DNA of 64,000 nucleotides from positions 14,239,925 to 14,303,924 of the forward strand of contig OX235266.1 in NCBI GenBank assembly GCA_944472135.2. The letters run 5' to 3'. Below are positions 1 to 64,000 of this stretch, in pieces (position 1 is the stretch's first letter; every line of letters starts with the position of its first letter). This DNA is from Trichobilharzia regenti. Lineage: Eukaryota > Platyhelminthes > Trematoda > Strigeidida > Schistosomatidae. Both the position numbers and the translations under genes were made by a program. The notes under the pieces were generated by a model that was not told where the DNA came from, ran no database searches, and saw nothing but the letters and a program-made list of their open reading frames with translations.

Positions 1-672
1 TCTTCACTTATCTGGCTAGGAAGCGGGATTTCAACCACAAGCATTCGGAACGGATGACGATGTCAAAGCCAAACCAGTCAGAAAGGCAGGGTACACCTTC
101 ATCAACCTGAAACCAGTTTGGAAATCTTCTACACTCCGTCTCAGTATCAAGAACAAGATTCGGATCTTCAACAACAATGTGAAGTCAGTCAGTCAGTCAG
201 TGAGATCTTCTATACGCATCAGAAACTTGATCAGTGTTTGACGAAAGGGATTTCCAATAGGGTACTGCAAAAACTTTTATCACCAGCTGCCTTCCCTGCT
301 GACTTCATACTGAAGATCAAATGGCCAGAAAGAATTAGCAAAACAAGCAAGTCTGGCTTAAAAAAAACCAACAGGGGAGAACCGACTGCTCAGCAAATAT
401 GTAGGAGAAAAAGGAGATTGATCGGAAATATGTTGAGGAGGAGGCGGTCAGATAACATTGCGCACAATGCACACCACTGCTGGAGTGGAATCTGAGTGAT
501 AAGCGACTACTAGTGGATCGTCGTCAGTGCGAGGGTGACATTGAGCAGATAATGTGAGGAGGAGATGAGAGATTATGTGTAATCGTGGACACGGCTGAAG
601 ATGTCAAAAGAAAATAGAAGAAAGTGGAGATATGTTGTTCACGCCTTATATTCGACGCGGAAACCAAAGGAA
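1..672 (+). pseudogene. RTE-A LINE remnant, C-terminal and 3' end
   Basis: This is a decayed copy of the C-terminal region and 3' end of the RTE-like LINE that is nearly complete at 21271-24319. Recognisable pieces include the 'INLKPVW' segment near 105, the 'QICRRK' segment near 390, and the Arg/Trp-rich tail near 510-560. All are broken by frameshifts and in-frame stops. The copy ends in an (AAT)n tail near 672-690, as expected of RTE-type elements. It runs off the left edge of the window, so its 5' extent is unknown. There is no coding potential for a functional protein. Confidence 0.75.
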
Positions 673-714
673 TAATAATAATAGTAATTATTATTATTTA
701 TTATTATTATTGTA
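670..714. repeat. (AAT)n/(TTA)n tract joining two LINE tails
   Basis: A trinucleotide tract changes from AAT to TTA phase where the plus-strand RTE-A copy on the left meets a minus-strand RTE-A copy on the right. The two LINE tails therefore face each other tail to tail. Confidence 0.8.
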
Positions 715-1441
715 TCCTTTAGTTCCTAGAGGAACATAGGGCTTCAGCTGCGCACCTCCATTGCCTTCGGTTTCCTGACAACTTTTTCACCCTGTCTGTC
801 TGTCTGTCTGGATTCAACATAGAACTTGGCGCCGAAGTGCAGCAGTTCGAGTTTCCACGTTCCAAATAGCCCACAGAGGTAGACAAGAAGATGAGTGAAG
901 AGAATTAATAGAGTTTGACAAGTATAAGAGTGAAACAGAATGGGTAATTGTAGAAAGGAATATGAAAGATTACAGAGACTGAATACATCTGCGCTAGCCA
1001 TTGACAACGATTTTGAGCCATGTCACCTATAGTCTCCAGCCATTGATTCCTAGAGTCCCGAGGGCCCCAACCCGGAAGTCTGCATCTCCCTGCCTGACTC
1101 AGTTTAACTGTCAAGGATTTCATGGATTGATGCCATGTTTTTGTTTGGCCACCACTGGCTCTTTTCCAACCTGAACCTATGTCAGCTAGCAAAGCCCGTC
1201 GGGGGAGGCGGTGGTTAGGCATGCGCAGCACGTGACCTAGCCATCTTAGTCTATGTAACTTTATAGCCTCGTCGATTGATTTTCCCTCTTTGCCCAACAC
1301 TCTACGCCTAACATCACTTTTTCACCCTGCTCCAGGTCTGTCCACATGCTTTCATCTCCTCCTCGCATGACCTCCTCCAAGTCACCCTTGGACGACCAAC
1401 TCGCCACCTCCCTTTCGGGTTCCACTCGAGGGCTTGTCTAG
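715..1441 (-). mobile_element. RTE-A remnant (minus), split by RTE-B insertion
   Basis: Read on the minus strand, 715-794 and 1316-1441 form one RTE-A 3' end. It includes the 'AGCCCTATGTTCC' terminal block and the region encoding the Trp-rich C terminus. The two halves are separated by an unrelated LINE segment (795-1315). A perfect 14-bp duplication, ACTTTTTCACCCTG at 781-794 and 1316-1329, flanks that insertion, so the split is a genuine nested insertion and not a sequence gap. Confidence 0.85.
795..1315 (-). mobile_element. RTE-B LINE, 5'-truncated, nested with 14-bp TSD
   Basis: On the minus strand this encodes the C-terminal end of a second RTE-like LINE (RTE-B). The readable segments include '[19 protein letters not shown]' and 'RLPGWGPRD', closely matching the longer copy at 30448-31643. 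It is 5'-truncated and ends in a (CAGA)n-type tail, seen as CTGT repeats at 795-812. The 14-bp target duplication ACTTTTTCACCCTG flanks it, as expected for target-primed reverse transcription into the older RTE-A copy. Confidence 0.88.
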
Positions 1442-1561
1442 TGAGTTTTTGAGTCATATTATTTACATACCAAGAGGTGAATGATTAATTATATTGATTC
1501 TATGAGTTAGTAACTTCAACTGACATGTATATATAACAGTGTCTGGAATATTATGCTACTT

Positions 1562-1655
1562 GGGTTTGTTGAGATTAGCAGTGGGAACCAGGAGGTCCTT
1601 TTGTCCTACCTTTTAGTCCCATCATCTGGATATACCTGCCTCACTTAGAGAATCA
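1562..1655 (-). repeat. Smα-type element remnant with decayed hammerhead
   Basis: Reading the minus strand, the order 'TATCCAGATGATGGGAC', 'GTAGGACAAAAG', 'CCTGGTTCCCACTGCT' matches the schistosome Smα hammerhead layout of helix I, core, stem II and helix I'. The GAAA core block is mutated to CAAAA and the first core base is lost, so the ribozyme should be inactive. Element ends are unclear. Confidence 0.5.
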
Positions 1656-1689
1656 TGGTTCTGAACAGTAATTTGAAATGATATGGAAA

Positions 1690-2830
1690 ATTTTCAACTC
1701 ACGTGAATGAAGAAGTGAAGAAGAGTGCGAAGAAAGACAAAAGAGATTACCGCAAAACGCTGGTGACTGAACTAGAATATGTAGAAGGCAAAGGAGATCT
1801 CTGAATAGTATGCTAGATGACTAGATCTCTTTCCGTGAAAAGATCAACACACATGAAGCCAATGAAGGATGTTCAAGCTAACTTAATCATCAAAGAGAAG
1901 TAACACAGAAAACAAAGGATTCTTGAACCGATCACCACCCGAAACTGGCTTAGAAATACCACCAACAACTACAGAAAAACTGCCAGTGGACACCAACACC
2001 CCCCCCGAGAAAAGCAAAAGTCTTAAATACGATCAAGATACTGAAGTTCGGGAAGGCAGCACGACCAGACGGAATTCCCCCTGAAGCACTGAAAATGCAC
2101 CCAGGAACAGCAGCAGAGGTGCTCACGTCACTATTGCAAAATGTTTGGAAGGAAGTCCATCTTGTGAAACTACTGAAGTAGAACGATTTAAGACTTGGTA
2201 AGGACTGGCACAGAATCATACTCTTCTCCATGCCAACCACAATATTAACTCACATCATCCTGGAAAGAATAGAGGATACCATGAATGTAAAACTTTTCCC
2301 AGAGCAACATGGATTCAGGAAAAACAAAATCATGTGCAGACGGAATTACAACTCTACAAATCATTGTCATAGAAGTGAGCATAGAATTGTAATCAAATCT
2401 CTATTTCAGCTTTATCGACTTTGAAAATGCCTGTAACAGTGTTGACGGTGGAGTGTCACAAACTCTTATAAACCTCATTCAACAGCTGGCTGTATGACAA
2501 TACCACATATCAGGTGATCCACAGTGGAAAATTCAGCAAAGCGTTTAAAGTGAATACAGCAGTAAGGCAAAGCTGCCTACTATCACCGACGGTATTCCCA
2601 AATGTATTGGGTTGAGTCATACAGCACACTGTGGAAAGCCGGAAAACAGGCATATATTGGGGGACGAGAAGATTCTGGAAAATCTGGACTTCGCACACGC
2701 TTTATATCCAATGTCAAATAAACTCGAAAATTTACAGGTTAAAATCCACCGGATGGCAGAAGAAGCATCGAAGATAGGAATTCGCTTAAGCATAGAGAAG
2801 ACAGGTGCGAGGAAGCTATCTTACTTTGAC
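1690..2830 (+). pseudogene. RTE-A LINE remnant, RT region
   Basis: This decayed RTE-A copy collinearly matches the middle of the 21907-24294 ORF, from the Lys-rich linker ('KKSARED' equivalent near 1715) through the RT fingers and palm. 'PDGIP' is near 2070, 'ILERIED' near 2260, and the palm equivalent of the FADD box near 2690 has lost its motif ('LDFAHAL'). Multiple frameshifts and stops leave no usable ORF. The copy ends abruptly near 2830 without a LINE tail. Confidence 0.72.
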
Positions 2831-2960
2831 AGGATAATAGTTAGTAATTGGTGTAATGCGTTCATTCCTTTGTTTGCTGCAGGCAAAATTCTATCAGTCA
2901 AGTTCTTAATGTGACTACCATGCCACTAGATGGTTGGCCATCAGGGTTCACTGTGAACTC

Positions 2961-3297
2961 TTGATATTAAATGGTTGCAAGCAGTCGGCAGGAAGCGTCG
3001 CCTGACCTATGTTTCGTGCTAGTTGGCACCCACCACCAGTCAACAAAGCTCATCTACAACCTTGAAGGAACTCATGTGCCCTCCGAGACTCAAATCCGTG
3101 TCACTCAGTGGTACAGTGTTAGAGACGTTAGCACTGAGCCATTCAGGCTCTCGGTCTGCAGCATTGAGTGACACACGTTCCAATCTCATAAGGGACGTGC
3201 GTTCCTCTAAGGTTGCAGATACCTCTTGCTAAGTGACTGGTGAGCGCCGAATAACACGAAACCTAGGTAGTGTCTAAGGCTTCCTTCCGACTGCCGT
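2961..3297. mobile_element. Short element with ~60-bp terminal inverted repeats (MITE-like)
   Basis: The left end (about 2968-3035) and the reverse complement of the right end (about 3230-3297) align over roughly 60 bases. The shared order is GCAGTCGG, GGAAGC, CTATGTTTCGTG (CTAGGTTTCGTG in the other arm), then CACCAGTCA. The interior is about 200 bp with no convincing protein. A related left end occurs near 52090. Long inverted ends with a short non-coding core suggest a non-autonomous DNA transposon. I could not identify a clean target duplication, so the superfamily is open. Confidence 0.6.
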
Positions 3298-3299
3298 CA

Positions 3300-3960
3300 A
3301 TTATCTAATATTAAGATATAATAATATGAAACATTTCCATATCCCATGAATTAAAAGTCAATCTGAACGAAGAATATTTTTTTCAATAATTTCTCCGCTT
3401 CAGGTTCTTACAGTTATAAAATAGAATATTTCTGGTCGTTACAGTCATAATAGCCAGTCATGCAGCGGATACATTTTTAACGTAGAATAACAGATTAGTA
3501 GTTATGCGGTGTCAAAATAAATAGTCGTATTTGTGTGTGAGACAAACGTGCTCTAGACTGAAATCGATTACAAAATATTTCAGTAAAATGGGAGACAATG
3601 GTGGTGATTAGTCGTCATAATAGATTTGTAGAGTATGGGGTAGGTAAATTGACAAATCAGTTCAAGGTTATGAAAGGTGTTAGCTGAGTGAATTGCTAGT
3701 ACAATGTGGTATGTATTAAAGAGGAGATAGATGGTAATAGTAGACTGCAATTACAGGTTCATAATGAAATAACGAATGTGTGGAATGAAACAGGTGAAGG
3801 CATAAATTGAGAAAAGAGATAATATCACTAATAATAAGTCCAGATAGTAATAATGGAAAATTCGATAGTATTGAGAAAATGTTTGCATGAAGGACATAAA
3901 TTATGACGACTAATAATAATAATCGTAATGAAAATAAGCAATGTGAAAAAAGCCAAGAGA
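3300..3960. other. No gene seen
   Basis: This AT-rich stretch has no convincing ORF, RNA gene or repeat with a recognisable family. It may hold the decayed 3' untranslated part of the PLE fragment that follows on the minus strand. Confidence 0.4.
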
Positions 3961-3961
3961 G

Positions 3962-4405
3962 TTAAGGGGAAGGAGCACTCTTGGTGAGAAGAAGAATCAT
4001 CAATCCAAGTTTGGCCACGGTAGGAACGTGTTCATTTTGGATACAAAGTTCCGGTTCAGTTGATCTTATTGCAACAGCTTCAGCTGTGTGTAGGAGACGT
4101 AAGCGAACTGTACGTGATAACAACTTCGGAATTCGGTATATAACCCTGAAAGCTGTGTTGACATTGATGCGATGTCTAGTATCGACCAAGTGTGAGTGGA
4201 TCGAGCTTTTTATGCACTTAATTTCCCCCCTGCTGAACCAAGCTGGTAAGTGTTCTCGAACCCGTAGACGAACCTGTCTAACCGTGCGCCCTACATAACT
4301 TGAACCACAGGAACAATTGAAATGGCATATCCATGAAAAAGAGTTAAGGTTAGGTAAGACAACTTTGAGTAGCTGGGTGAACATTGGTCAGCTACTGAAG
4401 AATAG
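3962..4405 (-). pseudogene. PLE fragment: GIY-YIG endonuclease end
   Basis: The minus strand encodes a 140-residue open stretch resembling the C-terminal GIY-YIG nuclease of Penelope-like elements. It shows 'CSCGSSYVGRT', then 'RVREHLPAWF', a conserved 'SSIHSHLVDT' block, and a C-terminal 'TAEAVAI' with 'ELCIQ'. This matches the end of the complete PLE ORF at 12926-14389 block by block, and the RT is missing. The divergence from that copy shows it is an older or separate PLE lineage. It retains an open frame, but as a fragment it is unlikely to be functional. Confidence 0.75.
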
Positions 4406-4748
4406 ACACAGACGTGTAAAGTAGAAAGATTTCTTGATCGCCCTGATTAAACATTGCGATGGAATCTCCGCAAGAGTATCTCCCTTGAATTGGAGACGCA
4501 AAAAAAAGAGGCTTTTACTTCACCGTTGCCAGTTCATCTAATATTAAGCCACCACACCGCCAAACACAAACAACGAGAGGAATCTGAAGAAAGTCAAATC
4601 ATTCACTCATCTAGCAAAAACTCTTTACAGGCGGGGTAGATTAGGATTCCAAAGTCAGGATCGGAAAAGAGAAACAGACCTTCGTTAACTTGAAATCACT
4701 TTGGAAATATCTTGCACTGAGGATTAAGAAAGAGATTTAGATTTTCAA

Positions 4749-5167
4749 GTGATGGTTTGTAGGGATTTGATTGGTTTCAGGATTTCATCATGAGCTGACA
4801 TTAGTTAGAGAACCATTGGAAAACCTGGAAGTACTGGACAGCTGTTTCGTCAGCCTAGTTTGGGACTCTTCAGCAGTACGCACCCACCGCCATCGTTCGA
4901 ACCCAGGACCTTCCGGTTACAAGGTGAGCCAGCGCGTAGACCATTAAGCCACTGGGACCCGATCCAATGGTCCTTGAATTCTAACTTCTGCCAATTCACG
5001 ACATAGCGCAACCGCTAGCCAATGTCTTCGGCGAGTATTTGTCCTCACACCCAACCGGCTGCACCCTACTGGTCACGACTTCTCACTCCAACCCAGGTAA
5101 CTACCTACCTGAATAGGGCCAGTCGCCAGTGAGCATCTCATTGGTATTCAAGTGATGGTTTGTAGGT
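4749..5167 (-). mobile_element. Hammerhead-SINE (tRNA-like promoter + ribozyme), 13-bp TSD
   Basis: This is a tRNA-derived retroposon read on the minus strand. It has an A-box-like TGGCTTAATGG, a B-box GGTTCGAACGA near 4898 (canonical in sister copies), then a type I hammerhead (4831-4879) and a 3' part ending CCTACAAACCATCAC. The element is terminally redundant: the same 15 or so bases, GTGATGGTTTGTAGG, lie at both ends. A perfect 13-bp duplication (TTTAGATTTTCAA) flanks it. The redundancy fits copying from a multimeric or circular RNA. It lacks protein-coding capacity and must borrow a reverse transcriptase. Confidence 0.85.
4831..4879 (-). ncRNA. Type I hammerhead ribozyme (SINE copy)
   Basis: On the minus strand, helix I is GTACTG paired with CAGTAC. 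The core is CTGAAGA (a valid CUGANGA), the second core block is GAAA, stem III is the short palindrome ACAGCTGT, and cleavage is predicted after GTC. Stem II (GTC/GAC) is weakened by a two-base insertion (GGCTGAC where sister copies have GGAC). The core is intact, so activity is possible but slower. Confidence 0.7.
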
Positions 5168-5381
5168 TTAGATTTTCAACACCAATATTAAATCAGTCAC
5201 TTCTTCTTCTGGAAAGTTCAGAGACTTGACGCGTCACGAAGGGCATTTCCAACAGACCACTGTAGACGTTCATCAACAACTGCCTTAGCTGGATCAATAT
5301 CAGATGAACATCAGATGCTCCACCCAAAAAGATAAGCAAGAAGGAACTAAGACAGATAACGAACCAACGAATAAGCTATTA

Positions 5382-6047
5382 GTTCAGGTTAGATCACGGA
5401 GTGATATCAGTTATAGAACCATTGAAAACCAGCCAGGGAGTACTGGACAGCCGTCTCGTCCCCTAGTTTGGAACTTTTCAGCAGTACGCACCCAGCGCCA
5501 AGGCTTGAACTCAGCACCTTCTGGTTACAAGGCAAGCTAGCAGAACATTCAGCCACTGGGACCCGATTCAGTGGCCACTGCATGAATTCTAACTTATACC
5601 AATTCATGTTTATAACGTGACTGGCACCAAACAGTGTTTGTCTCAGGTAAGACCACGGAGTGATATCAGTTATAGAACCATTGAAAACCAGCCAGGGAGT
5701 ACTGGAAGGCTGTTTCTTTCTAGCTTGCGACTCATCGGCAGTAAGCACCTACTGGATTTCGAACCCAGGACCTTCCGGTTACAAGGCAGGCTCGTATACC
5801 ATTCTTGAAAATTATTCTGATGCTCGCTAGTGACTAACTACAGGATGAAGTCGCTTGGGGTTCCAGTGAGAAGTCGTAACCAGTGGGGTCCATCGTCCCT
5901 CCCAACTGCTTACTGCCGATGAGTCGCAAGCTAGAAAGGAACAGCTTTCCAGTACTTCCTGTCTGGTTTTCAATGATTCTATAACTGATATCACTCCGTG
6001 GTCTTACCTGAGACAAACAGAATCCCTACATACTAATTTCTGAAGAG
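5382..6047. mobile_element. Hammerhead-SINE multimer: two minus units then one plus unit, 10-bp TSD
   Basis: This block contains two tandem minus-strand units (about 5382-5640 and 5641-5830) followed by a plus-strand unit (about 5832-6016 plus 3' flank). The outer minus unit at 5639-5750 and the plus unit at 5905-6016 form a long inverted repeat. The whole block is flanked by one 10-bp duplication, TAAGCTATTA (5372-5381, 6048-6057), inside an RTE-A copy, so it arrived as one insertion. The ribozymes here are decayed: CTGAAAA core in the first, CCGATGA in the others. Confidence 0.8.
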
Positions 6048-6473
6048 TAAGCTATTACTCAACATGCATCCTGAAGGAAATGTGGGGATGCATTAGACAC
6101 ACGCTAAGGAAACCGATGAGTTACATCACTTGTTGCGTCGTCAAGTGGAATCCTAATGCAAACCGTTGAGTCAGGCTTCGGAGATTCTTTGAGGACAAGG
6201 AGATGGAGACTAGTCACGTATTTAAACTGTTAACACACCTAAAACTAATTAACTTTTCAAATAGTTACAGGGATAAATTTCTTAACTTTGAATAAAAAAC
6301 TGTTTTTCAATTCAACTCTGTCCAGACAATTTGAAGTTAAATTTTAAAGGTCACTCACTAGAAAATGCTTTTTTTTCAAATGTTAAAAACACCACAAAAT
6401 TTCATAGTGAAGAATATTATTTTTTTTTTTTAAAGATTTTAAATGAACGATTTTACTGATTATTAAGGGATAG

Positions 6474-6502
6474 ATAGATAGATAGATAGATAGCTAGATA
6501 GA
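6474..6502 (+). repeat. (GATA)n microsatellite
   Basis: A short array of GATA repeats with one interruption near 6493. The surrounding 6220-6860 is AT-rich and shows no gene; a (GA)n run lies at 6668-6683. Confidence 0.9.
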
Positions 6503-6869
6503 TGGAATGAAGACACGTGATGATTATTGATCGATACTATTACCGCTTCTGACCAATCAAATTACGCTTGTCCTTAAAATACTAACTATCTTATCTGTTA
6601 ACGATCAATACTTTGTGTATTCCATGCTGTGCATAAATAACCTAATGTAGTGGGAAATAAGTATAAGAGAGAGAGAGAGAGAAAAAAAATCACTCAGTCA
6701 CATTCTTTTTGAACATCTCTGTATTTTAGAAAGTTGAAATAAAAATCCAAAGTATACGAAAAGTTAATTTCACCTAACACTCAAAGGATGTCGCTCAGTT
6801 ACTTGATTTAATAAATGGTGATCAAGAAATCAAGTAGATACATGCTCTAAACTATTAACCACTGAATTT

Positions 6870-7505
6870 CATCATGAGATGATATCGGTGAGAGTGACAT
6901 TGAGAAACCAGCTGCAAGTAGTAGTGGACACAAACGTTTCGCCCCCAGTTTGAGACTCTTCGGTAGTACACACCTACAAACCCAGGACCTTCCAGTTAAG
7001 CGATCTAGTGGCCAGTTCAATAATTTCAACTTCTACCACTTCATACACGATATAGCGCAACTAACACTAGCCAACATCATCGGTGGCAAGTATTTGTTCT
7101 CAAACTCAACCTGCTGTACCCAACTGATCACGAATTCCCACTAGCTCACCAGCAATTGGACCTACTCCACTAGGTAGTTATCTGGATGGTTCTACTGGGA
7201 ATTCGTGATCAGTTGGGTACAGCTGATAGAGTGTGAGGATAAATACTTGCCACCGATGATACTGCCTAGTGCCAGTTGCGCTATATCGTAGGTGAATTGT
7301 CAGAAGTTGGAATTCCTGTACTGGCCATTCAACCGATTCCCAGTGGCTGAATAGTCTACAAGCTTGCCTTGTAATCGGAAGGTAGTGAGTTCGAACCCCT
7401 TGGTGTGAGTGACTACTAATGAAGAGTCCCAAACTGTGCTAACGAAACAGCCATCCAGTATTCACTGCTTTTTTCGTCCATTGGTTCTCTAACCGATGCC
7501 AGTTC
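6870..7505. mobile_element. Hammerhead-SINE foldback (minus arm, plus arm)
   Basis: A minus-strand copy (about 6870-7145) is joined head to head with a plus-strand copy (about 7190-7505). The central parts form an inverted repeat, for example GGGAATTCGTGATCAGTTGGG against its complement near 7125. Both ribozymes are decayed: the plus copy has ATGAAGA instead of CTGAAGA near 7430. The plus arm runs directly into a PLE segment at about 7508 rather than ending normally. Confidence 0.75.
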
Positions 7506-8062
7506 ACATGCGAAAAACATTACATTGGTCAAAGTGGATGTCTCATTCGTCTTCGTATCTATGATCATAAGCTAACCGTCAAAAGACACGTCATCCACTT
7601 GCTCATATCGTCTCACTACATACAGACAACTATGGACATCAATTCAACTAGGACCAGCAGCGTTCAAATATAAGACAGAGGAAACAAAAAGAATGCTAAA
7701 GAATTTTTAAAAGCCTGTTTCGTATTCCAGTGAATCATCAATCAATAGACACATCGAGATAGACAGAATTTATCAACCGATAAGAAAGAAACCTCACAGA
7801 GAAAGGGTCAAATTTCAAGTCAAAGAAACAATCAGTTCTAATACAAGTAGCCTAGAGGGTGTGACAAACTCACAGAAACAACCAATCACATTCAAGGTCA
7901 CCAGGGAATATGACTAATAAACTCATGAAGAAATCTAAAAGCTCACTTCAGCGAATTGAAGTATGCGCTGAAGATGTCGCCTAGTAGGGCAATGAAAGCT
8001 TCGCAGATTAACTATCCAGCTCAGAGAACACAACCACATCCAAATCTTCTCCACGATATGTA
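7506..8062 (+). pseudogene. PLE-2 fragment: GIY-YIG start to 3' end
   Basis: This is part of a PLE lineage (PLE-2) distinct from the one at 12926. The frame reads 'CEKHYIGQSG' then 'RLRIYDHKLTVKRH', the core of a GIY-YIG nuclease, but breaks soon after. From 7560 to 8050 it matches 55780-56190 almost line by line, including the 3' untranslated part and the hammerhead-like fold at 7962-8010. The upstream RT is absent, and the left border is fused to a hammerhead-SINE. Confidence 0.7.
7962..8010 (+). ncRNA. PLE-type minimal hammerhead ribozyme candidate
   Basis: Helix I is TGCG paired with CGCA. The core is CTGAAGA followed by T, stem II is partial (GTCGCC against GGGCAA), then GAAA, and stem III is only AGCT, with predicted cleavage just before CGCAG. 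Such very short stem III hammerheads are known in Penelope-like elements. Stem II has mismatches, so this copy may be weak. The second copy is at 55281-55328 (minus). Confidence 0.5.
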
Positions 8063-8560
8063 GATCTTAACACTAGGTGGCTGTTTCACTCGCTTGAGGC
8101 CCAATTCATCACTGGTGTATCCAGTTTGACTCAATCCAAGTAGCCAAATCAGTTATGTTAATATGTTTGTTCTCCTGGTTACCATTTATGACATCAATCA
8201 GGACAAATATGGTTGTCATATGAATAATTTCAGTTTGGAGAGGAAACTGTGGTTGAATTCCACCTCAGATTGTGTAAATCGTTAGCTAATTTATGAAACG
8301 CGAATATGATTTATGATAATAACAATTGCGCCAAGTAGTTAACACCATAAAGCGGTTAGTTTGAAGTGATTAGACTACCTGAACTAAGCCGAACCAGGTA
8401 AACGGCTAATGACATCAGCTCCAAACCAGCAAAACGTTAATCGTTTAAATTTAAACTCGTTTTAAATGATATTATGCTATATAGGAGATTAAAACAAGTG
8501 ACGAGGAGAAGAAGAAATGCAGGACTCTAATCTACTTACTCGGGTATAAATTGTTTAAGT
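8063..8560. other. No gene seen
   Basis: There is no convincing ORF or repeat family between the PLE-2 3' end and the next PLE fragment. The composition is ordinary AT-rich intergenic. Confidence 0.4.
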
Positions 8561-9259
8561 AGCTTGAAGATCCCCATTGAGTTATAATACCCAGTGTTCG
8601 CTTTCCAAACGTATCACCGAACACTTACCAATATGGTTTTACAAAGGAGAAAAACGATGTCCCCGCAGCTCCATCTTAGAACATCTGATAGAATCCGGAC
8701 ACCAAGCTACACCGCAAACAAACTTCAAAGTCGTCTGCAGAGTAAGAAATAGTCTTCTTAAAGGTGTACGAATCAAACTTCTTCAAACTGCAGAAGCAAT
8801 GGCGATTCACTTGCTAAGTCCTGAACTCTGTATACAAAAAGAAGTTAGTTCAATCACTACACTTGCGATGGACGTAATATATCCTATTACCTGACAAGTA
8901 AATTCTACCTAATCTGTTTTTTTGTCTGAGTCTGCATTAGTGTTATTTTGTCTTCTTAATTGTAATATTTTGCATTTTCAACTTTCTTGTTCTCTACCCC
9001 CACCCGATTTAATTTCTACACCTCACTACCACCGTTACTGACTTCACTTGACCAACGCTCAATTTCTGGTCATTCATTTATGTTACGTCATCCAACTTAT
9101 TTGCTCAATTTCAGTTCTAATTTAAATGGCATTATTCTCTACCCCACTTCTACTTAGTCTCTCTCTACCTGTAATTAACTCTGTTGCTACCCTGACCTAC
9201 GTTGAAACATTTTAGTCAATTATATTACATCATCTAACTTGCTAATTAACTCAATCTTA

Positions 9260-9636
9260 TTCAAGTGATGGTTTGTAGGGATTTGATTGGTTTCAGGATT
9301 TCATCGTGAGCTGATATTAGTTAGAGAACCATTGGAAAACCTGGAAGTACTGGACAGCTGTTTCGTCAGCCTAGTTTGGGACACTTCAGCAATACGCACC
9401 CACCGGGATTCGAACCCAGGACCTTCCGGCTACAAGGTGAGCCAGCGCGTAGACCATTAAGCCACTGGGACCCGTTCCAGTGGTCCTTGAATTCTGACTT
9501 CTGCCAATTCACGACATAGCGCAACCGCTAGCCAATGTCTTCGGCGAGTATTTGTCCACACGCCCGACCGGCTGCACCCTACTGGTCACGACTTCTCACT
9601 GCAACCCAGGTAACTACCTACCTGAATGGGGCCAGA
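9260..9636 (-). mobile_element. Hammerhead-SINE, 12-bp TSD
   Basis: This is a 377-bp minus-strand copy close in sequence to 4749-5167. It carries a B box GGTTCGAATCC near 9415 and a ribozyme at 9347-9395. A perfect 12-bp duplication, AACTCAATCTTA (9248-9259 and 9637-9648), flanks it. The ribozyme core has CTGAAGT, so the essential last A is lost and it should be inactive. Confidence 0.85.
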
Positions 9637-9780
9637 AACTCAATCTTACTTTAGTTGCTGTCTGATTAACCTTGTTTCTATATTAGATCATTCTTGTATT
9701 ACCTGATTAATTATCTAAACTTGACAAACCTCATGTACACAGACAAACACACACACAAATAATTATATATTAATGCAATT

Positions 9781-9832
9781 GTACAGCTATGTGAATAAAT
9801 TTGCTGTCGAAAATAAGAGTCTCTTCGCTGAA
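9781..9832 (+). ncRNA. PLE-1 3'-terminal hammerhead-like fold
   Basis: The block can fold with CAGC pairing to GCTG as helix I. It has GAAA, then an AAGAG/CTCTT stem III, and a predicted cleavage position at TTC just before GCTG. The first core block reads CTATGTGA rather than CUGANGA, so activity is doubtful. The same layout recurs at 14770-14815, 62719-62765 and, on the minus strand, 12736-12781 and 59519-59567. Confidence 0.4.
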
Positions 9833-9924
9833 TGTCTTCTTTTTTTCATACAAATTGTTGATTAAAAGTCTGTGAAGTTGAATAAAGATGAACTTTTATA
9901 GATTTCAAAGGTGGTGTTTTGGTT

Positions 9925-10145
9925 CTTAAGTTAAATCACCAATTGATTTTAGTCAGAGAACCATTGAAAACCAGGGAGTACTGGATAGCTATAGCATCGG
10001 ATCTTAGAACTCTAAGGCAAGACGCAGTCATGACCCCATCCCCCAGAGACACCAAACCCCTAGTCAGTCTTCAGTTGACCTGGCGAGCTTAGTGAACATT
10101 CAACAGGTGGGACATAATCCGGTGGTCAGCCTGTGAATTCTAACT
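9925..10145 (-). repeat. Hammerhead-SINE remnant
   Basis: The 3' half of a minus-strand copy is recognisable from AGAGAACCATTGAAAACC and GGGAGTACTGGATAGCT. The ribozyme and B-box regions are scrambled, so no active motif remains. Confidence 0.6.
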
Positions 10146-10164
10146 TTAAAGGAAGTCTATCTAC

Positions 10165-10578
10165 TCTTCTACTTATTTATGCAGCACTGTTTCAACTACA
10201 GACGCTGGCACAGACGATAACGTCAAAGCCAGGATCTGAATAGCAAGACAGACTTTGACTATGCAGAAATCAGTGTGGAAATCTGATGACCTTAGTGTAA
10301 AGAACATGATTCAAATTTTTATTGTTAGTGCCAAGTGAATTAGTGCTTCTCTATAAGTCAAAGACTTGGCGTGAGCTTCACGGAAACCATTCACTGCAGA
10401 CTGAGGTCAGCTATCAACAGCTGCCTTCTCTGGCTCTATACTGAGGATCAGATGGCCACGAACGATTAGCAACAAGGAACACTGACAGGCGACAGGCAAA
10501 TCAACAACCTACTGCTGAACAAGTATGCAAAAGAAAATGAAATAATTCGAACACATTGTGAGAAGGCTGCAGAGTGAA
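10165..10578 (+). pseudogene. RTE-A remnant, C-terminal
   Basis: Collinear decayed fragments of the RTE-A C terminus: 'DDNVKARI' equivalent at 10215, 'CLLWLYTEDQMATND' equivalent near 10430, and 'QVCKRK' near 10525. It is broken by frameshifts and merges at its 3' side with a hammerhead-SINE. Confidence 0.65.
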
Positions 10579-11065
10579 CTCTCAGGTTTTCCAATGGTTC
10601 TGGGACTGATTTCAGCACATGACGAAGTCCGGTAACCAATCACAACAAATCCCTGCAAACCAACATTCGAATATCAACCTGGTGCTCACTGACGAGTGGC
10701 CCTATCCAGGTGGGTGGTTATCTGGGTTCTAGTGATAAGTAGTTGACAGTGGGGTACAACAGGTCTGGTGTGAGGACAAGTACTCACCACCGATGACATT
10801 GGCTAGTACCCGCTGTGCTATAACTTGTGTGAATGGGCAGAAGTTGGAATTCACGGACAGGCTAGTAAATTGGGTCCCAGTGGTTGAATGGTCTATGAGC
10901 TAGCTCGACTTGTAACCGAAAGGTCCTTGGCTTTAACCCCGTGACATGAGTGCGAACTTCTGAAGAGTCCCAATCTAGGGGGATGAAACAGCTGTGTCTG
11001 TTGTGCGCGGCTGGTCTTCCAAGGATTCTCTAACCGATGTCATGTAACCCTGAAATCCTTTGAGT
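10578..11065 (+). mobile_element. Hammerhead-SINE, tandem (partial + full unit)
   Basis: A 3' end of one unit (10578-10680, ending CCTGCAAACCAACATTCGAAT) is followed directly by a full unit (10681-11065), both on the plus strand. The repeat-to-repeat junction is the same as in the 39650-40470 dimer. The ribozyme of the full unit has core CTGAAGA, but stem II ends GGAT, and an extra G lies before the cleavage triplet, so it is probably inactive. Confidence 0.7.
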
Positions 11066-11214
11066 TGTATTTCCTAACTACTGTTTATTCGATTGAATAC
11101 GGCTAGTTATGGAACCCAAATCCTCTCGGCCACTATAACCACCTCCTGTTTAACAGATATCAGTTGTTATTCCACTAGAGTAATTTTGTATTTCTCTTTG
11201 CTTGGTTTTTATTG

Positions 11215-11425
11215 GACCGAAATGCCTCGCTTTCAACGGTATGTTGGCTCCTAGTGCGAACGTTTTTAATAATATCTAAAGGTCGATATAATGTGATTTG
11301 TCTAGTGGTAGCTCAGGAACCTAGTGAATACCTCTTTAATATTTAAAAATGATGGTTACTGAATTCGATTCTTGTTGGAAATACCATCACTCCCTGAGGA
11401 TTCGGTGACTTCCGGAAGAGGAGAT
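11215..11425 (+). repeat. Decayed tRNA-promoter-like repeat
   Basis: The segment ATTGGACCGAAATGCC also occurs at 37073. It is followed by TCTAGTGGTAGCTCAGG (A-box-like) and GAATTCGATTC (B-box-like). This suggests a very old tRNA-derived element, but no ribozyme or boundaries can be defined. Confidence 0.3.
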
Positions 11426-11539
11426 TCAAACGGGATGAAAAACGCCAACTTGATCCAACTGCTAGTCAATATTCTGCTGAATCACACTATACTCATTTTT
11501 TGATTTCATCGAAACATCCATACTAGGACAAGCAGATAT

Positions 11540-11730
11540 GTCAAACAGGAAGGTCCTAGTTTCGAAGCCTGGTGGTGGATACGTACCACTGAAGAGTCCC
11601 AAACTGGGACGAAATATCTATTCAGCACTTCCAGCTGGTTTACCCCAGTGGCTCTCTAACCGTTGTCAGCTTATGGTGAAATCCTGTAAAATAAATCAAA
11701 TCAAGTCTCTGCGAACCAACACTTAATGAA
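11540..11730 (+). mobile_element. Hammerhead-SINE, 3' half
   Basis: This plus-strand copy starts within the tRNA-like region (GGTCCTAGTTTCGAAGCC) and runs to the usual 3' end (GCGAACCAACACTTAATG). Its ribozyme region (about 11583-11625) keeps CTGAAGA and GAAA, and has an unusually strong stem II, GTCCC/GGGAC. Helix I and stem III are altered, so cleavage is uncertain. Confidence 0.7.
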
Positions 11731-11739
11731 AAGAATATT

Positions 11740-12705
11740 CTTTGCTCAGTTTTTTTCTTATTTATTACACAAAACACTTTACAGAATCAGTTTGAAGCAA
11801 GAATGCACAATCGTTTCCAGACTGGTTATCTAGAATTCATTCATTCATTCATTCAAAACACTGCTGCTCATATGATGTTTCTCTTTCATCATGTGATTTT
11901 ATACTACACATGAGCAATTTTCTAAAATTGTAAACTCTATTTTCTAATTCTTTGAACTTCCTGTCATAAGATAAAGCCTTTTTGTCAAGTGATGACTTAA
12001 TTGATTCGTGTTCATAAAGCCATTACGTGCTTGAAATAAATTATACATTAAACTTTGATAAATGTAGAATTTAGTATTGGTCCATTGGACTTATTCAATG
12101 ATTCAAGTTCATTGAGTGACCTTGATAGTAGTTGAAAGAAATTACTTGATATAAACAAAAAATAACAGAGGTAACTGGAATATGGCTTTTGGGACTGTTA
12201 AAGTGGAAAGCTGAAGTATGGGCTGAGAATGGTGCTTGTCACTGCGAGTAATCGAGATAGTTTCGAGTTTTTTAGACTGTTGTTTTTATGAAATCAAGGG
12301 TAATTGAAGGTAGTATGACAGATACTCTGAATTGCAGCAGAATTAGAAGCATAGGCTTCTGAATCACTAGTACGGATCAGTTCCACCTGAAGTATGAGGT
12401 CCAACGGGTAGCTAGGTCACATTTGATGGCACTCATCTTGATTTGTGTCCAAATGTCATTTGAATAAATGATAAGTTGCTTTCAATATTAACTGGTTTAT
12501 TAGACATATGATTTAAGAATTTAAAAAACGCATATACACGACTTCACTGTTTACAGGCGACTCAGCAACTGAACTGCTGACATAGAAACCTCGAAAAAAT
12601 AACAGCTAAAACAGTTTTTGCCCCACAACACTGTGCTTACAATTCACTACTCGTTGTGTAATTCCAACTCAGGTGAAGGATAAGCTACTGGGCCTAGCCA
12701 ATTCA
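11740..12705. other. No gene seen; (ATTC)n at 11831-11852
   Basis: AT-rich sequence without convincing ORFs or recognisable mobile elements, apart from a short ATTC microsatellite. Confidence 0.4.
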
Positions 12706-12735
12706 ATGTGTATTTAGTAGAAAAAAGACAAGTAG

Positions 12736-12781
12736 TTCAGTGAAGAGTCTCTTTTCGGCGAATTCATTTTCATAGCTGTAC
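12736..12781 (-). ncRNA. PLE-1 hammerhead-like fold, left arm
   Basis: This is the minus-strand counterpart of 14770-14815. It keeps the GAAA block and a stem III like that of the right arm, but one change in the GCTG helix I strand (CACTG) and the non-canonical first core block make self-cleavage doubtful. Confidence 0.35.
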
Positions 12782-12925
12782 AATCGCAAATATTGTACAT
12801 GGTTATTTGTGTGTGTGTGTGCATACATTAAATTTGTCAAACGAAAATACAATTAGTAAGTTCAGATGAATTGGATGTCGATAAGAGGATAGCAACAAAA
12901 GTGATGAGTTGTCAAAAGAAAAAGA

Positions 12926-14389
12926 ATGCAAACCCAAAAGTTAATCACTCATGAACTTTATGATCAGATCCGATCGACAGGGTCAACAATACGAAGACTG
13001 TATGGCTTACCAAAGGTACATAAAGCCAACCTCCCACTTCGTCCAATTCTGGATATGTCAGGTTCCCCGTACCATTCAATAGCGAAATGGCTCACTGACA
13101 TTTTAGAACCTGTACGAAAAAGAATGTGCCACTATTCACTTCGTGACACTTTCCAATTCGTCGATTACATTAAAGATATCAATACAAAGAACAAAACTAT
13201 GCTCTTCCTCGACATTGAATCACTATTTACCAACGTTCCACTCACAGAAACTGTCTCTTACATTTGTCACTATATCGACGAAAATCAGCTGAACATCGGA
13301 TTACCGACGACCTGTTTAAAAGAACTACTACTGAGGTGTACACTCAATGTACAATTCACATTCGACGAGGTTATTTACAGACAACGAGATGGGATCGCAA
13401 TGGGATCTCCACTGGGCCCATTACTAGCAGACTGCTTCATGGCAAGCCTCGAGAACGGCCCACTCAAATCGATCATCGACAATTTCCGGTTGTACGTTAG
13501 ATATGTTGACGACATCTTTATCATCTGTGATGACGTTCACGATCTCAATCAACTACCGCAAATATTCAACAAATGCCATCCAGTCACTAAGTTCACTCTG
13601 GAAACTGAAAATGAATCTAAAATCCCTTTTCTTGATGTTGAGCTTACAAGGAGAGATGACGGAACTTTAAGAAGATCAGTCCATAGGAAACCCACTTGGA
13701 ACGGACAATTAACAAGTTTCTACAGCTGGGTACCAATCAGTCGGAAAAGAAACCTAATTAAATCCTTTGCCACTCGCGTCAGACGCATCTGCAGCTCCGA
13801 CACCATGGAAGAAGAACTAAACTTCCTGAAAGAAATCTTCATACAAAATGGCTACCCACCAAGATTCGTAGACAAAAACATCAAACAGAAAAACCAAAAG
13901 CAAGAGACACCATCCGTGCCTAAAAAGATACTTTATATGAACCTAGACTTCAAAGGAGACCTACTTAGTGACGTCCTCAGAAGGAGAATTTCCACCTCTT
14001 TAGGAAGAACTTTCCCTGCGGCAACATTAAGAATAGTGTTCTCCAGTCGCCCGCTGATCTGCAGAAACCCAAAGGACAAGATTCCGCACATGACCACTTC
14101 TATGTGTATATATCAGTTCACCTGTTGCTGTGGAGCCAGGTACATCGGTCGTTCAACGCGCATCCTGTCAAAAAGGGTCAAAGAACACTATCCAGCGTGG
14201 CTACAGAAAGGAAATAACGGCCATATAAGGAGTGCAATAATCGAACATCTCGTCACCACTGGTCATTCCATCTCAACAAACGCCTCCTTCAAAGTAATCT
14301 ACAAAGTGAAGAACAACCTTCTAAAGACAGTACGATTCCGTCTTCTTTGCATCGCAGAAGCCCTAGCCATTCAGTTGGTGGAACCATAA
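12926..14389 (+). CDS. PLE reverse transcriptase-GIY-YIG endonuclease, N-truncated
   Basis: This encodes the core enzyme of a Penelope-like retroelement, which copies element RNA into DNA at a cut chromosomal site. In order it shows RT block 'LYGLPKVHK' (about residue 25), 'LFLDIESLF' (first catalytic Asp, about 93), 'AMGSPLGPL' (about 157), 'RYVDDIFII' (catalytic YVDD, about 192) and 'IPFLDVELT' (about 235). A basic linker follows, then the GIY-YIG domain from about 394 ('FTCCCGARYIGRS', 'RVKEHYPAW', 'AIIEHLVTTGH'). The N terminus before RT block 1 is missing, and no natural start codon can be chosen. A TAA cuts the frame a few codons before the family's 'ELCIQK' end. Of the PLE copies in the window it is the only one with an uninterrupted RT. 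Confidence 0.9.
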   Translation: MQTQKLITHELYDQIRSTGSTIRRLYGLPKVHKANLPLRPILDMSGSPYHSIAKWLTDILEPVRKRMCHYSLRDTFQFVDYIKDINTKNKTMLFLDIESLFTNVPLTETVSYICHYIDENQLNIGLPTTCLKELLLRCTLNVQFTFDEVIYRQRDGIAMGSPLGPLLADCFMASLENGPLKSIIDNFRLYVRYVDDIFIICDDVHDLNQLPQIFNKCHPVTKFTLETENESKIPFLDVELTRRDDGTLRRSVHRKPTWNGQLTSFYSWVPISRKRNLIKSFATRVRRICSSDTMEEELNFLKEIFIQNGYPPRFVDKNIKQKNQKQETPSVPKKILYMNLDFKGDLLSDVLRRRISTSLGRTFPAATLRIVFSSRPLICRNPKDKIPHMTTSMCIYQFTCCCGARYIGRSTRILSKRVKEHYPAWLQKGNNGHIRSAIIEHLVTTGHSISTNASFKVIYKVKNNLLKTVRFRLLCIAEALAIQLVEP

Positions 14390-14769
14390 CTATGCATACA
14401 AAAGAAAATTATTCAACCACTTCTACTCGCATGGTGACAACTCCGTTGATTTGACCTAACTTTTCTTTGTTTGTTTGATTTGACCTTACTTCTGTTTGTA
14501 TGCTTATTTTTCTAACTTAAAACCCTTGTGTAATTCTGTATATTATTTTGTTTCCATGTACACCCTGAGCACAACTCATTCATCAAACTATTCATGCCAT
14601 TACGTAACTCTTATTTAACAATCATTTGTGACAACTCATCACTTTTGTTACTATCCTCTTATCAACATCCAATTCATCTGAACTTACTAATTGTATTTTC
14701 GTTTGACAAATTTAATGTATACACACACACACACACACACACACAAAATAACCATATATATTTGCGATT

Positions 14770-14815
14770 GTACAGCTATGAAAATGAATTCGCCGAAAAG
14801 AGACTCTTCGCTGAA
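14770..14815 (+). ncRNA. PLE-1 hammerhead-like fold, right arm
   Basis: CAGC and GCTG can form helix I, CGCCGAAAAGAG contains the GAAA block, and AAGA/TCTT makes stem III before a TTC cleavage-like triplet. The first core block (CTATGAAA) departs from CUGANGA. A (AC)n microsatellite precedes it at 14719-14745. Confidence 0.4.
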
Positions 14816-14879
14816 CTACTTGTCTTTTTTCTACTAATGTTCGAATGGGAATTATTCATCAGTGTGTATTTATAAATTT

Positions 14880-15245
14880 AACTGTTCATGTGCAGATATT
14901 TACAGCAGACAGGTAGAACGATTCGGCAAGCCAACCGTGGTCTTCAGGAGCATTACCCAACGTGGTTAGGTAAAGGAGCCATAAAATCAATCATAAGTTC
15001 CATCCTGGCAGACCAAACGGATAGCAAGCAAAATACTGACAAAAATTCAGCTTATACAATTCTCTATAATGTGTGCCACCTTAAGTTGGTAGGTTTTAGG
15101 CTGCTAAGCTTAACGGGGGCAGTTGCTATAATGATTTTTCAAAGCAATCTCTGTGTTCAGAAAAAGTTACTTTCAGTCTCTACCCCTGCCTTGGCTTTAA
15201 ACCCCAATAAAAAAATAGTTATCTCTTCAGGTGACACCAGAAAAC
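14880..15245 (+). pseudogene. PLE fragment of another lineage: GIY-YIG part
   Basis: The open stretch 14888-15250 reads 'YLQQTGRTIRQANRGLQEH', 'YPTWLGKGAIKS', then 'LSLTGAVAI' and 'LCVQKKLLS'. This is the GIY-YIG end of a PLE that differs clearly from PLE-1. It lacks the RT and the first GIY motif. It lies directly beside the target duplication of PLE-1, so PLE-1 may have inserted into or next to it. Confidence 0.65.
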
Positions 15246-15249
15246 TGTA

Positions 15250-15670
15250 AATATTATCTTATTATATTTTTATTCCATTTATAATGCTAACTGTATTGTC
15301 AATATCATATTGTGCTGTAGTTGTACATATTATTCCCGGTTTCGCAATGTACTATCATTATTATTAGTAGTAGTATTATTATATTATCTAATCGTAATGT
15401 GACAATAGTTATTTTCCCCTCTACCCCGACAAGATTGTACATTCCACCTATAAAACACTCACCAATGCCTAGACTATATAAACACTTGAATGAATTCATC
15501 CTTGTTATTATTACTGTTATGATCACCTCGATTGTTATCCACAATTATTTCAAATCCCTGAACTCTGATACTACATTCCATTGACCACATTAATTCAAAT
15601 ACCTATGACTAATACTTTATTATATGAATGTAGTAAGCCTGATGAGAATTTACTGAAAATACTTACTAGC
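15250..15670. other. No gene seen
   Basis: AT-rich stretch with TAT/TAG microsatellite-like runs at 15355-15390. Short open frames on both strands look like chance, with biased hydrophobic composition and no motif. Confidence 0.4.
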
Positions 15671-15678
15671 TTAAATCG

Positions 15679-16195
15679 CGCTCTTCAAGTATTGTTTTTT
15701 AGGGATTTGAGTGATTGGTTACAAGATTTCATCATGAGCTGACATCGGTTATAGAGAACAATTGGGAAAACAGCGATGAGTACCTGGATGGCTGTTTCGT
15801 CAGCACAGTTTGGAACTCTTCATCAGTACGCACCCTCCGGGTTCGAACCCACTACCTGATGGTTACAAAACGAGCCGGCTTGTAGACCATTAAGCTATTG
15901 GGATCCGATCCTATGGCCAACCCATGAATTTCAACTTCTGCCAATTCACGACATAGCGCAACGCTAGCTAATGTCTTCAGCGGGTATTTTTCCTCACACC
16001 CGACCTACTGCAGTACTCTACTACTCATAACTTCCCACTAGAATTCCAGGTAACTACCTACTTGAGTAGCGTCAGTTGTCAGTGAGCATCTCAATGACAT
16101 TCAAGTATTGGTTTGTAGGGATTTGATTGATTGGTTACAGGATTTCATCATGGTTCTCTAACCAATGTCAGTTCATGATGAAACCTGGTAACCAA
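15679..16195. mobile_element. Hammerhead-SINE: minus unit, tandem start, short plus arm
   Basis: A full minus-strand unit (15679-16095) is followed by the 3' start of a second minus unit (16100-16155) that flips into a short plus-strand piece (16155-16195). A possible 7-bp duplication, TAAATCG (15672-15678, 16196-16202), surrounds it. The ribozyme near 15790-15830 reads ATGAAGA at the core, so the invariant C is lost. Confidence 0.7.
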
Positions 16196-16202
16196 TAAAT
16201 CG

Positions 16203-16345
16203 TATTCTGTTAGATATATCATACAGTGAAACAATGCTATTATTTATTGAATGATGAAGTTTCAAACACAATTTACTGTTCATAATCATATCATTAGAGT
16301 GTAACTATACAGCTTCGAAACTTGGTTCTATTTCGCCTTTTTGCC
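16203..16345 (-). repeat. PLE-3 3' end remnant
   Basis: On the minus strand it reads ATGATATGATTATGAACAG, then TGTGTTTGAAACTTC and ATCATTC. This is the 3'-terminal hammerhead-like block seen in PLE-3 copies at 24490-24560, 31990-32060 and 53650-53720. Confidence 0.6.
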
Positions 16346-16349
16346 CCTA

Positions 16350-16770
16350 CTGCTTAACCATTCCACCAATCCAACTTATATTGTTGTAGGGTAGGATGAA
16401 CTGAAATCAACATATCGGCTTCTCTGTGTACGTTATCTGTAAGTAATAATGTGGCGTGATTATGAGGTCGATAGTAAGCGACTAAAAATTGAAATCAACA
16501 TTTTAAGACAATGGCTACAGAGGTTGAAGTGTCTTTTCTTTAAAAATCTGGATTTAGTTTACGTTGTGGTCTTAGAGTAGTCTCATTGGACAAGTTTTCG
16601 TCCTTCTTTATTTAACCTTGAGCTAATCTCTAGCCAATCACAGCAATTTATTCTGAACTAGACGAATTTTGATGTGGCTAAGAATAAATAAGTACGATCG
16701 ATATATGGACAATACCTACAGGTTAATAGTTTTTGTCTAAATAGCTATAAACGAGCACTAGTCAAAACTC
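16350..16770. other. No gene seen
   Basis: No convincing coding or RNA gene. It could include the decayed N-terminal part of the PLE remnant that follows. Confidence 0.35.
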
Positions 16771-16774
16771 TATA

Positions 16775-17445
16775 CTATAGAGCTAGGAAAATGTGCTCTA
16801 CAGAGAAATTAGAGGAAGAATTTTTGTTTCTCGAAAAGATGTTGAAAAAAACAGCGGTTACCCTCAAAGGCTGATTAGAAGTAAAGAAGATCTGAAGGCT
16901 CAGATATATCAGGCTAATCACAGTGGGAGAAAAGCCCATCTATATTCAGCTTGATTTTAAAGGCGAAAATATTACAGCAAATGTCAACAGAAGGCTGATG
17001 ATGCCACACTAGCCAGAGCCTATCCTCCAGCTAAACTGGTTCTCGTCTATCGGACAACATGCTATTTGGTGTAATCGAAAGTCGGTGGATATCCTTCTCA
17101 TGTTAACTACAGCTATGTACACAAATTTACATGTATCTGCGGTAGCAGTTGCATTGGAGGAACAGGAAGAAGGGCATATCTGAACATGTGCTAAAAAGCT
17201 TGACGCTAAAGGGAACAAATACTTTAGACAGTGCCATCGCCAGACATCTCCTTGACACGGGTCATTAGATGGACGTCTCTTGATCAATCAAAATTATCAA
17301 TACGGCACAAAAGAGTTCAATTCTCCTGAAGTCTGCCGAGGCAATCTCCATCAAGCGCCTGAAACCCAATTTATGTGTTCAGAAGAAAGCGGTTATCAGT
17401 CTTTTCTTACCTTGTTAACTGGGTCCTCTTATCTTCTTTTTTATT
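16775..17445 (+). pseudogene. Old PLE remnant: linker and GIY-YIG
   Basis: Scattered frames give 'IQLDFKGENI' (compare 'LDFKGD' of PLE-1), 'KFTCICGSSCIGGTGRRAY', 'AIARHLLDTGH' and 'LKSAEAISIK' followed by 'LCVQKKAVI'. Many frameshifts separate them. This is an older, divergent PLE. A (TTTT)-rich 3' region continues to about 17640. Confidence 0.65.
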
Positions 17446-17839
17446 TAATTATATAATGCCGAAAATTTCTATTGTGTATGATTACTATTGTTCGGGATAA
17501 AGTGTTTATATTTTTTTTAGCATTGTATGTGTTTATTGATTGGTTGATTGATTTTTTGTTTAAAAATGAACCGTCTGTGCAATTATATTCAAATTGTTTC
17601 TGTAGATACACTTAGTAATGACTTCGGGCTGTAATCAGCTGATGAGAAGCCAACGAAATAAACAATGGTGTTAGTATTTTATTCTGTAAAAACTATTGTT
17701 TTTGTTTTATTTAAACACAATATGTTTCTCCTAAATATAGATGTGTTACCAAGCCGCTTATCTTCTCCCGTTGTACTAGTATTTAACTTCCCAGCTTCTT
17801 TCCTTTTTAGGTTACCATCAAAAACCCTATTCCTGATGG

Positions 17840-18300
17840 AAAGTTCAGTGCTACTATACGGATCGGAGACTTGGCGCGTCATAAAGAGCATCTCGAACAA
17901 ACTACAATCCTTCATCAACAGCTAGCTGTCTTCGCTCAATATTACTCAAGATCAGATGGCTGGCCAGAAAAGATCAGCAACAGGGATCTCTGGGAACGAA
18001 CCGACCCAGCAGGAACCGATTGTGCGACATATAAGCAGAAAGAAATGGAATTGGATCGGCTGCCCATAGTTTGAGGAAACCATCAAGTGACATCACTAGA
18101 CAGGCCATTGCTCAAGTGGAACCCGAAAGGAAAGCGGCGAGTTGGTCGTCAGTGCAAGGGTGACTTGGAGGAGGTCATGTGAAGATGAGATGAAAGAGTG
18201 TGGGCAGACTTGGAGCGGGATGAAAAAGTTGGCAGAAAGCCGAACGCAATGGAGACGTGCAGCTAAAGCCCTATGTACCTCTAGGAATTAAAGGATACAA
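17840..18300 (+). pseudogene. RTE-A remnant, C-terminal end
   Basis: This is a close relative of the end of the full RTE-A ORF. It shows 'LLYGSETWRVIKSISN' at 17852-17900, then frameshifted 'KIRWPEKISNRDLWERT' and the terminal 'ALCTSRN', ending in a short AATAATGATGG tail. It is 5'-truncated, with no flanking duplication recognised. Confidence 0.8.
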
Positions 18301-18479
18301 TAATAATGATGGAAAGTTAAACATTAGGGCTTAAAGAGAACACATACATTAAAAGAGATATTTGAATTTCAGTCTATCACACTGTATGTCAGTACACATA
18401 CGACTGGAAAAATAGGGTAAAAAAAACTAAACAGTACCTAGGAAAATTTTAGACTTATCAATTGTCCTCATAAATTACT

Positions 18480-19750
18480 CAGGAAGTATGTAGGAAAATA
18501 TGGAACATATGGCTTATTGGGAAAACAATAACTTGTTATCCAGAGCACAACATGGCTTCCGAGGAAACCTCTCATGCCTGTCAAATCTCCTCACTGCAAG
18601 AGAAAGCTGGTTGAAATCAAGGAACAACAGAAGACCCGTTGACGTCGTCTTCATAGGCTTCAGCCAAGACTTCGATAAAGTCCCTCACAAAAGACTACTC
18701 ATGAAGCTGGAAAGTCTTGGTATCAATGGTAGCTTACTAAACTGGATTAGGGAATTCCTCATAGATAGGGGGCGGAGGGTCAGAATCAACTCGAAACTCT
18801 CCTCCTGGACAACAGTGCGCAGGGGAGTGCCACAAGGCATGCTACTCGGACCTCTCCTACTTATTTTGTATATCAATTAGTTATCTCTGCTCACTAATTG
18901 CCCTGTGGTACTATACACAGACGACTTAAAAACCGGGAGACAGCTGAAAGGCGACAGTGATACTCTCACTTTGCAAGAAGACCTCAACAATCTGTTCGAG
19001 TGGTCCAGAGAATGGCTGCTCCCGATCGATGTAGCGAAATGTGCAACCATGGGCATCGGACACGCAAACATCAGCCCCTATGAACTAGAGGGAATAACAC
19101 TTCCATCAGTTCACACTCACTTGGATTTAGGTGTGATAGCAAGCCACGATTTAAAAACTACAGCACACTGTTGAGCGATGGCTGCATGTAGTTTCAGACC
19201 TTTATAAGCAATTGTGAGAGCCTTTACTAGAATCATCAGAGATATGTTCACCTCCTTATATACATCTCTGGTGAGGTCAAGATTGGAAAAGTGTATCCAG
19301 GCAGCCAGTCCTTGTCTAAAAAAGGGATTCATACATTCTAGAAAGGGTTCAAAAGAAGGCAACACGTATGATTCCTAACATGACTAATTTATCATACGAG
19401 GAAAGACTAGACAGTTTAAATCTCTTCTCCCTGTCATACCGTAGGCAGAGAGGAGATTTAATCACAATATTTAAAATTTTAAATAATGACTACGGATCTG
19501 ACCTATTCTCTCTTTTCCTTCCTATCAGGTCGAAACACCTTAGAGGACATAGTAGGAGAGTTGAAAAGACAAGAAGAAACCACATTGCTGAGGGGTTATA
19601 AACTCTTGGAACTGACTCCCAGAGGAAGTGGTGTCTGTAACCTCAACTGATTCATTCAAGAACGGTTTGGACAAGCACAGAAATTTACTAGAGAAGGATT
19701 AACATAGGCTCCAAGCCTTCTATCCACAACCGATAAATCTGAAGTTTAAT
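18480..19750 (+). pseudogene. CR1-like LINE remnant, RT to C terminus
   Basis: Three open segments follow each other. 18500-18880 holds RT blocks ('QHGFRGNLSC', 'FSQDFDKVPH', 'GVPQGMLLGPLLLILYIN'). 18905-19174 continues past the catalytic box ('VLYTDDLKTG', a YTDD in place of YADD). 19368-19601 carries the C terminus ('YEERLDSLNLFSLSYRR'). This layout is that of CR1-type LINE reverse transcriptases. Frameshifts and a stop at 18878 inactivate it. The copy ends in (AAT)n at about 19760-19800. Confidence 0.8.
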
Positions 19751-19869
19751 AATAATGGTAGTAATACAGATAATAATAATAATAACAATAATAATAATGA
19801 AATGCATGACAAGCATTCACAGAATGATGACAACACTATAAGTAATGAAGTTAACTCATTATAAATACT

Positions 19870-20240
19870 TCCATACGAAGAAGGAACTTCAGAAAACTTA
19901 GACAGAACTGTTGACAGTGTAGGTATAAAAGTGACATTCAGTCACACACAAACCCACTTAGAAACAAATCATATCGGTTAAAGGAGTTCATCAAACAAAA
20001 CAATTTAGTTTATCTAATACCCTGCTTGAATGATTGTCAGGACAAATACATAGACCAAAATAGTAGAACAGGGGCAGTCAGATTAGCTGAGCACAAAAAA
20101 CCTAGCAAAATCTAGATTGGTTGACCCAAATAAGATACGAAATCTGGAGAATAGTTCAGCTATAGCCCTACGTGCGATTGCACATAACTATACAATAGGA
20201 TGGGATAAGATGTCATTTTTAAAATCTAATGCATAATCTT
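19870..20240 (+). pseudogene. PLE-3-like remnant: GIY-YIG part
   Basis: Decayed frame with 'NLVYLIPCLNDCQDKYIDQ' and 'VRLAEHKK', followed by 'NSSAIALRAIAHNYTIGWD'. These are the GIY-YIG and distal blocks of a PLE. The last part matches 31715-31800. The catalytic Gly of the second motif is Asp here (YID), so nuclease activity is unlikely. Confidence 0.55.
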
Positions 20241-21240
20241 TGTTTTTGAGCTAAGCTATTCATCATCTATATATAAGTTTATGAGTGAATTACAGTTTAA
20301 GCATAATTACCGCAGTATATCTGAGTAGTTAACTGCATATGCTAGATGCTGTAAGCCAATGTATTTCAGCTTGATAAAAATGCAGAACGTGTGTTATAAA
20401 ACGAACTATATGACACATTTATATAAACTGTCCTCTTCATTCTATAAACATCCAACAGATTCTCTTTAGTTTATTCACTGAGTCATTTTTCGTTTATAAG
20501 GCTCAATAAACGGAAGTTGCTAATATCAAGTGTTGTATGCATTTCTAAGAAATAAATACTTTAAATCGATTGACTGCGAAAATTTTTTTTCTTGTTACTT
20601 TTCATGATACATTTCTCAGCAGCCCATCCCTAGTATCTGGGAGTGACTCCACACTCGGATACAACTAATCCCTGGACAACTACCTTTCAATACCATTGTA
20701 GATATTCATTACTTCTCATATAGTCATTATCATTAAGAAAATAAATCGTATTTGTTTTTCAATATAGCGAAAATACTCATTCAGACATCTATGAAATACA
20801 AAATAATTGAGAGAAGAATATCCTTTTCGATAAATTCCAATTCTGACTCTACAATTATATTTATGTTTATATACATAGAGATTCTGGAAACTATAACAAT
20901 TATTTACCTTTCGAACACTGAATCCAAGAATACAATCTTATTGACAGATAATACATATAACTACTTGGATTTGTGGAATTTTTAAACATAAACACATCTA
21001 TAATTGTATATATTGTTGGATTTATATGTTCAAGTTGCTCCAAGTCAGTGAGTTTATGGTTAAGATATCATTTTAGTTAACTGTGCTGAACTATATTGCA
21101 TGTTGTCTTATTGTATAGTTGTCGTCGCTTTTTGCCCTTTTTTCTGTGAACTGTTTCCTTTGTTGATGTTGTTCTCATTGTTTGTCCGTTATTTTCTGAT
21201 TTTGAGGGGAGCAACCCAAAAAGTTGCTTCTCTCTAAACT
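20240..21240. other. No gene seen
   Basis: Very AT-rich kilobase without convincing ORFs. The right part may contain 5' untranslated sequence of the RTE-A element that follows, because no clear element border could be placed before 21271. Confidence 0.35.
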
Positions 21241-21322
21241 TTAACTTAATGTAATCATTCCTTTCTCAGGCGTGAGGCTAGCAACCCCACCCTGTAAACA
21301 AAATTGCTAAAGAAACTTCAGT

Positions 21323-21910
21323 ATGATGAACCTCTTTGCACCAAAAGAAAAAGTCTGTGTAGGAACATGGAACGTCCGAACTATGTACGAGACTGGGAAA
21401 GCTGCCCAGATCGCCAACGAGATGAAAAGATACGGAATACAAGTGCTGGGAATATGTGAGAGCAGATGGAATGGGAGTGGACTCACCAAATTGTCAACAG
21501 GTGAGTCAGTGATCTACTCCGGTCACCCAGAAGATAACCACACGCACACCGAGGGCGTGGCTATCATGATGTCACCAACGGCAACGAAAGCCCTGATACA
21601 ATGGGAGGCGATTTCGTCCAGGATAATGACCGCCAGGTTCAACTCCAAAGGAAGGAAAGTGTCAATCATACAATGTTATGCACCCACAAACAACGCAGAC
21701 CTCGAGAAGAAAGAAGAATTCTACAGGCAACTACAGGCAACAATGGACAATACTCCAGCTGGCGACATGAAAATACTAATGGGAGACATGAACGCCAAAC
21801 TGGGACCAGACAATACGGGAAGGGAACTCATCATGGGTAGAGAAGCTCTAGGAGAAATGAATGAAAACGGAGAACTCTTCGCCGACTTCTGCGCCTTCAA
21901 CGAACTGTGA
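21323..21910 (+). CDS. RTE-A apurinic-type endonuclease (first part of ORF)
   Basis: This is the N-terminal APE-like endonuclease that nicks target DNA for LINE insertion. Seen in order: 'VGTWNVRTM' (residues about 13-21), 'GICESRWNGSG' with the metal-binding Glu (about 48), 'YAPTNNAD' (about 115), and 'MGDMNAKLG' with catalytic Asp/Asn (about 152). The frame closes at a TGA (21908-21910) inside 'AFNEL'. The rest of the domain, including 'SDHYLV', is in the next frame at 21907 onward. A single-base deletion around 21906-21908 is the simplest cause. The start ATG at 21323 lies just after the 5' block shared with SINE-A. Confidence 0.88.
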   Translation: MMNLFAPKEKVCVGTWNVRTMYETGKAAQIANEMKRYGIQVLGICESRWNGSGLTKLSTGESVIYSGHPEDNHTHTEGVAIMMSPTATKALIQWEAISSRIMTARFNSKGRKVSIIQCYAPTNNADLEKKEEFYRQLQATMDNTPAGDMKILMGDMNAKLGPDNTGRELIMGREALGEMNENGELFADFCAFNEL

Positions 21911-24294
21911 TTGGTGGCAGTGTATACAAGCACAAAGATATCCACAAGGCTACATGGGTGTCACCAGACGGGCAAACCAAAAACCAAATCGACTTCATCT
22001 CAATCTCAAGGAAGTGGAGGCGCAGCCTACTGGACACAAAAGCAAGAAGAGGAGCAGACGTTGGCTCAGACCACTATCTCGTACAAGGGACAATCCAAAT
22101 CAAATTAAAAGCTTTCAGGGAATCAGGAGCTGCAGATAGACCACAAGCCAAGTTCAACACTCAAAAGCTGAAGGACCAGGCTACAAAGGACATCTTCATT
22201 GCAAGCATAAAGGACAAAGCCGAGACACAAATCAACACCAGCGAAAAGGTTAGCGTCGAAAAGCACTGGAACAACTTGAAAACGGTGTGGAGCCAAACCT
22301 GCATAGAAATTCTAGGCAGAAAAAAGAGACAGGACAAACAGTGGCTCACTACGGACACTTGGAAACTAATAGAAGAGAGAAGGACAGTGAAGCAAAAGAT
22401 TATCCAGTGCACTGACGAGCAACAAAAACAGGAGCTGAATGCAAGCTACAATACACTGAACAAAAGAGTGAAGAAGAGTGCCAGGGAAGACAAAAGAAAA
22501 TATTATGAAACCATGGCAAACGAAGCAGAACAAGCTGCAGGCAAAGGAGACCTCGCCACACTCTACCAAACAACTAGGAACCTTTCGGGCAAACGTTCGA
22601 CACAGATTAAGCCAATAAAGGACGACAATGGAAAGTCAATCACCAAAGAGGTGGAACAGAGAAAGCACTGGGTTGAACACTTCAAAAGACTTCTAAATCG
22701 TCCGCCACCTACAACACGTCCAGCAATACCAACAACGGAAGCAGAACTACCAGTGAACACTGACCCCCCGACGAAATCAGAAGTCCTGAATGCAATCAAG
22801 ATGCTAAAAGCTGGGAAAACACCGGGACCAGATGGAATCCCAGCAGAGGCTTTGAAAATAGACCCAGAGACAACAGCGGACTTGATGACACCACTGCTGG
22901 AGAAGGTGTGGAAAGAGGGCAAAGTACCCGAGGATTGGAAGAACGGATACTTATTCAAACTTCCAAAGAAAGGAGACTTAAGTCAATGTAAAAACTGGCG
23001 TGGAATTATGCTTCTGTCCATTCCAAGCAAGATACTAAGTCGCATCATCCTGGAGAGAATCAAACAAGCCCTAGATGAAAAACTTCGTCCGGAACAGGCT
23101 GGATTCAGGAGAAACAAATCATGTATTGATCAAATCGCCACTCTACGGATCATCATTGAACAAAGCTTGGAATGGCAGTCACCTCTCTATCTCAACTTCA
23201 TCGACTTTGAAAAGGCCTTCGACAGCGTCGATCGAGAGGTCATTTGGAAACTACTTCGCTACTACGGGGTCCCATCGACAATTATACACCTCATCCAACA
23301 GTTATACGACAATGCTGCATGCCAAGTAATCCACAACGGGAAACTTACGGAAGCCTTCGAAGTGAGGACGGGAGTGAGGCAAGGCTGTCTACTATCACCA
23401 ATGATCTTCCTGATTGCAATTGATTGGATAATGCGACAGACAACGGCAACCAACGAGGGAACAGGCATAAAATGGACTGACACAAAAGACTTGGAGGATC
23501 TGGATTTCGCCGATGATATATGTCTGATTTCCCATAAACTGGAAGATATGCAAGTGAAAAGTAACAAGTTGGCAGAAGAAGCATCAAAGATAGGACTTCA
23601 CGTGAACATAGATAAAACAGAGATGATGAAGATTCCTAGCCAACATCAACAACAACAACAGACAACAATAAGCATAAATGGGAAGAACCTGAAAGAAACA
23701 ACCTCCTTCACCTACCTGGGAAGCATCGTCTCAACTACAGGCGGAACTGACGAGGACATCAAAGCCAGAATCGGAAAAGCAAGACAAGCTTTCATTACTC
23801 TCAAATCTGTGTGGAGGTCAACAGCACTCAGCATCAAAAATAAGATCCGGATTTTCAACTCCAATGTGAAGTCAGTGCTACTATACGGATCAGAGACTTG
23901 GCGAGTCATAAAGAGCATCTCAAACAAACTTCAAACCTTCATTAACAACTGTCTCCGCTCAATACTCAAGATCAGATGGCCAGAAAAGATCAGCAACAGG
24001 GATCTCTGGGAGCGAACCAATCAGGAACCGATTGTGAAACAAATAGGCAGAAAGAAATGGAGATGGATTGGCCATACGCTGAGGAAACCATCAAGTGACA
24101 TCACTAGACAAGCCATCTCGAGTGGAACCCGAAAGGGAGGCGGCGAGTTGGTCGTCGCAAGGGTGACTTGGAGGAGGTCATGTGAAGAGGAGATGAAAGC
24201 ATGTGGGCAGACCTGGAGCGGGGTGAAAAAGTTGTCAGAAAACCGAAGTCAATGGAGGTGCGCAGCTGAAGCCCTATGTTCCTCTAGGAACTAA
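21907..24294 (+). CDS. RTE-A reverse transcriptase (main part of ORF)
   Basis: This frame continues the endonuclease ('IDFISISRKWR', 'GSDHYLVQG' at about residue 57), then a Lys-rich linker and the RT. Seen: 'GKTPGPDGIPAEAL', 'GYLFKLPKKGD', 'EQAGFRRNKSCIDQ', 'FIDFEKAFDSVDRE', 'GVRQGCLLSP', and the catalytic 'DFADD' at about residue 533. The C-terminal 'GRKKWRWIGHTLRKPSSD' and a Trp/Arg-rich tail end 'ALCSSRN'. No stop interrupts these 795 codons. The reading frame has no ATG of its own at the start, because it is the frameshifted continuation of 21323-21910. With one lesion only, this is likely one of the younger LINEs in the window. Confidence 0.92.
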   Translation: MIGGSVYKHKDIHKATWVSPDGQTKNQIDFISISRKWRRSLLDTKARRGADVGSDHYLVQGTIQIKLKAFRESGAADRPQAKFNTQKLKDQATKDIFIASIKDKAETQINTSEKVSVEKHWNNLKTVWSQTCIEILGRKKRQDKQWLTTDTWKLIEERRTVKQKIIQCTDEQQKQELNASYNTLNKRVKKSAREDKRKYYETMANEAEQAAGKGDLATLYQTTRNLSGKRSTQIKPIKDDNGKSITKEVEQRKHWVEHFKRLLNRPPPTTRPAIPTTEAELPVNTDPPTKSEVLNAIKMLKAGKTPGPDGIPAEALKIDPETTADLMTPLLEKVWKEGKVPEDWKNGYLFKLPKKGDLSQCKNWRGIMLLSIPSKILSRIILERIKQALDEKLRPEQAGFRRNKSCIDQIATLRIIIEQSLEWQSPLYLNFIDFEKAFDSVDREVIWKLLRYYGVPSTIIHLIQQLYDNAACQVIHNGKLTEAFEVRTGVRQGCLLSPMIFLIAIDWIMRQTTATNEGTGIKWTDTKDLEDLDFADDICLISHKLEDMQVKSNKLAEEASKIGLHVNIDKTEMMKIPSQHQQQQQTTISINGKNLKETTSFTYLGSIVSTTGGTDEDIKARIGKARQAFITLKSVWRSTALSIKNKIRIFNSNVKSVLLYGSETWRVIKSISNKLQTFINNCLRSILKIRWPEKISNRDLWERTNQEPIVKQIGRKKWRWIGHTLRKPSSDITRQAISSGTRKGGGELVVARVTWRRSCEEEMKACGQTWSGVKKLSENRSQWRCAAEALCSSRN

Positions 24295-24319
24295 AGGATA
24301 CAATAATAATAATAATAAT

Positions 24320-24660
24320 GTAACGAGGTGGAAGGAGAGATTGATAACGGGAGATTAGTTTATCGAATCAACTGCGAACCGTTACGTGTAATAGGAATGA
24401 TTCAACACCTGTCCACCAAAAACATCTGGAAAATTCTGCTACCCCTACGACGACAAATAGGAGAGAACAAAGACAACTGTAAAACTCAAGTTTCATAGTC
24501 GTGTGATTATAATTGATGATATGATTATGAACAGTAATAACTTGTGTTCGGAACTTTCACACCCAGTAAATAACACTATTTCACTGTGTTTGATATATCT
24601 TAATAAACAAACTAACATGCGACTACATACTACCACAGTGCGCAAGTTTTTCACATATAT
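24320..24660 (+). mobile_element. PLE-3 3' end fragment
   Basis: The plus-strand segment carries the last codons of a PLE ('LRVIGMIQHLSTKN', 'WKILLPLRRQIG') and the PLE-3 3' untranslated end. The latter includes the ATGATTATGAACAG hammerhead-like block and a terminus near ACTACCACAGTGC. It begins exactly at the RTE-A (TAA)n tail, so RTE-A may have landed in it. Confidence 0.65.
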
Positions 24661-24979
24661 AATATGAGTTTGGTAGGTTGCTATTGGCTTGTCATCACAC
24701 TATTTGTTAATTTAACAACGTCCTCTCATCTCACTCCTGACGATACCGAATTAGAAGGCCAGGAGCAGATTGTTAATTGAGGGTGAAACCAACTGGGTAT
24801 AACCTTATGTTGACAGATTGTTACTGCTTGTCACGAAAGATGAGTTCCATAACTCATAATATTTAATATGGATATTATTACGATCATCATAACTCTTTAC
24901 ATGAGGATCATTTTCGGCGCTCAAAAGGCATATTGGCAGAATAAAACAAAATTTTACTAAAAAGAGTAAAATATTGAAC

Positions 24980-25280
24980 ACTACTGTTGATACTAACCGT
25001 CTTTAGTGACTCAAGAGTTGAGTTATTACCAGGAAACATTTTCGTCGACTTAAAGTATACAGATGATGTTATCCTTCTAGGTGAAGAGCCTGACAAAATG
25101 AAATCGGGAGATATGAAGACCATAGATAATTTCGTTCCATCTTCTGCGTTAGGTGGTATAATATGCTAATTAATATAGAGGTTATGCATGATGTTAAGTA
25201 AGAAGGGAATGAATTCGTGAAACTACCTCGATTGAGGCGGCTAGGGCATGTGTTACGCACTTCAAGTCATCATTTTCATT
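24980..25280 (+). pseudogene. RTE-B remnant, RT palm piece
   Basis: Short frame with 'LLPGNIFVDLKYTDDVILLGE', matching the RTE-B palm at 30600-30650 with its catalytic TDD box, followed by 'RLRRLGHVLRT' from the C terminus. The two are separated by a deletion. It continues beyond the gypsy insertion at 30020-30170 ('MYSLFVIS' equivalent of 'CIHSL'). Confidence 0.7.
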
Positions 25281-25469
25281 GTTAGGCGGTCTTGGAGAAG
25301 CGTTAGGGGTTGTGGTGAAATAAGAACTTTGCACAAATCAAGGAATTCTCGGAATATTAATTTGAGCCATTCAGGTAGGACAGTGTTAGGAAGAGGCAAA
25401 ACACATGCAATTAGCAAGTTATTAGCGTGTCGTTGACATGCATTTGTTTCTACTTTCTGATTGGACGCT

Positions 25470-25662
25470 TGCACAATTCCAAACTCTCAACCAGATCGGT
25501 TGATTTCCAGTCTACCTTATTTTTGTATAAATACAGTCACTTTTGTCATAAGAAATGATTCTCGTTTCACCGCTGATTATCGCGTGTTCTAATTTACCAG
25601 TTAAGTGGGCACTGGTCGGTAGTTAAGCAGTTACCTCGAGACAAAGATCCAGCATCACAACA
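25470..25662 (+). repeat. 5' LTR of the gypsy element
   Basis: It runs from TGCACAATTCC to AGCATCACAACA and contains a TATA-like TTGTATAAATACAG at about 25523. A candidate primer-binding site, TGGCGACGGGG, starts two bases after the LTR (25665). Confidence 0.88.
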
Positions 25663-25664
25663 AT

Positions 25665-25683
25665 TGGCGACGGGGTTTCGAAT
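25665..25683 (+). promoter_or_regulatory. Candidate primer-binding site
   Basis: TGGCGACGGGG directly follows the 5' LTR. The TGG start pairs with the CCA end of a tRNA, as in other LTR elements. The specific tRNA was not identified. Confidence 0.55.
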
Positions 25684-25749
25684 CCATTGCAGTTCAATAC
25701 AGTCAAATAAAAACCAGATCATCCAGTGTACATCCAGCCTGTCTTCCAA

Positions 25750-28419
25750 ATGGCAATTTCATTTGAAAAAATGCAACTTCTCCTTCATCAACAACAGAAA
25801 CAGTTTGAAGCTTGCCAGCTCAGCTTGATTGAAAAACTTACAAAGCAGTTTTCAATTCAAAATCTCGGCAGTTCCAACTCATAGAAAACCGAATCTATTG
25901 GTAGTTCAATTGTAGAGTTCAATTTCGAACCTTCAACAGGCGTGACGTTTGAAGCTTGGTTTCGACGTTATGAAGATCTGTTCTGGATTGAATGCGCTCA
26001 CTTAGATGATTTGGCCAAAGTGACACTACTCCTTCGGGAACTTGGTCCAGCCGAACATAACAAATATGTCAATCATATTCTACCAAAGAACCCCAGAGAA
26101 CTCAACTTTGAAGAAACCGTTCAAACGTTAAGCAATATTTTCGGTGAACAGTTATCTCTCTTCGGTATCCTTTACAATTGTTTCAAGATATCCAAAGATC
26201 CAGGAGATGATATTCTCACCTATGCTGGTAAGGTGAATCGTGAATGCGAGCGATCGAAAGTTCGATCACTTACGGATGACCAGTTTAAATGTCTGATCTT
26301 TGTCTGCGGTCTCAAATCTTCAGTTGACAGTGATATTCGTACCCGAATCCTTGCAGAGATTGAACGCAAACCGGACATGACTTTACAGAAGGTAACTGCT
26401 GAGTGCCAACGAATCATCAATCTAAAGCATGACACGAAGTTGATTGAGGCCAGTCAAGTTCATGAATTTACTTCTGTTCAGGCTGTCAAGTCAAACAATT
26501 CTCTGCAAGTCAAACACAAGCCTCCCACAAATTGTTGGTTTTGTGGATCGTGGCATTTTGGTAAATTTTGCCCGTATGAAAGACATAAATGCAGTATCTG
26601 TAACAAGTATGGTCACAAGGAAGGATTTTGTCCCCCAGTGAAACCTAGATCAATCCGATCTCACAATACGATGGCACAGTCACGAAAGTTTCGATCTCGG
26701 TCGACGAAACCTCAAATCGGCAGTATTTTCGCTACCTTCAAAGTTGACTTCGAGTCAAAAAGAAAGTTTGTCACACTTTCTATCAACCAGAAGCCAGTTC
26801 GACTACAGTTAGATACTGCTTCTGATATCACAATCATCTCTCCCCAGACGTGGCGGGCACTAGGGTGTCCACCTTATCAGAGAACGGAGCATACTGCAAG
26901 AAACGCGTTGGGTGGCGTAATGAAATTATTTGGTCAGATTGAATGCGACGTAACTTTCCGGTCGACCTCGTTCCGAGGAACATGCTACATCACCAATCGT
27001 CATGATTTGAACTTGCTTGGTATTGACTGGATCGAAAAGATGAAACTCTGGGATGTCCCACTGAACTCAGTTTGTTCCAATGTACAGTGCTCAAACAGTC
27101 CTACCAACATGTTGATGCATCCGAACTCGACCGCAAAGTTCATCAGTCACCTTCGCACCAAACACGCTGCTGTTTTTCAAGAGTCTTTGGGTTCCTGTAC
27201 CGTACAAAAAGGCAGACTATACCTCAAACCTGATGCCAAACTAGTTTTTAGACCGAAACGCCCAGTACCGTATGCCGCATTATCGTCCCTTGATGCAGGG
27301 CTAGATCGTTTAGAAAAGTTGAACGTAATCAAGCCAGTTGATTACTCATCCTGGGCAGCCCCCATAGTGGTTGTCAAGAAAGCAAACGGTACCATCAGAC
27401 TTTGTGCCGATTTCTCAACAGGACTCAATAATGCCCTTGAAGATCAACCGTATCCACTACCAGTACCGCAAGATCTATTTGTCAAACTGAATGGCGGTAA
27501 ATACTTCAGTAAACTTGATCTAGCTGAGGCATACCTACAGATCGAGGTCAAAGATGATTCTAAAGAGCTTCTGATAATCAACACTCACAAAGGACTGTAT
27601 CAGTTCCAGCGACTTCCATATGGTGTTAAACCTGCTCCTGCTATATTCCAACAGATAATGGATGCAATATTAGCTGGTGTATCGGGAGTGGCCGTTTACC
27701 TCGATGATATCATAGTCACAGGAGAAACTCAATTCGAACTCTTTAATCGGTTGGATAAAGTCCTGACAACACTCAGTGATTCCGGTTACCATGCACGTCC
27801 GGATAAAAAAAATTTTTTCATGACTTCAGTGAAGTGCCTGGGATTCATTTTTGACAAAGATGGCCGCAAACCCGACCCCTCCAGTGTGTCAGCAATTCAA
27901 CAGATGCCTGCCCCCAATAATCTCAGTACGTTGCAGTCCTTCCTGGGGATGGTCATTTGCTATGATGCGTTCCTGCCAGATTTACATCGTCTCAGGGCCC
28001 CAATGAATCAGTTGCTCATGAAGAATGCTAAATGGAACTGGTCAGAAGGATGCCAACAAGCTTTCATCAAGGTCAAGAAATTGCTCCAGTCTGACCTGCT
28101 GTTAACACATTACAATCCAAAGCTGGATATAACATTAGCTGCAGATGCGTCCAACTATGGTATTGGCGCTGTCATTTCACGTGCGTTTCCAGACGGTGTT
28201 GAAAAGCCAATAGCATATGCATCGCAAACCTTGACAAAGGTAGAGCAGAATTACAGTCAGGTCGAAAAGGAAGGATTAGCGCTCGTGTTTGGGATTCAAA
28301 AGTTCCACAAAATGCCGCTTGGCCGAAAGTTCACACTTTTTACTGATCACAAACCACTATTATCGATTTTTGGCTCCAAGAAAGGTATTCTAGTCTATAC
28401 AGCCAATCGACTTCAATGA
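25750..28419 (+). CDS. Gypsy gag-pol polyprotein, first part (gag, PR, RT, RNase H)
   Basis: The frame opens at ATG 25750, is interrupted by TAG at 25882-25884, and is then open from 25885 to a TGA at 28417-28419. Gag ends in two zinc knuckles near 26530-26630 ('CWFCGSWHFGKFC' and 'CSICNKYGHKEGFC'). The aspartic protease has 'LQLDTASDITII' near 26805. The RT carries 'LCADFSTG', 'YFSKLDLAEAYLQI', 'LPYGVKPAPAIFQQ' and the catalytic 'YLDD' near 27697. RNase H begins 'TLAADASNYGIGAV' near 28130. The TGA truncates the frame at the RNase H to integrase boundary. It is a single-ORF gag-pol design. Confidence 0.92.
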
Positions 28420-29859
28420 TGGGCGACTATGCTACTAGGATACAACTTTCAGATCAAGTATAAATCTACAAAAGATTTCGGGAATGCAGATGGCCTCTCG
28501 TGTTTACTCAGCTATAACAAGCCCGCAAAGGAGGACGTTGTGATTGCCGGCGTTTCTGTCGATGAAGACGTGTGCCACGTATTGATGACGGCAATAAACA
28601 CTTTACCTGTCTCAGCCGACATGGTTCAACGAGAGACGCAGCGTGACCTGACATTACAGTCAGTTCAACAGTATCTGCGTTCTAGCTGGCCCTCGCGTAT
28701 TGATAGTCCAGATTTAAAACAGTTCTATCAACGACGACATGCATTATCCCTGGTCACTGACCGCATTATGTTTGGCGAACGTTTGGTCGTGCCTCGAAGT
28801 CTCCAACAAAAAGTCATGAGTCAACTACATTTTACGCATCCTGGTATTGGCCGTATGAAATCGCTGGCACACTGTTACATCTACTGGCCAAATATCGATC
28901 GTGAATTAGAAACGATGGTTCGCTCATGTTCTCGCTGTGCTCAGGCTTTGGAAATGCCTATCAAGACAGACCTACAGCCGTGGCCCAACCCAGGAAAACC
29001 GTGGTCAAGAATCCACATAGATTTTGCCGACCCAATCAATGGCAAACAGTTTCTCGTGGTAATCGACGCGTATTCCAAGTGGCCGGAGGTTTTCATTATG
29101 CAAAATACCACAGCGACGATAACATTAAATAAGTTGGTTCAGCTTTTCAGCAGATTTGGTGTTCCAGAGATCATCGTTTCCGATAACGGACCTAAGTTTA
29201 CAGCTGAACAATTCAAACAGTATTGTGAGCGGCTAGGTGTTCAGCATATTCACAGCCCGCCTTACCATCCTCAGTCAAATGGACAAGCAGAGCGTTTTGT
29301 TGATACACCCAAGCGCGCACTTCAGAAGTCAAACGGGGAGGGATCGATAGAGGATGTATTGCACAATTTCCTCTTCATTTATCAAACCACAACCAACCCA
29401 TCATGCCCAAATCAAACATCTCCCGCAGAAGTTATGTTTGGAAGAAGACTACGTACTACTTTGGATACAATTATCCCGATCCCATCAAGACGGAGCAAAT
29501 GTGGTCGAAATAGTGAATTTTGGTTCAATAGACGTCATGGCACCAAGCAAAGAAGTCTCATGGTTGGTCAGTCGGTACTGGTTCGTGATTACATACGGAG
29601 AGATCACCCATGGGTTTCTGGGGTGATCGTTGGAAGAAAAGGCCAAGTCATTTACAAGGTCAAGGTTGGAGAGCTTATTTGGATCAGGGCTGTCAATCAA
29701 ATAAGAAATAGACTAGTTGGTAAACAGTTGAACGATTCCAAGTCCGCCGACGTACAACTTGAGCTATTGATAGATACGACGGATCCGAAAACGTCACATG
29801 GCCAAAATAGTCGAAACAAAGGCAATGCACAATTCCAAACTCTCAACAGGATTGGTTGA
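28420..29859 (+). CDS. Gypsy pol, second part (RNase H end, integrase)
   Basis: This continues in the same frame after the TGA at 28417. It shows the RNase H tail ('GNADGLSCLL'), the integrase zinc-binding HHCC region (His near 28828-28842, 'CSRCAQ' near 28930), and the DDE core. The Asp lies in 'IHIDFADP', the next Asp in 'VSDNGPKF', and the Glu in 'SNGQAERF'. The C-terminal domain ends just after the 3' LTR begins (29826), so the last codons overlap the LTR. The catalytic triad is present. Confidence 0.92.
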   Translation, partial: WATMLLGYNFQIKYKSTKDFGNADGLSCLLSYNKPAKEDVVIAGVSVDEDVCHVLMTAINTLPVSADMVQRETQRDLTLQSVQQYLRSSWPSRIDSPDLKQFYQRRHALSLVTDRIMFGERLVVPRSLQQKVMSQLHFTHPGIGRMKSLAHCYIYWPNIDRELETMVRSCSRCAQALEMPIKTDLQPWPNPGKPWSRIHIDFADPINGKQFLVVIDAYSKWPEVFIMQNTTATITLNKLVQLFSRFGVPEIIVSDNGPKFTAEQFKQYCERLGVQHIHSPPYHPQSNGQAERFVDTPKRALQKSNGEGSIEDVLHNFLFIYQTTTNPSCPNQTSPAEVMFGRRLRTTLDTIIPIPSRRSKCGRNSEFWFNRRHGTKQRSLMVGQSVLVRDYIRRDHPWVSGVIVGRKGQVIYKVKVGELIWIRAVNQIRNRLVGKQLNDSKSADVQLELLIDTTDPKTSHGQNSRNKGNAQFQTLNRIG

Positions 29860-30019
29860 TTTCCAGTCTACCTTATTTTTGTATAAATACAGTCACTTCT
29901 GTCATAAAGAAATGATTCTGGTTTCACCGCTGATTATCGCGTGTTCTGCTTTACCAGTTAAGTGGGCACCGGTCAGTAGTTAAGCAGTTACCTCGAGACA
30001 AAGATCTAGCATCATAACA
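29826..30019 (+). repeat. 3' LTR of the gypsy element
   Basis: It runs from TGCACAATTCC to AGCATCATAACA and is roughly 94% identical by eye to the 5' LTR. No matching 4-6 bp target duplication was recognised at the outer borders (GACGCT before, GACAGT after). Confidence 0.88.
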
Positions 30020-30207
30020 GACAGTGTAGACTGTTTAGTTGGGAACCTAAAGGAATGCTAAACTGGTTATATGCCTCAAAACTGTTCTCACTGCTGCAGA
30101 TGTATTCACTCTTTGTAATTTCCTAGATCCACTGAGTCCCTAAGGTTCTCCATGTAAAACTATTCTTTACCCAGAAACCTTTCCCTTTCAAAGTTTTTTT
30201 CATCTAT

Positions 30208-32118
30208 GTGTAAAACTTGAGTACTGTGGTAGTATGTAATCGCATATTAGTTTGTTTATTAAGATATATCAGACACATAGTGAAACAGTGTTATTTACTG
30301 GGTATGAAAGTTCCGAACACAAGTTATTACTGTTCATAATCATATCATCAATTATAATCATACGACTTCGAAAGTTGAGTTTTACAGTTGTCTTTGTTCT
30401 CTCTTATTTTTCGTCGTTGGAGTAGCAGAATTTTCCGGATGTTTTGGGGGGTGAGGGCTTACGGCGAGTTGTCATCTGAACTGATGACGACTAGTGGTCT
30501 CCGTCAAGGATGCCCATTATCCCCTTTTAACTTCATCATAGATGTACTAATGGACTTAACCCTAAGTGACTTCAGTGAGTCGGGTATTGACTTGCTACCA
30601 GGAAATAATCTCGTTGACTTGGAACATACAGACGATATAGTCCTACTAGGCGAGGACACTGACAAAATGTAGAGTCTTCTAAACACCTTGAACAGCAATC
30701 TACGAATGTTTGGCATGCGATTCACTCCCGCCAAATGCAAGATGATGTTACAGGACTGGACTACATCGACGCCTAGTTTAAAAATAGGAAGTGAAGTGGT
30801 AGAGCACGTTGACCGCTTCACTTATTTGGGAAGTACCATCAGCCCCAACGGGTTGATCTCTGACGAAATCTCAGCACGAATACAAGGGGCTCGTTTCGCA
30901 TTTGCCAGTTTACGCCGACTCTGGTGTAGACGAGATGTTCGACCATCGACCAAAGGGCGGGTTTACTGCTCATCAGTCCGCTCCGTCCTCATTTATGGCT
31001 AGCTGTGAGACCTGGCCATTGAGAGTGGAAGACATGAAAAGACTAGCTGTCTTTGATCATAGATGCCTGCGCTCTATTTCCCGTGTGAAGTGGCATAATA
31101 AGGTGAGCAATATTGAGGTTAGGCGTCGAGCTCTAGGTAAACAGGGGAAATCAATCGACGGAGTTATGAAGTTACAAAGACTGAGATGGTTAGGAGATGT
31201 GTTACGTATGCCAAGTCATCGCCTCCCTCGATGGGCAATGTTAGCGGATATAGGGTCAGGCTGGAAAGGAGCTAGCGGCGGTCAGACAAAAACTTGGCCT
31301 CACCAGTCAATGAAATCCACAACAGTTGGTCTAAGCCACGTAGGAAGGTGTAGACTTCCAGGCTGGGGTCCTCGGGACGGTAAAAATCTATGGTTGGAAA
31401 CAATTGGTGACATGGCTCAAAATCGTTCTCAGTGGCGCAGATGCATCCACTCCTTGTGACTTATGATCTCCAATGAAACTGTTTTGTTCTTCTTTATTAC
31501 TCCTCCTTTGTCTCACACCTCTGCTTACTGTCTCTATTATGCTTTTCTTGTACTTTATTCTCTTGCTTCGTGTGCTACACGGAGTGTGGCGACTCGAACT
31601 GCCGCACATTTGTGCAAAGTTCTATGTCGAAAACAGACAGACAGATGTTTTGGTGGACAGGTGTTGAATCATTCCTATTACACGTAACGGTTTGCAGTTG
31701 ATTCGATAAGAAATCTAGAGAATAGTTCAACTATACCACTCACTACATGTGATTACACACAACTATACAATAGAATGATGGGATAACATGACAGTTTTAA
31801 AATCTAACGTCACAGCAGGGTGGAGGGAGAGATTGATAACAGAGGCCTTGTTTGTCGGATTAACTGCAAAGCGATAAGTGTAATAGGAATGATTCAACAC
31901 CTGTCCACTCAGATATGTGGAAAATTCTACTAACGGAACGACAACTAATAGGAAAGGACAAAGATGACTTTATAGTCTTCTCAAGTTTCGAAGTCGTGTG
32001 ATTATAATTGATGAAATGATTATGAACAGCAATAAATTTTGTTCGAAACTTCGTCATCCAGTAAATAATAATACTGTTTCACTCACTGTGTGATGCATCT
32101 AATAAGCAAACATGGAAA
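30208..32118. mobile_element. PLE-3 foldback, split by RTE-B
   Basis: A minus-strand PLE-3 3' segment (30208-30447 continuing at 31644-31698) is joined head to head to a plus-strand PLE-3 segment (31700-32118). The plus arm contains 'MTVLKSNVTAGWRERLI'-type codons and the 3' end with the hammerhead-like block at about 31990-32070. RTE-B (30448-31643) interrupts the minus arm. Both arms have their 3' ends outward, the same polarity as all other foldbacks here. Confidence 0.72.
30448..31643 (+). mobile_element. RTE-B LINE, 5'-truncated
   Basis: This is the longest RTE-B copy. The RT palm starts at 'GLRQGCPLSPFNFI' (30497), the catalytic box reads 'EHTDDIVLLGE', then 'FTYLGSTISPNGL' and, after a frameshift near 31000, the C terminus 'CETWPLRVEDMKRL' to 'RRCIHSL' (31459). 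A stop at 30670 also breaks it. A 3' untranslated region and short ACAG repeats follow. It lies inside a PLE-3 copy and is flanked by GATGTTTTGG at 30438-30447 and 31644-31653. Confidence 0.88.
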
Positions 32119-32376
32119 ATTCTTTTCAATTTTTCATAGAGTACAACAACTTGAACTGTTGCACTTCTAAGCATGGATCCATGCTAGAACTCAGTCATTA
32201 AATCATACACCCGACCAGTTATTTTCCAGAATATTCTTCTACTATTGCCTGATAATAATAAGTTAAAAATGCAATCTGCCCACCTAGGAATATTTCTGAC
32301 AGTATCACTGTTACTTGACATGCTTCTATCATTCTTGTTCAGTATGCCTAATATTGAAAACAGTAAACCTAGCTGG

Positions 32377-32607
32377 TGCGTCGGTGGCATAGCGGTTAGG
32401 ACGCTCGCCGACCATACACATGGTCCAGGGTTCAATCCCCGGCTGACGAAGCACTCCTTTATCTCGCTAAGCCAGAAATAATGCTGGTATAGAGGAAAGG
32501 TTGGGCATGAGGCTAGCAACCTCATCCCGTAAAATAAACACTCCTACAGAAACTTCAAGCCACTAGCTTGAAGCCCTATATTCCACTTGGGAACGTGAAG
32601 GAAAAAA
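32377..32607 (+). mobile_element. SINE-A (tRNA-like head, RTE-A-derived body)
   Basis: The head folds like a tRNA and has an A box GGCATAGCGGTTAGG and a B box GGTTCAATCCC. The body contains GAGGCTAGCAACCTCATC...AGAAACTTCA, matching the RTE-A 5' block, then AGCCCTATATTCCACTTGGG, matching the RTE-A 3' end, and a poly(A) tail. An imperfect 12-bp duplication (AAACCTAGCTGG / AAACTTAGGTGG) flanks it. It is transcribed by RNA polymerase III by inference from the boxes. Confidence 0.85.
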
Positions 32608-32929
32608 AAACTTAGGTGGGCGGTCAGTCTCATGTTGAATAGACGATAATGTATAACTGATTCACATGACAACTGGGTATTGCTGGTATCGATCTCAGAG
32701 AGTTGATGACCTTTGTTAACAGTTAAATATCGCCCTACAACTGATAAAGGTACGGGATTGGTAATTCTGACACTGCCAAACGGAATACTGCCGCGACCGA
32801 AATTTTCTCTCATTTCAACTTCAGTCATTCACTTTTAAGTTGATAACAGTCTGTGAACACAAAAATCTCTCTGATAGTCTCCACACTAATGTGATTTTAA
32901 TGTACTTGTGATTTTCAAGTAATAGTGCT

Positions 32930-33295
32930 AACTAGCCACTAAACCTATTCAGGCAGTTAACCTGAGTTCTAGTGGGAAGCCGTGACCATTAGGGTACAGC
33001 AGGCTGAAGATGAGTCAGTAACTCATCGAAGAGGACGCTGCAAAGTAGTCGTCCTATGTCAAGGAATTTTCAGCAGTTGGAATTCATAGAGTAACCACTG
33101 GATCGTGCCCTAGTAGTTCAATAGTCTACGAGCTAGCTCACCAGCCCTGTAACCAGAAGGTCCTGGGCTAGAACCCGGTTGGTTGCTTTCTGATGAGGAG
33201 TCCCGAACTAGGTGGACGAAACAGCTGTCCAGTATTCCCTGATGGTTTCCCAATGGTTCTATAACTGATGTCAGCTCATAATGAAATCCTTGAAT
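32930..33295 (+). mobile_element. Hammerhead-SINE, near full unit
   Basis: Plus-strand copy with an A-box-like region and CTAGAACCC in place of the B box. The ribozyme at about 33186-33232 keeps a good stem II (GTCC/GGAC), GAAA, ACAGCTGT and GTCC. The core is shifted: ATGAGGA in register, so the invariant C is A, although CTGATGA occurs three bases upstream. Confidence 0.75.
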
Positions 33296-33579
33296 CATAC
33301 TTTTGACTGTTTTATTTATTTTTACTAGACTACTCATCAGTTTTTGAGTAACCTGAGATTATTACAAAAACTCACTATTGTTGTGTTCGAGTATAGCTCA
33401 ACGTATCTAGGCAAGTGTATAAAATTCAATCAATTTAAGTGTTTCTGTGTAGCTAATAACACAGGATACACAAAAAGAGTAGTTAATTGTCAAATTTCTG
33501 AACAACAAATATAACGGCCAATCGAAAGACAGGTCCAAATAAAAGTTCAGGATATTCACGTATATACGATACAAAATAT

Positions 33580-33850
33580 CGAGTATTAGTTCGTAGGGAT
33601 TTCATTCATTCCTGGTTTGGTCATGGGTTGATATTACTGAAAATAAGAGAGTAATGAACAGCTGTTCCGTACTCAGTGGCTGAATAGGGAACGTCCTCGC
33701 TTCATAATCTGAATGTCCTGGGTTCGACCTCTGCTGGGTGGTGTCATTGATGTGTACTCCTGAAGAGTAGCAAACTACGAAGAGACAGCTGTCTAGTACT
33801 CTCAGCTGGTTTTCAACGATCCTCTAACCGATATCACACCGTGATCAAAC
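33580..33850. mobile_element. Hammerhead-SINE foldback
   Basis: A short minus arm (33580-33672) is joined head to head to a plus arm (33673-33850). The plus arm carries a B box GGTTCGACCTC and the ribozyme 33754-33799. Both arms have their element 3' side outward. Confidence 0.68.
33754..33799 (+). ncRNA. Hammerhead ribozyme copy with covarying stem II
   Basis: The core is CTGAAGA and helix I is GTACT/AGTAC. Stem II is GTAG/CTAC with a CAAA loop, where sister copies have GTCC/GGAC, so both strands changed together. A 3-base insertion turns the GAAA block into GAAGAGA, so it is probably inactive now. Confidence 0.6.
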
Positions 33851-33859
33851 ATGAACACG

Positions 33860-35205
33860 CCAGTTTATCTAACTGACACAACACAAGTGATTTCGACTCA
33901 TCTTTATATTCATAAGAAATTTATACAAGCGTTTATGTTGCTCTTCCGTTAGTGTTGGTTTGCTTTATCAATTTTTTTAAATTTTTTTTTACAACTAGCA
34001 AGCTACAGAAGCAGATGATGCTTGACCATAAGCTATAAGGTTAATCTCAAACTGCTCTTGACAAGCACTCGTATCAAACCATGACTTCAACCAATCATTC
34101 CTCCGTCAACATGATCTCAGTATAGTTAATGACTACCTAATATTTGGAGAATGGGCAGTGGTACCGGAAACAGTGTGGAAGACCCATTGTGGACATCCGA
34201 AAGTGGCGCATATTAATCCTTTCACTAGAAGTCATCACTGCTAGCCAAGTATGGATGCTGACACAAAATGCCCTGGATCAAATTCTCAATTTTGTATTGT
34301 ACACATTTCAAGATGAAATGTTATTGGAAACCGAAATTACTGAGATCATAGTGTATGTGTGTGTGTGTGGGATCTGCTTCATAACAAAAATGGTAATCCT
34401 GAAAGTAAACAAGAATACATAACACTACATACCACTACTTAAATGATTCATATGAGTAGTTAAACACCATTCATACCAATCATTAGTGTTTACTAGCCAG
34501 ACAGTGAATTGACTTAAACAAACAGACACCGTTCTTTTCCTTTGGAGACCAATATGTCAGCTTTGTACTCGGTTTGACTGGGTTCAGATAAATGAATCAG
34601 TTCAAACCAAGCGAGTAGTGGTCAACTACTTGTGGGAAATAATTATAACAGTAATAATGATTTGCCTTATTCCAAAGCAGTACTTATGATACACTGCGGA
34701 AGTCTCAGCATTTGGTATGATATTGCACCTAATTTACTCGACAACGGCAAAAACGAAAATAAAACAGAAAATAATATTGCAGAATATATACGTAACCAGG
34801 ATTGATAATAGCAGGTTTTTAGTGTTTACAGTGACAATGAAGTCAAGAATGTACGCAAAGCGTAAAATGACGATAATAATGTTAACGGCCAAAATTATAA
34901 GTTCATTGAAACAATGTCACCATAGATTACAAAAAGGAAAGGATAAAAAGAACCAATTATTTGGGTAATTACGTAATAAATCGTAGTTTTCTTGCTTAGC
35001 ATTGCCTCAGTCATATAGAACGCGGACTTAATATGGCATTGTTGAGTTTCTGTACTCGGTTTTACGAGTATATGACCTTTTAGTCCTACCAGAGGAGATG
35101 AAAGGGGGTGAGAGTTGTGAATATAGACGATGTTGAGAGTCAGACAGTATTGCTTTAGACTACTTGTCGCATGGGTTCAGGTGTTTGTCAACTATAATAG
35201 TAACG
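33860..35205. other. No gene seen
   Basis: The ORF at 34144-34422 (92 codons) has no recognisable motif and an unremarkable composition. No exon-like structure or repeat family was recognised, apart from short AT-rich runs. Confidence 0.35.
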
Positions 35206-35209
35206 AACT

Positions 35210-36250
35210 GACTAAGTGGCGCATTACTTACCCTACTGAAAACCTTTAATACCCTTCAAAATATGACACAGTCCTTTTTGAGTAGCCCAGGGTTGGTAGT
35301 AGTAAACTACAATAGGTAAGAAACAAGAGTTAACAAATCGTAAAAGTAGAGGTTGAGTGATTCCCGATTGTCTTAACTTCTTAATGTAGTAGCCTTGACG
35401 GAACATTTTCTCGGAGATCGATAAAACATGGGATGACCAAGTAAGGTCAGAGGATAAGAACCATACCAAGGTATTTTGTGTTAGACCCAGTTTCTGTTAC
35501 AGACTCTCTATGCTACAAGCATCATGTATATCGCCCAGTCGTTGCGGGTGGCGTTTATGTCTGAAGGAGAAGTCAATAGTCTGGCATTTTTTATGGGATT
35601 TAACGAAAGACTATTTAGCTTAGACCACTGACTGCAGTCCGGCAGAAAGCTATTAATTTTGCAACAGCCTGATTGGGACTTTACAGGAAGCGGGATGGTC
35701 AGATCATTAGTGTATTTGACGAAGTTGATTTCATCCGTAAAAATTGACTTATGTAAGAAGAAAGAAAAAAGAAAAGACGAGAGAATAGCACCTTGAGGGA
35801 CTCGAAGCTCAGTAAGTAAGGTATAGGAAGATTCCCCTTTCTTTCTTTTTTTGATTAAAGCTTGATTCCACACTGTATTTTTGGTACAAGTATGGAATTT
35901 TCAGCATGGATATCGGTAGCACAAATTTTGCATGCTGACCATAGATATCAGGTGTGCGTCGGTAGGGGATCGAACCTCGGACCATGTGGATGGTCGGTGA
36001 GAGTCCTAACCACCGACCCACAGTATACTGCAATCTCTTAGAGAAATGAGAATGCAACCAGTTAACAACCCAGGACTCGGCTTGTGTCAAAGAAAGCGTA
36101 TTTAACAAAAGGTATCTCGGTACATAGTCAAAAGTAGATGTGTACTCAAAGAATTTAATATATGCGATTAAATTCGCAGTTTGCAAAATAATTAATTCGT
36201 GATTTTTAATCAACACAGTTTGAGGTGAGATTTCGCTTCAATTTCATTTG
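35210..36250 (-). pseudogene. CR1-like LINE remnant (minus), split by SINE-B
   Basis: Three minus-strand frames read in order: 36216-36015 with 'FDYVPRYLLLN' and 'ESWVVNWLHSHFSKRLQYTV'; 35845-35508 with 'ELRVPQGAILSSFLFS' and 'FVKYTNDLTIPL' (the YADD box altered to YTND); and 35469-35233 with 'DLTWSSHVLSISEKMF'. This is a CR1-like RT that differs from the 18480 copy. It is broken by frameshifts and by a SINE-B at 35849-36015. The altered catalytic box confirms that it is dead. Confidence 0.75.
35849..36015 (-). mobile_element. SINE-B copy inside LINE
   Basis: Minus-strand tRNA-like head (GGTTAGGACTCTCACCGACC, B box GGTTCGATCCC) followed by the SINE-B body ACCGATATCCATGCTGAAAA and an A-rich tail. 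It separates 'RLQYTV' from the next RT block of the LINE. Confidence 0.78.
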
Positions 36251-36374
36251 GAAACCAGAGTTATCCATATCACAATATTGTGATATGAGTGAAATCCAAC
36301 TACTGTTGACTACCACTCAGTAGTATATATAGTATAGTATATATGTATAGCATGCCTTACTTTCTAAAATTATT

Positions 36375-36712
36375 ATTTTCATGGTTAGAGGATTTAATCA
36401 TGAGCTAATATCAGTTAGAGAACAATCGAAAACCAGCTTGAAGTATTGAAGAGCTGTTTAATTAATCTAGTTTGGGACTCTTCAGTAATGCACATCCGCC
36501 TCCAGGATTTGAAACTAGAACCTTCAGGTTACAAGGCGAATTCGTAGACCATTGGGACCTTATCCAATGGCCAATCTGTGAATTCCAGCTTATGCCAATT
36601 CACGATATAACACGGTTGTCACTAGCCAATGTCATCGGTGGCGAGTACTGTCCTCACGCCTAACATGTTGTACCCCCATTGTACCATTGAAAAGCATAGG
36701 GAGCTACGTATC
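36375..36712 (-). repeat. Hammerhead-SINE remnant
   Basis: Full-length but decayed minus-strand copy. The promoter region and the block CTCTTCAGTAATGCAC are recognisable. The GAAA block has lost its context (AGCTGTTTAATTAAT on the plus strand), so the ribozyme is dead. Confidence 0.65.
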
Positions 36713-36959
36713 TGATTCTTTCTAGCTTGTGACTCTTCAACACCGTGCCAGCATAAATACAACAAGAAACGAACCGATTACCTCAAAATTATCAATTCAC
36801 TATGCTACTTTCTAACCAATGAGTTGGAATTCTATACCCAGTGACTTTTAACTTATGTCACTCTTAGAACTGTTGGATCACCCTTTTTTGATAATTATAA
36901 GGGAAGATTCGATTGATGTAAAAAAAGGAATAAGGGTTAACCAAATTACTAAAACTCAA

Positions 36960-36986
36960 ACTAAAAATTGACTCTCTCTCTCTCTC
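36960..36986 (+). repeat. (CT)n microsatellite
   Basis: CTCTCTCTCTCTCTC run near 36970. Confidence 0.85.
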
Positions 36987-37149
36987 ATTTGCAGCTATTT
37001 TTAGTGTTAGAAGATGTGTACTTTATGCATTTATTCACATCAATTTGCATATCCCATTGATTGATTAAATTGGACCGAAATGCCTAGTCTCTGTTGGCTC
37101 TGATGGCTCTCAGCACAGAAAATGTTTTTTGCATAGTGTCTGGATATAA

Positions 37150-37262
37150 ACCCATTATTTGGTTTATTGATAGCTAACAACAGGATCTACAATGCATATT
37201 TCGTCCATTTTGAGACTCATCATCCGGGTGCACCCATATTATAAACTGACATCTGACGCATA
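37150..37262 (-). repeat. Smα-type element remnant with near-complete hammerhead
   Basis: On the minus strand it reads CACCCGGATGATGAGTC, then AAAATGGACGAAATATGC and GATCCTG. Stem II GTC/GAC and GAAA are present. The first core base is A instead of C, and the cleavage triplet is not clear. Confidence 0.5.
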
Positions 37263-37510
37263 AAATATTCTTAGATTTAGGAAAATTGTGAACCCATCAA
37301 CAAACAGCTTATAACATATGAAGACCACAGATTCTATATTCACTGTCAAGATTGTTACATACACCTAAGTATGCTTAAAACCTTAAAACAACTAACTACT
37401 GCTTTAAGGAGTTATCAAGCACTGGCGTGAGTCCTTTAGATTGCTGGATTCCTATTGGCTGTTAATACGTTTGATGTATCGTTGATTACTGCATTTCCAA
37501 TGTCATTCTA

Positions 37511-37511
37511 A

Positions 37512-37542
<31 letters not shown>

Positions 37543-37545
37543 CAG
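37511..37545 (+). repeat. (GT)n(AT)n microsatellite
   Basis: GTGTGTGTGTGTGTGT passing into ATATATATA. Confidence 0.9.
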
Positions 37546-37559
37546 AGTTTCTGTCTAGC

Positions 37560-38315
37560 ATTTCGGACTGTTGTTTGAGAATGTAAAAGTTCTCCTATCG
37601 ATATCCAGTCTTTCCTTTTGTCTTTTGGCGCCGGTGGTATCATTGTTGTTGACGTGAGAATAGGACAGATTAGCCTGTGCATAGTCTGCTAGGTTGTAGT
37701 TCCGATCATAATAATAAAGATAATAAGCAAATATCATTTTGATTAACTGAGACTAATACCAGTTTTGTAATCAACAGAAAGCTTTTTATGTCAGTGTGCA
37801 GGTGCCTTATCAAATATATATCAAAAATACACAAAGTCTAATTAATATTACATGATTGAAGACAATTAGCAGAATAAGCAAGGCCGAAGATTTTATTCAC
37901 ATTGGATACTATTCTTAAACAAGAAGTATCCACAACTATGAATGCATTGTTATGGGTAAGAATATGAGTAATAGAGTGGTGTTTTCATGTATTGTATGAC
38001 AAACTAAATGGTGAATATCATAGCTGTGTAATAAATCAATAAAACACATTTAAAACCGCCAAATATAACATTTTACGGCAAAGTTAAAGAATAGCAATCC
38101 CAAGAATGCGAACACACGAGTGACCTTGAGGTGACCAATCAGAATAGCCGGAGTTTTTTCTACATAAAAATGTTATTTTTTTTGTGCTACAAAAGCACAG
38201 ACAATAAAAATAAAACGCTCTAACCCTAACCTCAATCCTCACTCTAACATGCTATCAACTCAATATACAAACAGCACTCACATAAAGAGAGTGGGATGAA
38301 AATCTCACCTCAAAT
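37560..38315. other. No gene seen
   Basis: AT-rich sequence with no convincing ORF; no repeat family recognised. Confidence 0.35.
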
Positions 38316-38319
38316 TGAG

Positions 38320-38830
38320 CCCAGCATTCATTATTATTTATTATTAATATTATTATTCCCTTCGGTTCTGAGTGGTACATAGGGTTTCAGCAACACATCT
38401 CCACTTTCTTCTATTTTCTACTCTTCTATTCAGCTGGACCCACAATTATACATGACCTCTCATCTCTTCCTCGCCACACGATCTCCTCCATGTCACCCTC
38501 ACACCGACGACCCACTTGTCACTTCTCATACGAATTCCACTCGAGTGATGGCCTACATTGCGTGAGATGTCATTCGACGGCTTCCTCAATGTATGCCCAA
38601 TCAATCTGTCTGCATTTTCTCTGACATATCTGTTGGGCAATCGGCTCTCACCTGTTGATTTTTTCCCAACCAGAGTTTCTTGTTACTAATTGTTTCCGGC
38701 CATCTGACCTTCAGTATGGAGCCAGTGAAGTGGGCAGCTGCTGATGAAAGTCTACAGCAGGCTGTTGGAAATCCCTTTCGTTACATGCTGGCCAAGTTTC
38801 TGACACAGCGATCATAGTAACACTGTAATA
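38320..38830 (-). pseudogene. RTE-A remnant, 3' end (minus)
   Basis: It starts with the ATTATTATT tail and the AGCCCTATG-type end on the minus strand. The C-terminal piece 'RENADRLIGHTLRKPSND' and 'VGVRVTWRRSCGEEEM' follow. It is 5'-truncated and frameshifted. Confidence 0.78.
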
Positions 38831-38834
38831 ATGG

Positions 38835-39640
38835 TAGAATGTGTCCAAAGTCACTGATACTATCTCACCCTTTGGATCTCTATACTTTAACTACCTCCAT
38901 TTGAGATGATGACTTTATTGCATCAAAACACACAATATAAAATCATACACTGACACATACAAGTCCATGCACAACAACAAGTACTACCTGAACAAACTAA
39001 ATCTTGCAACTGACAACCTTTGTTCGACCCCGTCAAGCAGTTGGGAGTGAAAAAGAAATAAATGCACTGTAAACATTTCAAATTCTAAGTCTTAAAGGTA
39101 TTTTATCGATTTCATCTCACATATTTATAATATCTGCTGCATGCACGAAAACACCTTATGAATACTTTTATCCCCAAATACCCTCCCCCCTCATTAATAT
39201 TGCCTCAGTGATCCGAATCTATTCTAGAGAAAATTTCAGAATATTTTTCGTTTTACATTCAACGAACACTTTTTACTTCTCACATATTACCCTGGCTCCT
39301 AATCACATTAGGAGAGAATAAATAGAAGATAATATTAAAAGTGTGTTATTATTTAAGTACTTAGTTCTCAATAGTGTGAAGTGCATAACACATGATTCTA
39401 CATTTAGCGTATGAATAGTTAATACTGTAATGCCTCCTACTTATTAACAGATATAAGTAGTATATCGAGTAACGTTTTAGACAAATCAGCAATAGTCTGT
39501 ATGCATGTATGTATGTATGTGAGTATTTGCAGAAAAGTCAATCAGGAACAATCCAGAGAAGTATTCAGTGTAAGAAAGAGATAACGAAGACATTATTAGT
39601 ACTGGATCGAATCGGAGATTTGCGAATGAATTCACTTTTA
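38835..39640. other. No gene seen
   Basis: No recognisable gene or element; a short (TATG)n run lies near 39500-39522. Confidence 0.35.
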
Positions 39641-39649
39641 GTCACAAGC

Positions 39650-40470
39650 CAACATCAGCCAGGGAACCAGTGGAAATCTCCACGAATTCATGACCAGTAG
39701 GGTGCAGCAGGCAAGTTGTGAGGACAAATACTCGCCGAAGACATTGGATGGGGTCGTGCTATGTTGTGAATTGGCAGAAGTTAGAATTTGTGGGCCACTG
39801 GAACAGGTGCCAGTGGCTTAATGGTCTACGAGCTAGCTCACCAGCCTTGTAACCAGAAGGTCCTGAGTTCGAACCACGTGGTATGAGTGTGTACTGCTGA
39901 AGAGTTCAAAACTAGGACGAAACAGCCGTCCAGTACTCCCAGCTGGTTTTCCAATGGTTCCCTAACTAATGTCAGCTCATGATGAAAATTCTGTAACCAA
40001 TCAAATCCCTACAAACCAACACTTGAATCTCCACGAAGTACTGAACATTCGTTGCGTTCTAACTTGTTACTTCTCAACACATTGCTCCCACCGGGTTGAT
40101 GCTCACTAACTACTGGCTATATACAGAAATCTGCCTGCAGTTCTGGTGAGAATTTTCTACCGATGAGGTCCACCAAATCAGGGAAGTGAACAGTTTCTCA
40201 CCGATGACACTGGCTGGTTGTAGTGTTATGTATCACGACTTGGCAAAAGTGTGAATTCACAATTCACTGAGTCGGATTCCAATTGCTGAATAGTTCAAGA
40301 GCTAGTCTTGTAAAAGGAATATCGAATCCCGGTGGGTGTGTACTGTTGGTGAGTCCCATGTATGGACGAAACAGTTGTCCATTACCTCCACCTGGTTTCC
40401 CAATTGTTCTCTAACTAATATCGGCTCGCGACCAAACTTGTACACAATTAAATCCCTGTAAGCGGACACT
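39650..40470 (+). mobile_element. Hammerhead-SINE tandem dimer
   Basis: Two plus-strand units follow each other: 39650-40028, ending CCTACAAACCAACACTTGAAT, and about 40029-40470, ending AATCCCTGTAAGCGGACACT. Each has a tRNA-like promoter region (B box GTTCGAACCA near 39868, TCGAATCCC near 40322) and a ribozyme. Head-to-tail dimers are what a multimeric transcript that self-cleaves into monomers would leave in the genome. The first ribozyme is close to intact. The second has TTGGTGA at the core and is inactive. Confidence 0.8.
39891..39936 (+). ncRNA. Type I hammerhead ribozyme, near intact
   Basis: Helix I GTACTG/CAGTAC is perfect. The core is CTGAAGA, stem II is GTTC/GGAC (with one G-U pair), then GAAA. 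Stem III is two pairs closed by AGCC, and cleavage is predicted after GTC. All invariant core positions of the known Smα hammerhead are present. Confidence 0.8.
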
Positions 40471-40873
40471 TGAAAATTGATTTTCAATTTGCAGTTTACA
40501 CTGTTGGAGGTAAAACTTCACTTCAGTTTTCTTAGGAAGCGGAAATCATTCCGACCAAACACCATATGTGATCTGTTTGATACGATCGACGGTAAGCAAG
40601 AAAGCTCACACACAAATGCATGATGCCATATACTACAAATTCATTGACATGAGTATTTGGATCCCGTTTAAATCGAACAGTCATAGTTCTAATTAATTCA
40701 TCTCTCCAAGTTGATTGAAGTCACCTACATTACTGACGAGCTCGGCCCGGAACGAGTGAAACGGCTGTCCAGTGTTCAGATCACTTCGACCTAACTAGGT
40801 AGTAAGCACAATTGGTCATTGTTACTGAAACCCAACTACTCATATCTACCAGTCGACCAGTAGTATATTATTA

Positions 40874-41186
40874 TTGTGGTCAGAGCTAGCTGCTAGCCAA
40901 AGTTGGTAGACAGTAATTTACGTCAGTGTCTATGTCACCAATATTGGTCGTGAGAAAAATGAGGACAAAGACTTTGCGTGGGCGGATACAGTTAGCATAT
41001 AGATGATCGGACATTCAAGAAACAGCCACGAAAAGATGAAAGGTTAACTTTCTGTGGGAAACAACCAATCACAGGACTGTTTTTCTGCTAACAGTAATCT
41101 ATAATAATGTACATGAAAGTATTTAAATATGTATTGACTTCCTCAATAAACGATCTCTTGCCTGGCCCTTGTCTTCTGTTGTTACA
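40874..41186 (+). mobile_element. Solo LTR, 4-bp TSD
   Basis: 313 bp from TGTGGTCAGAGC to TGTTGTTACA with TG/CA ends. It carries a TATA-like TATTTAAATATG and an AATAAA signal near 41150, and is flanked by TTAT (40870-40873, 41187-41190). It is homologous to the solo LTR at 49753-50060 and unrelated to the gypsy LTR at 25470. Confidence 0.82.
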
Positions 41187-41369
41187 TTATTACTATTACC
41201 ATTATGGCAAATGATGGCACCAATGTAAATTGTATGATTTCCTTAGTATACATTGAATTAGTCCTGACAAATATTACTTCTATCCTCATCAGTCTTCATT
41301 CAAGCATATCAATTAGAATGTTATTAGGAGCTACAAGATAGATGACGCAAAGTTCTAGTGTAAGATCTT

Positions 41370-41650
41370 CGCCAGTAGAGTACACCATGGCAAGGTGTGA
41401 AAAAGACTGATGGGAAGTAGCGGTACATCAGGAATCAACAGAAGTGAAAATTCATGAGTCAATGAGATCAACTGGCAACTTGCCAGTCCTAGGTTCGATT
41501 CCGTGTATATTTTTTGACGTGCACCTCGGAAAGCCACAAACTTGGAGGGCACTGTTGTTTATCACCCCTAACTGTCCAATAATTCTCATGTCGATGTCAG
41601 TTCGTGACAAAATATTGATTGAAATCCCCACAAAACTCGAAAATCTGGAA
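41370..41650 (+). repeat. Hammerhead-SINE remnant
   Basis: A B box GGTTCGATTCC (41491) is followed by a scrambled ribozyme region (GCCACAAACTTGG) and the recognisable 3' flank CTCATGTCGATGTCAGTTCG. The ribozyme is not functional. Confidence 0.55.
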
Positions 41651-41831
41651 ATTTCGAAACATTTTTTAAAGACACTCATGATCAACACCTTAAGTGTTCC
41701 CAAATGAGAATGTCACGTGACTGATGAACCTGTTGAACAGTTAGAGACTAACTATGCATCAGATAAACGAAGGCAGATATTCGTGTAATTAACACGCAAA
41801 TAAAAGATGTAAATAAGTAGTTGGAGACCAT

Positions 41832-43225
41832 TTACTTATTATTATTATTCCCTTGGGTTCCTAGTGGAACATAGGGCTTCAATTGAACTTCTCCACTTGC
41901 CACTTCTGTCTTCTGCTGCCGTATTTTTCACCTCCATCCATGTTAGTTAGTCCATATTGTGTCAACTCCTCTCTCTTCACACGATCTCCTCCATGTCACC
42001 TTTGCACCGACGTCCCACTCGCCGCTTCCTTTTCGGCCTGGTTCCACTCGAGCAATGGCCTGACGTGCGCGCGATGTCACCCAGCGGCCTCCTCAGCGAG
42101 TGTCTAATCCATCTCCACTTTCTCCTGCATATCTGTTGGTAAGCGATTGATTCTTCTTTTGTTTGTTTGTTCCCAGCCATAGTTTCTTGTTGGTGATTCT
42201 TTCCGACTCGGCCATCTCATCTTCAGTATAGATCCAGAGAAGACAGTTGTTGGTTGATAAAGGTCTGCAACAGGCTGTTGGAAATATTCTCTGTGACCCG
42301 CCCGCCAAGTTTCTGATCCATCCGTATAGAAGAGCTGACTGACTTGACGTTTTTTGTATTGAATTGAATCCGACCGAATTTTGTTGTTGATTCTGGCTGA
42401 GTGACGAAGATTTCCTAACAGATTGGTTTCAGGTTGATGAATGTGTTTCTCGCTCGATTTGATATCGTCGTCCGTTCTGACTTCCTGTAGTTGAGACAAT
42501 GCTGACTACCTAGATTAGTGAATGAAGTTACCTCTTTCAAATCCTTCCCGTTGATGGTGATTGGCGCTGGATGTTTCTGCTGTCGTTGTTGTTGTTGGTT
42601 GGTTGGTTATTTTCATAACCTCCGTCTTGTCTATGTTCACCTGGAGTCTTGTCTTCGCCGGCTGCTTCTTCGACCGACCAGTTTGTCGGTCGGTTTTCGC
42701 TTGTAAGTCTTCGATTTTGTGACAGTGACATCAAACATAAATCATCCACACGCGAAATCCAGGTCTTCTAGGTTCTTCACGTCGGTCGGTCCAGAATATC
42801 CCCGCCTTCTCGTTTCCCACTCACTGTCTGACGCATAATCCAGTCCACCACAATTAGGAATATCATTGTGAGTGATTACAATAATAAGCACCCTTGTCTG
42901 ACTCCTGTGTTTACTCCAAACGCCTCGCTGACTTTTCCGTTGTGGATGACTTGACATGTTCCGTTGTTGTACAGCTGTTGAATAAGGTTGATAAATATTC
43001 GGGGTACACCGTAGTACTCGAGTAGTTTCCAAATTACTTCGCGGTCAACGCTGTCTGTCGAAGGCCTTCTCAAAGTCTATAAAGTTGAGGTAGAGGTTTG
43101 ATTGCCACTCCATGCTTTGTTCTGTTATAATGATGCGTGGTGTTGCAATTTGGTCAGTACATGATTTGCCTTTCCTGAATCCAGCTTGTTCTAGTCGGAG
43201 TTCTGCATCTAGTGCGACCATTTAC
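41832..43225 (-). pseudogene. RTE-A copy (minus), inverted partner of 48855-50330
   Basis: A minus-strand RTE-A copy runs from the RT ('AGFRKGKSCTDQ' region, near 43170) through 'FGVNTGVRQGCLL' to the 3' end AGCCCTATGTTCC and an ATT-type tail at 41832. It shares specific lesions and an inserted 'NRRLTSENRPTNWSVEE' stretch with the plus-strand copy at 48855. The two are close copies in opposite orientation. Frameshifts make it non-functional. Confidence 0.82.
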
Positions 43226-43249
43226 ACTAATAATTAATTAATGTTGGTC

Positions 43250-43625
43250 ACCAGATCATTATGACGCAAACAAATGATAGCCGTTTCGTATGATTGCGGT
43301 CAAACTCATCAACAGTGTGCCCTAACTTACTGAAACCGTCACCACTTCAAATGTAAGGACAAATACTCGTCTATGGCACTGGCTGGCGGTGGTACTATAA
43401 AAAGGAAATTGACAGAAATTAGAATTCATGGGCGATTGGACGCCACCTCAGAGACTTAACTGAATGGTCAATATAAGCTCTTCTGTTGACCAGGAGGTCC
43501 TAGGTTCCGTCACCAATGAATGGGGTACCACTGAGGAGTTCTAAACCAGGGCGAGACGACGTTCCAGTACTCCATGGTCTTCTTTAACTGATATCAATCC
43601 GTGATCAGACTTGAAAGATTTATCC
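43250..43625 (+). mobile_element. Hammerhead-SINE copy
   Basis: Plus-strand unit with a decayed promoter region and a ribozyme at about 43525-43569. The ribozyme has core CTGAGGA (allowed), stem II GTTC/GGGC, but GAGA in place of GAAA, so it should be inactive. It sits next to the 5' border of the RTE-A copy. Confidence 0.68.
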
Positions 43626-43629
43626 TAAT

Positions 43630-44080
43630 ATTTGTGGAGAAATGGTTGATTTCGAAGTGCCTTACATCTCGAATTGGCGCTGACTAAACAATCGCTCTAG
43701 AGAACTAATCGTCCGATAATTTTCCCTTCTTCTGGATCCTTCAGCAATGGAAATCCACGGCTTCTCACAATCTCGGCTGCAGGGCAAGATTTGTCGTTCT
43801 CCACTTCCACCAATTTACGGTTCAGCTCGGCCATCACTGAGTGTCATTAAGGAGTAATTATACCCATACTTTCCCTACTTCATTAAAGCTATCTACTAAT
43901 CAACGTTAACTTGACACTTCGAATGAAAAATATTTATGAGAAGCTGATTGATTTTAGAACGACAATCTCCCTTGGAGGTTATTAAGGAGTGAATTTAAGG
44001 CCAGAGTATTGAAAGCATTAACGGCTAACGTCATCAGTCATGTTGTATATAGAGAAAATTACTTACCTACGTAGTGATGA
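43630..44080. other. No gene seen
   Basis: No recognisable ORF or repeat. A weak PLE-like 3' flank may be present, but I cannot support it. Confidence 0.3.
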
Positions 44081-44084
44081 TATA

Positions 44085-44840
44085 ATGCGATTGCCATGTC
44101 ACATTCAACATAGAAAAGACAGAGGTGGTGAAGATAACCAACGAACCGTAACAACAACGACAGCAACCCGCACCGATCACCATCAAGGGGAGAGATTTGA
44201 CAGAGGTTACCTCCTTCATTTCGCTGGGAAGCATCGTGACAATTACAGGTAGAATGGATGAAGATGTCGACAGCCAGAATTGGAAAGGCAAGATACACCT
44301 TCATCAACCTGAAACCAACTTGGAAATCTTCTACACTCAACCTAATGAAAAAGATTCGCATTTTGAACACCGATATGAAGTCAGTGAGTCAGTCGTCTTT
44401 TCTATACGGGTCACGAAAAGGATTTCCAACAGTCTGCTGAAGACTTTCATCAACAGCTGTCCACCTCGCTGGTTCCATACTGAAAATCAAGTGGCCGGAA
44501 GTAATAAAAAGAAACTCTGCCTGGGAACAAACCAACAGGCGAGAGCCTATTGCTCAACAAATATGTAGGAGAAAATGGAGATGGATTGTTTGGGCATACA
44601 TTGAAGAAACCATCTAACGACATCGCCCGCCAGGTTCTCGAGTGGAATCCGTATGAGAAGTGACGAGTGAGTCGTCGGTGAGAGGGTGACATGGAGGAGG
44701 TTGTGTGATATGAAGTAGATGAGACACTCTGGACAATCGTGGACCCAGCTGAAGAGGATGACAGAAAACAGAAGAAAGTGGAGATATGTTGTTGAAGCCC
44801 TATATTCCACTCGGGACCCAAGGGAGCAATAACAATGATA
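44085..44840 (+). pseudogene. RTE-A remnant, C-terminal (plus)
   Basis: It starts in 'NIEKTEVVKITNEP', continues with 'EVTSFISLGSIVTITGR', 'KIKWPEVI' and the terminal 'ALYSTRDPR', and ends in a short AATAACAATG tail. Several frameshifts break the frame. Confidence 0.78.
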
Positions 44841-45221
44841 ATATCCCACCTATACCAGATCTCATTAGGAATATCAAATCCGAAAAGAGGGTATGTGTTT
44901 CACTTTAGAAGCAAACATATCAGAAAGGTTCTACTGTTTTTGTATTTTACTTAATGATTTGGGTTTTAATTTCTTCCACTAATTTCTTCCTCGAAATGAC
45001 ATCACCTACAAATTCAAAAACCACAGCAGAATCGCTCACATATGGAAGTTTGTTTCCCCTCCACTTAATATGTGAACCAGTGGAATTGTCTACGAGAACA
45101 CACAGTGATTTAAAAACGTCTGTTATTTCATTCAAAGAAATGCTGGACCTTAACTGTACAACAAGTCGAGAGGATTACTATAAGTCTGCATTAAGCTACC
45201 TACCCCTTATCTGCACTGACT

Positions 45222-45302
45222 ACCTTCCAAGTAGAACATAGGCCTTTAAGCTTTAAAGATCCATCAGAGATTGTAGTAATTTTACAAGATGTGATTGCTA
45301 GA
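45222..45302 (-). repeat. SINE-A remnant
   Basis: On the minus strand it reads GAGTCTAGCAATCACATC, TTGTAAAATTACTACA and GGCCTATGTTCTACTTGG. This is the SINE-A body without its tRNA-like head. Confidence 0.55.
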
Positions 45303-45439
45303 CTCACACCCAAATTATCATCTTTCACAGGCTTACAATCATCCAGTAGTCACCTAGGTGAATTTTTTAGGAGTGCGTCGGCTGAAAATCCTACTCAGAC
45401 CACATGCGTCGACGGCAAGTATTCTGCTGATGAACTATT

Positions 45440-45795
45440 GATCCTAACCTTAATAATCTGGGAAGCCGTGACCAGTAGGGCGCAGCAGATTGAAGTTGAG
45501 GCAGTAACTCATCGAAGAAGACATTGCGAAGTGGTCACGCTATGTCATGAATTGACAGAAGTTGGAATTCATGGACTGACCATTGGATAGGGTCCCAGTG
45601 GATTAATGGTCTACGAGCTAGCTCACCAGCCTTGTAACCAGAAGGTCCCGAGTTCGAAGCCCTTGGTGTGGGTACGTACTGATGAAGAGTCACAAACTAG
45701 GCTGACGAAACAGCTGTCCGGTACTCCCATATGGTTTTCCAATGGTTCCCTAACTGGTGTCAGCTGATGATGAGATCCTCCAACCAATCTGCAAA
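45440..45795 (+). mobile_element. Hammerhead-SINE copy
   Basis: Plus-strand unit with GGATTAATGGTCTACGAGC (A-box region) and AGTTCGAAGCC (B-box region). The ribozyme at about 45677-45725 keeps GACGAAACAGCTGTCC but has ATGAAGA instead of CTGAAGA. It lies about 200 bp from the junctophilin-like exon, downstream on that gene's strand. Confidence 0.72.
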
Positions 45796-45956
45796 CAGTA
45801 ACCTGTGAACCATCATTCAGTGTAATCAATTTCAGGTCTTTAAATAGTCTCCGATAAGTGGTTCAAGAAATGCTTTTAAAAACTTCGGAATATACTCACA
45901 AATAAAAGTAATAATAATGATAATAATATTTTAAAAAATCAATGTAATCTCATATA

Positions 45957-45962
45957 ACTCAC
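45957..45962 (-). promoter_or_regulatory. 5' splice site of the junctophilin-like exon
   Basis: Read on the minus strand, the exon end GGATGGAG is followed by GTGAGT, a near-consensus donor. After it, the frame soon becomes non-conserved. Confidence 0.72.
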
Positions 45963-46371
45963 CTCCATCCGCGTATGTTTCAACGCCAAATCTTGGAAAA
46001 CCATTTTCAAATTCTCCTTCAAATCTCCCAATTGAATTCTCTTTACACTTTATTCCAAGCGTGATAAAATCATCTTTAAACCGCCCCATTATTACCCAAT
46101 CCTCTCTTGTGAATATACCATATCCATTGCGTCGATTTTGTGCCCATTCCCCTTCGTACATAGCACCAGGTGCATTAGGCCATAAGAAGACACCACTTTT
46201 CTCAGAACCAGAATCCCATAGACCTGTATACTCGCCTTGGCATTTATCTTTTGTAATTAAACCCAAACCAACAGCTTTTTCATTCAACCATTCACCAATA
46301 TATAATCCAGAATCTTTGAATTCATATCTACCAGCTGGTAGACAGGTGGCCTCAGTTTTTATTTGATCCAT
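45963..46371 (-). CDS. Junctophilin-like MORN-repeat protein, first coding exon
   Basis: This is the one convincing host coding exon. Starting at ATG 46371, the minus strand encodes about 136 residues of MORN repeats: 'GRYEFKDSGLYIGEWLNEK', 'CQGEYTGLWDSG', 'VFLWPNAPGAMYEGEWAQNR', 'NGYGIFTRED', then 'GRFEGEFENGFPRFGVETY' ending at ADGG. The order, and especially 'GEY.G.W..G' followed by 'YADGG', matches the N terminus of junctophilins, which tether plasma membrane to the endoplasmic reticulum. The exon ends at a strong donor, GGAG|GTGAGT (plus strand 45957-45966), with one base left over (phase 1), where junctophilins continue within the same MORN repeat. An in-frame TGA lies 15 bp upstream of the ATG. 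No further exon was found, so the next intron probably covers much of the window to the left. Confidence 0.75.
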
Positions 46372-46417
46372 GAATTCCACGACTCAATTTATCAATGAGA
46401 CATATTGTTTCTTGCCC

Positions 46418-46442
46418 ATCTGTATGTGTGTGTGTGTGTGCG
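46418..46442 (+). repeat. (TG)n microsatellite
   Basis: TGTGTGTGTGTGTGTG run just upstream of the junctophilin-like exon. Region 46380-47750 is otherwise without recognisable genes. It is the likely 5' flank or 5'UTR of that gene. Confidence 0.85.
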
Positions 46443-47754
46443 TACGTGTGTCTGTGAGTTTTTGTAATTGTATGTGTGTTTATTCAAAAATTAATAACTC
46501 TATTCCATCGCCCATTTTTTTGCTAAATCCACAATAATGATATTGTTGAATAAGCAAAATGAATCCATGCTATTAAATGTCCAATGTACATTAAAGTAAA
46601 CAAATCCTTTCTCAATGTATTTGTCAACAATCTGTAGGAAAAGAAAACAATCACAAACACACACGAAGTGTAGTCAAATTTGACTAGTGTGATCGCTTGT
46701 CATCAGTTCAACCACCAAGTTGAATACGAAGCGTATTCGTTGGAGAAATTCATTCCTGACTTGTTTTTATCGTGTGATAACTTTTACATTATTATTATTT
46801 TGGTTTTACACAGAAATATCCTAGAGCTCTTATTTGATTGGTTAACCCACTGATATAGTTATGTGGGTAGATTTTTGGCAATCAACCAATCAGGTGAATT
46901 CGAATTATCAATAGCCATTATGATAGTAAAATCTGATTGGCTGTCTCTTAACAAACGTAGGTGTGCAACGCACACGCACACACACCCATTGTCTTTCAGA
47001 GCCAAATTTGGGAAAATAACCCATTCTTACTAACTTGTATCTCGATCAATATACGTGCATATAGTATTGTAGATATTTGGTTTGAAGTTTAAAGTTTGAA
47101 GGATGAATGATGAAAGAGAAGCAATAGATATCTGACAGTTACCCGTTTGTATGTTAGTTTGTGGGTGTGGTGGTGTGTACTTTTAATAAATTGCACTACA
47201 CACACACATTTATCCTTAACAAAAACAGGTACACCTACGCAAAAATCAATAAATATGTGGCATCAGTGTAAAGAAATTTCAAATGCAGACTTATTTTAAA
47301 AGAGAAAAGGGTGGATGTGTAAAACTATTGCCACACTTTTGCCTTTAGCAGCACTTAAAATGACAAAAATTTTTGGACATGTGTTTGAAACAACGATATG
47401 GTTTTTTTTAAAAAAAAATTCAGTTTCATCAAATTGACTATGAAAAAGGTTACTATTTTTGGGAAAAACAGGAAAATATCTGGACGATGGGTGGATAGAC
47501 AGCCCAAGATAGACAGATAGACGCAGTCTGATCGACTTGTTAATTGTGATTGGGTAGAAAACAAAAAACGTTAGAATTTTTGTTGGCATAGTTCTAGGAA
47601 TCCTCAAAAGTCTGTATTAGTAGTAGTCGTATTTGTTCTTTAATTAGATTTTCCACTCCATGAACTGATTCAACCCAAAAATTGTTCGGTTCCTAGTATG
47701 GGTGTTTTGACGATATGCTAAGATTTAAACTGATGTAATTTGAAGGAGTTTGAC

Positions 47755-47945
47755 TACCACTGGCCAGAATGGTCTAGTGGATAACGGTTTGGCGTTGAGA
47801 CAATAGAGACTGGGTTTGAGACTCAGTGGGAACGCTATAAATCATTGGGGAATGCAGATACATCCAAACGATGAGTTGTGATTAGAGCAAAATACATATC
47901 CTGGATTCCGCCACTGCTAGTCACCATCAACCAAATTTCCTCCAG
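47755..47945 (+). repeat. Smα-type element (plus)
   Basis: It starts with the tRNA-like GGTCTAGTGGATAACGG and GGGTTTGAGACTC, then the hammerhead region CATCCAAACGATGAG ... CCTGGATTCC and GCTAGTCACCATC. The first core block is ACGATGA and the second CAAAA. Inactive. Confidence 0.65.
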
Positions 47946-48205
47946 AGTAGTATTTCTCACTTCTTCAACATGATTAGAACTATCAGAGAAAATGTATTCA
48001 GTCAACAGTTACTCAGTTCAGCGATGTCATTCTCAAGGTGAATAACCACATATGCATAGTAAATTAATTATCCTAGCAGCAAAAGGAGTATTTCCAAAGA
48101 GATATCGGTAGGTTTGTCAGTTTTTCGATAACTAATGACGTAATGCAGAAAGTGTTAATCGGCTAGGAACTAAAAACAAAATAAAATAAGTAAACTGAGT
48201 GACGT

Positions 48206-48429
48206 CGATGCATAGCGGTTAGGACGCTCGCCAACCATGCACATGGTCCGAGGTTCGATCTCCGGCCACAAACGTACTCCTTTACCTCGCTAAGCCAGAA
48301 ATAATGCTGGTATAGAGGAAAGGTTGGGCATGAGGCTAGCAACTCCATCCTGTAAAATAAACACTGCTACAGAAACTTCAAGCCCCTAGCTCGAAGCCCT
48401 ATGTTCCACTGGGGAACGTGAAGGAAAGA
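48206..48429 (+). mobile_element. SINE-A, 14-bp TSD
   Basis: tRNA-like head (ATAGCGGTTAGGACGC, GGTTCGATCTC), RTE-A 5'-derived block GAGGCTAGCAACTCCATCC ... AGAAACTTCA (48331-48380), RTE-A 3'-derived block AGCCCTATGTTCC, and a short A-rich tail. A perfect 14-bp duplication AAACTGAGTGACGT (48192-48205, 48430-48443) flanks it. Confidence 0.88.
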
Positions 48430-48661
48430 AAACTGAGTGACGTAATATAATTGGCGGCGTTGAGTAGAATTCAACCAAAATTTGAACGAGACTCAAGTCA
48501 GCAACAGTGGTAATAAGGGGTGGAAACTTAATAGGGGTTTAGGTTAGAAAATAATACAATTAAGAAACAAAGATTACGCATTCAGTGTAAAGGCAGATGA
48601 CGTCCTCTGCATATTCAATGGCTGAGCGAACTTCTTCTGTATGCAGAATCCAGGATTAATC

Positions 48662-48852
48662 TGTATTTTTTTTATTTTTGATTACAGCTTGGTTCCACAC
48701 CATGTTTTTGGTACAAGTATGGAATTTTCAGCATGGATATCGGTAGCCCAAATTTTGCAGGCTGACCATAGATATCAGGTGTGCGTCGGCAGGGGATCGA
48801 ACCTCGGACCATGTGGATGGTCGGTGAGAGTCCTAACCACCGTGCCACCGAC
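48662..48852 (-). mobile_element. SINE-B copy
   Basis: Minus-strand tRNA-like head (GGCACGGTGGTTAGGACTC, GGTTCGATCCC) and a body with GGGCTACCGATATCCATGC, ending in an A-rich tail. The head matches SINE-A; the body does not. Confidence 0.8.
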
Positions 48853-48854
48853 GA

Positions 48855-50330
48855 ACGTGTGAATTGCCAGTGCTTCTGCTCTATTTGAAAGACAACGGAA
48901 CATGTCAAGTGATCCACAACGGAAAAGTCAGCAAAGCGTTTGGAGTAAACACAGGAGTCAGACAAGGGTGCTTATTATCCATCACCAATGAATGATATTC
49001 CTAATTGTGGTAGACTGGATTATGCACCAGACAATGGTAAACGAGAAGGCGGGGATATCCTGGACCGACCGACGTGAAGAACCTAGAAGACCTGGATTTC
49101 GCTTGTGGATGATTTATGTTTGATGTCACTGTCACAAAATCGAAGACTTACAAGCGAAAACCGACCGACAAACTGGTCGGTCGAAGAAGCAGCCGGCGAA
49201 GACATGACTCCAGGTGAACATAGACAAGATGGAGGTTATGAAAATAACCAACCAACCAACCAACAACAACAACGACAGCAGAAACATCCAGCGCCAATGA
49301 CCACCAACGGGAGGGATTTGAAAGAGGCAACTTCATCCACTTATCTAGGTAGTCAGCATTGTCTCAACTACAGGCAGTCAGAACGGACGAGAATGTCAAA
49401 TCGAGCGAGAAACACGTTCATCAACCTGAAACCAATCTGGTAGGAAATCTTCGTCACTCAGCCAGAATCAACAACAAAATTCGGTCGGATTCAATTCAAT
49501 ACAAACAACGTCAAGTCATTCAGCTCTTCTATACGGATGGATCAGGAACTTGGCGGGCGGGTCACAAAGAATATTTCCAACAGCCTGTTGCAGACCTTTA
49601 TCAACCAACAACTGTCTCCTCTGGATCTATACTGAAGATGAGATGGCCGGGCCGGAAAGAATCACCAACAAGAAACTATGGCTGGGAACAAACAAACGAA
49701 ACAAGAACCAATCAATCGCCAACCAACAGATATGCAGGAGAAATTAGAGATGTGTGGTGACAGCAGGCTGCTAGCCAATTGGTAGACATTTATCTACGTC
49801 AATGTCTAGGTCACTAATATTGGCCGTGATTAAATATGAACAAGGCTGATTCAAGAACCAGTCACAGCAGACTTAAACGTGGGCAAATATGATTCGCAGA
49901 TAGATGTCTGCACCTTCCGAGAAATCTCGAAAACAACCAATCAGAAGACTGCATTTGTCTACTTGAATAAGCTGTGATAATATACATGAAATGTATATAA
50001 ATGCGTGCTGATTTTCGTAATAAAATGATCTGTTGCCGGCCCTTGTCTTCTGTTGTTACAGATGTATTGGACACTCTCTGAGGAGACCGCTGGGTGACAT
50101 CGCGCGCACGTCAGGCCATTGCTCGAGTGGAACCAGGCCGAATAGGAAGCGGCGAGTGGGACGTCGGTGCAAAGGTGACATGGAGGAGATCGTGTGAAGA
50201 GAGAGGAGTTGAAACAGTATGGACTAACTAACACGGATGGAGGTGAAAAGTACAGCAGCAGAAGACAGAAGTGGCAAGTGGAGACGTGCAGTTGAAGCCC
50301 TATGTTCCACTAGGAACCCAAGTGAACGAA
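48855..50330 (+). pseudogene. RTE-A copy (plus), split by a solo LTR
   Basis: It spans the RT region ('GVNTGVRQGCLLS' near 48945) to the 3' end AGCCCTATGTTCC (50297). It shares the unusual 'NRRLTSENRPTNWSVEE' segment and several lesions with the minus-strand copy at 41832-43225. The solo LTR at 49753-50060 interrupts it between 'QICRRN' and the C terminus. Non-functional. Confidence 0.82.
49753..50060 (+). mobile_element. Solo LTR, 4-bp TSD
   Basis: 308 bp from TGTGGTGACAGC to TGTTGTTACA, flanked by GATG (49749-49752, 50061-50064). It contains a TATATAAATGCG box and AATAAAATG. It is homologous to 40874-41186. No internal domain remains, so it probably arose by LTR-LTR recombination. The length is in the range of gypsy-type LTRs of schistosomes, but family assignment needs a search. 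Confidence 0.85.
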
Positions 50331-50334
50331 AACA

Positions 50335-50695
50335 ACAACAATCAGTGCTCTTTTAGCAAGATTCCCACGCATTCTGTAGATAACTTTGAAGTGGGTTTGT
50401 GAGTTCGCTTGGTGTCCAGATTCTATAAGGTGTTCCTGAATACAGCTGTGGAGGGATACTTTTTTCTCTCCAGGTGAAACCATGAGAGTAAGTGTTCGAC
50501 GACAAATTTTGTGGACAGCAAACACTGAATACAGACGGCATACCTAGCTTCACAAAAGCAGGTGAATTGATAAATATACACTAATGTGGCCAACATTGTT
50601 AGCAACTTATCCCTTGTACTGGGGTGTATGTGTGTGTTTCTTTTCAATTTCAGAAGTACCATGCTAATCAGCTTAGGATTCCTTCACAGACAACT
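50335..50695 (-). pseudogene. PLE fragment: GIY-YIG region (minus)
   Basis: Frameshifted frames with 'VYIYQFTCFCEARYA', 'VEHLLSWFH', 'IQEHLIESGHQ' and 'HFKVIYRMRGNL'. This is a PLE-1-type nuclease region. The first motif has lost its YIG (reads YAV), so it is non-functional. Confidence 0.68.
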
Positions 50696-50699
50696 TAAA

Positions 50700-50947
50700 C
50701 TTATTTCATATTTTATTGAACCCCTTTGCTTTCTCAGTGGAAAATAAGTCTTCAAGCTTTGAAGTCTCAGTAGTGATGATTTTGTTTTTGTAGGGTAAGA
50801 TCTCTAGCCTCATGCTCTACCTTCCCTCTATACTATGCCTTCTGATAGTTACGCTATGTTTAGGAATGAGTCGGTTCGAGATCGGACCCCAGACCACCTG
50901 CTTGGTTAACCGATATCCTACGATTGAACCACTGGTGCACGCATTTA
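50700..50947 (-). repeat. Old SINE-A copy
   Basis: Minus strand: tRNA-like head (CCAGTGGTTCAATCG, GTCCGATCTCGAACC), GAGGCTAGAGATCTTACC, and the tail region ACTTATTTTCCACTG. It is strongly diverged from the 48206 copy. Confidence 0.55.
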
Positions 50948-51059
50948 GGAAACACTGGCCAACAGATGACGGTAAAAGATATTATCATCTCTCCATAGGT
51001 GTCATGGAATAACCCTTACCTAACCGACAGACTAATCTAATGAAACCATACAATCTAAT

Positions 51060-51345
51060 TTGAATTTTGATCATGGGTCGATATCAGTTATAGAACGAAT
51101 CAATGAAAATCACCACGGAATACTGGACAGCTGTTTCGTTCTAGTTCAAAACTCTTCATCAGAATGCACTCACCGAGTCTCAAGACAAATACTCATCATC
51201 AAACATAACACTGACTGGGGCCAACTGGGCTAAAACCACGAATTGGTAGAAGCTTGAATTCACGAGTTGGCCTTTGAATAGGGTCCCAGTGGCTAAATAT
51301 CCTATAAGTTTTACTTGTAATCGGAATGTCCTGGATTCTAAACAG
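51060..51345. mobile_element. Hammerhead-SINE foldback
   Basis: A minus arm (51060-51180) with ribozyme region (ATGAAGA core, inactive) is joined head to head to a plus arm (51181-51345) that contains the promoter part (GTCCCAGTGGCTAAATATC) but stops before its ribozyme. Possible border duplication TAATCTAA (51033-51040 and 51353-51360), weak. Confidence 0.65.
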
Positions 51346-51349
51346 TATT

Positions 51350-52080
51350 ACGTAATCTAAGCAAGTTAAGGTGTGAGTGACATCCAGAATCATTACCACT
51401 GAAATTGTAAGAAGAACGATTGAAGATATGGATTAAATACCACAGTAGCAAAAGGGATCGGACAAACAAAGTGAGGGGTTTTCCTTGTGTGGAAAGTGAA
51501 TGTAACCAGGAATTCTATGAACAACTTAACCTTACCTTACATATCACTTCGTCCTTATCTATCATTCCGTATCATCAGTAGAAAAAGTGTTCTGTGTACT
51601 GTATAAAAACTGAACTACTCTTTGTATAATTTTTCTTTTTGACATTCACACTAGGCGATGACCTTGTACACATCTTAGATCTGCGTACATAACTTCACAA
51701 GATCAAGTGAACTGTTAAATGCAAATGGATTCTGGCAGGATTGTTTTACACATTCTGATGAATAAGACGTCGTGCAAAAGATGTGATGAAGGATATATTG
51801 TATTCCAACTGCTTTCAATAATCTTCTTTGAAGTATTTTAGCTATTATGTCATCTGTGACCTTCAAGTTTACCATTAACCCTACCACCCATATAAATAAC
51901 GAGTTATATCTACTGATGGAAACAAACTATACTGTGACTTTTAACATTTGATAAAACCAAATTGTAAAGCGTGAAAATCAACAGAGTAAATGAAAATGTC
52001 TAACTATCGACTTGAAAGAAGAATCAATAATTATGACTTAGAAAATACCCATTGAATCATGAAGGAAATGATATTAGATG
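51350..52080. other. No gene seen
   Basis: No recognised ORF or element. The ORF at 51675-51887 (minus) has no motif. Confidence 0.35.
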
Positions 52081-52084
52081 ATAG

Positions 52085-52262
52085 TTGGAGGCAATCAGCA
52101 GGAAGCCTTGGACACCACCTAGGTTTTGGTGCTAGCTGGTACTCACTAGTCAGCTAGATGTGTCTGCAACCATGAAGTGAACCTGACTGATAGAATTCAG
52201 TCTGCACCAAATAAAAGGACTAGACACGTTACACTAGTTACTAGCCAGTGTCCAATCATAAT
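52085..52262 (+). repeat. Relative of the 2961 TIR element and of 62975-63105
   Basis: Its left part (GGAGGCAATCAGCAGGAAGCC ... CCACCTAGGTTTTGGTG) matches the inverted ends of the element at 2961-3297. Its right part (AGAATTCAGTCTGCACC ... CACTAGTTACTAG) matches 63028-63090. This looks like a deleted member of the same family. Confidence 0.5.
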
Positions 52263-52289
52263 ACATGAAGGAAATAAGAGAGAAATTCA

Positions 52290-53120
52290 GGGAACAAAGT
52301 CTTCTTTATCGGCGAAATCACCTTCACAGGCTGGTTGTACATTCGTATTTATATTTATTAAAAATGTATGGTGAGTAGTCTATTATTGAGTAATTGGAGG
52401 GGGTAAGATAACTGATATAATTACTTAGAAGTGGCTTTTAAAGTTAATAAATAAAAGTTGTAAATTACGCGATACTCAATGGCACAAAGTTAGAAATTTG
52501 ATAAGATTAAAAATTGTCCTTGAGTAGTGAGAATAAAGGTGATAGTTGAGTGCCCTGTTGTGGACAAGTGTGAAGAGGGTGTGAAAATGTACAAAAAGAA
52601 CATATGAAATAGTGATAATAGTGAATTAATTATTCAAGTAACAGGCAAACTAAAAGTAAAATTCAAAATTTAAAAAAAAACTAAAACGATTTTTACAGGG
52701 AATGGTTAGTGAAAGCGTTAAGACCGTTAAGGTAGAATAAAAGACCGAACAAACTTTCTGTGTATACAGAGTTCGGGGTTGTATACTGACGAACTGCCGG
52801 CGCTTTTGCCATACACAAAAGCCGAAACCTGACGTTCTTTGTACTATTTGGCCTCACCTTGTAGATAATCTTAAAAGACGACTCTGATGGAGCTGTGTGG
52901 CTTGAGTTGACCAAGTGCTCGAGAATTGAGCTAGTAACTAACTGTCTTGCACTGTCCTTTTGCTAACCAGGCCGGATAATGTTCAGAGATGCATTTGGAA
53001 AGTGTCAGCTTTGTGCGGTCAATATAACTAGCTCCACACGAGCAGGTGAATTTATAAACAAACATTAAAGTGCCCCAAAGCAGCAGTTTATCCTTCACAC
53101 ATCCATTGATCATTCGTAGG
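52290..53120 (-). pseudogene. PLE fragment with 3' end (minus)
   Basis: Minus-strand frames 'MFVYKFTCSCGASYIDRTK', 'CISEHYPAWLAKG', 'SESSFKIIYKVRPNS' and 'FRLLCMAKA' give the GIY-YIG half of a PLE-1-like element. The 3' end (AAAGAAGACTTTGTTCC near 52300) is the terminal fold region. YID replaces YIG, so the nuclease is probably dead. Confidence 0.7.
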
Positions 53121-53164
53121 CTGTAGAAATTGACTGAAATTATGACAAGGGTGACAACAGTTAA

Positions 53165-53184
53165 TAATAATAATAATAATAATG
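53165..53184 (+). repeat. (AAT)n microsatellite
   Basis: AATAATAATAATAATAATG run. Confidence 0.85.
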
Positions 53185-53265
53185 AATAACTGAGATAGAC
53201 TAATGAAGAAGTCTATAATTTTAGAAAAATCATAGAAGAATCGTGAATGAAACAGATTTTATTGA

Positions 53266-53795
53266 TTAGTAGGTTTATTAGATATATTACACAGTGAGTG
53301 AAACAGTATCATTTACTGGATGGCACAGTTTCGAACACAATCTAGTATTTTGCATAACCATATGAATTATAATCACGCAACTTCGAAACTTGAGTTTTAT
53401 AGTTTTCTTTGTTCTCTTCAATTTGTCGTCGTAGGGGTAGTCGAATTTGCGAGATATTCAGGTGGACAGGTGTTGAATCATTACTATTACACGTATTGGT
53501 TTGCAGTTGATTCGATAAACAAAGCTTCTGTTATCAATCTCTCCCTTCACCCTGCTGTGACGTTAGATTTTAAAACTGTCATCTTATCCCATACCATCTT
53601 ATTGTATGGTTGTGTGTAACAGCATGCAGTGCTATAGCTGAATTATAGCTGCGATTATAATTGATGCTATGGTTATGAACAATAAATTTTGTTCGAAACG
53701 TCATCATCCAGTAAATCAGCATACTGTTTCACTCACTGTGAGTGATACATCTAATAAACAAACTAATGTGGAATTACTCACTACCACAGTGCCTA
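53266..53795. mobile_element. PLE-3 foldback insertion, 12-bp TSD
   Basis: A minus arm (53266-53645) carries the last PLE-3 codons and 3' end. It is joined head to head to a plus arm (53646-53795) that carries only the 3' end. A perfect 12-bp duplication AGATTTTATTGA (53254-53265, 53796-53807) brackets the pair. Both arms include the hammerhead-like block, so the two outer ends are both element 3' ends. Confidence 0.85.
53650..53715 (+). ncRNA. PLE-3 hammerhead-like fold
   Basis: Helix I GATG(C/A)T pairs with ATCATC, stem II is GAACAA/TTGTTC, then GAAA, a two-pair stem III (ACGT), and a cleavage triplet GTC before ATCATC. The first core block reads ATGGTTAT (ATGATTAT in other copies) instead of CUGANGA. 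This is conserved across copies but departs from the active consensus. Confidence 0.4.
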
Positions 53796-53811
53796 AGATT
53801 TTATTGAATAC

Positions 53812-54600
53812 AAAACATGGCGAACTGTCATGATCAAAATCACAGTGACCTTGAACAACCAATCAGAATTCAGATGCAAAAGAATTCCAGTTTTTGAAAA
53901 ATACATTAAAAAACATTGGAAATACGATATTGTGCTACGTGTTTGTCGCTTATGTGTTGTTAGAATTTCTCCGTGTCACTACACAGATGATCTATAAAGA
54001 AGTCATACCATGCGCGATTAAGCATTCATCCAGGTCATTGCATATCATGTCATTTTGAAGCCTGCTGACACTTTTGACACTGTTCTTTAACCTATTCACA
54101 ATTCCGACTGTAATCTTAACCTTAATCCTGTAACCTAGACCTTATTATTAAAAGCCATAAATCTATGTAACAGTATAGATTTACAGAAAAGGTATCTAAG
54201 AAATGCATAGTACACTATATCTCCTCTCTCCAAATTTATAAGAGCAGGCAGGATTTGATTTGGAATAACCTTTCCCTAAATCCTATTGGATCTTGGTGAT
54301 CAACATTTGAAAAACCTTCAATTTGACTGTGATACTTTATCTTCGGTCAAAAAATGGTCTCGTCTTACTCTGGATTCGGAGTGGAATGCAGGTCCATAGT
54401 GTTTTGTTGCATAAAGGGTTGGATTTGCTAACCTCAACCTGACCTTCCTTCTTAACCGTACTTAATACAGGATAACAAAATAAGAAAGTTTCAGGAGTGC
54501 ATCGGGTTGGGAAGTGAAGCTGGGACTCTCTCTGTCGCTGGGCTGACAAGCATTCTATCATCGAACCGCTGTTTTACTAAAGGTTACGATTCGATTTAAA
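53812..54600. other. No gene seen
   Basis: No recognised ORF or element. The minus-strand ORF at 54337-54561 has no motif. Confidence 0.35.
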
Positions 54601-54619
54601 CCTTAATTATGATTAGTTC

Positions 54620-54867
54620 AGCGTCGGTGGCACAGCGGTTAGGACGCTCGTCAACCATGCACATGCTCCGAGGTTCGATCTCCGGCCACAAACGTACTCC
54701 TTTACCTCGCTTAGCCAGAAATAATGCTGGTATAGAGGAAAGGTTGGGCATGAGGCTAGCAACCCCGTCCTGTAAAGATAAACACTGCTACAGAAACTTC
54801 AAACCCCTAGCTTGAAGCCCTATGTTCCATTGGGAACGTGAAGGAAAAATTATTAAAAATTACTATT
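54620..54867 (+). mobile_element. SINE-A, 14-bp TSD
   Basis: Complete SINE-A: head GGCACAGCGGTTAGGACGC, B box GGTTCGATCTC, RTE-A 5'-derived block, RTE-A 3'-derived block, A-rich tail. The perfect duplication ATTATGATTAGTTC lies at 54606-54619 and 54868-54881. Confidence 0.9.
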
Positions 54868-54954
54868 ATTATGATTAGTTCGCTTCAAATTTACAGATTA
54901 CTTTATTACAAGGAGAGATTTTGTTGCAACTATACGATCATAAGTGTCCAAGTT

Positions 54955-55146
54955 TTCAAGTATCTTAACTGTTTTTGATTATAGCTTAATTCCACACCGC
55001 AGTTTTGATACAAGTATGGAGTTTTCAGCATGTGATATCGGTAGCCCAAATTTTGCAGGCCGACCACTGATATTGGGTATGCGTCGACGGGGGTTCGAAC
55101 CCTGGACCGTGTGCATGGTCGGCGAGAGTCCTAACCACTGTGACTA
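54955..55146 (-). mobile_element. SINE-B copy
   Basis: Minus strand: GGTTAGGACTCTCGCCGACC, B box GGTTCGAACCC, body GGGCTACCGATATCACATGC and tail GCTATAATCAAAAAC. It has the best preserved B box of the SINE-B copies here. Confidence 0.8.
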
Positions 55147-55229
55147 GGTCAAACTATTCTCTTGATGGAAATTTAGGGGTTATATATGATTATCAATATC
55201 AAGGCAAACAGACTTTGATGGAGAAGATT

Positions 55230-56190
55230 TTTAGCTCAGGTGGGTGATTTTGACGTGGTTGTGTTCTGAGCTGGATAGTTTATTTGCGAAGCTTTCAGTG
55301 TCCAACTAGGCAACATCTTCAGCGCATACTTCAATTCCAAGTGAGCTTTTGGAGTTCTCCACAAGTTCACTTCGTGACTCCGAACGTGATAGGTTGTTTT
55401 TGTTTGTTTTCACATCCTCTAGGTTACTTGTATGGGAACTGATTGTTTCCTTGACCTGAAGTTTAACCTTTTGTGTGTGTGAGATTTCCTTTGATTTAGC
55501 TCCCAAGGAAAGCACAAAGAAAATCACCTTACCATATATAAAAGACATCTCAAAAATCACTGCAAGACTTTTCAAACTTTTAAAATTGACGTCGCACACA
55601 GACCAACAGAATCACTGAACTCAGCCAGCTCTGTGTCAACCGACAGACTCAACAGCGAAAGAAGATAAAACCAACATCATCTACAAAATAAATTGTAACA
55701 ACTGTGAAAAACACTACATTGGCCAAAGTGGACAGTGTCCCCTTCGTCTTCGTATCCATGATCATAAGCTAGCCGTCAAAAGACATGTCATCCACTCCCT
55801 CATATCGCCTCACTACATACAGACAACCATGGACATCATTTCGACTGGGAAAACCAGCGTTGAAATATGAGACAGAAGAAACACCAAGAATGCTAGAGAA
55901 TTTTTAGAAGGCTGCCTGGTACTCCAGTGAATCATTAATTAATATACACATTGAGATAGACAAAATTTACCAACCGATAAGAAAGAAATCTCACACACAA
56001 AGGGTCAAACGTCAGGTCGACGAAACAATCAGATCCAATACAAGTGGCATAGAAGGTGTGAAAATACACAAAAACAACCAATCACATTCAAGGTCACCCA
56101 CCATAAGAGATGACTAATAAACCCGTGGAGAAATCTAAAAGCTCACTTCGAATTGAAGTATGCGCTGAAGATGCTGCCTAGTTGATTTGT
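55230..56190. mobile_element. PLE-2 foldback: minus 3' arm, plus GIY-YIG arm
   Basis: The left arm (about 55230-55495) is a minus-strand PLE-2 3' end including the hammerhead candidate 55281-55328. The right arm (55496-56190) is plus-strand. It starts in the region before the nuclease ('LPYIKDISKITARLFKLL'), then 'IIYKINCNNCEKHYIGQSG' and 'HDHKLAVKRHV' (GIY-YIG), and the same 3' end, cut off within the ribozyme (CTGAAGATGCTGCC). The frame of the right arm is broken by stops. Polarity is 3' ends outward. Confidence 0.78.
55281..55328 (-). ncRNA. PLE-2 minimal hammerhead candidate
   Basis: Minus strand: helix I TGCG/CGCA, core CTGAAGA plus T, partial stem II (CC/GG and GT/AC pairs), then GAAA, stem III AGCT, and cleavage predicted just before CGCAA. 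Same design as 7962-8010. Confidence 0.5.
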
Positions 56191-56214
56191 ATGAAAAAAA
56201 ACGATTAAATGACA

Positions 56215-56525
56215 TTCAGGTTAGACCAAGAAATGATATCACTTCCCGTATCATTGGGGATAAAAAATTACCGGACATCTACTTGGTCCTAGTTTGGGAC
56301 TCTTCACTAGTAAGCATCAATTACTCCATTGTGGAGTCGAAAGCAGTGGCTCAGTGGTCATCGGGCCTGCTTCAAAAGCTGAGTTCTAGGGTCATCCACA
56401 CTCACTTCTGAATAATCCAATACCGGGAAAAGAACACCTGCTCAGTCCTCCTTGGTTTTCAGTGATCTTCTAACTGATCTCATTACGTGATCTTACCTGA
56501 ATCTGCAAACCAACACATGGGAACT
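56215..56525. mobile_element. Hammerhead-SINE foldback, decayed
   Basis: A minus arm (56215-56330) and a plus arm (56335-56525) are joined head to head; each outer end carries the ATTCAGGT/ACCTGAAT 3' sequence. The promoter and ribozyme regions are heavily mutated. Confidence 0.65.
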
Positions 56526-56529
56526 TAAC

Positions 56530-57435
56530 GGACCAAACTGTTATGGCCTCGTCGCCAATAAGTTATGGGGTTGTTGCCGATGTTATGGTGTGACCGAGTG
56601 TAGATACACGCTAATGAGATATAACGGACGATAACGTACAAACTGGTTGGTATTGCTGAGTAGTTAATTTGCCCTGACGCGAAAAGGAGAAAATAAGAAG
56701 ACCACCACGTTCACGAAGATACGTATATTTTCCAACGAAGGAAAATTGACTGCCACATAAGAATGTGAGTGGAAAAGTACGAAAAGTGTACGAAAGTGTG
56801 TATTGACTATACAATACAAGAGTATATATGAAAATGACTAACATACATGAACCAATAAGATGGATCAGTAGTTTTTCTTACCACCATTGGATTCTGATTG
56901 GTTGTAATGTCATGTGACAAAAGGTCAACATACATTGTTTATTTAGTTAATGGACAGACAAAGCATATTGTGAGTTTATAATGGAATAACGATCAATATA
57001 CACATAGTAAAATATATCAGACTGTCAAAACAAAGCAGACATCATGTGACTACATATCACAAACTGAGAATGTTTATCTATGGTAAATAAAACAGCTCGG
57101 AAGAATCGTTTCATTACTTGAGTTGTTCGATTTCATAAATTTCCTAAAGCAGTCAGTCAGTTTTCTATGAATTTTGAACCTCAGTCAATTATTGTGATAG
57201 AAGTCTCTTAGAATCTGAAGTGTTTATCTATTTATAGAAGCTTCAAATGTTGACCTATCTGTGTTTATTCACTTTTGCAGTCGAACAGCTGAGAATTCGA
57301 TAGATCAGCCCTGCAGTATCTTTAAGCAGATAAAAACTTAACCACATATGGGATCTATTGTGTATACCTTTTCAATAACAGTAAGAAGATTTTAGATGTC
57401 ATAGTAGATTTTGCACCGCATTTCACAGTATTCTT
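56530..57435. other. No gene seen
   Basis: No recognised ORF or element. Confidence 0.35.
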
Positions 57436-57439
57436 TCCA

Positions 57440-57870
57440 TGGCAGCTCACCCTATCATACTTCATGGCTGTGAGACATGGCCACTAAAAGTGGAAGACAT
57501 GAAGGTGTTCTTGACCACAGATGTTCGCATTCTGTCTTCCATGTCCAGTGGTGTAATATGGTGAGTAGCATTGAGCTTATGCGTTGAATGTTAGATGAAA
57601 AGAGTGGGTTGATCGATGAGTTTCCGAAGCTACATTGATCAGAATGACTGCAACACATGTTATGTATACCTAGCTATTGCCTTCCTCGAAGAGCAGTGTT
57701 AGCCGACAAAAACTGTCATTTTTCTCCACATACTTGTTCTTTCTACTATACATTGTAGCTTTTTCTGTAACTCTGTCTTCTACATGGAATATAACAGCTT
57801 GAAATGCTGAACTTCTGTGCAAAGTTCTATGCTGAAACTCAGTTGGCCAGTCAGTCAGCCAATGTTCACT
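57440..57870 (+). pseudogene. RTE-B remnant, C-terminal and 3'UTR
   Basis: Decayed match to 30990-31640: 'GCETWPLKVEDMK' equivalent at 57466, 'RMLDEKSGLIDE', and the 3'UTR with CTGTGCAAAGTTCTATG. Frameshifted, and it ends in short CAGT repeats. Confidence 0.7.
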
Positions 57871-57874
57871 GTTT

Positions 57875-58465
57875 TGTCACCTAAGCTTCCATTTCTTTGT
57901 TACTCCCGTATTATTTAGGCCTTCAGCTATATGCTACTTAATAGTATTTGTAGGTTGTATAGTAAAGATTTTCCTCAGTGTTGTTCGAACTACATCTTCT
58001 GTTGTGATTACAAAGTCAATCAGAAGTTCCAGATCAGCACACCTAATGGATACTGAGTACAAGACTGATGAAAAACAAATTTAGTCTTTACACTTCTATA
58101 CAAGGTGTCACCTCAATTCTTTTCAGGGTTACGCAATGCTGTTTGCTGAGCACAGCTGAGTCAGTTGTCATTTCTTCAATCGGTTGAGAAGACATCTGTC
58201 CAACTCCTCTTCTTCACACAACTTTCTGTCCCAACTTAGATTACTTTTCTTTCTTGGTAATATCGGATAGCTGTGAATATTATTTTTATTTTTACAATTA
58301 TTAATTGAGGCTAAACTATAGGAACTCGAAAGACCTGGACGTATCAGTGACTTTGGAATGCTCAGTCACAGCAAAGCCGTAAAGCCGGAGAAATAATACC
58401 GTATTCACAAAAAAAACTGTTAAATTAGGTCAGATGATATTGATATCTTTCTCATGTATACCCAA
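57875..58465. other. No gene seen
   Basis: No recognised ORF; there may be further decayed LINE sequence, but it is below what I can support. Confidence 0.3.
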
Positions 58466-58469
58466 AACA

Positions 58470-59517
58470 AAGTCGCATCATTCTGAACAGACTGAAAAAT
58501 GCTCTGGATGCAGAAATCCTCCGGGAAAAAGATGGTTTCAAAAAAAGTAAGTCATGTGGGGATTAAATTTCAACGAGACGTATTATCACAGTACAGAGCA
58601 TAGAATGCGAGTCAAACCCTCATCTCAATTCCATCGACTTTGCGAGGGCTTTTGACAGCGTTGACCGAGAAGTAATTTAGCAACAACTTTAACACTAGAG
58701 AGTGCATTGTTGCGAACCTTCATCAATCTGATTCAGCGGCTTTATAACAATGCCACATGTCAAGTGCTCTATAATGGTTAACTCAGCGAAGGCTTTGAAG
58801 TGAAGACAGGAGTAAGGCAAGATTATCTGACCACTATCACCGATAATATTCATGATTGTAGTGGACTAGATTACGGGGATGGAGAAGACAGACATACGCT
58901 GAACTGACGAGAAGGTACTAGAAGATCTGGACTTTGAGAATGATTTATGCCTAATGTCAGACATAGGCAGAAACCGACTAGCTGTCAGAAGAGACTGGCG
59001 TTGGAGACATAAATTCAAGTGAACAAAAAGAAGACAAAGGGGATGAGGATAGCCAACCAATAACAACGATAAGTACCAATCACTACCAACGGGGAAAATT
59101 TGAACCAGGTCACTTCTTTCGCTTATTTGGGTAGCATTGCTTCAACCACAAATGAAGGCCTAGATCAGGATATCGAAACCCACTAGGGTAGTAAGGATTT
59201 GACAGACCATCAGAAACCTGAAATCAGTATGAATCTACTTAACTCAGAATAAAGAACAAACTTCGGATTTTCAGCACCGACGTCAAGTCTGTCAGTCCTT
59301 CTATATGAGTCAGAGAAATGTTGCGTCGTCAAAACACCTTCCAACAGGCTGCTGCACACTTTCATCAACGGCCGCCTTCTCTCCATATTGAAAATCATAC
59401 GCCTGGCGGGAAAAATAAACAACAAGAAACCCTAGTAACGAAATAATCAAGGACCTACCACCGAGCAAATATTCCGAAGAAAATGGAGATAGATTGGATA
59501 AATATTGAGGGCCATTA
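58470..59517 (+). pseudogene. RTE-A remnant, RT to C terminus
   Basis: Reads 'LNSIDFARAFDSVDREVI' (58625), 'LIQRLYNNATCQVLYNG' (58735), 'EDLDFENDLCLMS' (the FADD box lost), then 'FAYLGSIASTT' and the C-terminal 'RRKWR'. Several frameshifts. It ends where a PLE-1 copy begins. Confidence 0.75.
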
Positions 59518-59518
59518 G

Positions 59519-60226
59519 ATCAGCGAAGAGTCTCTTTTTGGCGGCGAATTCATTTTCATAGCTGTACAATCGCAAATATGGATATGGCTGTTTTGTATGT
59601 GTGTGTACATTAAATTTGTCAAACGAAAATACAATAAGTAAGTTCAGACTAATTAGATATTGATATAAGAGGGTTGTAACAAAAGTGATGAGTTGTTCTA
59701 AACGATTGTTAAAGAGGAGTTACGTATTAACATGAATAGTTTGATGAAATAGTTGTGCTAAGGATGTACATGCAAACAAAATAATATACGGAATTACCTG
59801 AGAGTTTTAAGTAGTTAGGAGAATAAGCATACAAATAAAAGCTAAGTCAAATCAACAGAGTTGTTACCATGATAATAGAAATGGTTAAATAATTTTCTTT
59901 TGTATGCATAGTTCTGGTTTTTCTAACTAAAAATGGCTAGGACTTCTGCAATGCAAAGAAGACGGAAACGCATTGTCTTTAGCAGGTTGTTCTTCACTTT
60001 GTAGATTACTTTGAAGGAGGCATTTGTTGAGACGGAATGACCAGTGTTGACGAGATGTTCGATTATTTCCCTCCATATACAGCCACTACTTCCTTTCTGC
60101 AGCACCGCTGGAGAGTGTTTTTTGACCCTTTTTGACAGAATGCGCGTCGATGTGTATATATCAGTTCACCTGTTGCAGTGGAGTCAGGTACATCTGTCGT
60201 TCGACGCGCATCCTGTCAAAAAGATT
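59519..60226 (-). mobile_element. PLE-1 copy with inverted 5' piece
   Basis: The minus-strand part (60152-59519) contains the GIY-YIG end ('IIEHLVNTGHSVSTNASF', 'VIYKVKNNLLKTMRF') and the whole 3' end with the terminal fold at 59519-59567. The plus-strand piece 60153-60226 is the immediately upstream PLE segment ('MCIYISVHLLQWSQV' region, CATCTGTCGTTCGACGCGC) in opposite orientation. The sequence GACGCGCATCCTGTCAAAAAG is represented in both parts. This is a 5' inversion of the kind twin priming makes. Confidence 0.78.
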
Positions 60227-60423
60227 ATGGACAAATTACGGTAAAGGGCCTGGATCTGCTTTTTAGCCTAGCTGTTCCATCCAAAGTCATTGATACCTGT
60301 GCAAGTTTTGAGTGTGTAAAGTTGAATCTTCGCTGTCATCTTTATCCTTACTATCATACCGTGTTATAATCCCACATTTTAATCTTTGTTTCGCAATTTA
60401 TTATTCAAACTAAATACGTTATT

Positions 60424-60805
60424 TAAGTGTTGGTTTGTAGGGATTTGATTGGTTACAGGATTTTCATCATAATCTGACGTTGGTTAGAGAACCATTGGAA
60501 AACCTGGGAGTACTGCACAGCTGTTTCGTCATAGTTTGGGACTCTTCGGCAGTACGCACCCACCGGGGTTCGTGCTATGTCGTGAATTGACAGAAGTTAG
60601 AATTTATGGGCCATTGGAATGGGTCTCAATGAGTGGCTTAATGGTCTGCGAGCTAGCTTGCCTTGTAACCAGAAGGTCCTGGGTTCGAGTCCCTTGGTGT
60701 GGATGCGTACTGCTGAAGAGTCCCAAACTAGGATGAAACAGCTGTCCAGTACTCGCAGGTTTTTTAGTGGTTCTCTAAGAAACGTCAGCTGATGATGAAA
60801 TCCTG
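60424..60805. mobile_element. Hammerhead-SINE foldback, 13-bp TSD
   Basis: A minus arm (60424-60570) is joined head to head to a plus arm (60571-60805). Both arms contain the ribozyme and 3' flank. A perfect 13-bp duplication TAAATACGTTATT (60411-60423, 60806-60818) brackets the pair, showing one insertion event. The minus-arm ribozyme is mutated (CCGAAGA core, GTG triplet); the plus-arm one is near intact. Confidence 0.87.
60707..60752 (+). ncRNA. Type I hammerhead ribozyme, near intact
   Basis: Helix I GTACTG/CAGTAC is perfect. The core is CTGAAGA, stem II is GTCC/GGAT (closing pair a G-U wobble), then GAAA, stem III is ACAG/CTGT, and cleavage is predicted after GTC. Promoter boxes TGGCTTAATGG (60632) and GGTTCGAGTCC (60681) lie just upstream. 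Confidence 0.8.
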
Positions 60806-60831
60806 TAAATACGTTATTATTTAGAATTTAA

Positions 60832-61030
60832 TTGTTGGATGGTGACTAGCAATGGAATCCAGGATGACGGGCATTTCGTCCCATCTTGGACTCGTTGGTG
60901 ACTGGATGTACCTTCATTCCCCAGTGAGTGATACTGCTCCCACCGAGGCTTGAATCCAGGGCCCATAGTTTCAAACGCCGAAGCGTTATCCACCAGACCA
61001 CTTGCGCCAAGAGAGCCACCTTCTGTGCAA
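60832..61030 (-). repeat. Smα-type element (classical), copy 1
   Basis: Minus strand: tRNA-like GGTCTGGTGGATAACGC, B-box-like GGATTCAAGCC, then the hammerhead region with stem II GTCC/GGAC, GAAATGCCCGTC and CCTGGATTCCATTGC. The first core block (ACCAACGA) is decayed. Confidence 0.72.
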
Positions 61031-61081
61031 CGGGTCATATTAATTATTTAATTGAATTTTTTAGATTTTCTCGTCGAAGTT

Positions 61082-61205
61082 AATTGGTAGATAGTGACTG
61101 GCAGTGGAATCAAGGGCGTGCATTTCGTCCTATTTGGGACTAATCACACGCCCAGACATCGCCGAAATATTTCTACAAGAAGCTGACCGGCATGTCAACC
61201 TGAGA
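61082..61205 (-). repeat. Smα-type element, copy 2
   Basis: Minus strand contains TGATTAGTCCCAAATAGGAC, GAAATGCACGCCC and GATTCCACTGCCAGTCAC. This is very close to the known Smα hammerhead; the core has TGATTA for TGATGA, and the cleavage triplet is GCC for GTC. Confidence 0.72.
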
Positions 61206-61321
61206 CCGAGCACTTCAGTCCAATCAATCGGCGAGAAAATCTCAAATTCAATTAAACGTTATTATCTAATCACACTGTGACACAATATTTATTTCCCCAT
61301 CTATATCTCATCCGCATATAG

Positions 61322-61460
61322 CATATTGGTTGATGGTGACTAGCACTGGAAATCACGAGGCGCATTTCGCCATATTTCGAACTCATCATCTGGATGTGCT
61401 TGCATTCCTGGTGAATTATAGTGTCTTCACAACGGCAGAAGAGTTTCAGCCCCAGTGAAA
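61322..61460 (-). repeat. Smα-type element, copy 3
   Basis: Minus strand: CACATCCAGATGATGAG, TTCGAAATATGGC, GAAATGCGCCTC and CCAGTGCTAGTCACC. The core begins A instead of C (ATGATGA). It is probably inactive. Confidence 0.68.
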
Positions 61461-62686
61461 ACACCTTTACTGACAGTTAGAAAGCAGTAACATGCAGATG
61501 AAATCTTCCTTCCGATAATAGCCTAAATGAATCAAAAACAACTTCATGGTAAAACTTAGACAAAGTTTTAAAAAAAAGTCTTATTAGAAGCCAACGCGTC
61601 AGCAGACGGCGAGCATTATGATCCAGTAAAATTGTAACAACAGAAGGCAAGACATGGAAGTCAAGGCATATTTTCATCAAGTGATCAAACCGCTGTTTAT
61701 ATATCTACAGTTCATATTCTTTAACCAATCACTGAGCGTGTGATTTTGGTATACATTAAACGACATCAAATAGATAGTTCAAATAAATATATTGTATTCT
61801 TTTGTTAATGCCGAATTGAACTGTGAGAATATGTGAAGGAAATATTCCGTTGGCACACATTGTCTGTATCACACCACCAGATAATAACAAAAGCTTTAAT
61901 CTGAAAGATACGCTCATACACAATAGAGAATTTCCAGCGTTTCATTACAAGGTATTTAGCCCTTGTACAGAATCTTCAAGTAATATAATACGAGAACATA
62001 TTCCAGGTGCATGGTTTTACAAGGGAGAAAAGAAGTGTGTGCGAAGCTCTATTCTGGAACACCTGGTCGACTTGTGTCACTCGGTCAACCCTGACCATGA
62101 TTTCAAGATCTTATATAGAATCCATGCTAACTTCTCGCGTTTTCTTCGTTACAGACTTCTATAGACAGCTGAGGCCTTGGCAATTCATGACTTTAAGCCA
62201 GACCTTTGTGTACCAAGGAAGTATGTAAAATTCCTACTTCTGCCTTGGCCGCAGAAGGTTGGACATTTATTTATTTTGTTTATTTAGTTATTCTATGTAC
62301 CTTTCCCTTATTACAAAGATTATGATCATTATCATTATTATTATTATTATTACTATCCTCACTCTGAATTATTTCCACTTGTTATTCTAAACCCAAAATT
62401 ATTAATTCTTTTTGTTTTTACAATATTGAACTCTATCTTATCAAATTTCACACCATGTTATGTAACATTTTATATTCGTCTACTATTCTTACAATTATAT
62501 ACCTCTCCAAAATCTATGTACCCTATGTATTATTCTATATATGACATTCATTATTTTGCCACTTGACATTAAACTATGATTATAATCACAAATATTTTAA
62601 TTGCATTTCATACGACTATTGTTATTTCATGCATTCACACCTTTGATCTAATTCCCTCACCGGATATAGTTTCTTAAAAAAAGCCC

Positions 62687-62714
62687 ATATATATATATAT
62701 ATATATATATATAC
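62687..62714 (+). repeat. (AT)n microsatellite
   Basis: Uninterrupted AT dinucleotides just before the PLE terminal fold, in the place where PLE-1 copies carry (CA)n. Confidence 0.9.
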
Positions 62715-62718
62715 GATC

Positions 62719-62765
62719 GTACAGCTTGATAATAAATTCGTTGTTGAAATGAGTCTCTTCGCTGA
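62719..62765 (+). ncRNA. PLE-1-type hammerhead-like fold
   Basis: CAGC/GCTG can form helix I, AATAA/TTGTT stem II, then GAAA, GAG/CTC within stem III, and TTC before GCTG. The first core block reads CTTGATAA, the nearest to CUGANGA among the PLE-1 copies, but with an extra T. Confidence 0.4.
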
Positions 62766-62974
62766 ATATTGTGCTCTTAATGCTACAATGGGAATTATTA
62801 AATTACATAATAATCAACAAGATATCATCTGTAGCAATATTATTCCACCCGAAGATTGCCCCAGTACTACTTCACAATGCTCTACTTCCATTTCCCTTGA
62901 AAAATTCCTAGCGTTGAGAGGTGAAGCCTTCCTGCCGATTGCCTCCAACCATCTGATATCATCAAATCAATGTG

Positions 62975-63105
62975 CACCGTGACAGCGAGCCACCTGGAAT
63001 GCTGGTCACATTGCAAACCTGACTAAGAGAATTCAGTCCCCACCGAAGTAAGGACTAGACACATCCCACTAGTTACTAGTGTCCAATCAAAGTATACGCT
63101 AGTAG
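62975..63105 (+). repeat. Repeat shared with 52170-52255
   Basis: CCTGACTAAGAGAATTCAG ... AAGGACTAGACACATCC ... CACTAGTTACTAGTGTCC aligns with the right part of the 52085 repeat. Family unknown. Confidence 0.5.
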
Positions 63106-63109
63106 AGTG

Positions 63110-64000
63110 GTGGTCAACTGGATTTTTTTTATTTCCCTTAGGTAGGCACTATCGTTTATGCTTTTGTGTGAATTTGTTATACGTAGTTTGCAAAAAAACT
63201 TTGGTGAATAGAAGTGTAATAATTAACTATTCTAACGGTTTTTATCACTTTTATACATACACAAAACTTATTTTTCGTCGTACACTCTCTTGAGACTGGT
63301 TAACCGTTTTGGTGGTTATCAGTGACTACGATTCCGTGGGTCCCAATGAGCTTCTTGAGTTGTGATTATACATGTGATATTTTCACATTTGCAATCACGT
63401 AGTTTAACATTCTGTGTTTCTTGTGAATTAACCGTGACAAGTTGTGACAATAATGAGTAGCAATTAACGAAGCCCTTGTTAAAAGTGCAGTGACCCATTT
63501 TATTAATCATCATCGTAGTATACTTTCACCATGTAATTAGAAATTTGATTTGTTTATCACTCTAAAAATTGCGTGTTATCAATTGATACATTTGTACCCG
63601 ATCAACTTCTGAATTTTGATAACTGCGATAATACACGTTCGTACACCTTCTCAAGTGCCTTTTGATTTATATTGTGAATTTCGGGTGATCACAAAGTTAG
63701 GACCCAATAATAAACGAGAAGAAGTGTTCGGATATACGTGTACGCTAGTTTGGTCAAATAAAGCACCCCAACAAAAGTTCCTCGCAGGTAATCGGTGCGA
63801 GTGGAAGCACCACAGATGCAATTGAAAGTTTTCGTAATGTAATGTTAAGAAGACGTCTCGACTGCCGTGAGGAAGTCTTCCAGAAAGTGAGAACCTCGTA
63901 AATTGATAACAGTAGTGCAAACATTTCACGCACACTACGTTCCAATTTAGATGAAAAATCGACGAATAAGAGGTATTGCATTTCAGTGAGACAATTTAAC
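63110..64000. other. No gene assigned; unresolved right edge
   Basis: This stretch is open-frame-poor except for 63616-63825 and an overlapping frame near 63790-63900 ('GASGSTTDAIESFRNVM') that could be a decayed coding segment. I recognise no family and no clear splice signals. It could be the start of another mobile element that continues past the window. Confidence 0.3.

What the first reader, a model, noticed from the sequence alone, without database searches (positions are those of the whole stretch)
5382..60805. Shared 3'-out foldback architecture in PLEs and hammerhead SINEs
At least eleven insertions consist of two arms joined head to head, minus then plus, with an element 3' end at each outer border. 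They are PLE-1 12717-14862 and 59519-60226; PLE-2 55230-56190; PLE-3 30208-32118 and 53266-53795; and hammerhead SINEs 5382-6047, 6870-7505, 33580-33850, 51060-51345, 56215-56525 and 60424-60805. Four have perfect 10-13 bp target duplications round the whole pair, so each is one insertion. In most, both arms contain the same 3' region, which ordinary twin priming of a single RNA does not give. I infer that both nicked target ends prime copying of separate or multimeric RNAs, and that the SINEs ride on the PLE machinery.
Basis: partly seen in the sequence, partly recalled or inferred. Interest (0 to 1): 0.85.

Follow-up and report, generated by a model that had tools for sequence, protein, structure and literature searches.

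The report
Hammerhead SINEs inserted Penelope-style as foldbacks
In a blood-fluke genome, short self-cutting repeats (hammerhead SINEs) often insert as mirror-image pairs with the same two alternative ends as Penelope retroelements, which suggests that they borrow Penelope's copying enzyme and that the enzyme copies from both cut DNA strands.

Summary
The foldbacks are real and widespread. In the window plus 20 randomly placed 10-kb stretches, 21 of 53 hammerhead-SINE clusters are head-to-head pairs with element 3' ends outward; no cluster is a plain plus-minus pair. Controls: 2 of 50 for an RTE-tailed SINE, 1 of 66 for four LINE queries. The four perfect duplications are correct; exact empty sites for four foldbacks show single insertions.

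In 20 of 20 pairs with duplications of 9 bp or more (14 SINE, 6 Penelope-like), one arm ends at a 'short' site and the other about 30 nt further, at a 'tail' site; ignoring duplications, 23 of 27 classifiable SINE pairs do. Such a tail is described as unique to Penelope-like elements (PLEs; PMC11167929). Single copies use either site equally (13:13 SINE, 6:7 PLE-2).

Best reading: a PLE-type protein cuts both strands and each 3' end primes at one of two internal RNA sites. PLE foldbacks and in vitro two-strand extension are published; the complete signature in a hammerhead SINE and the one-of-each rule I did not find in print. The partner PLE is unidentified.

The parts
60411..60818 (.). Hammerhead-SINE foldback 60424-60805 inside 13-bp duplication TAAATACGTTATT; left arm (-) ends at the tail site, right arm (+) at the short site
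   Evidence: hammerhead in both arms (60510-60555 -, 60707-60752 +)
5372..6057 (.). Hammerhead-SINE foldback 5382-6047 inside 10-bp duplication TAAGCTATTA; left arm short, right arm tail; flanks match RTE copies
   Evidence: approximate empty-site matches only
6864..7507 (.). Hammerhead-SINE foldback; both outer ends near the short site; no duplication found
33580..33850 (.). Hammerhead-SINE foldback, left arm tail, right arm short; no convincing duplication
51066..51342 (.). Split SINE copy, minus 239-354 then plus 79-242: right border is not a 3' end (ordinary 5'-inversion geometry); 8-bp repeat TAATCTAA near the borders
56215..56525 (.). Hammerhead-SINE foldback; left arm short; right arm reads on to a tail-like TGCAAACCAACACATGG (by eye; the profile scores it short); no duplication found
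15692..16198 (.).
12707..14872 (.). PLE-1 foldback inside 10-bp duplication TGTGTATTTA; left arm short (12717), right arm with 28-nt tail (to 14862); flanks match other PLE copies
   Evidence: empty-site match
12908..14389 (+). Open reverse-transcriptase ORF (493 aa) within the PLE-1 right arm
   Evidence: PF00078 E 8.1e-12; best relative 76% Trichobilharzia regenti
59516..60226 (.). PLE-1 copy with minus 3' arm and an internal ORF piece in plus: right border is not a 3' end
55216..56186 (.). PLE-2 foldback; left arm reads into the tail (to about 55216), right arm stops about 50 nt before the short site; no duplication found
30196..32137 (.). PLE-3 foldback with 8-bp duplication TTTTTCAT (left tail, right near short), split by a nested RTE-like insertion (about 30448-31643, duplication GATGTTTTGG 30438-30447/31644-31653)
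53254..53807 (.). PLE-3 foldback inside 12-bp duplication AGATTTTATTGA; left arm short, right arm tail

Best explanation
The hammerhead SINEs are short, ribozyme-bearing repeats with a tRNA-like region that are inserted by the protein of a Penelope-like element. A PLE-type RT-endonuclease cuts both target strands about 9-15 bp apart. Each freed 3' end primes reverse transcription inside a multimeric SINE RNA, one at the 'short' site and the other at the 'tail' site about 31 nt downstream. Both cDNAs run towards the RNA's 5' side, stop at independent points and are joined head to head, giving a foldback flanked by a target duplication. When only one cDNA survives, a single 5'-truncated copy ends at either site. 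Shown: one-insertion foldbacks, duplications, two preferred ends, one of each in duplication-bracketed pairs, multimeric template. Inferred: the PLE protein as the agent, both-end priming in vivo, end joining.
For: Orientation: 21 '-+', 0 '+-' (one '+-+') among 53 SINE clusters of window + 200 kb. Controls in the same DNA: RTE-tailed SINE2 2 of 50, one member of each pair having its own 10- or 14-bp repeat; RTE1 1 of 37 (not 3' to 3'); RTEb 0 of 9; CR1b 0 of 18; CR1a 0 of 2. PLE 3' ends by hand: 8 foldbacks with a 3' region on both borders among 20. Duplications of 9-15 bp round 20 foldbacks; exact empty sites for SINE foldbacks L002, L003, L034 and for PLE-1 at 12707. Two preferred 3' ends: one short + one tail in 20 of 20 duplication-bracketed foldbacks; 14 of 17 (window + random) and 9 of 10 (selected loci) by profile coordinates regardless of duplications. 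Single copies 13 short:13 tail, 5 neither (SINE, random + window), 6:7 (young PLE-2). Linker of 18-25 nt at 14 of 14 unit junctions, so both start sites are internal. Capped genome list of 40 PLE-2 places: four close '-+' pairs (two of them one segmental duplication), no close '+-', two tandem pairs 2,591 bp apart. Published: tail unique to PLEs and equal to the stretch between two RT start sites; both strands cleaved and extended (PMC11167929).
Against: No sequence outside the SINE clusters in hand shares the SINE's 3' end, so the partner PLE is unidentified. The one purified PLE showed no difference in start site between strands in vitro (PMC11167929), so a strict one-of-each rule was not predicted. 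Exceptions among classifiable SINE foldbacks: 2 short+short and 1 tail+tail (window + random), 1 short+short (selected); five more have one outer end at neither site. Two PLE-2 foldbacks without duplications do not fit either: window 55216-56186 (tail + an end about 50 nt before the short site) and L017 (short + an end about 27 nt before it). For PLE-1 and PLE-3 the short ends of different copies differ by about 7-8 nt and the PLE-3 tails by about 20. The SINE AC-rich stretch has no significant fold (z -0.57, -0.79), unlike PLE-2 (z -3.67). No expression, protein or insertion assay was possible.
Confidence: 0.78

Rival explanations
1. Self-priming (snap-back): one cDNA is made by target priming, its 3' end folds back and copies the cDNA itself, giving a head-to-head palindrome. 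A related idea (self-priming on an antisense template) was proposed for Adineta Penelope elements (PMC3846280).
For: Arms of the youngest foldbacks are identical or nearly so (L044 249 nt 100%, L045 276 nt 100%, L046 349 nt 99.7%). The profile matches of the two arms often overlap by a few bases at the junction. In 5 of 14 SINE foldbacks the inner ends lie within 50 nt of each other.
Against: The short end is also the 3' end of 13 of 26 classifiable single SINE copies and 6 of 13 young PLE-2 copies, so it is a start site, not a place where snap-back copying stops. In 9 of 14 SINE foldbacks the inner ends differ by 115-327 nt, the tail arm reaching further in five and the short arm in four. A direct target duplication round the pair needs no hairpin opening in the two-primer model.
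Confidence: 0.13
2. Ordinary L1-style twin priming on one RNA by a LINE (RTE or CR1) protein.
For: Twin priming (recalled) also gives 3'-out minus-plus pairs with target duplications; one window copy (51066-51342) has exactly this geometry.
Against: Twin priming does not copy the same 3' region into both arms. RTE, CR1 and an RTE-tailed SINE in the same DNA rarely show such pairs. No LINE is known to me to leave a two-site tail.
Confidence: 0.05
3. Two independent nested or adjacent insertions, or chimeric assembly, that look like pairs.
For: Both SINE and PLE families are very common (first look: 8,033 and 5,555 candidates), so adjacent copies occur; many pairs have no recognisable duplication (17 of 21 in window + random lack a perfect one of 10 bp or more).
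Against: Orientation 21:0, duplication round the pair, exact empty sites, one short + one tail end in 20 of 20.
Confidence: 0.04

Closest known systems
Penelope-like elements (Adineta Pen families, PMC3846280; Anolis PAc, PMC11167929)
   Same: Head-to-head inverted pairs with target duplications, partial tandems, a 31-bp tail on one of the inverted pLTRs; two internal RT start sites; both strands cut and extended in vitro; hammerhead motif (PAc)
   Different: The SINE has no ORF; its unit is about 407 nt; no similarity of its 3' end to PLE-1/2/3 was found. The strict one-short-one-tail rule is not stated in the passages and sections I read
Animal non-LTR retrozymes (PMC7229834, PMC7761336; passages)
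   Same: Non-autonomous, type I hammerhead, units of a few hundred nt occurring as multimers, larger target duplications, proposed PLE mobilisation
   Different: Reported as tandem repeats; no inverted pairs or tails in the passages read. Here 21 of 53 clusters are foldbacks of a monomer or partial dimer
Schistosome SMalpha SINE-like family (Ferbeyre et al. 1998, seen only as cited in PMC8490949)
   Same: SINE-like repeat with a type I hammerhead in a schistosome (the similar W36.2_W001 is 335 bp)
   Different: No foldback or tail described in the passages read; sequence identity to SMalpha was not tested here
L1 twin priming (recalled; listing)
   Same: 3'-out inverted pair, target duplication, both target ends act as primers
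   Different: Second arm is the 5' part of the same RNA; no shared 3' region, no tail

Membership tests
PLE-mobilised element | Two preferred 3' ends about 30-40 nt apart (tail signature) | tested here: met
   SINE; PLE-2 for comparison:
PLE-mobilised element | Head-to-head inverted copies within a target duplication | tested here: met
PLE-mobilised element | Partial tandem organisation (multimeric template) | tested here: met
   linker of 18-25 nt at 14 of 14 unit junctions
PLE-mobilised element | 3' sequence shared with an autonomous PLE of the same genome | tested here: inconclusive
   none in window, random and selected loci; only a small part of the genome was in hand
PLE-mobilised element | PLE protein uses this RNA | not testable with these tools
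   needs biochemistry
Animal retrozyme | Type I hammerhead in the repeat unit | tested here: met
   8 window hits to RF00163; 13 hits in the 7 loci scanned of 23
Animal retrozyme | Expressed as small circular RNA | not testable with these tools
   no RNA data
SINE | Internal pol III promoter (tRNA-like A and B boxes) | tested here: inconclusive
   GTGGCTTAATGGTCT and GGTTCGAACCC read by eye in the consensus; no tRNA or promoter scan was run
Penelope-like element (PLE-1) | Reverse transcriptase of PLE type | tested here: met
   493-aa ORF, PF00078 E 8.1e-12; relatives carry PF00078 and PF26215; that it is of PLE type rests on by-eye motifs and the foldback/tail structure
Penelope-like element (PLE-1) | GIY-YIG endonuclease domain | tested here: inconclusive
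   no Pfam GIY-YIG match up to E 0.5; one of the 120 listed relatives carries PF01541
Penelope-like element (PLE-2) | GIY-YIG endonuclease domain | tested here: inconclusive
   64-aa piece 55670-55861: PF01541 E 0.018, below the curated cut-off
Penelope-like element (PLE-3) | PLE ORF in the same element | not tested
L1-type twin priming | Second arm holds only the 5' part of the RNA | tested here: not met
   arms overlap by 50 or more profile positions in the 27 minus-plus pairs listed; the twin-priming geometry is met by window 51066-51342

The most novel reading that the evidence does not exclude
PLE-type target-primed reverse transcription is two-sited by design: in one insertion complex the two nicked target strands are assigned to the two different RNA start sites, one each, so the tail is the footprint of a built-in division of labour (perhaps first and second strand) on one multimeric RNA. 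Hammerhead SINEs are PLE parasites that kept both sites and the ribozyme.
Probability: 0.48. Interest if true: 0.78.

Novelty: new variant of a known kind. Interest (0 to 1): 0.67.

Why it matters
How Penelope-like elements insert, why their copies are inverted and why a tail is 'optional' are open questions; self-priming on antisense RNA was proposed in 2013 and two-strand extension was seen in vitro in 2024. The genomic rule found here (one short and one tail end in the duplication-bracketed pairs) can be tested at once in any PLE-rich genome and argues for paired priming. It also gives structural evidence, beyond co-occurrence, for which enzyme moves hammerhead SINEs/retrozymes.

Tried and rejected
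Chance adjacency, LINE twin priming, snap-back and assembly chimera were considered and ranked (rival explanations). Same RNA or two RNAs per foldback: arms of 13 young foldbacks agree at 101 of 130 polymorphic positions against a shuffled mean of 57% (0 of 2000 shuffles reach it), yet unrelated copies are often as similar; left open. Partner PLE by 3' similarity: nothing convincing. Hammerheads in PLE-1 (window 14400-14900) and PLE-2 (window 55200-56300, L017) by Rfam up to E 5: none, though PLE-2 reads CTGAAGA-stem-GAAA by eye; PLE-3 was not scanned at that threshold. Target-site motif oriented by the tail arm: AT-rich, no strand difference claimed. A wide RTE pair (41836-43215/44107-44843) looked like a foldback but has no outer repeat above 6 bp. 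SINE2's two '-+' pairs are counted as '-+' in the tests but are probably neighbours, since one member of each has its own 10- or 14-bp repeat.

Not done: genome-wide counts beyond the roughly 284 kb of fetched genome DNA (of which L001 and L029 repeat other stretches), other species, RNA data.
Full report
What was checked. The window lies in a 954-Mb genome of 548 contigs.

The observation. All eleven places hold minus-then-plus pairs. Nine have a 3' region on both borders. 59519-60226 has an internal ORF piece as its right arm, and 51060-51345 is a split copy whose right arm ends at profile position 242. The four perfect duplications are as stated. PLE-3 at 30208-32118 is interrupted by a nested RTE-like insertion with its own duplication. 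A further SINE foldback lies at 15692-16198.

More than chance. With copies joined when at most 150 bp apart, window plus random stretches hold 53 SINE clusters: 21 '-+', 31 of one orientation, one '+-+', no '+-'. The 23 selected loci, less two that repeat other DNA (L001, L029), hold 29 clusters: 11 '-+', 15 of one orientation, and three others ('+-', '-+-', '+-+'); L030 and L031, both single, look like one duplicated locus and were both kept. In the same window plus random DNA, an RTE-tailed tRNA-like SINE gives 2 '-+' of 50 clusters, RTE1 1 '-+' (not 3' to 3') and 1 '+-' of 37, RTEb 0 of 9, CR1b 0 of 18 and CR1a 0 of 2. One copy of each SINE2 pair has its own 10- or 14-bp flanking repeat, so they are probably neighbours. 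Fisher tests: 9.5e-6 against SINE2, 4.2e-8 against the pooled LINE queries. PLE 3' ends counted by hand: 8 foldbacks with 3' regions on both borders among 20. Many CR1b matches fall on the stretch of that query that holds SINE2, so the CR1 control is weak.

One insertion, not two. Among window and random foldbacks, 4 of 21 have a perfect repeat of 10 bp or more at their borders; mismatched flank pairs reach this in 1.2%. Among the selected loci, which favour young copies, 7 of 11 do. Removing the whole foldback and one repeat copy restores a continuous match to other copies of the target repeat exactly at the joint for SINE foldbacks L002, L003 and L034 and for PLE-1 at 12707; L038 and window 5372 match only roughly (15 joints tested, 6 with a spanning match).

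The new clue: two preferred ends. In the first 11 SINE foldbacks with repeats of 10 bp or more, one arm stops near ...GATGAAATCC(TG) and the other runs on about 31-34 nt to ...CAAACCAACACTTGA (11 of 11). Three more SINE foldbacks (L046-L048) and six PLE foldbacks of three families (window 12707 and 53254; L023; L026; L044; L045) do the same, making 20 of 20 with repeats of 9-15 bp (listed). I chose these by their duplications, not by their ends; L044-L048 were picked from hit lists because two matches lay close together, and most ends in this set were read by eye from printed sequence. Between copies the PLE-1 and PLE-3 short ends differ by about 7-8 nt and the PLE-3 tails by about 20. Foldbacks with shorter or no repeats were left out of the 20. 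Among them are misfits: L007 (7 bp; short+short by the profile), window PLE-2 (tail + an end about 50 nt before the short site) and L017 PLE-2 (short + an end about 27 nt before it); L032 (8 bp) is short+tail. Counting SINE foldbacks by profile coordinate alone, with no regard to duplications: 14 of 17 classifiable in window + random and 9 of 10 in selected loci are one short + one tail; exceptions are 2 short+short and 1 tail+tail, and 1 short+short; 4 of 21 and 1 of 11 have an end at neither site. One window exception (56215-56525) has a tail by eye. Single-orientation copies in window + random are 13 short, 13 tail, 5 neither, so the rule belongs to pairs. Those in the selected set are 10 tail, 5 neither, but the queries favour the full 3' end. 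For PLE-2, 13 young 3' ends of plus-strand matches fall 6 within a few bases of one position and 7 some 30-38 nt further; whether each is a single copy was not checked.

Templates. Where an arm runs past one unit, the next unit follows after a near-constant linker: 14 of 14 true unit junctions lie at 18-25 nt after correction, nine of them at 21 (four further same-strand joints in that list are internal gaps, not unit junctions). Both start sites are therefore internal to a multimeric or circular RNA, as published for the PLE of Anolis, where reverse transcription starts inside an AC-rich stem-loop away from the RNA end (PMC11167929). The SINE stretch between the sites is AC-rich too, as is the region round PLE-2's short site, which lies in the loop of a predicted 7-bp stem (z -3.67; the SINE is not significant).

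Mechanism. I think a PLE-type protein cuts both strands 9-15 bp apart, both 3' ends prime on internal sites, and the two cDNAs are joined head to head. The short site is a real start, since it ends half of the classifiable single copies; this speaks against snap-back copying, as do inner ends that differ by 115-327 nt in 9 of 14 SINE foldbacks, either arm reaching further; in the other 5 of 14 they lie within 50 nt and would also suit snap-back. Whether the two primers use one RNA is open: arms agree more than shuffled arms (101 of 130 against 57%), but unrelated copies are often as close. If sites were chosen independently at equal odds, 20 of 20 mixed pairs would be about one in a million, and 23 of 27 has p 1.6e-4; so I favour a fixed assignment within one complex. 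This goes beyond the in vitro report, which saw no strand difference in start site.

Against known work. PMC3846280 (discussion in full, search passages elsewhere) already gives head-to-head inverted pLTRs, 8-10 bp duplications, a 31-bp tail optionally present on one of the inverted pLTRs, and explains head-to-head by self-priming. PMC11167929 (main-text section in full) gives two start sites, the tail between them and two-strand extension. PMC7761336 (passages) proposes PLEs as movers of animal retrozymes because they co-occur; PMC7229834 (passages) describes such retrozymes as tandem repeats; PMC8490949, PMC4465651 and PMC12910113 (passages) cover schistosome SMalpha-like elements, Trichobilharzia PLE sequences and Drosophila virilis elements. 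The listings of searches showed no report of foldbacks or tails in hammerhead SINEs; most subscription papers are not held, among them Craig et al. 2021 and Lunse et al. 2017. The novelty claim is limited accordingly.

Verdict. The PLE half is known. The full PLE signature in a hammerhead SINE, with controls, and the one-of-each rule are the new parts: a new variant of a known kind.

Noticed in passing
window 32376-32608 and 49 other clusters: A second tRNA-like SINE without hammerhead whose last ~40 nt match the 3' end of RTE1 copies (for example 24266-24301, 41845-41882, 44792-44829), so probably RTE-mobilised; used as control.
   Followed up: partly
window 30448-31643: RTE-like fragment nested in the PLE-3 foldback with 10-bp duplication GATGTTTTGG; the Rfam mir-3492 match at 30814-30891 (-) lies inside it and so is probably part of a repeat.
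   Followed up: partly
window 4744-4763 and 5147-5166: Perfect 20-bp direct repeat round a SINE copy that is the unit's own 3' end, a partial-tandem trace and not a target duplication.
   Followed up: partly
L010 1-2805 and 3485-6292: A 2.8-kb inverted repeat, 100% identical, 679 bp apart, with no match to the families used; nature unknown.
   Followed up: no
L044 and L045: Two PLE-2 foldbacks with different junctions (overlaps 249 and 276 nt, opposite arm longer) show the same 462-nt difference in arm length; coincidence or a hint at the joining step.
   Followed up: no
G000 C5:59404968-59408007 and C1:106827116-106830155: PLE-2 3' regions in direct repeat at a 2,591-bp period in both places, the tandem organisation expected of PLEs.
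   Followed up: no
window 25885-29859: Long Gypsy-like ORFs in two frames (by eye); as a BLAST query it had no match in the random stretches.
   Followed up: no
window 45931-46383 (-): ORF with MORN-like repeats by eye (YIGEW, YEGEW), possibly a host gene exon; no family search was run on it.
   Followed up: no
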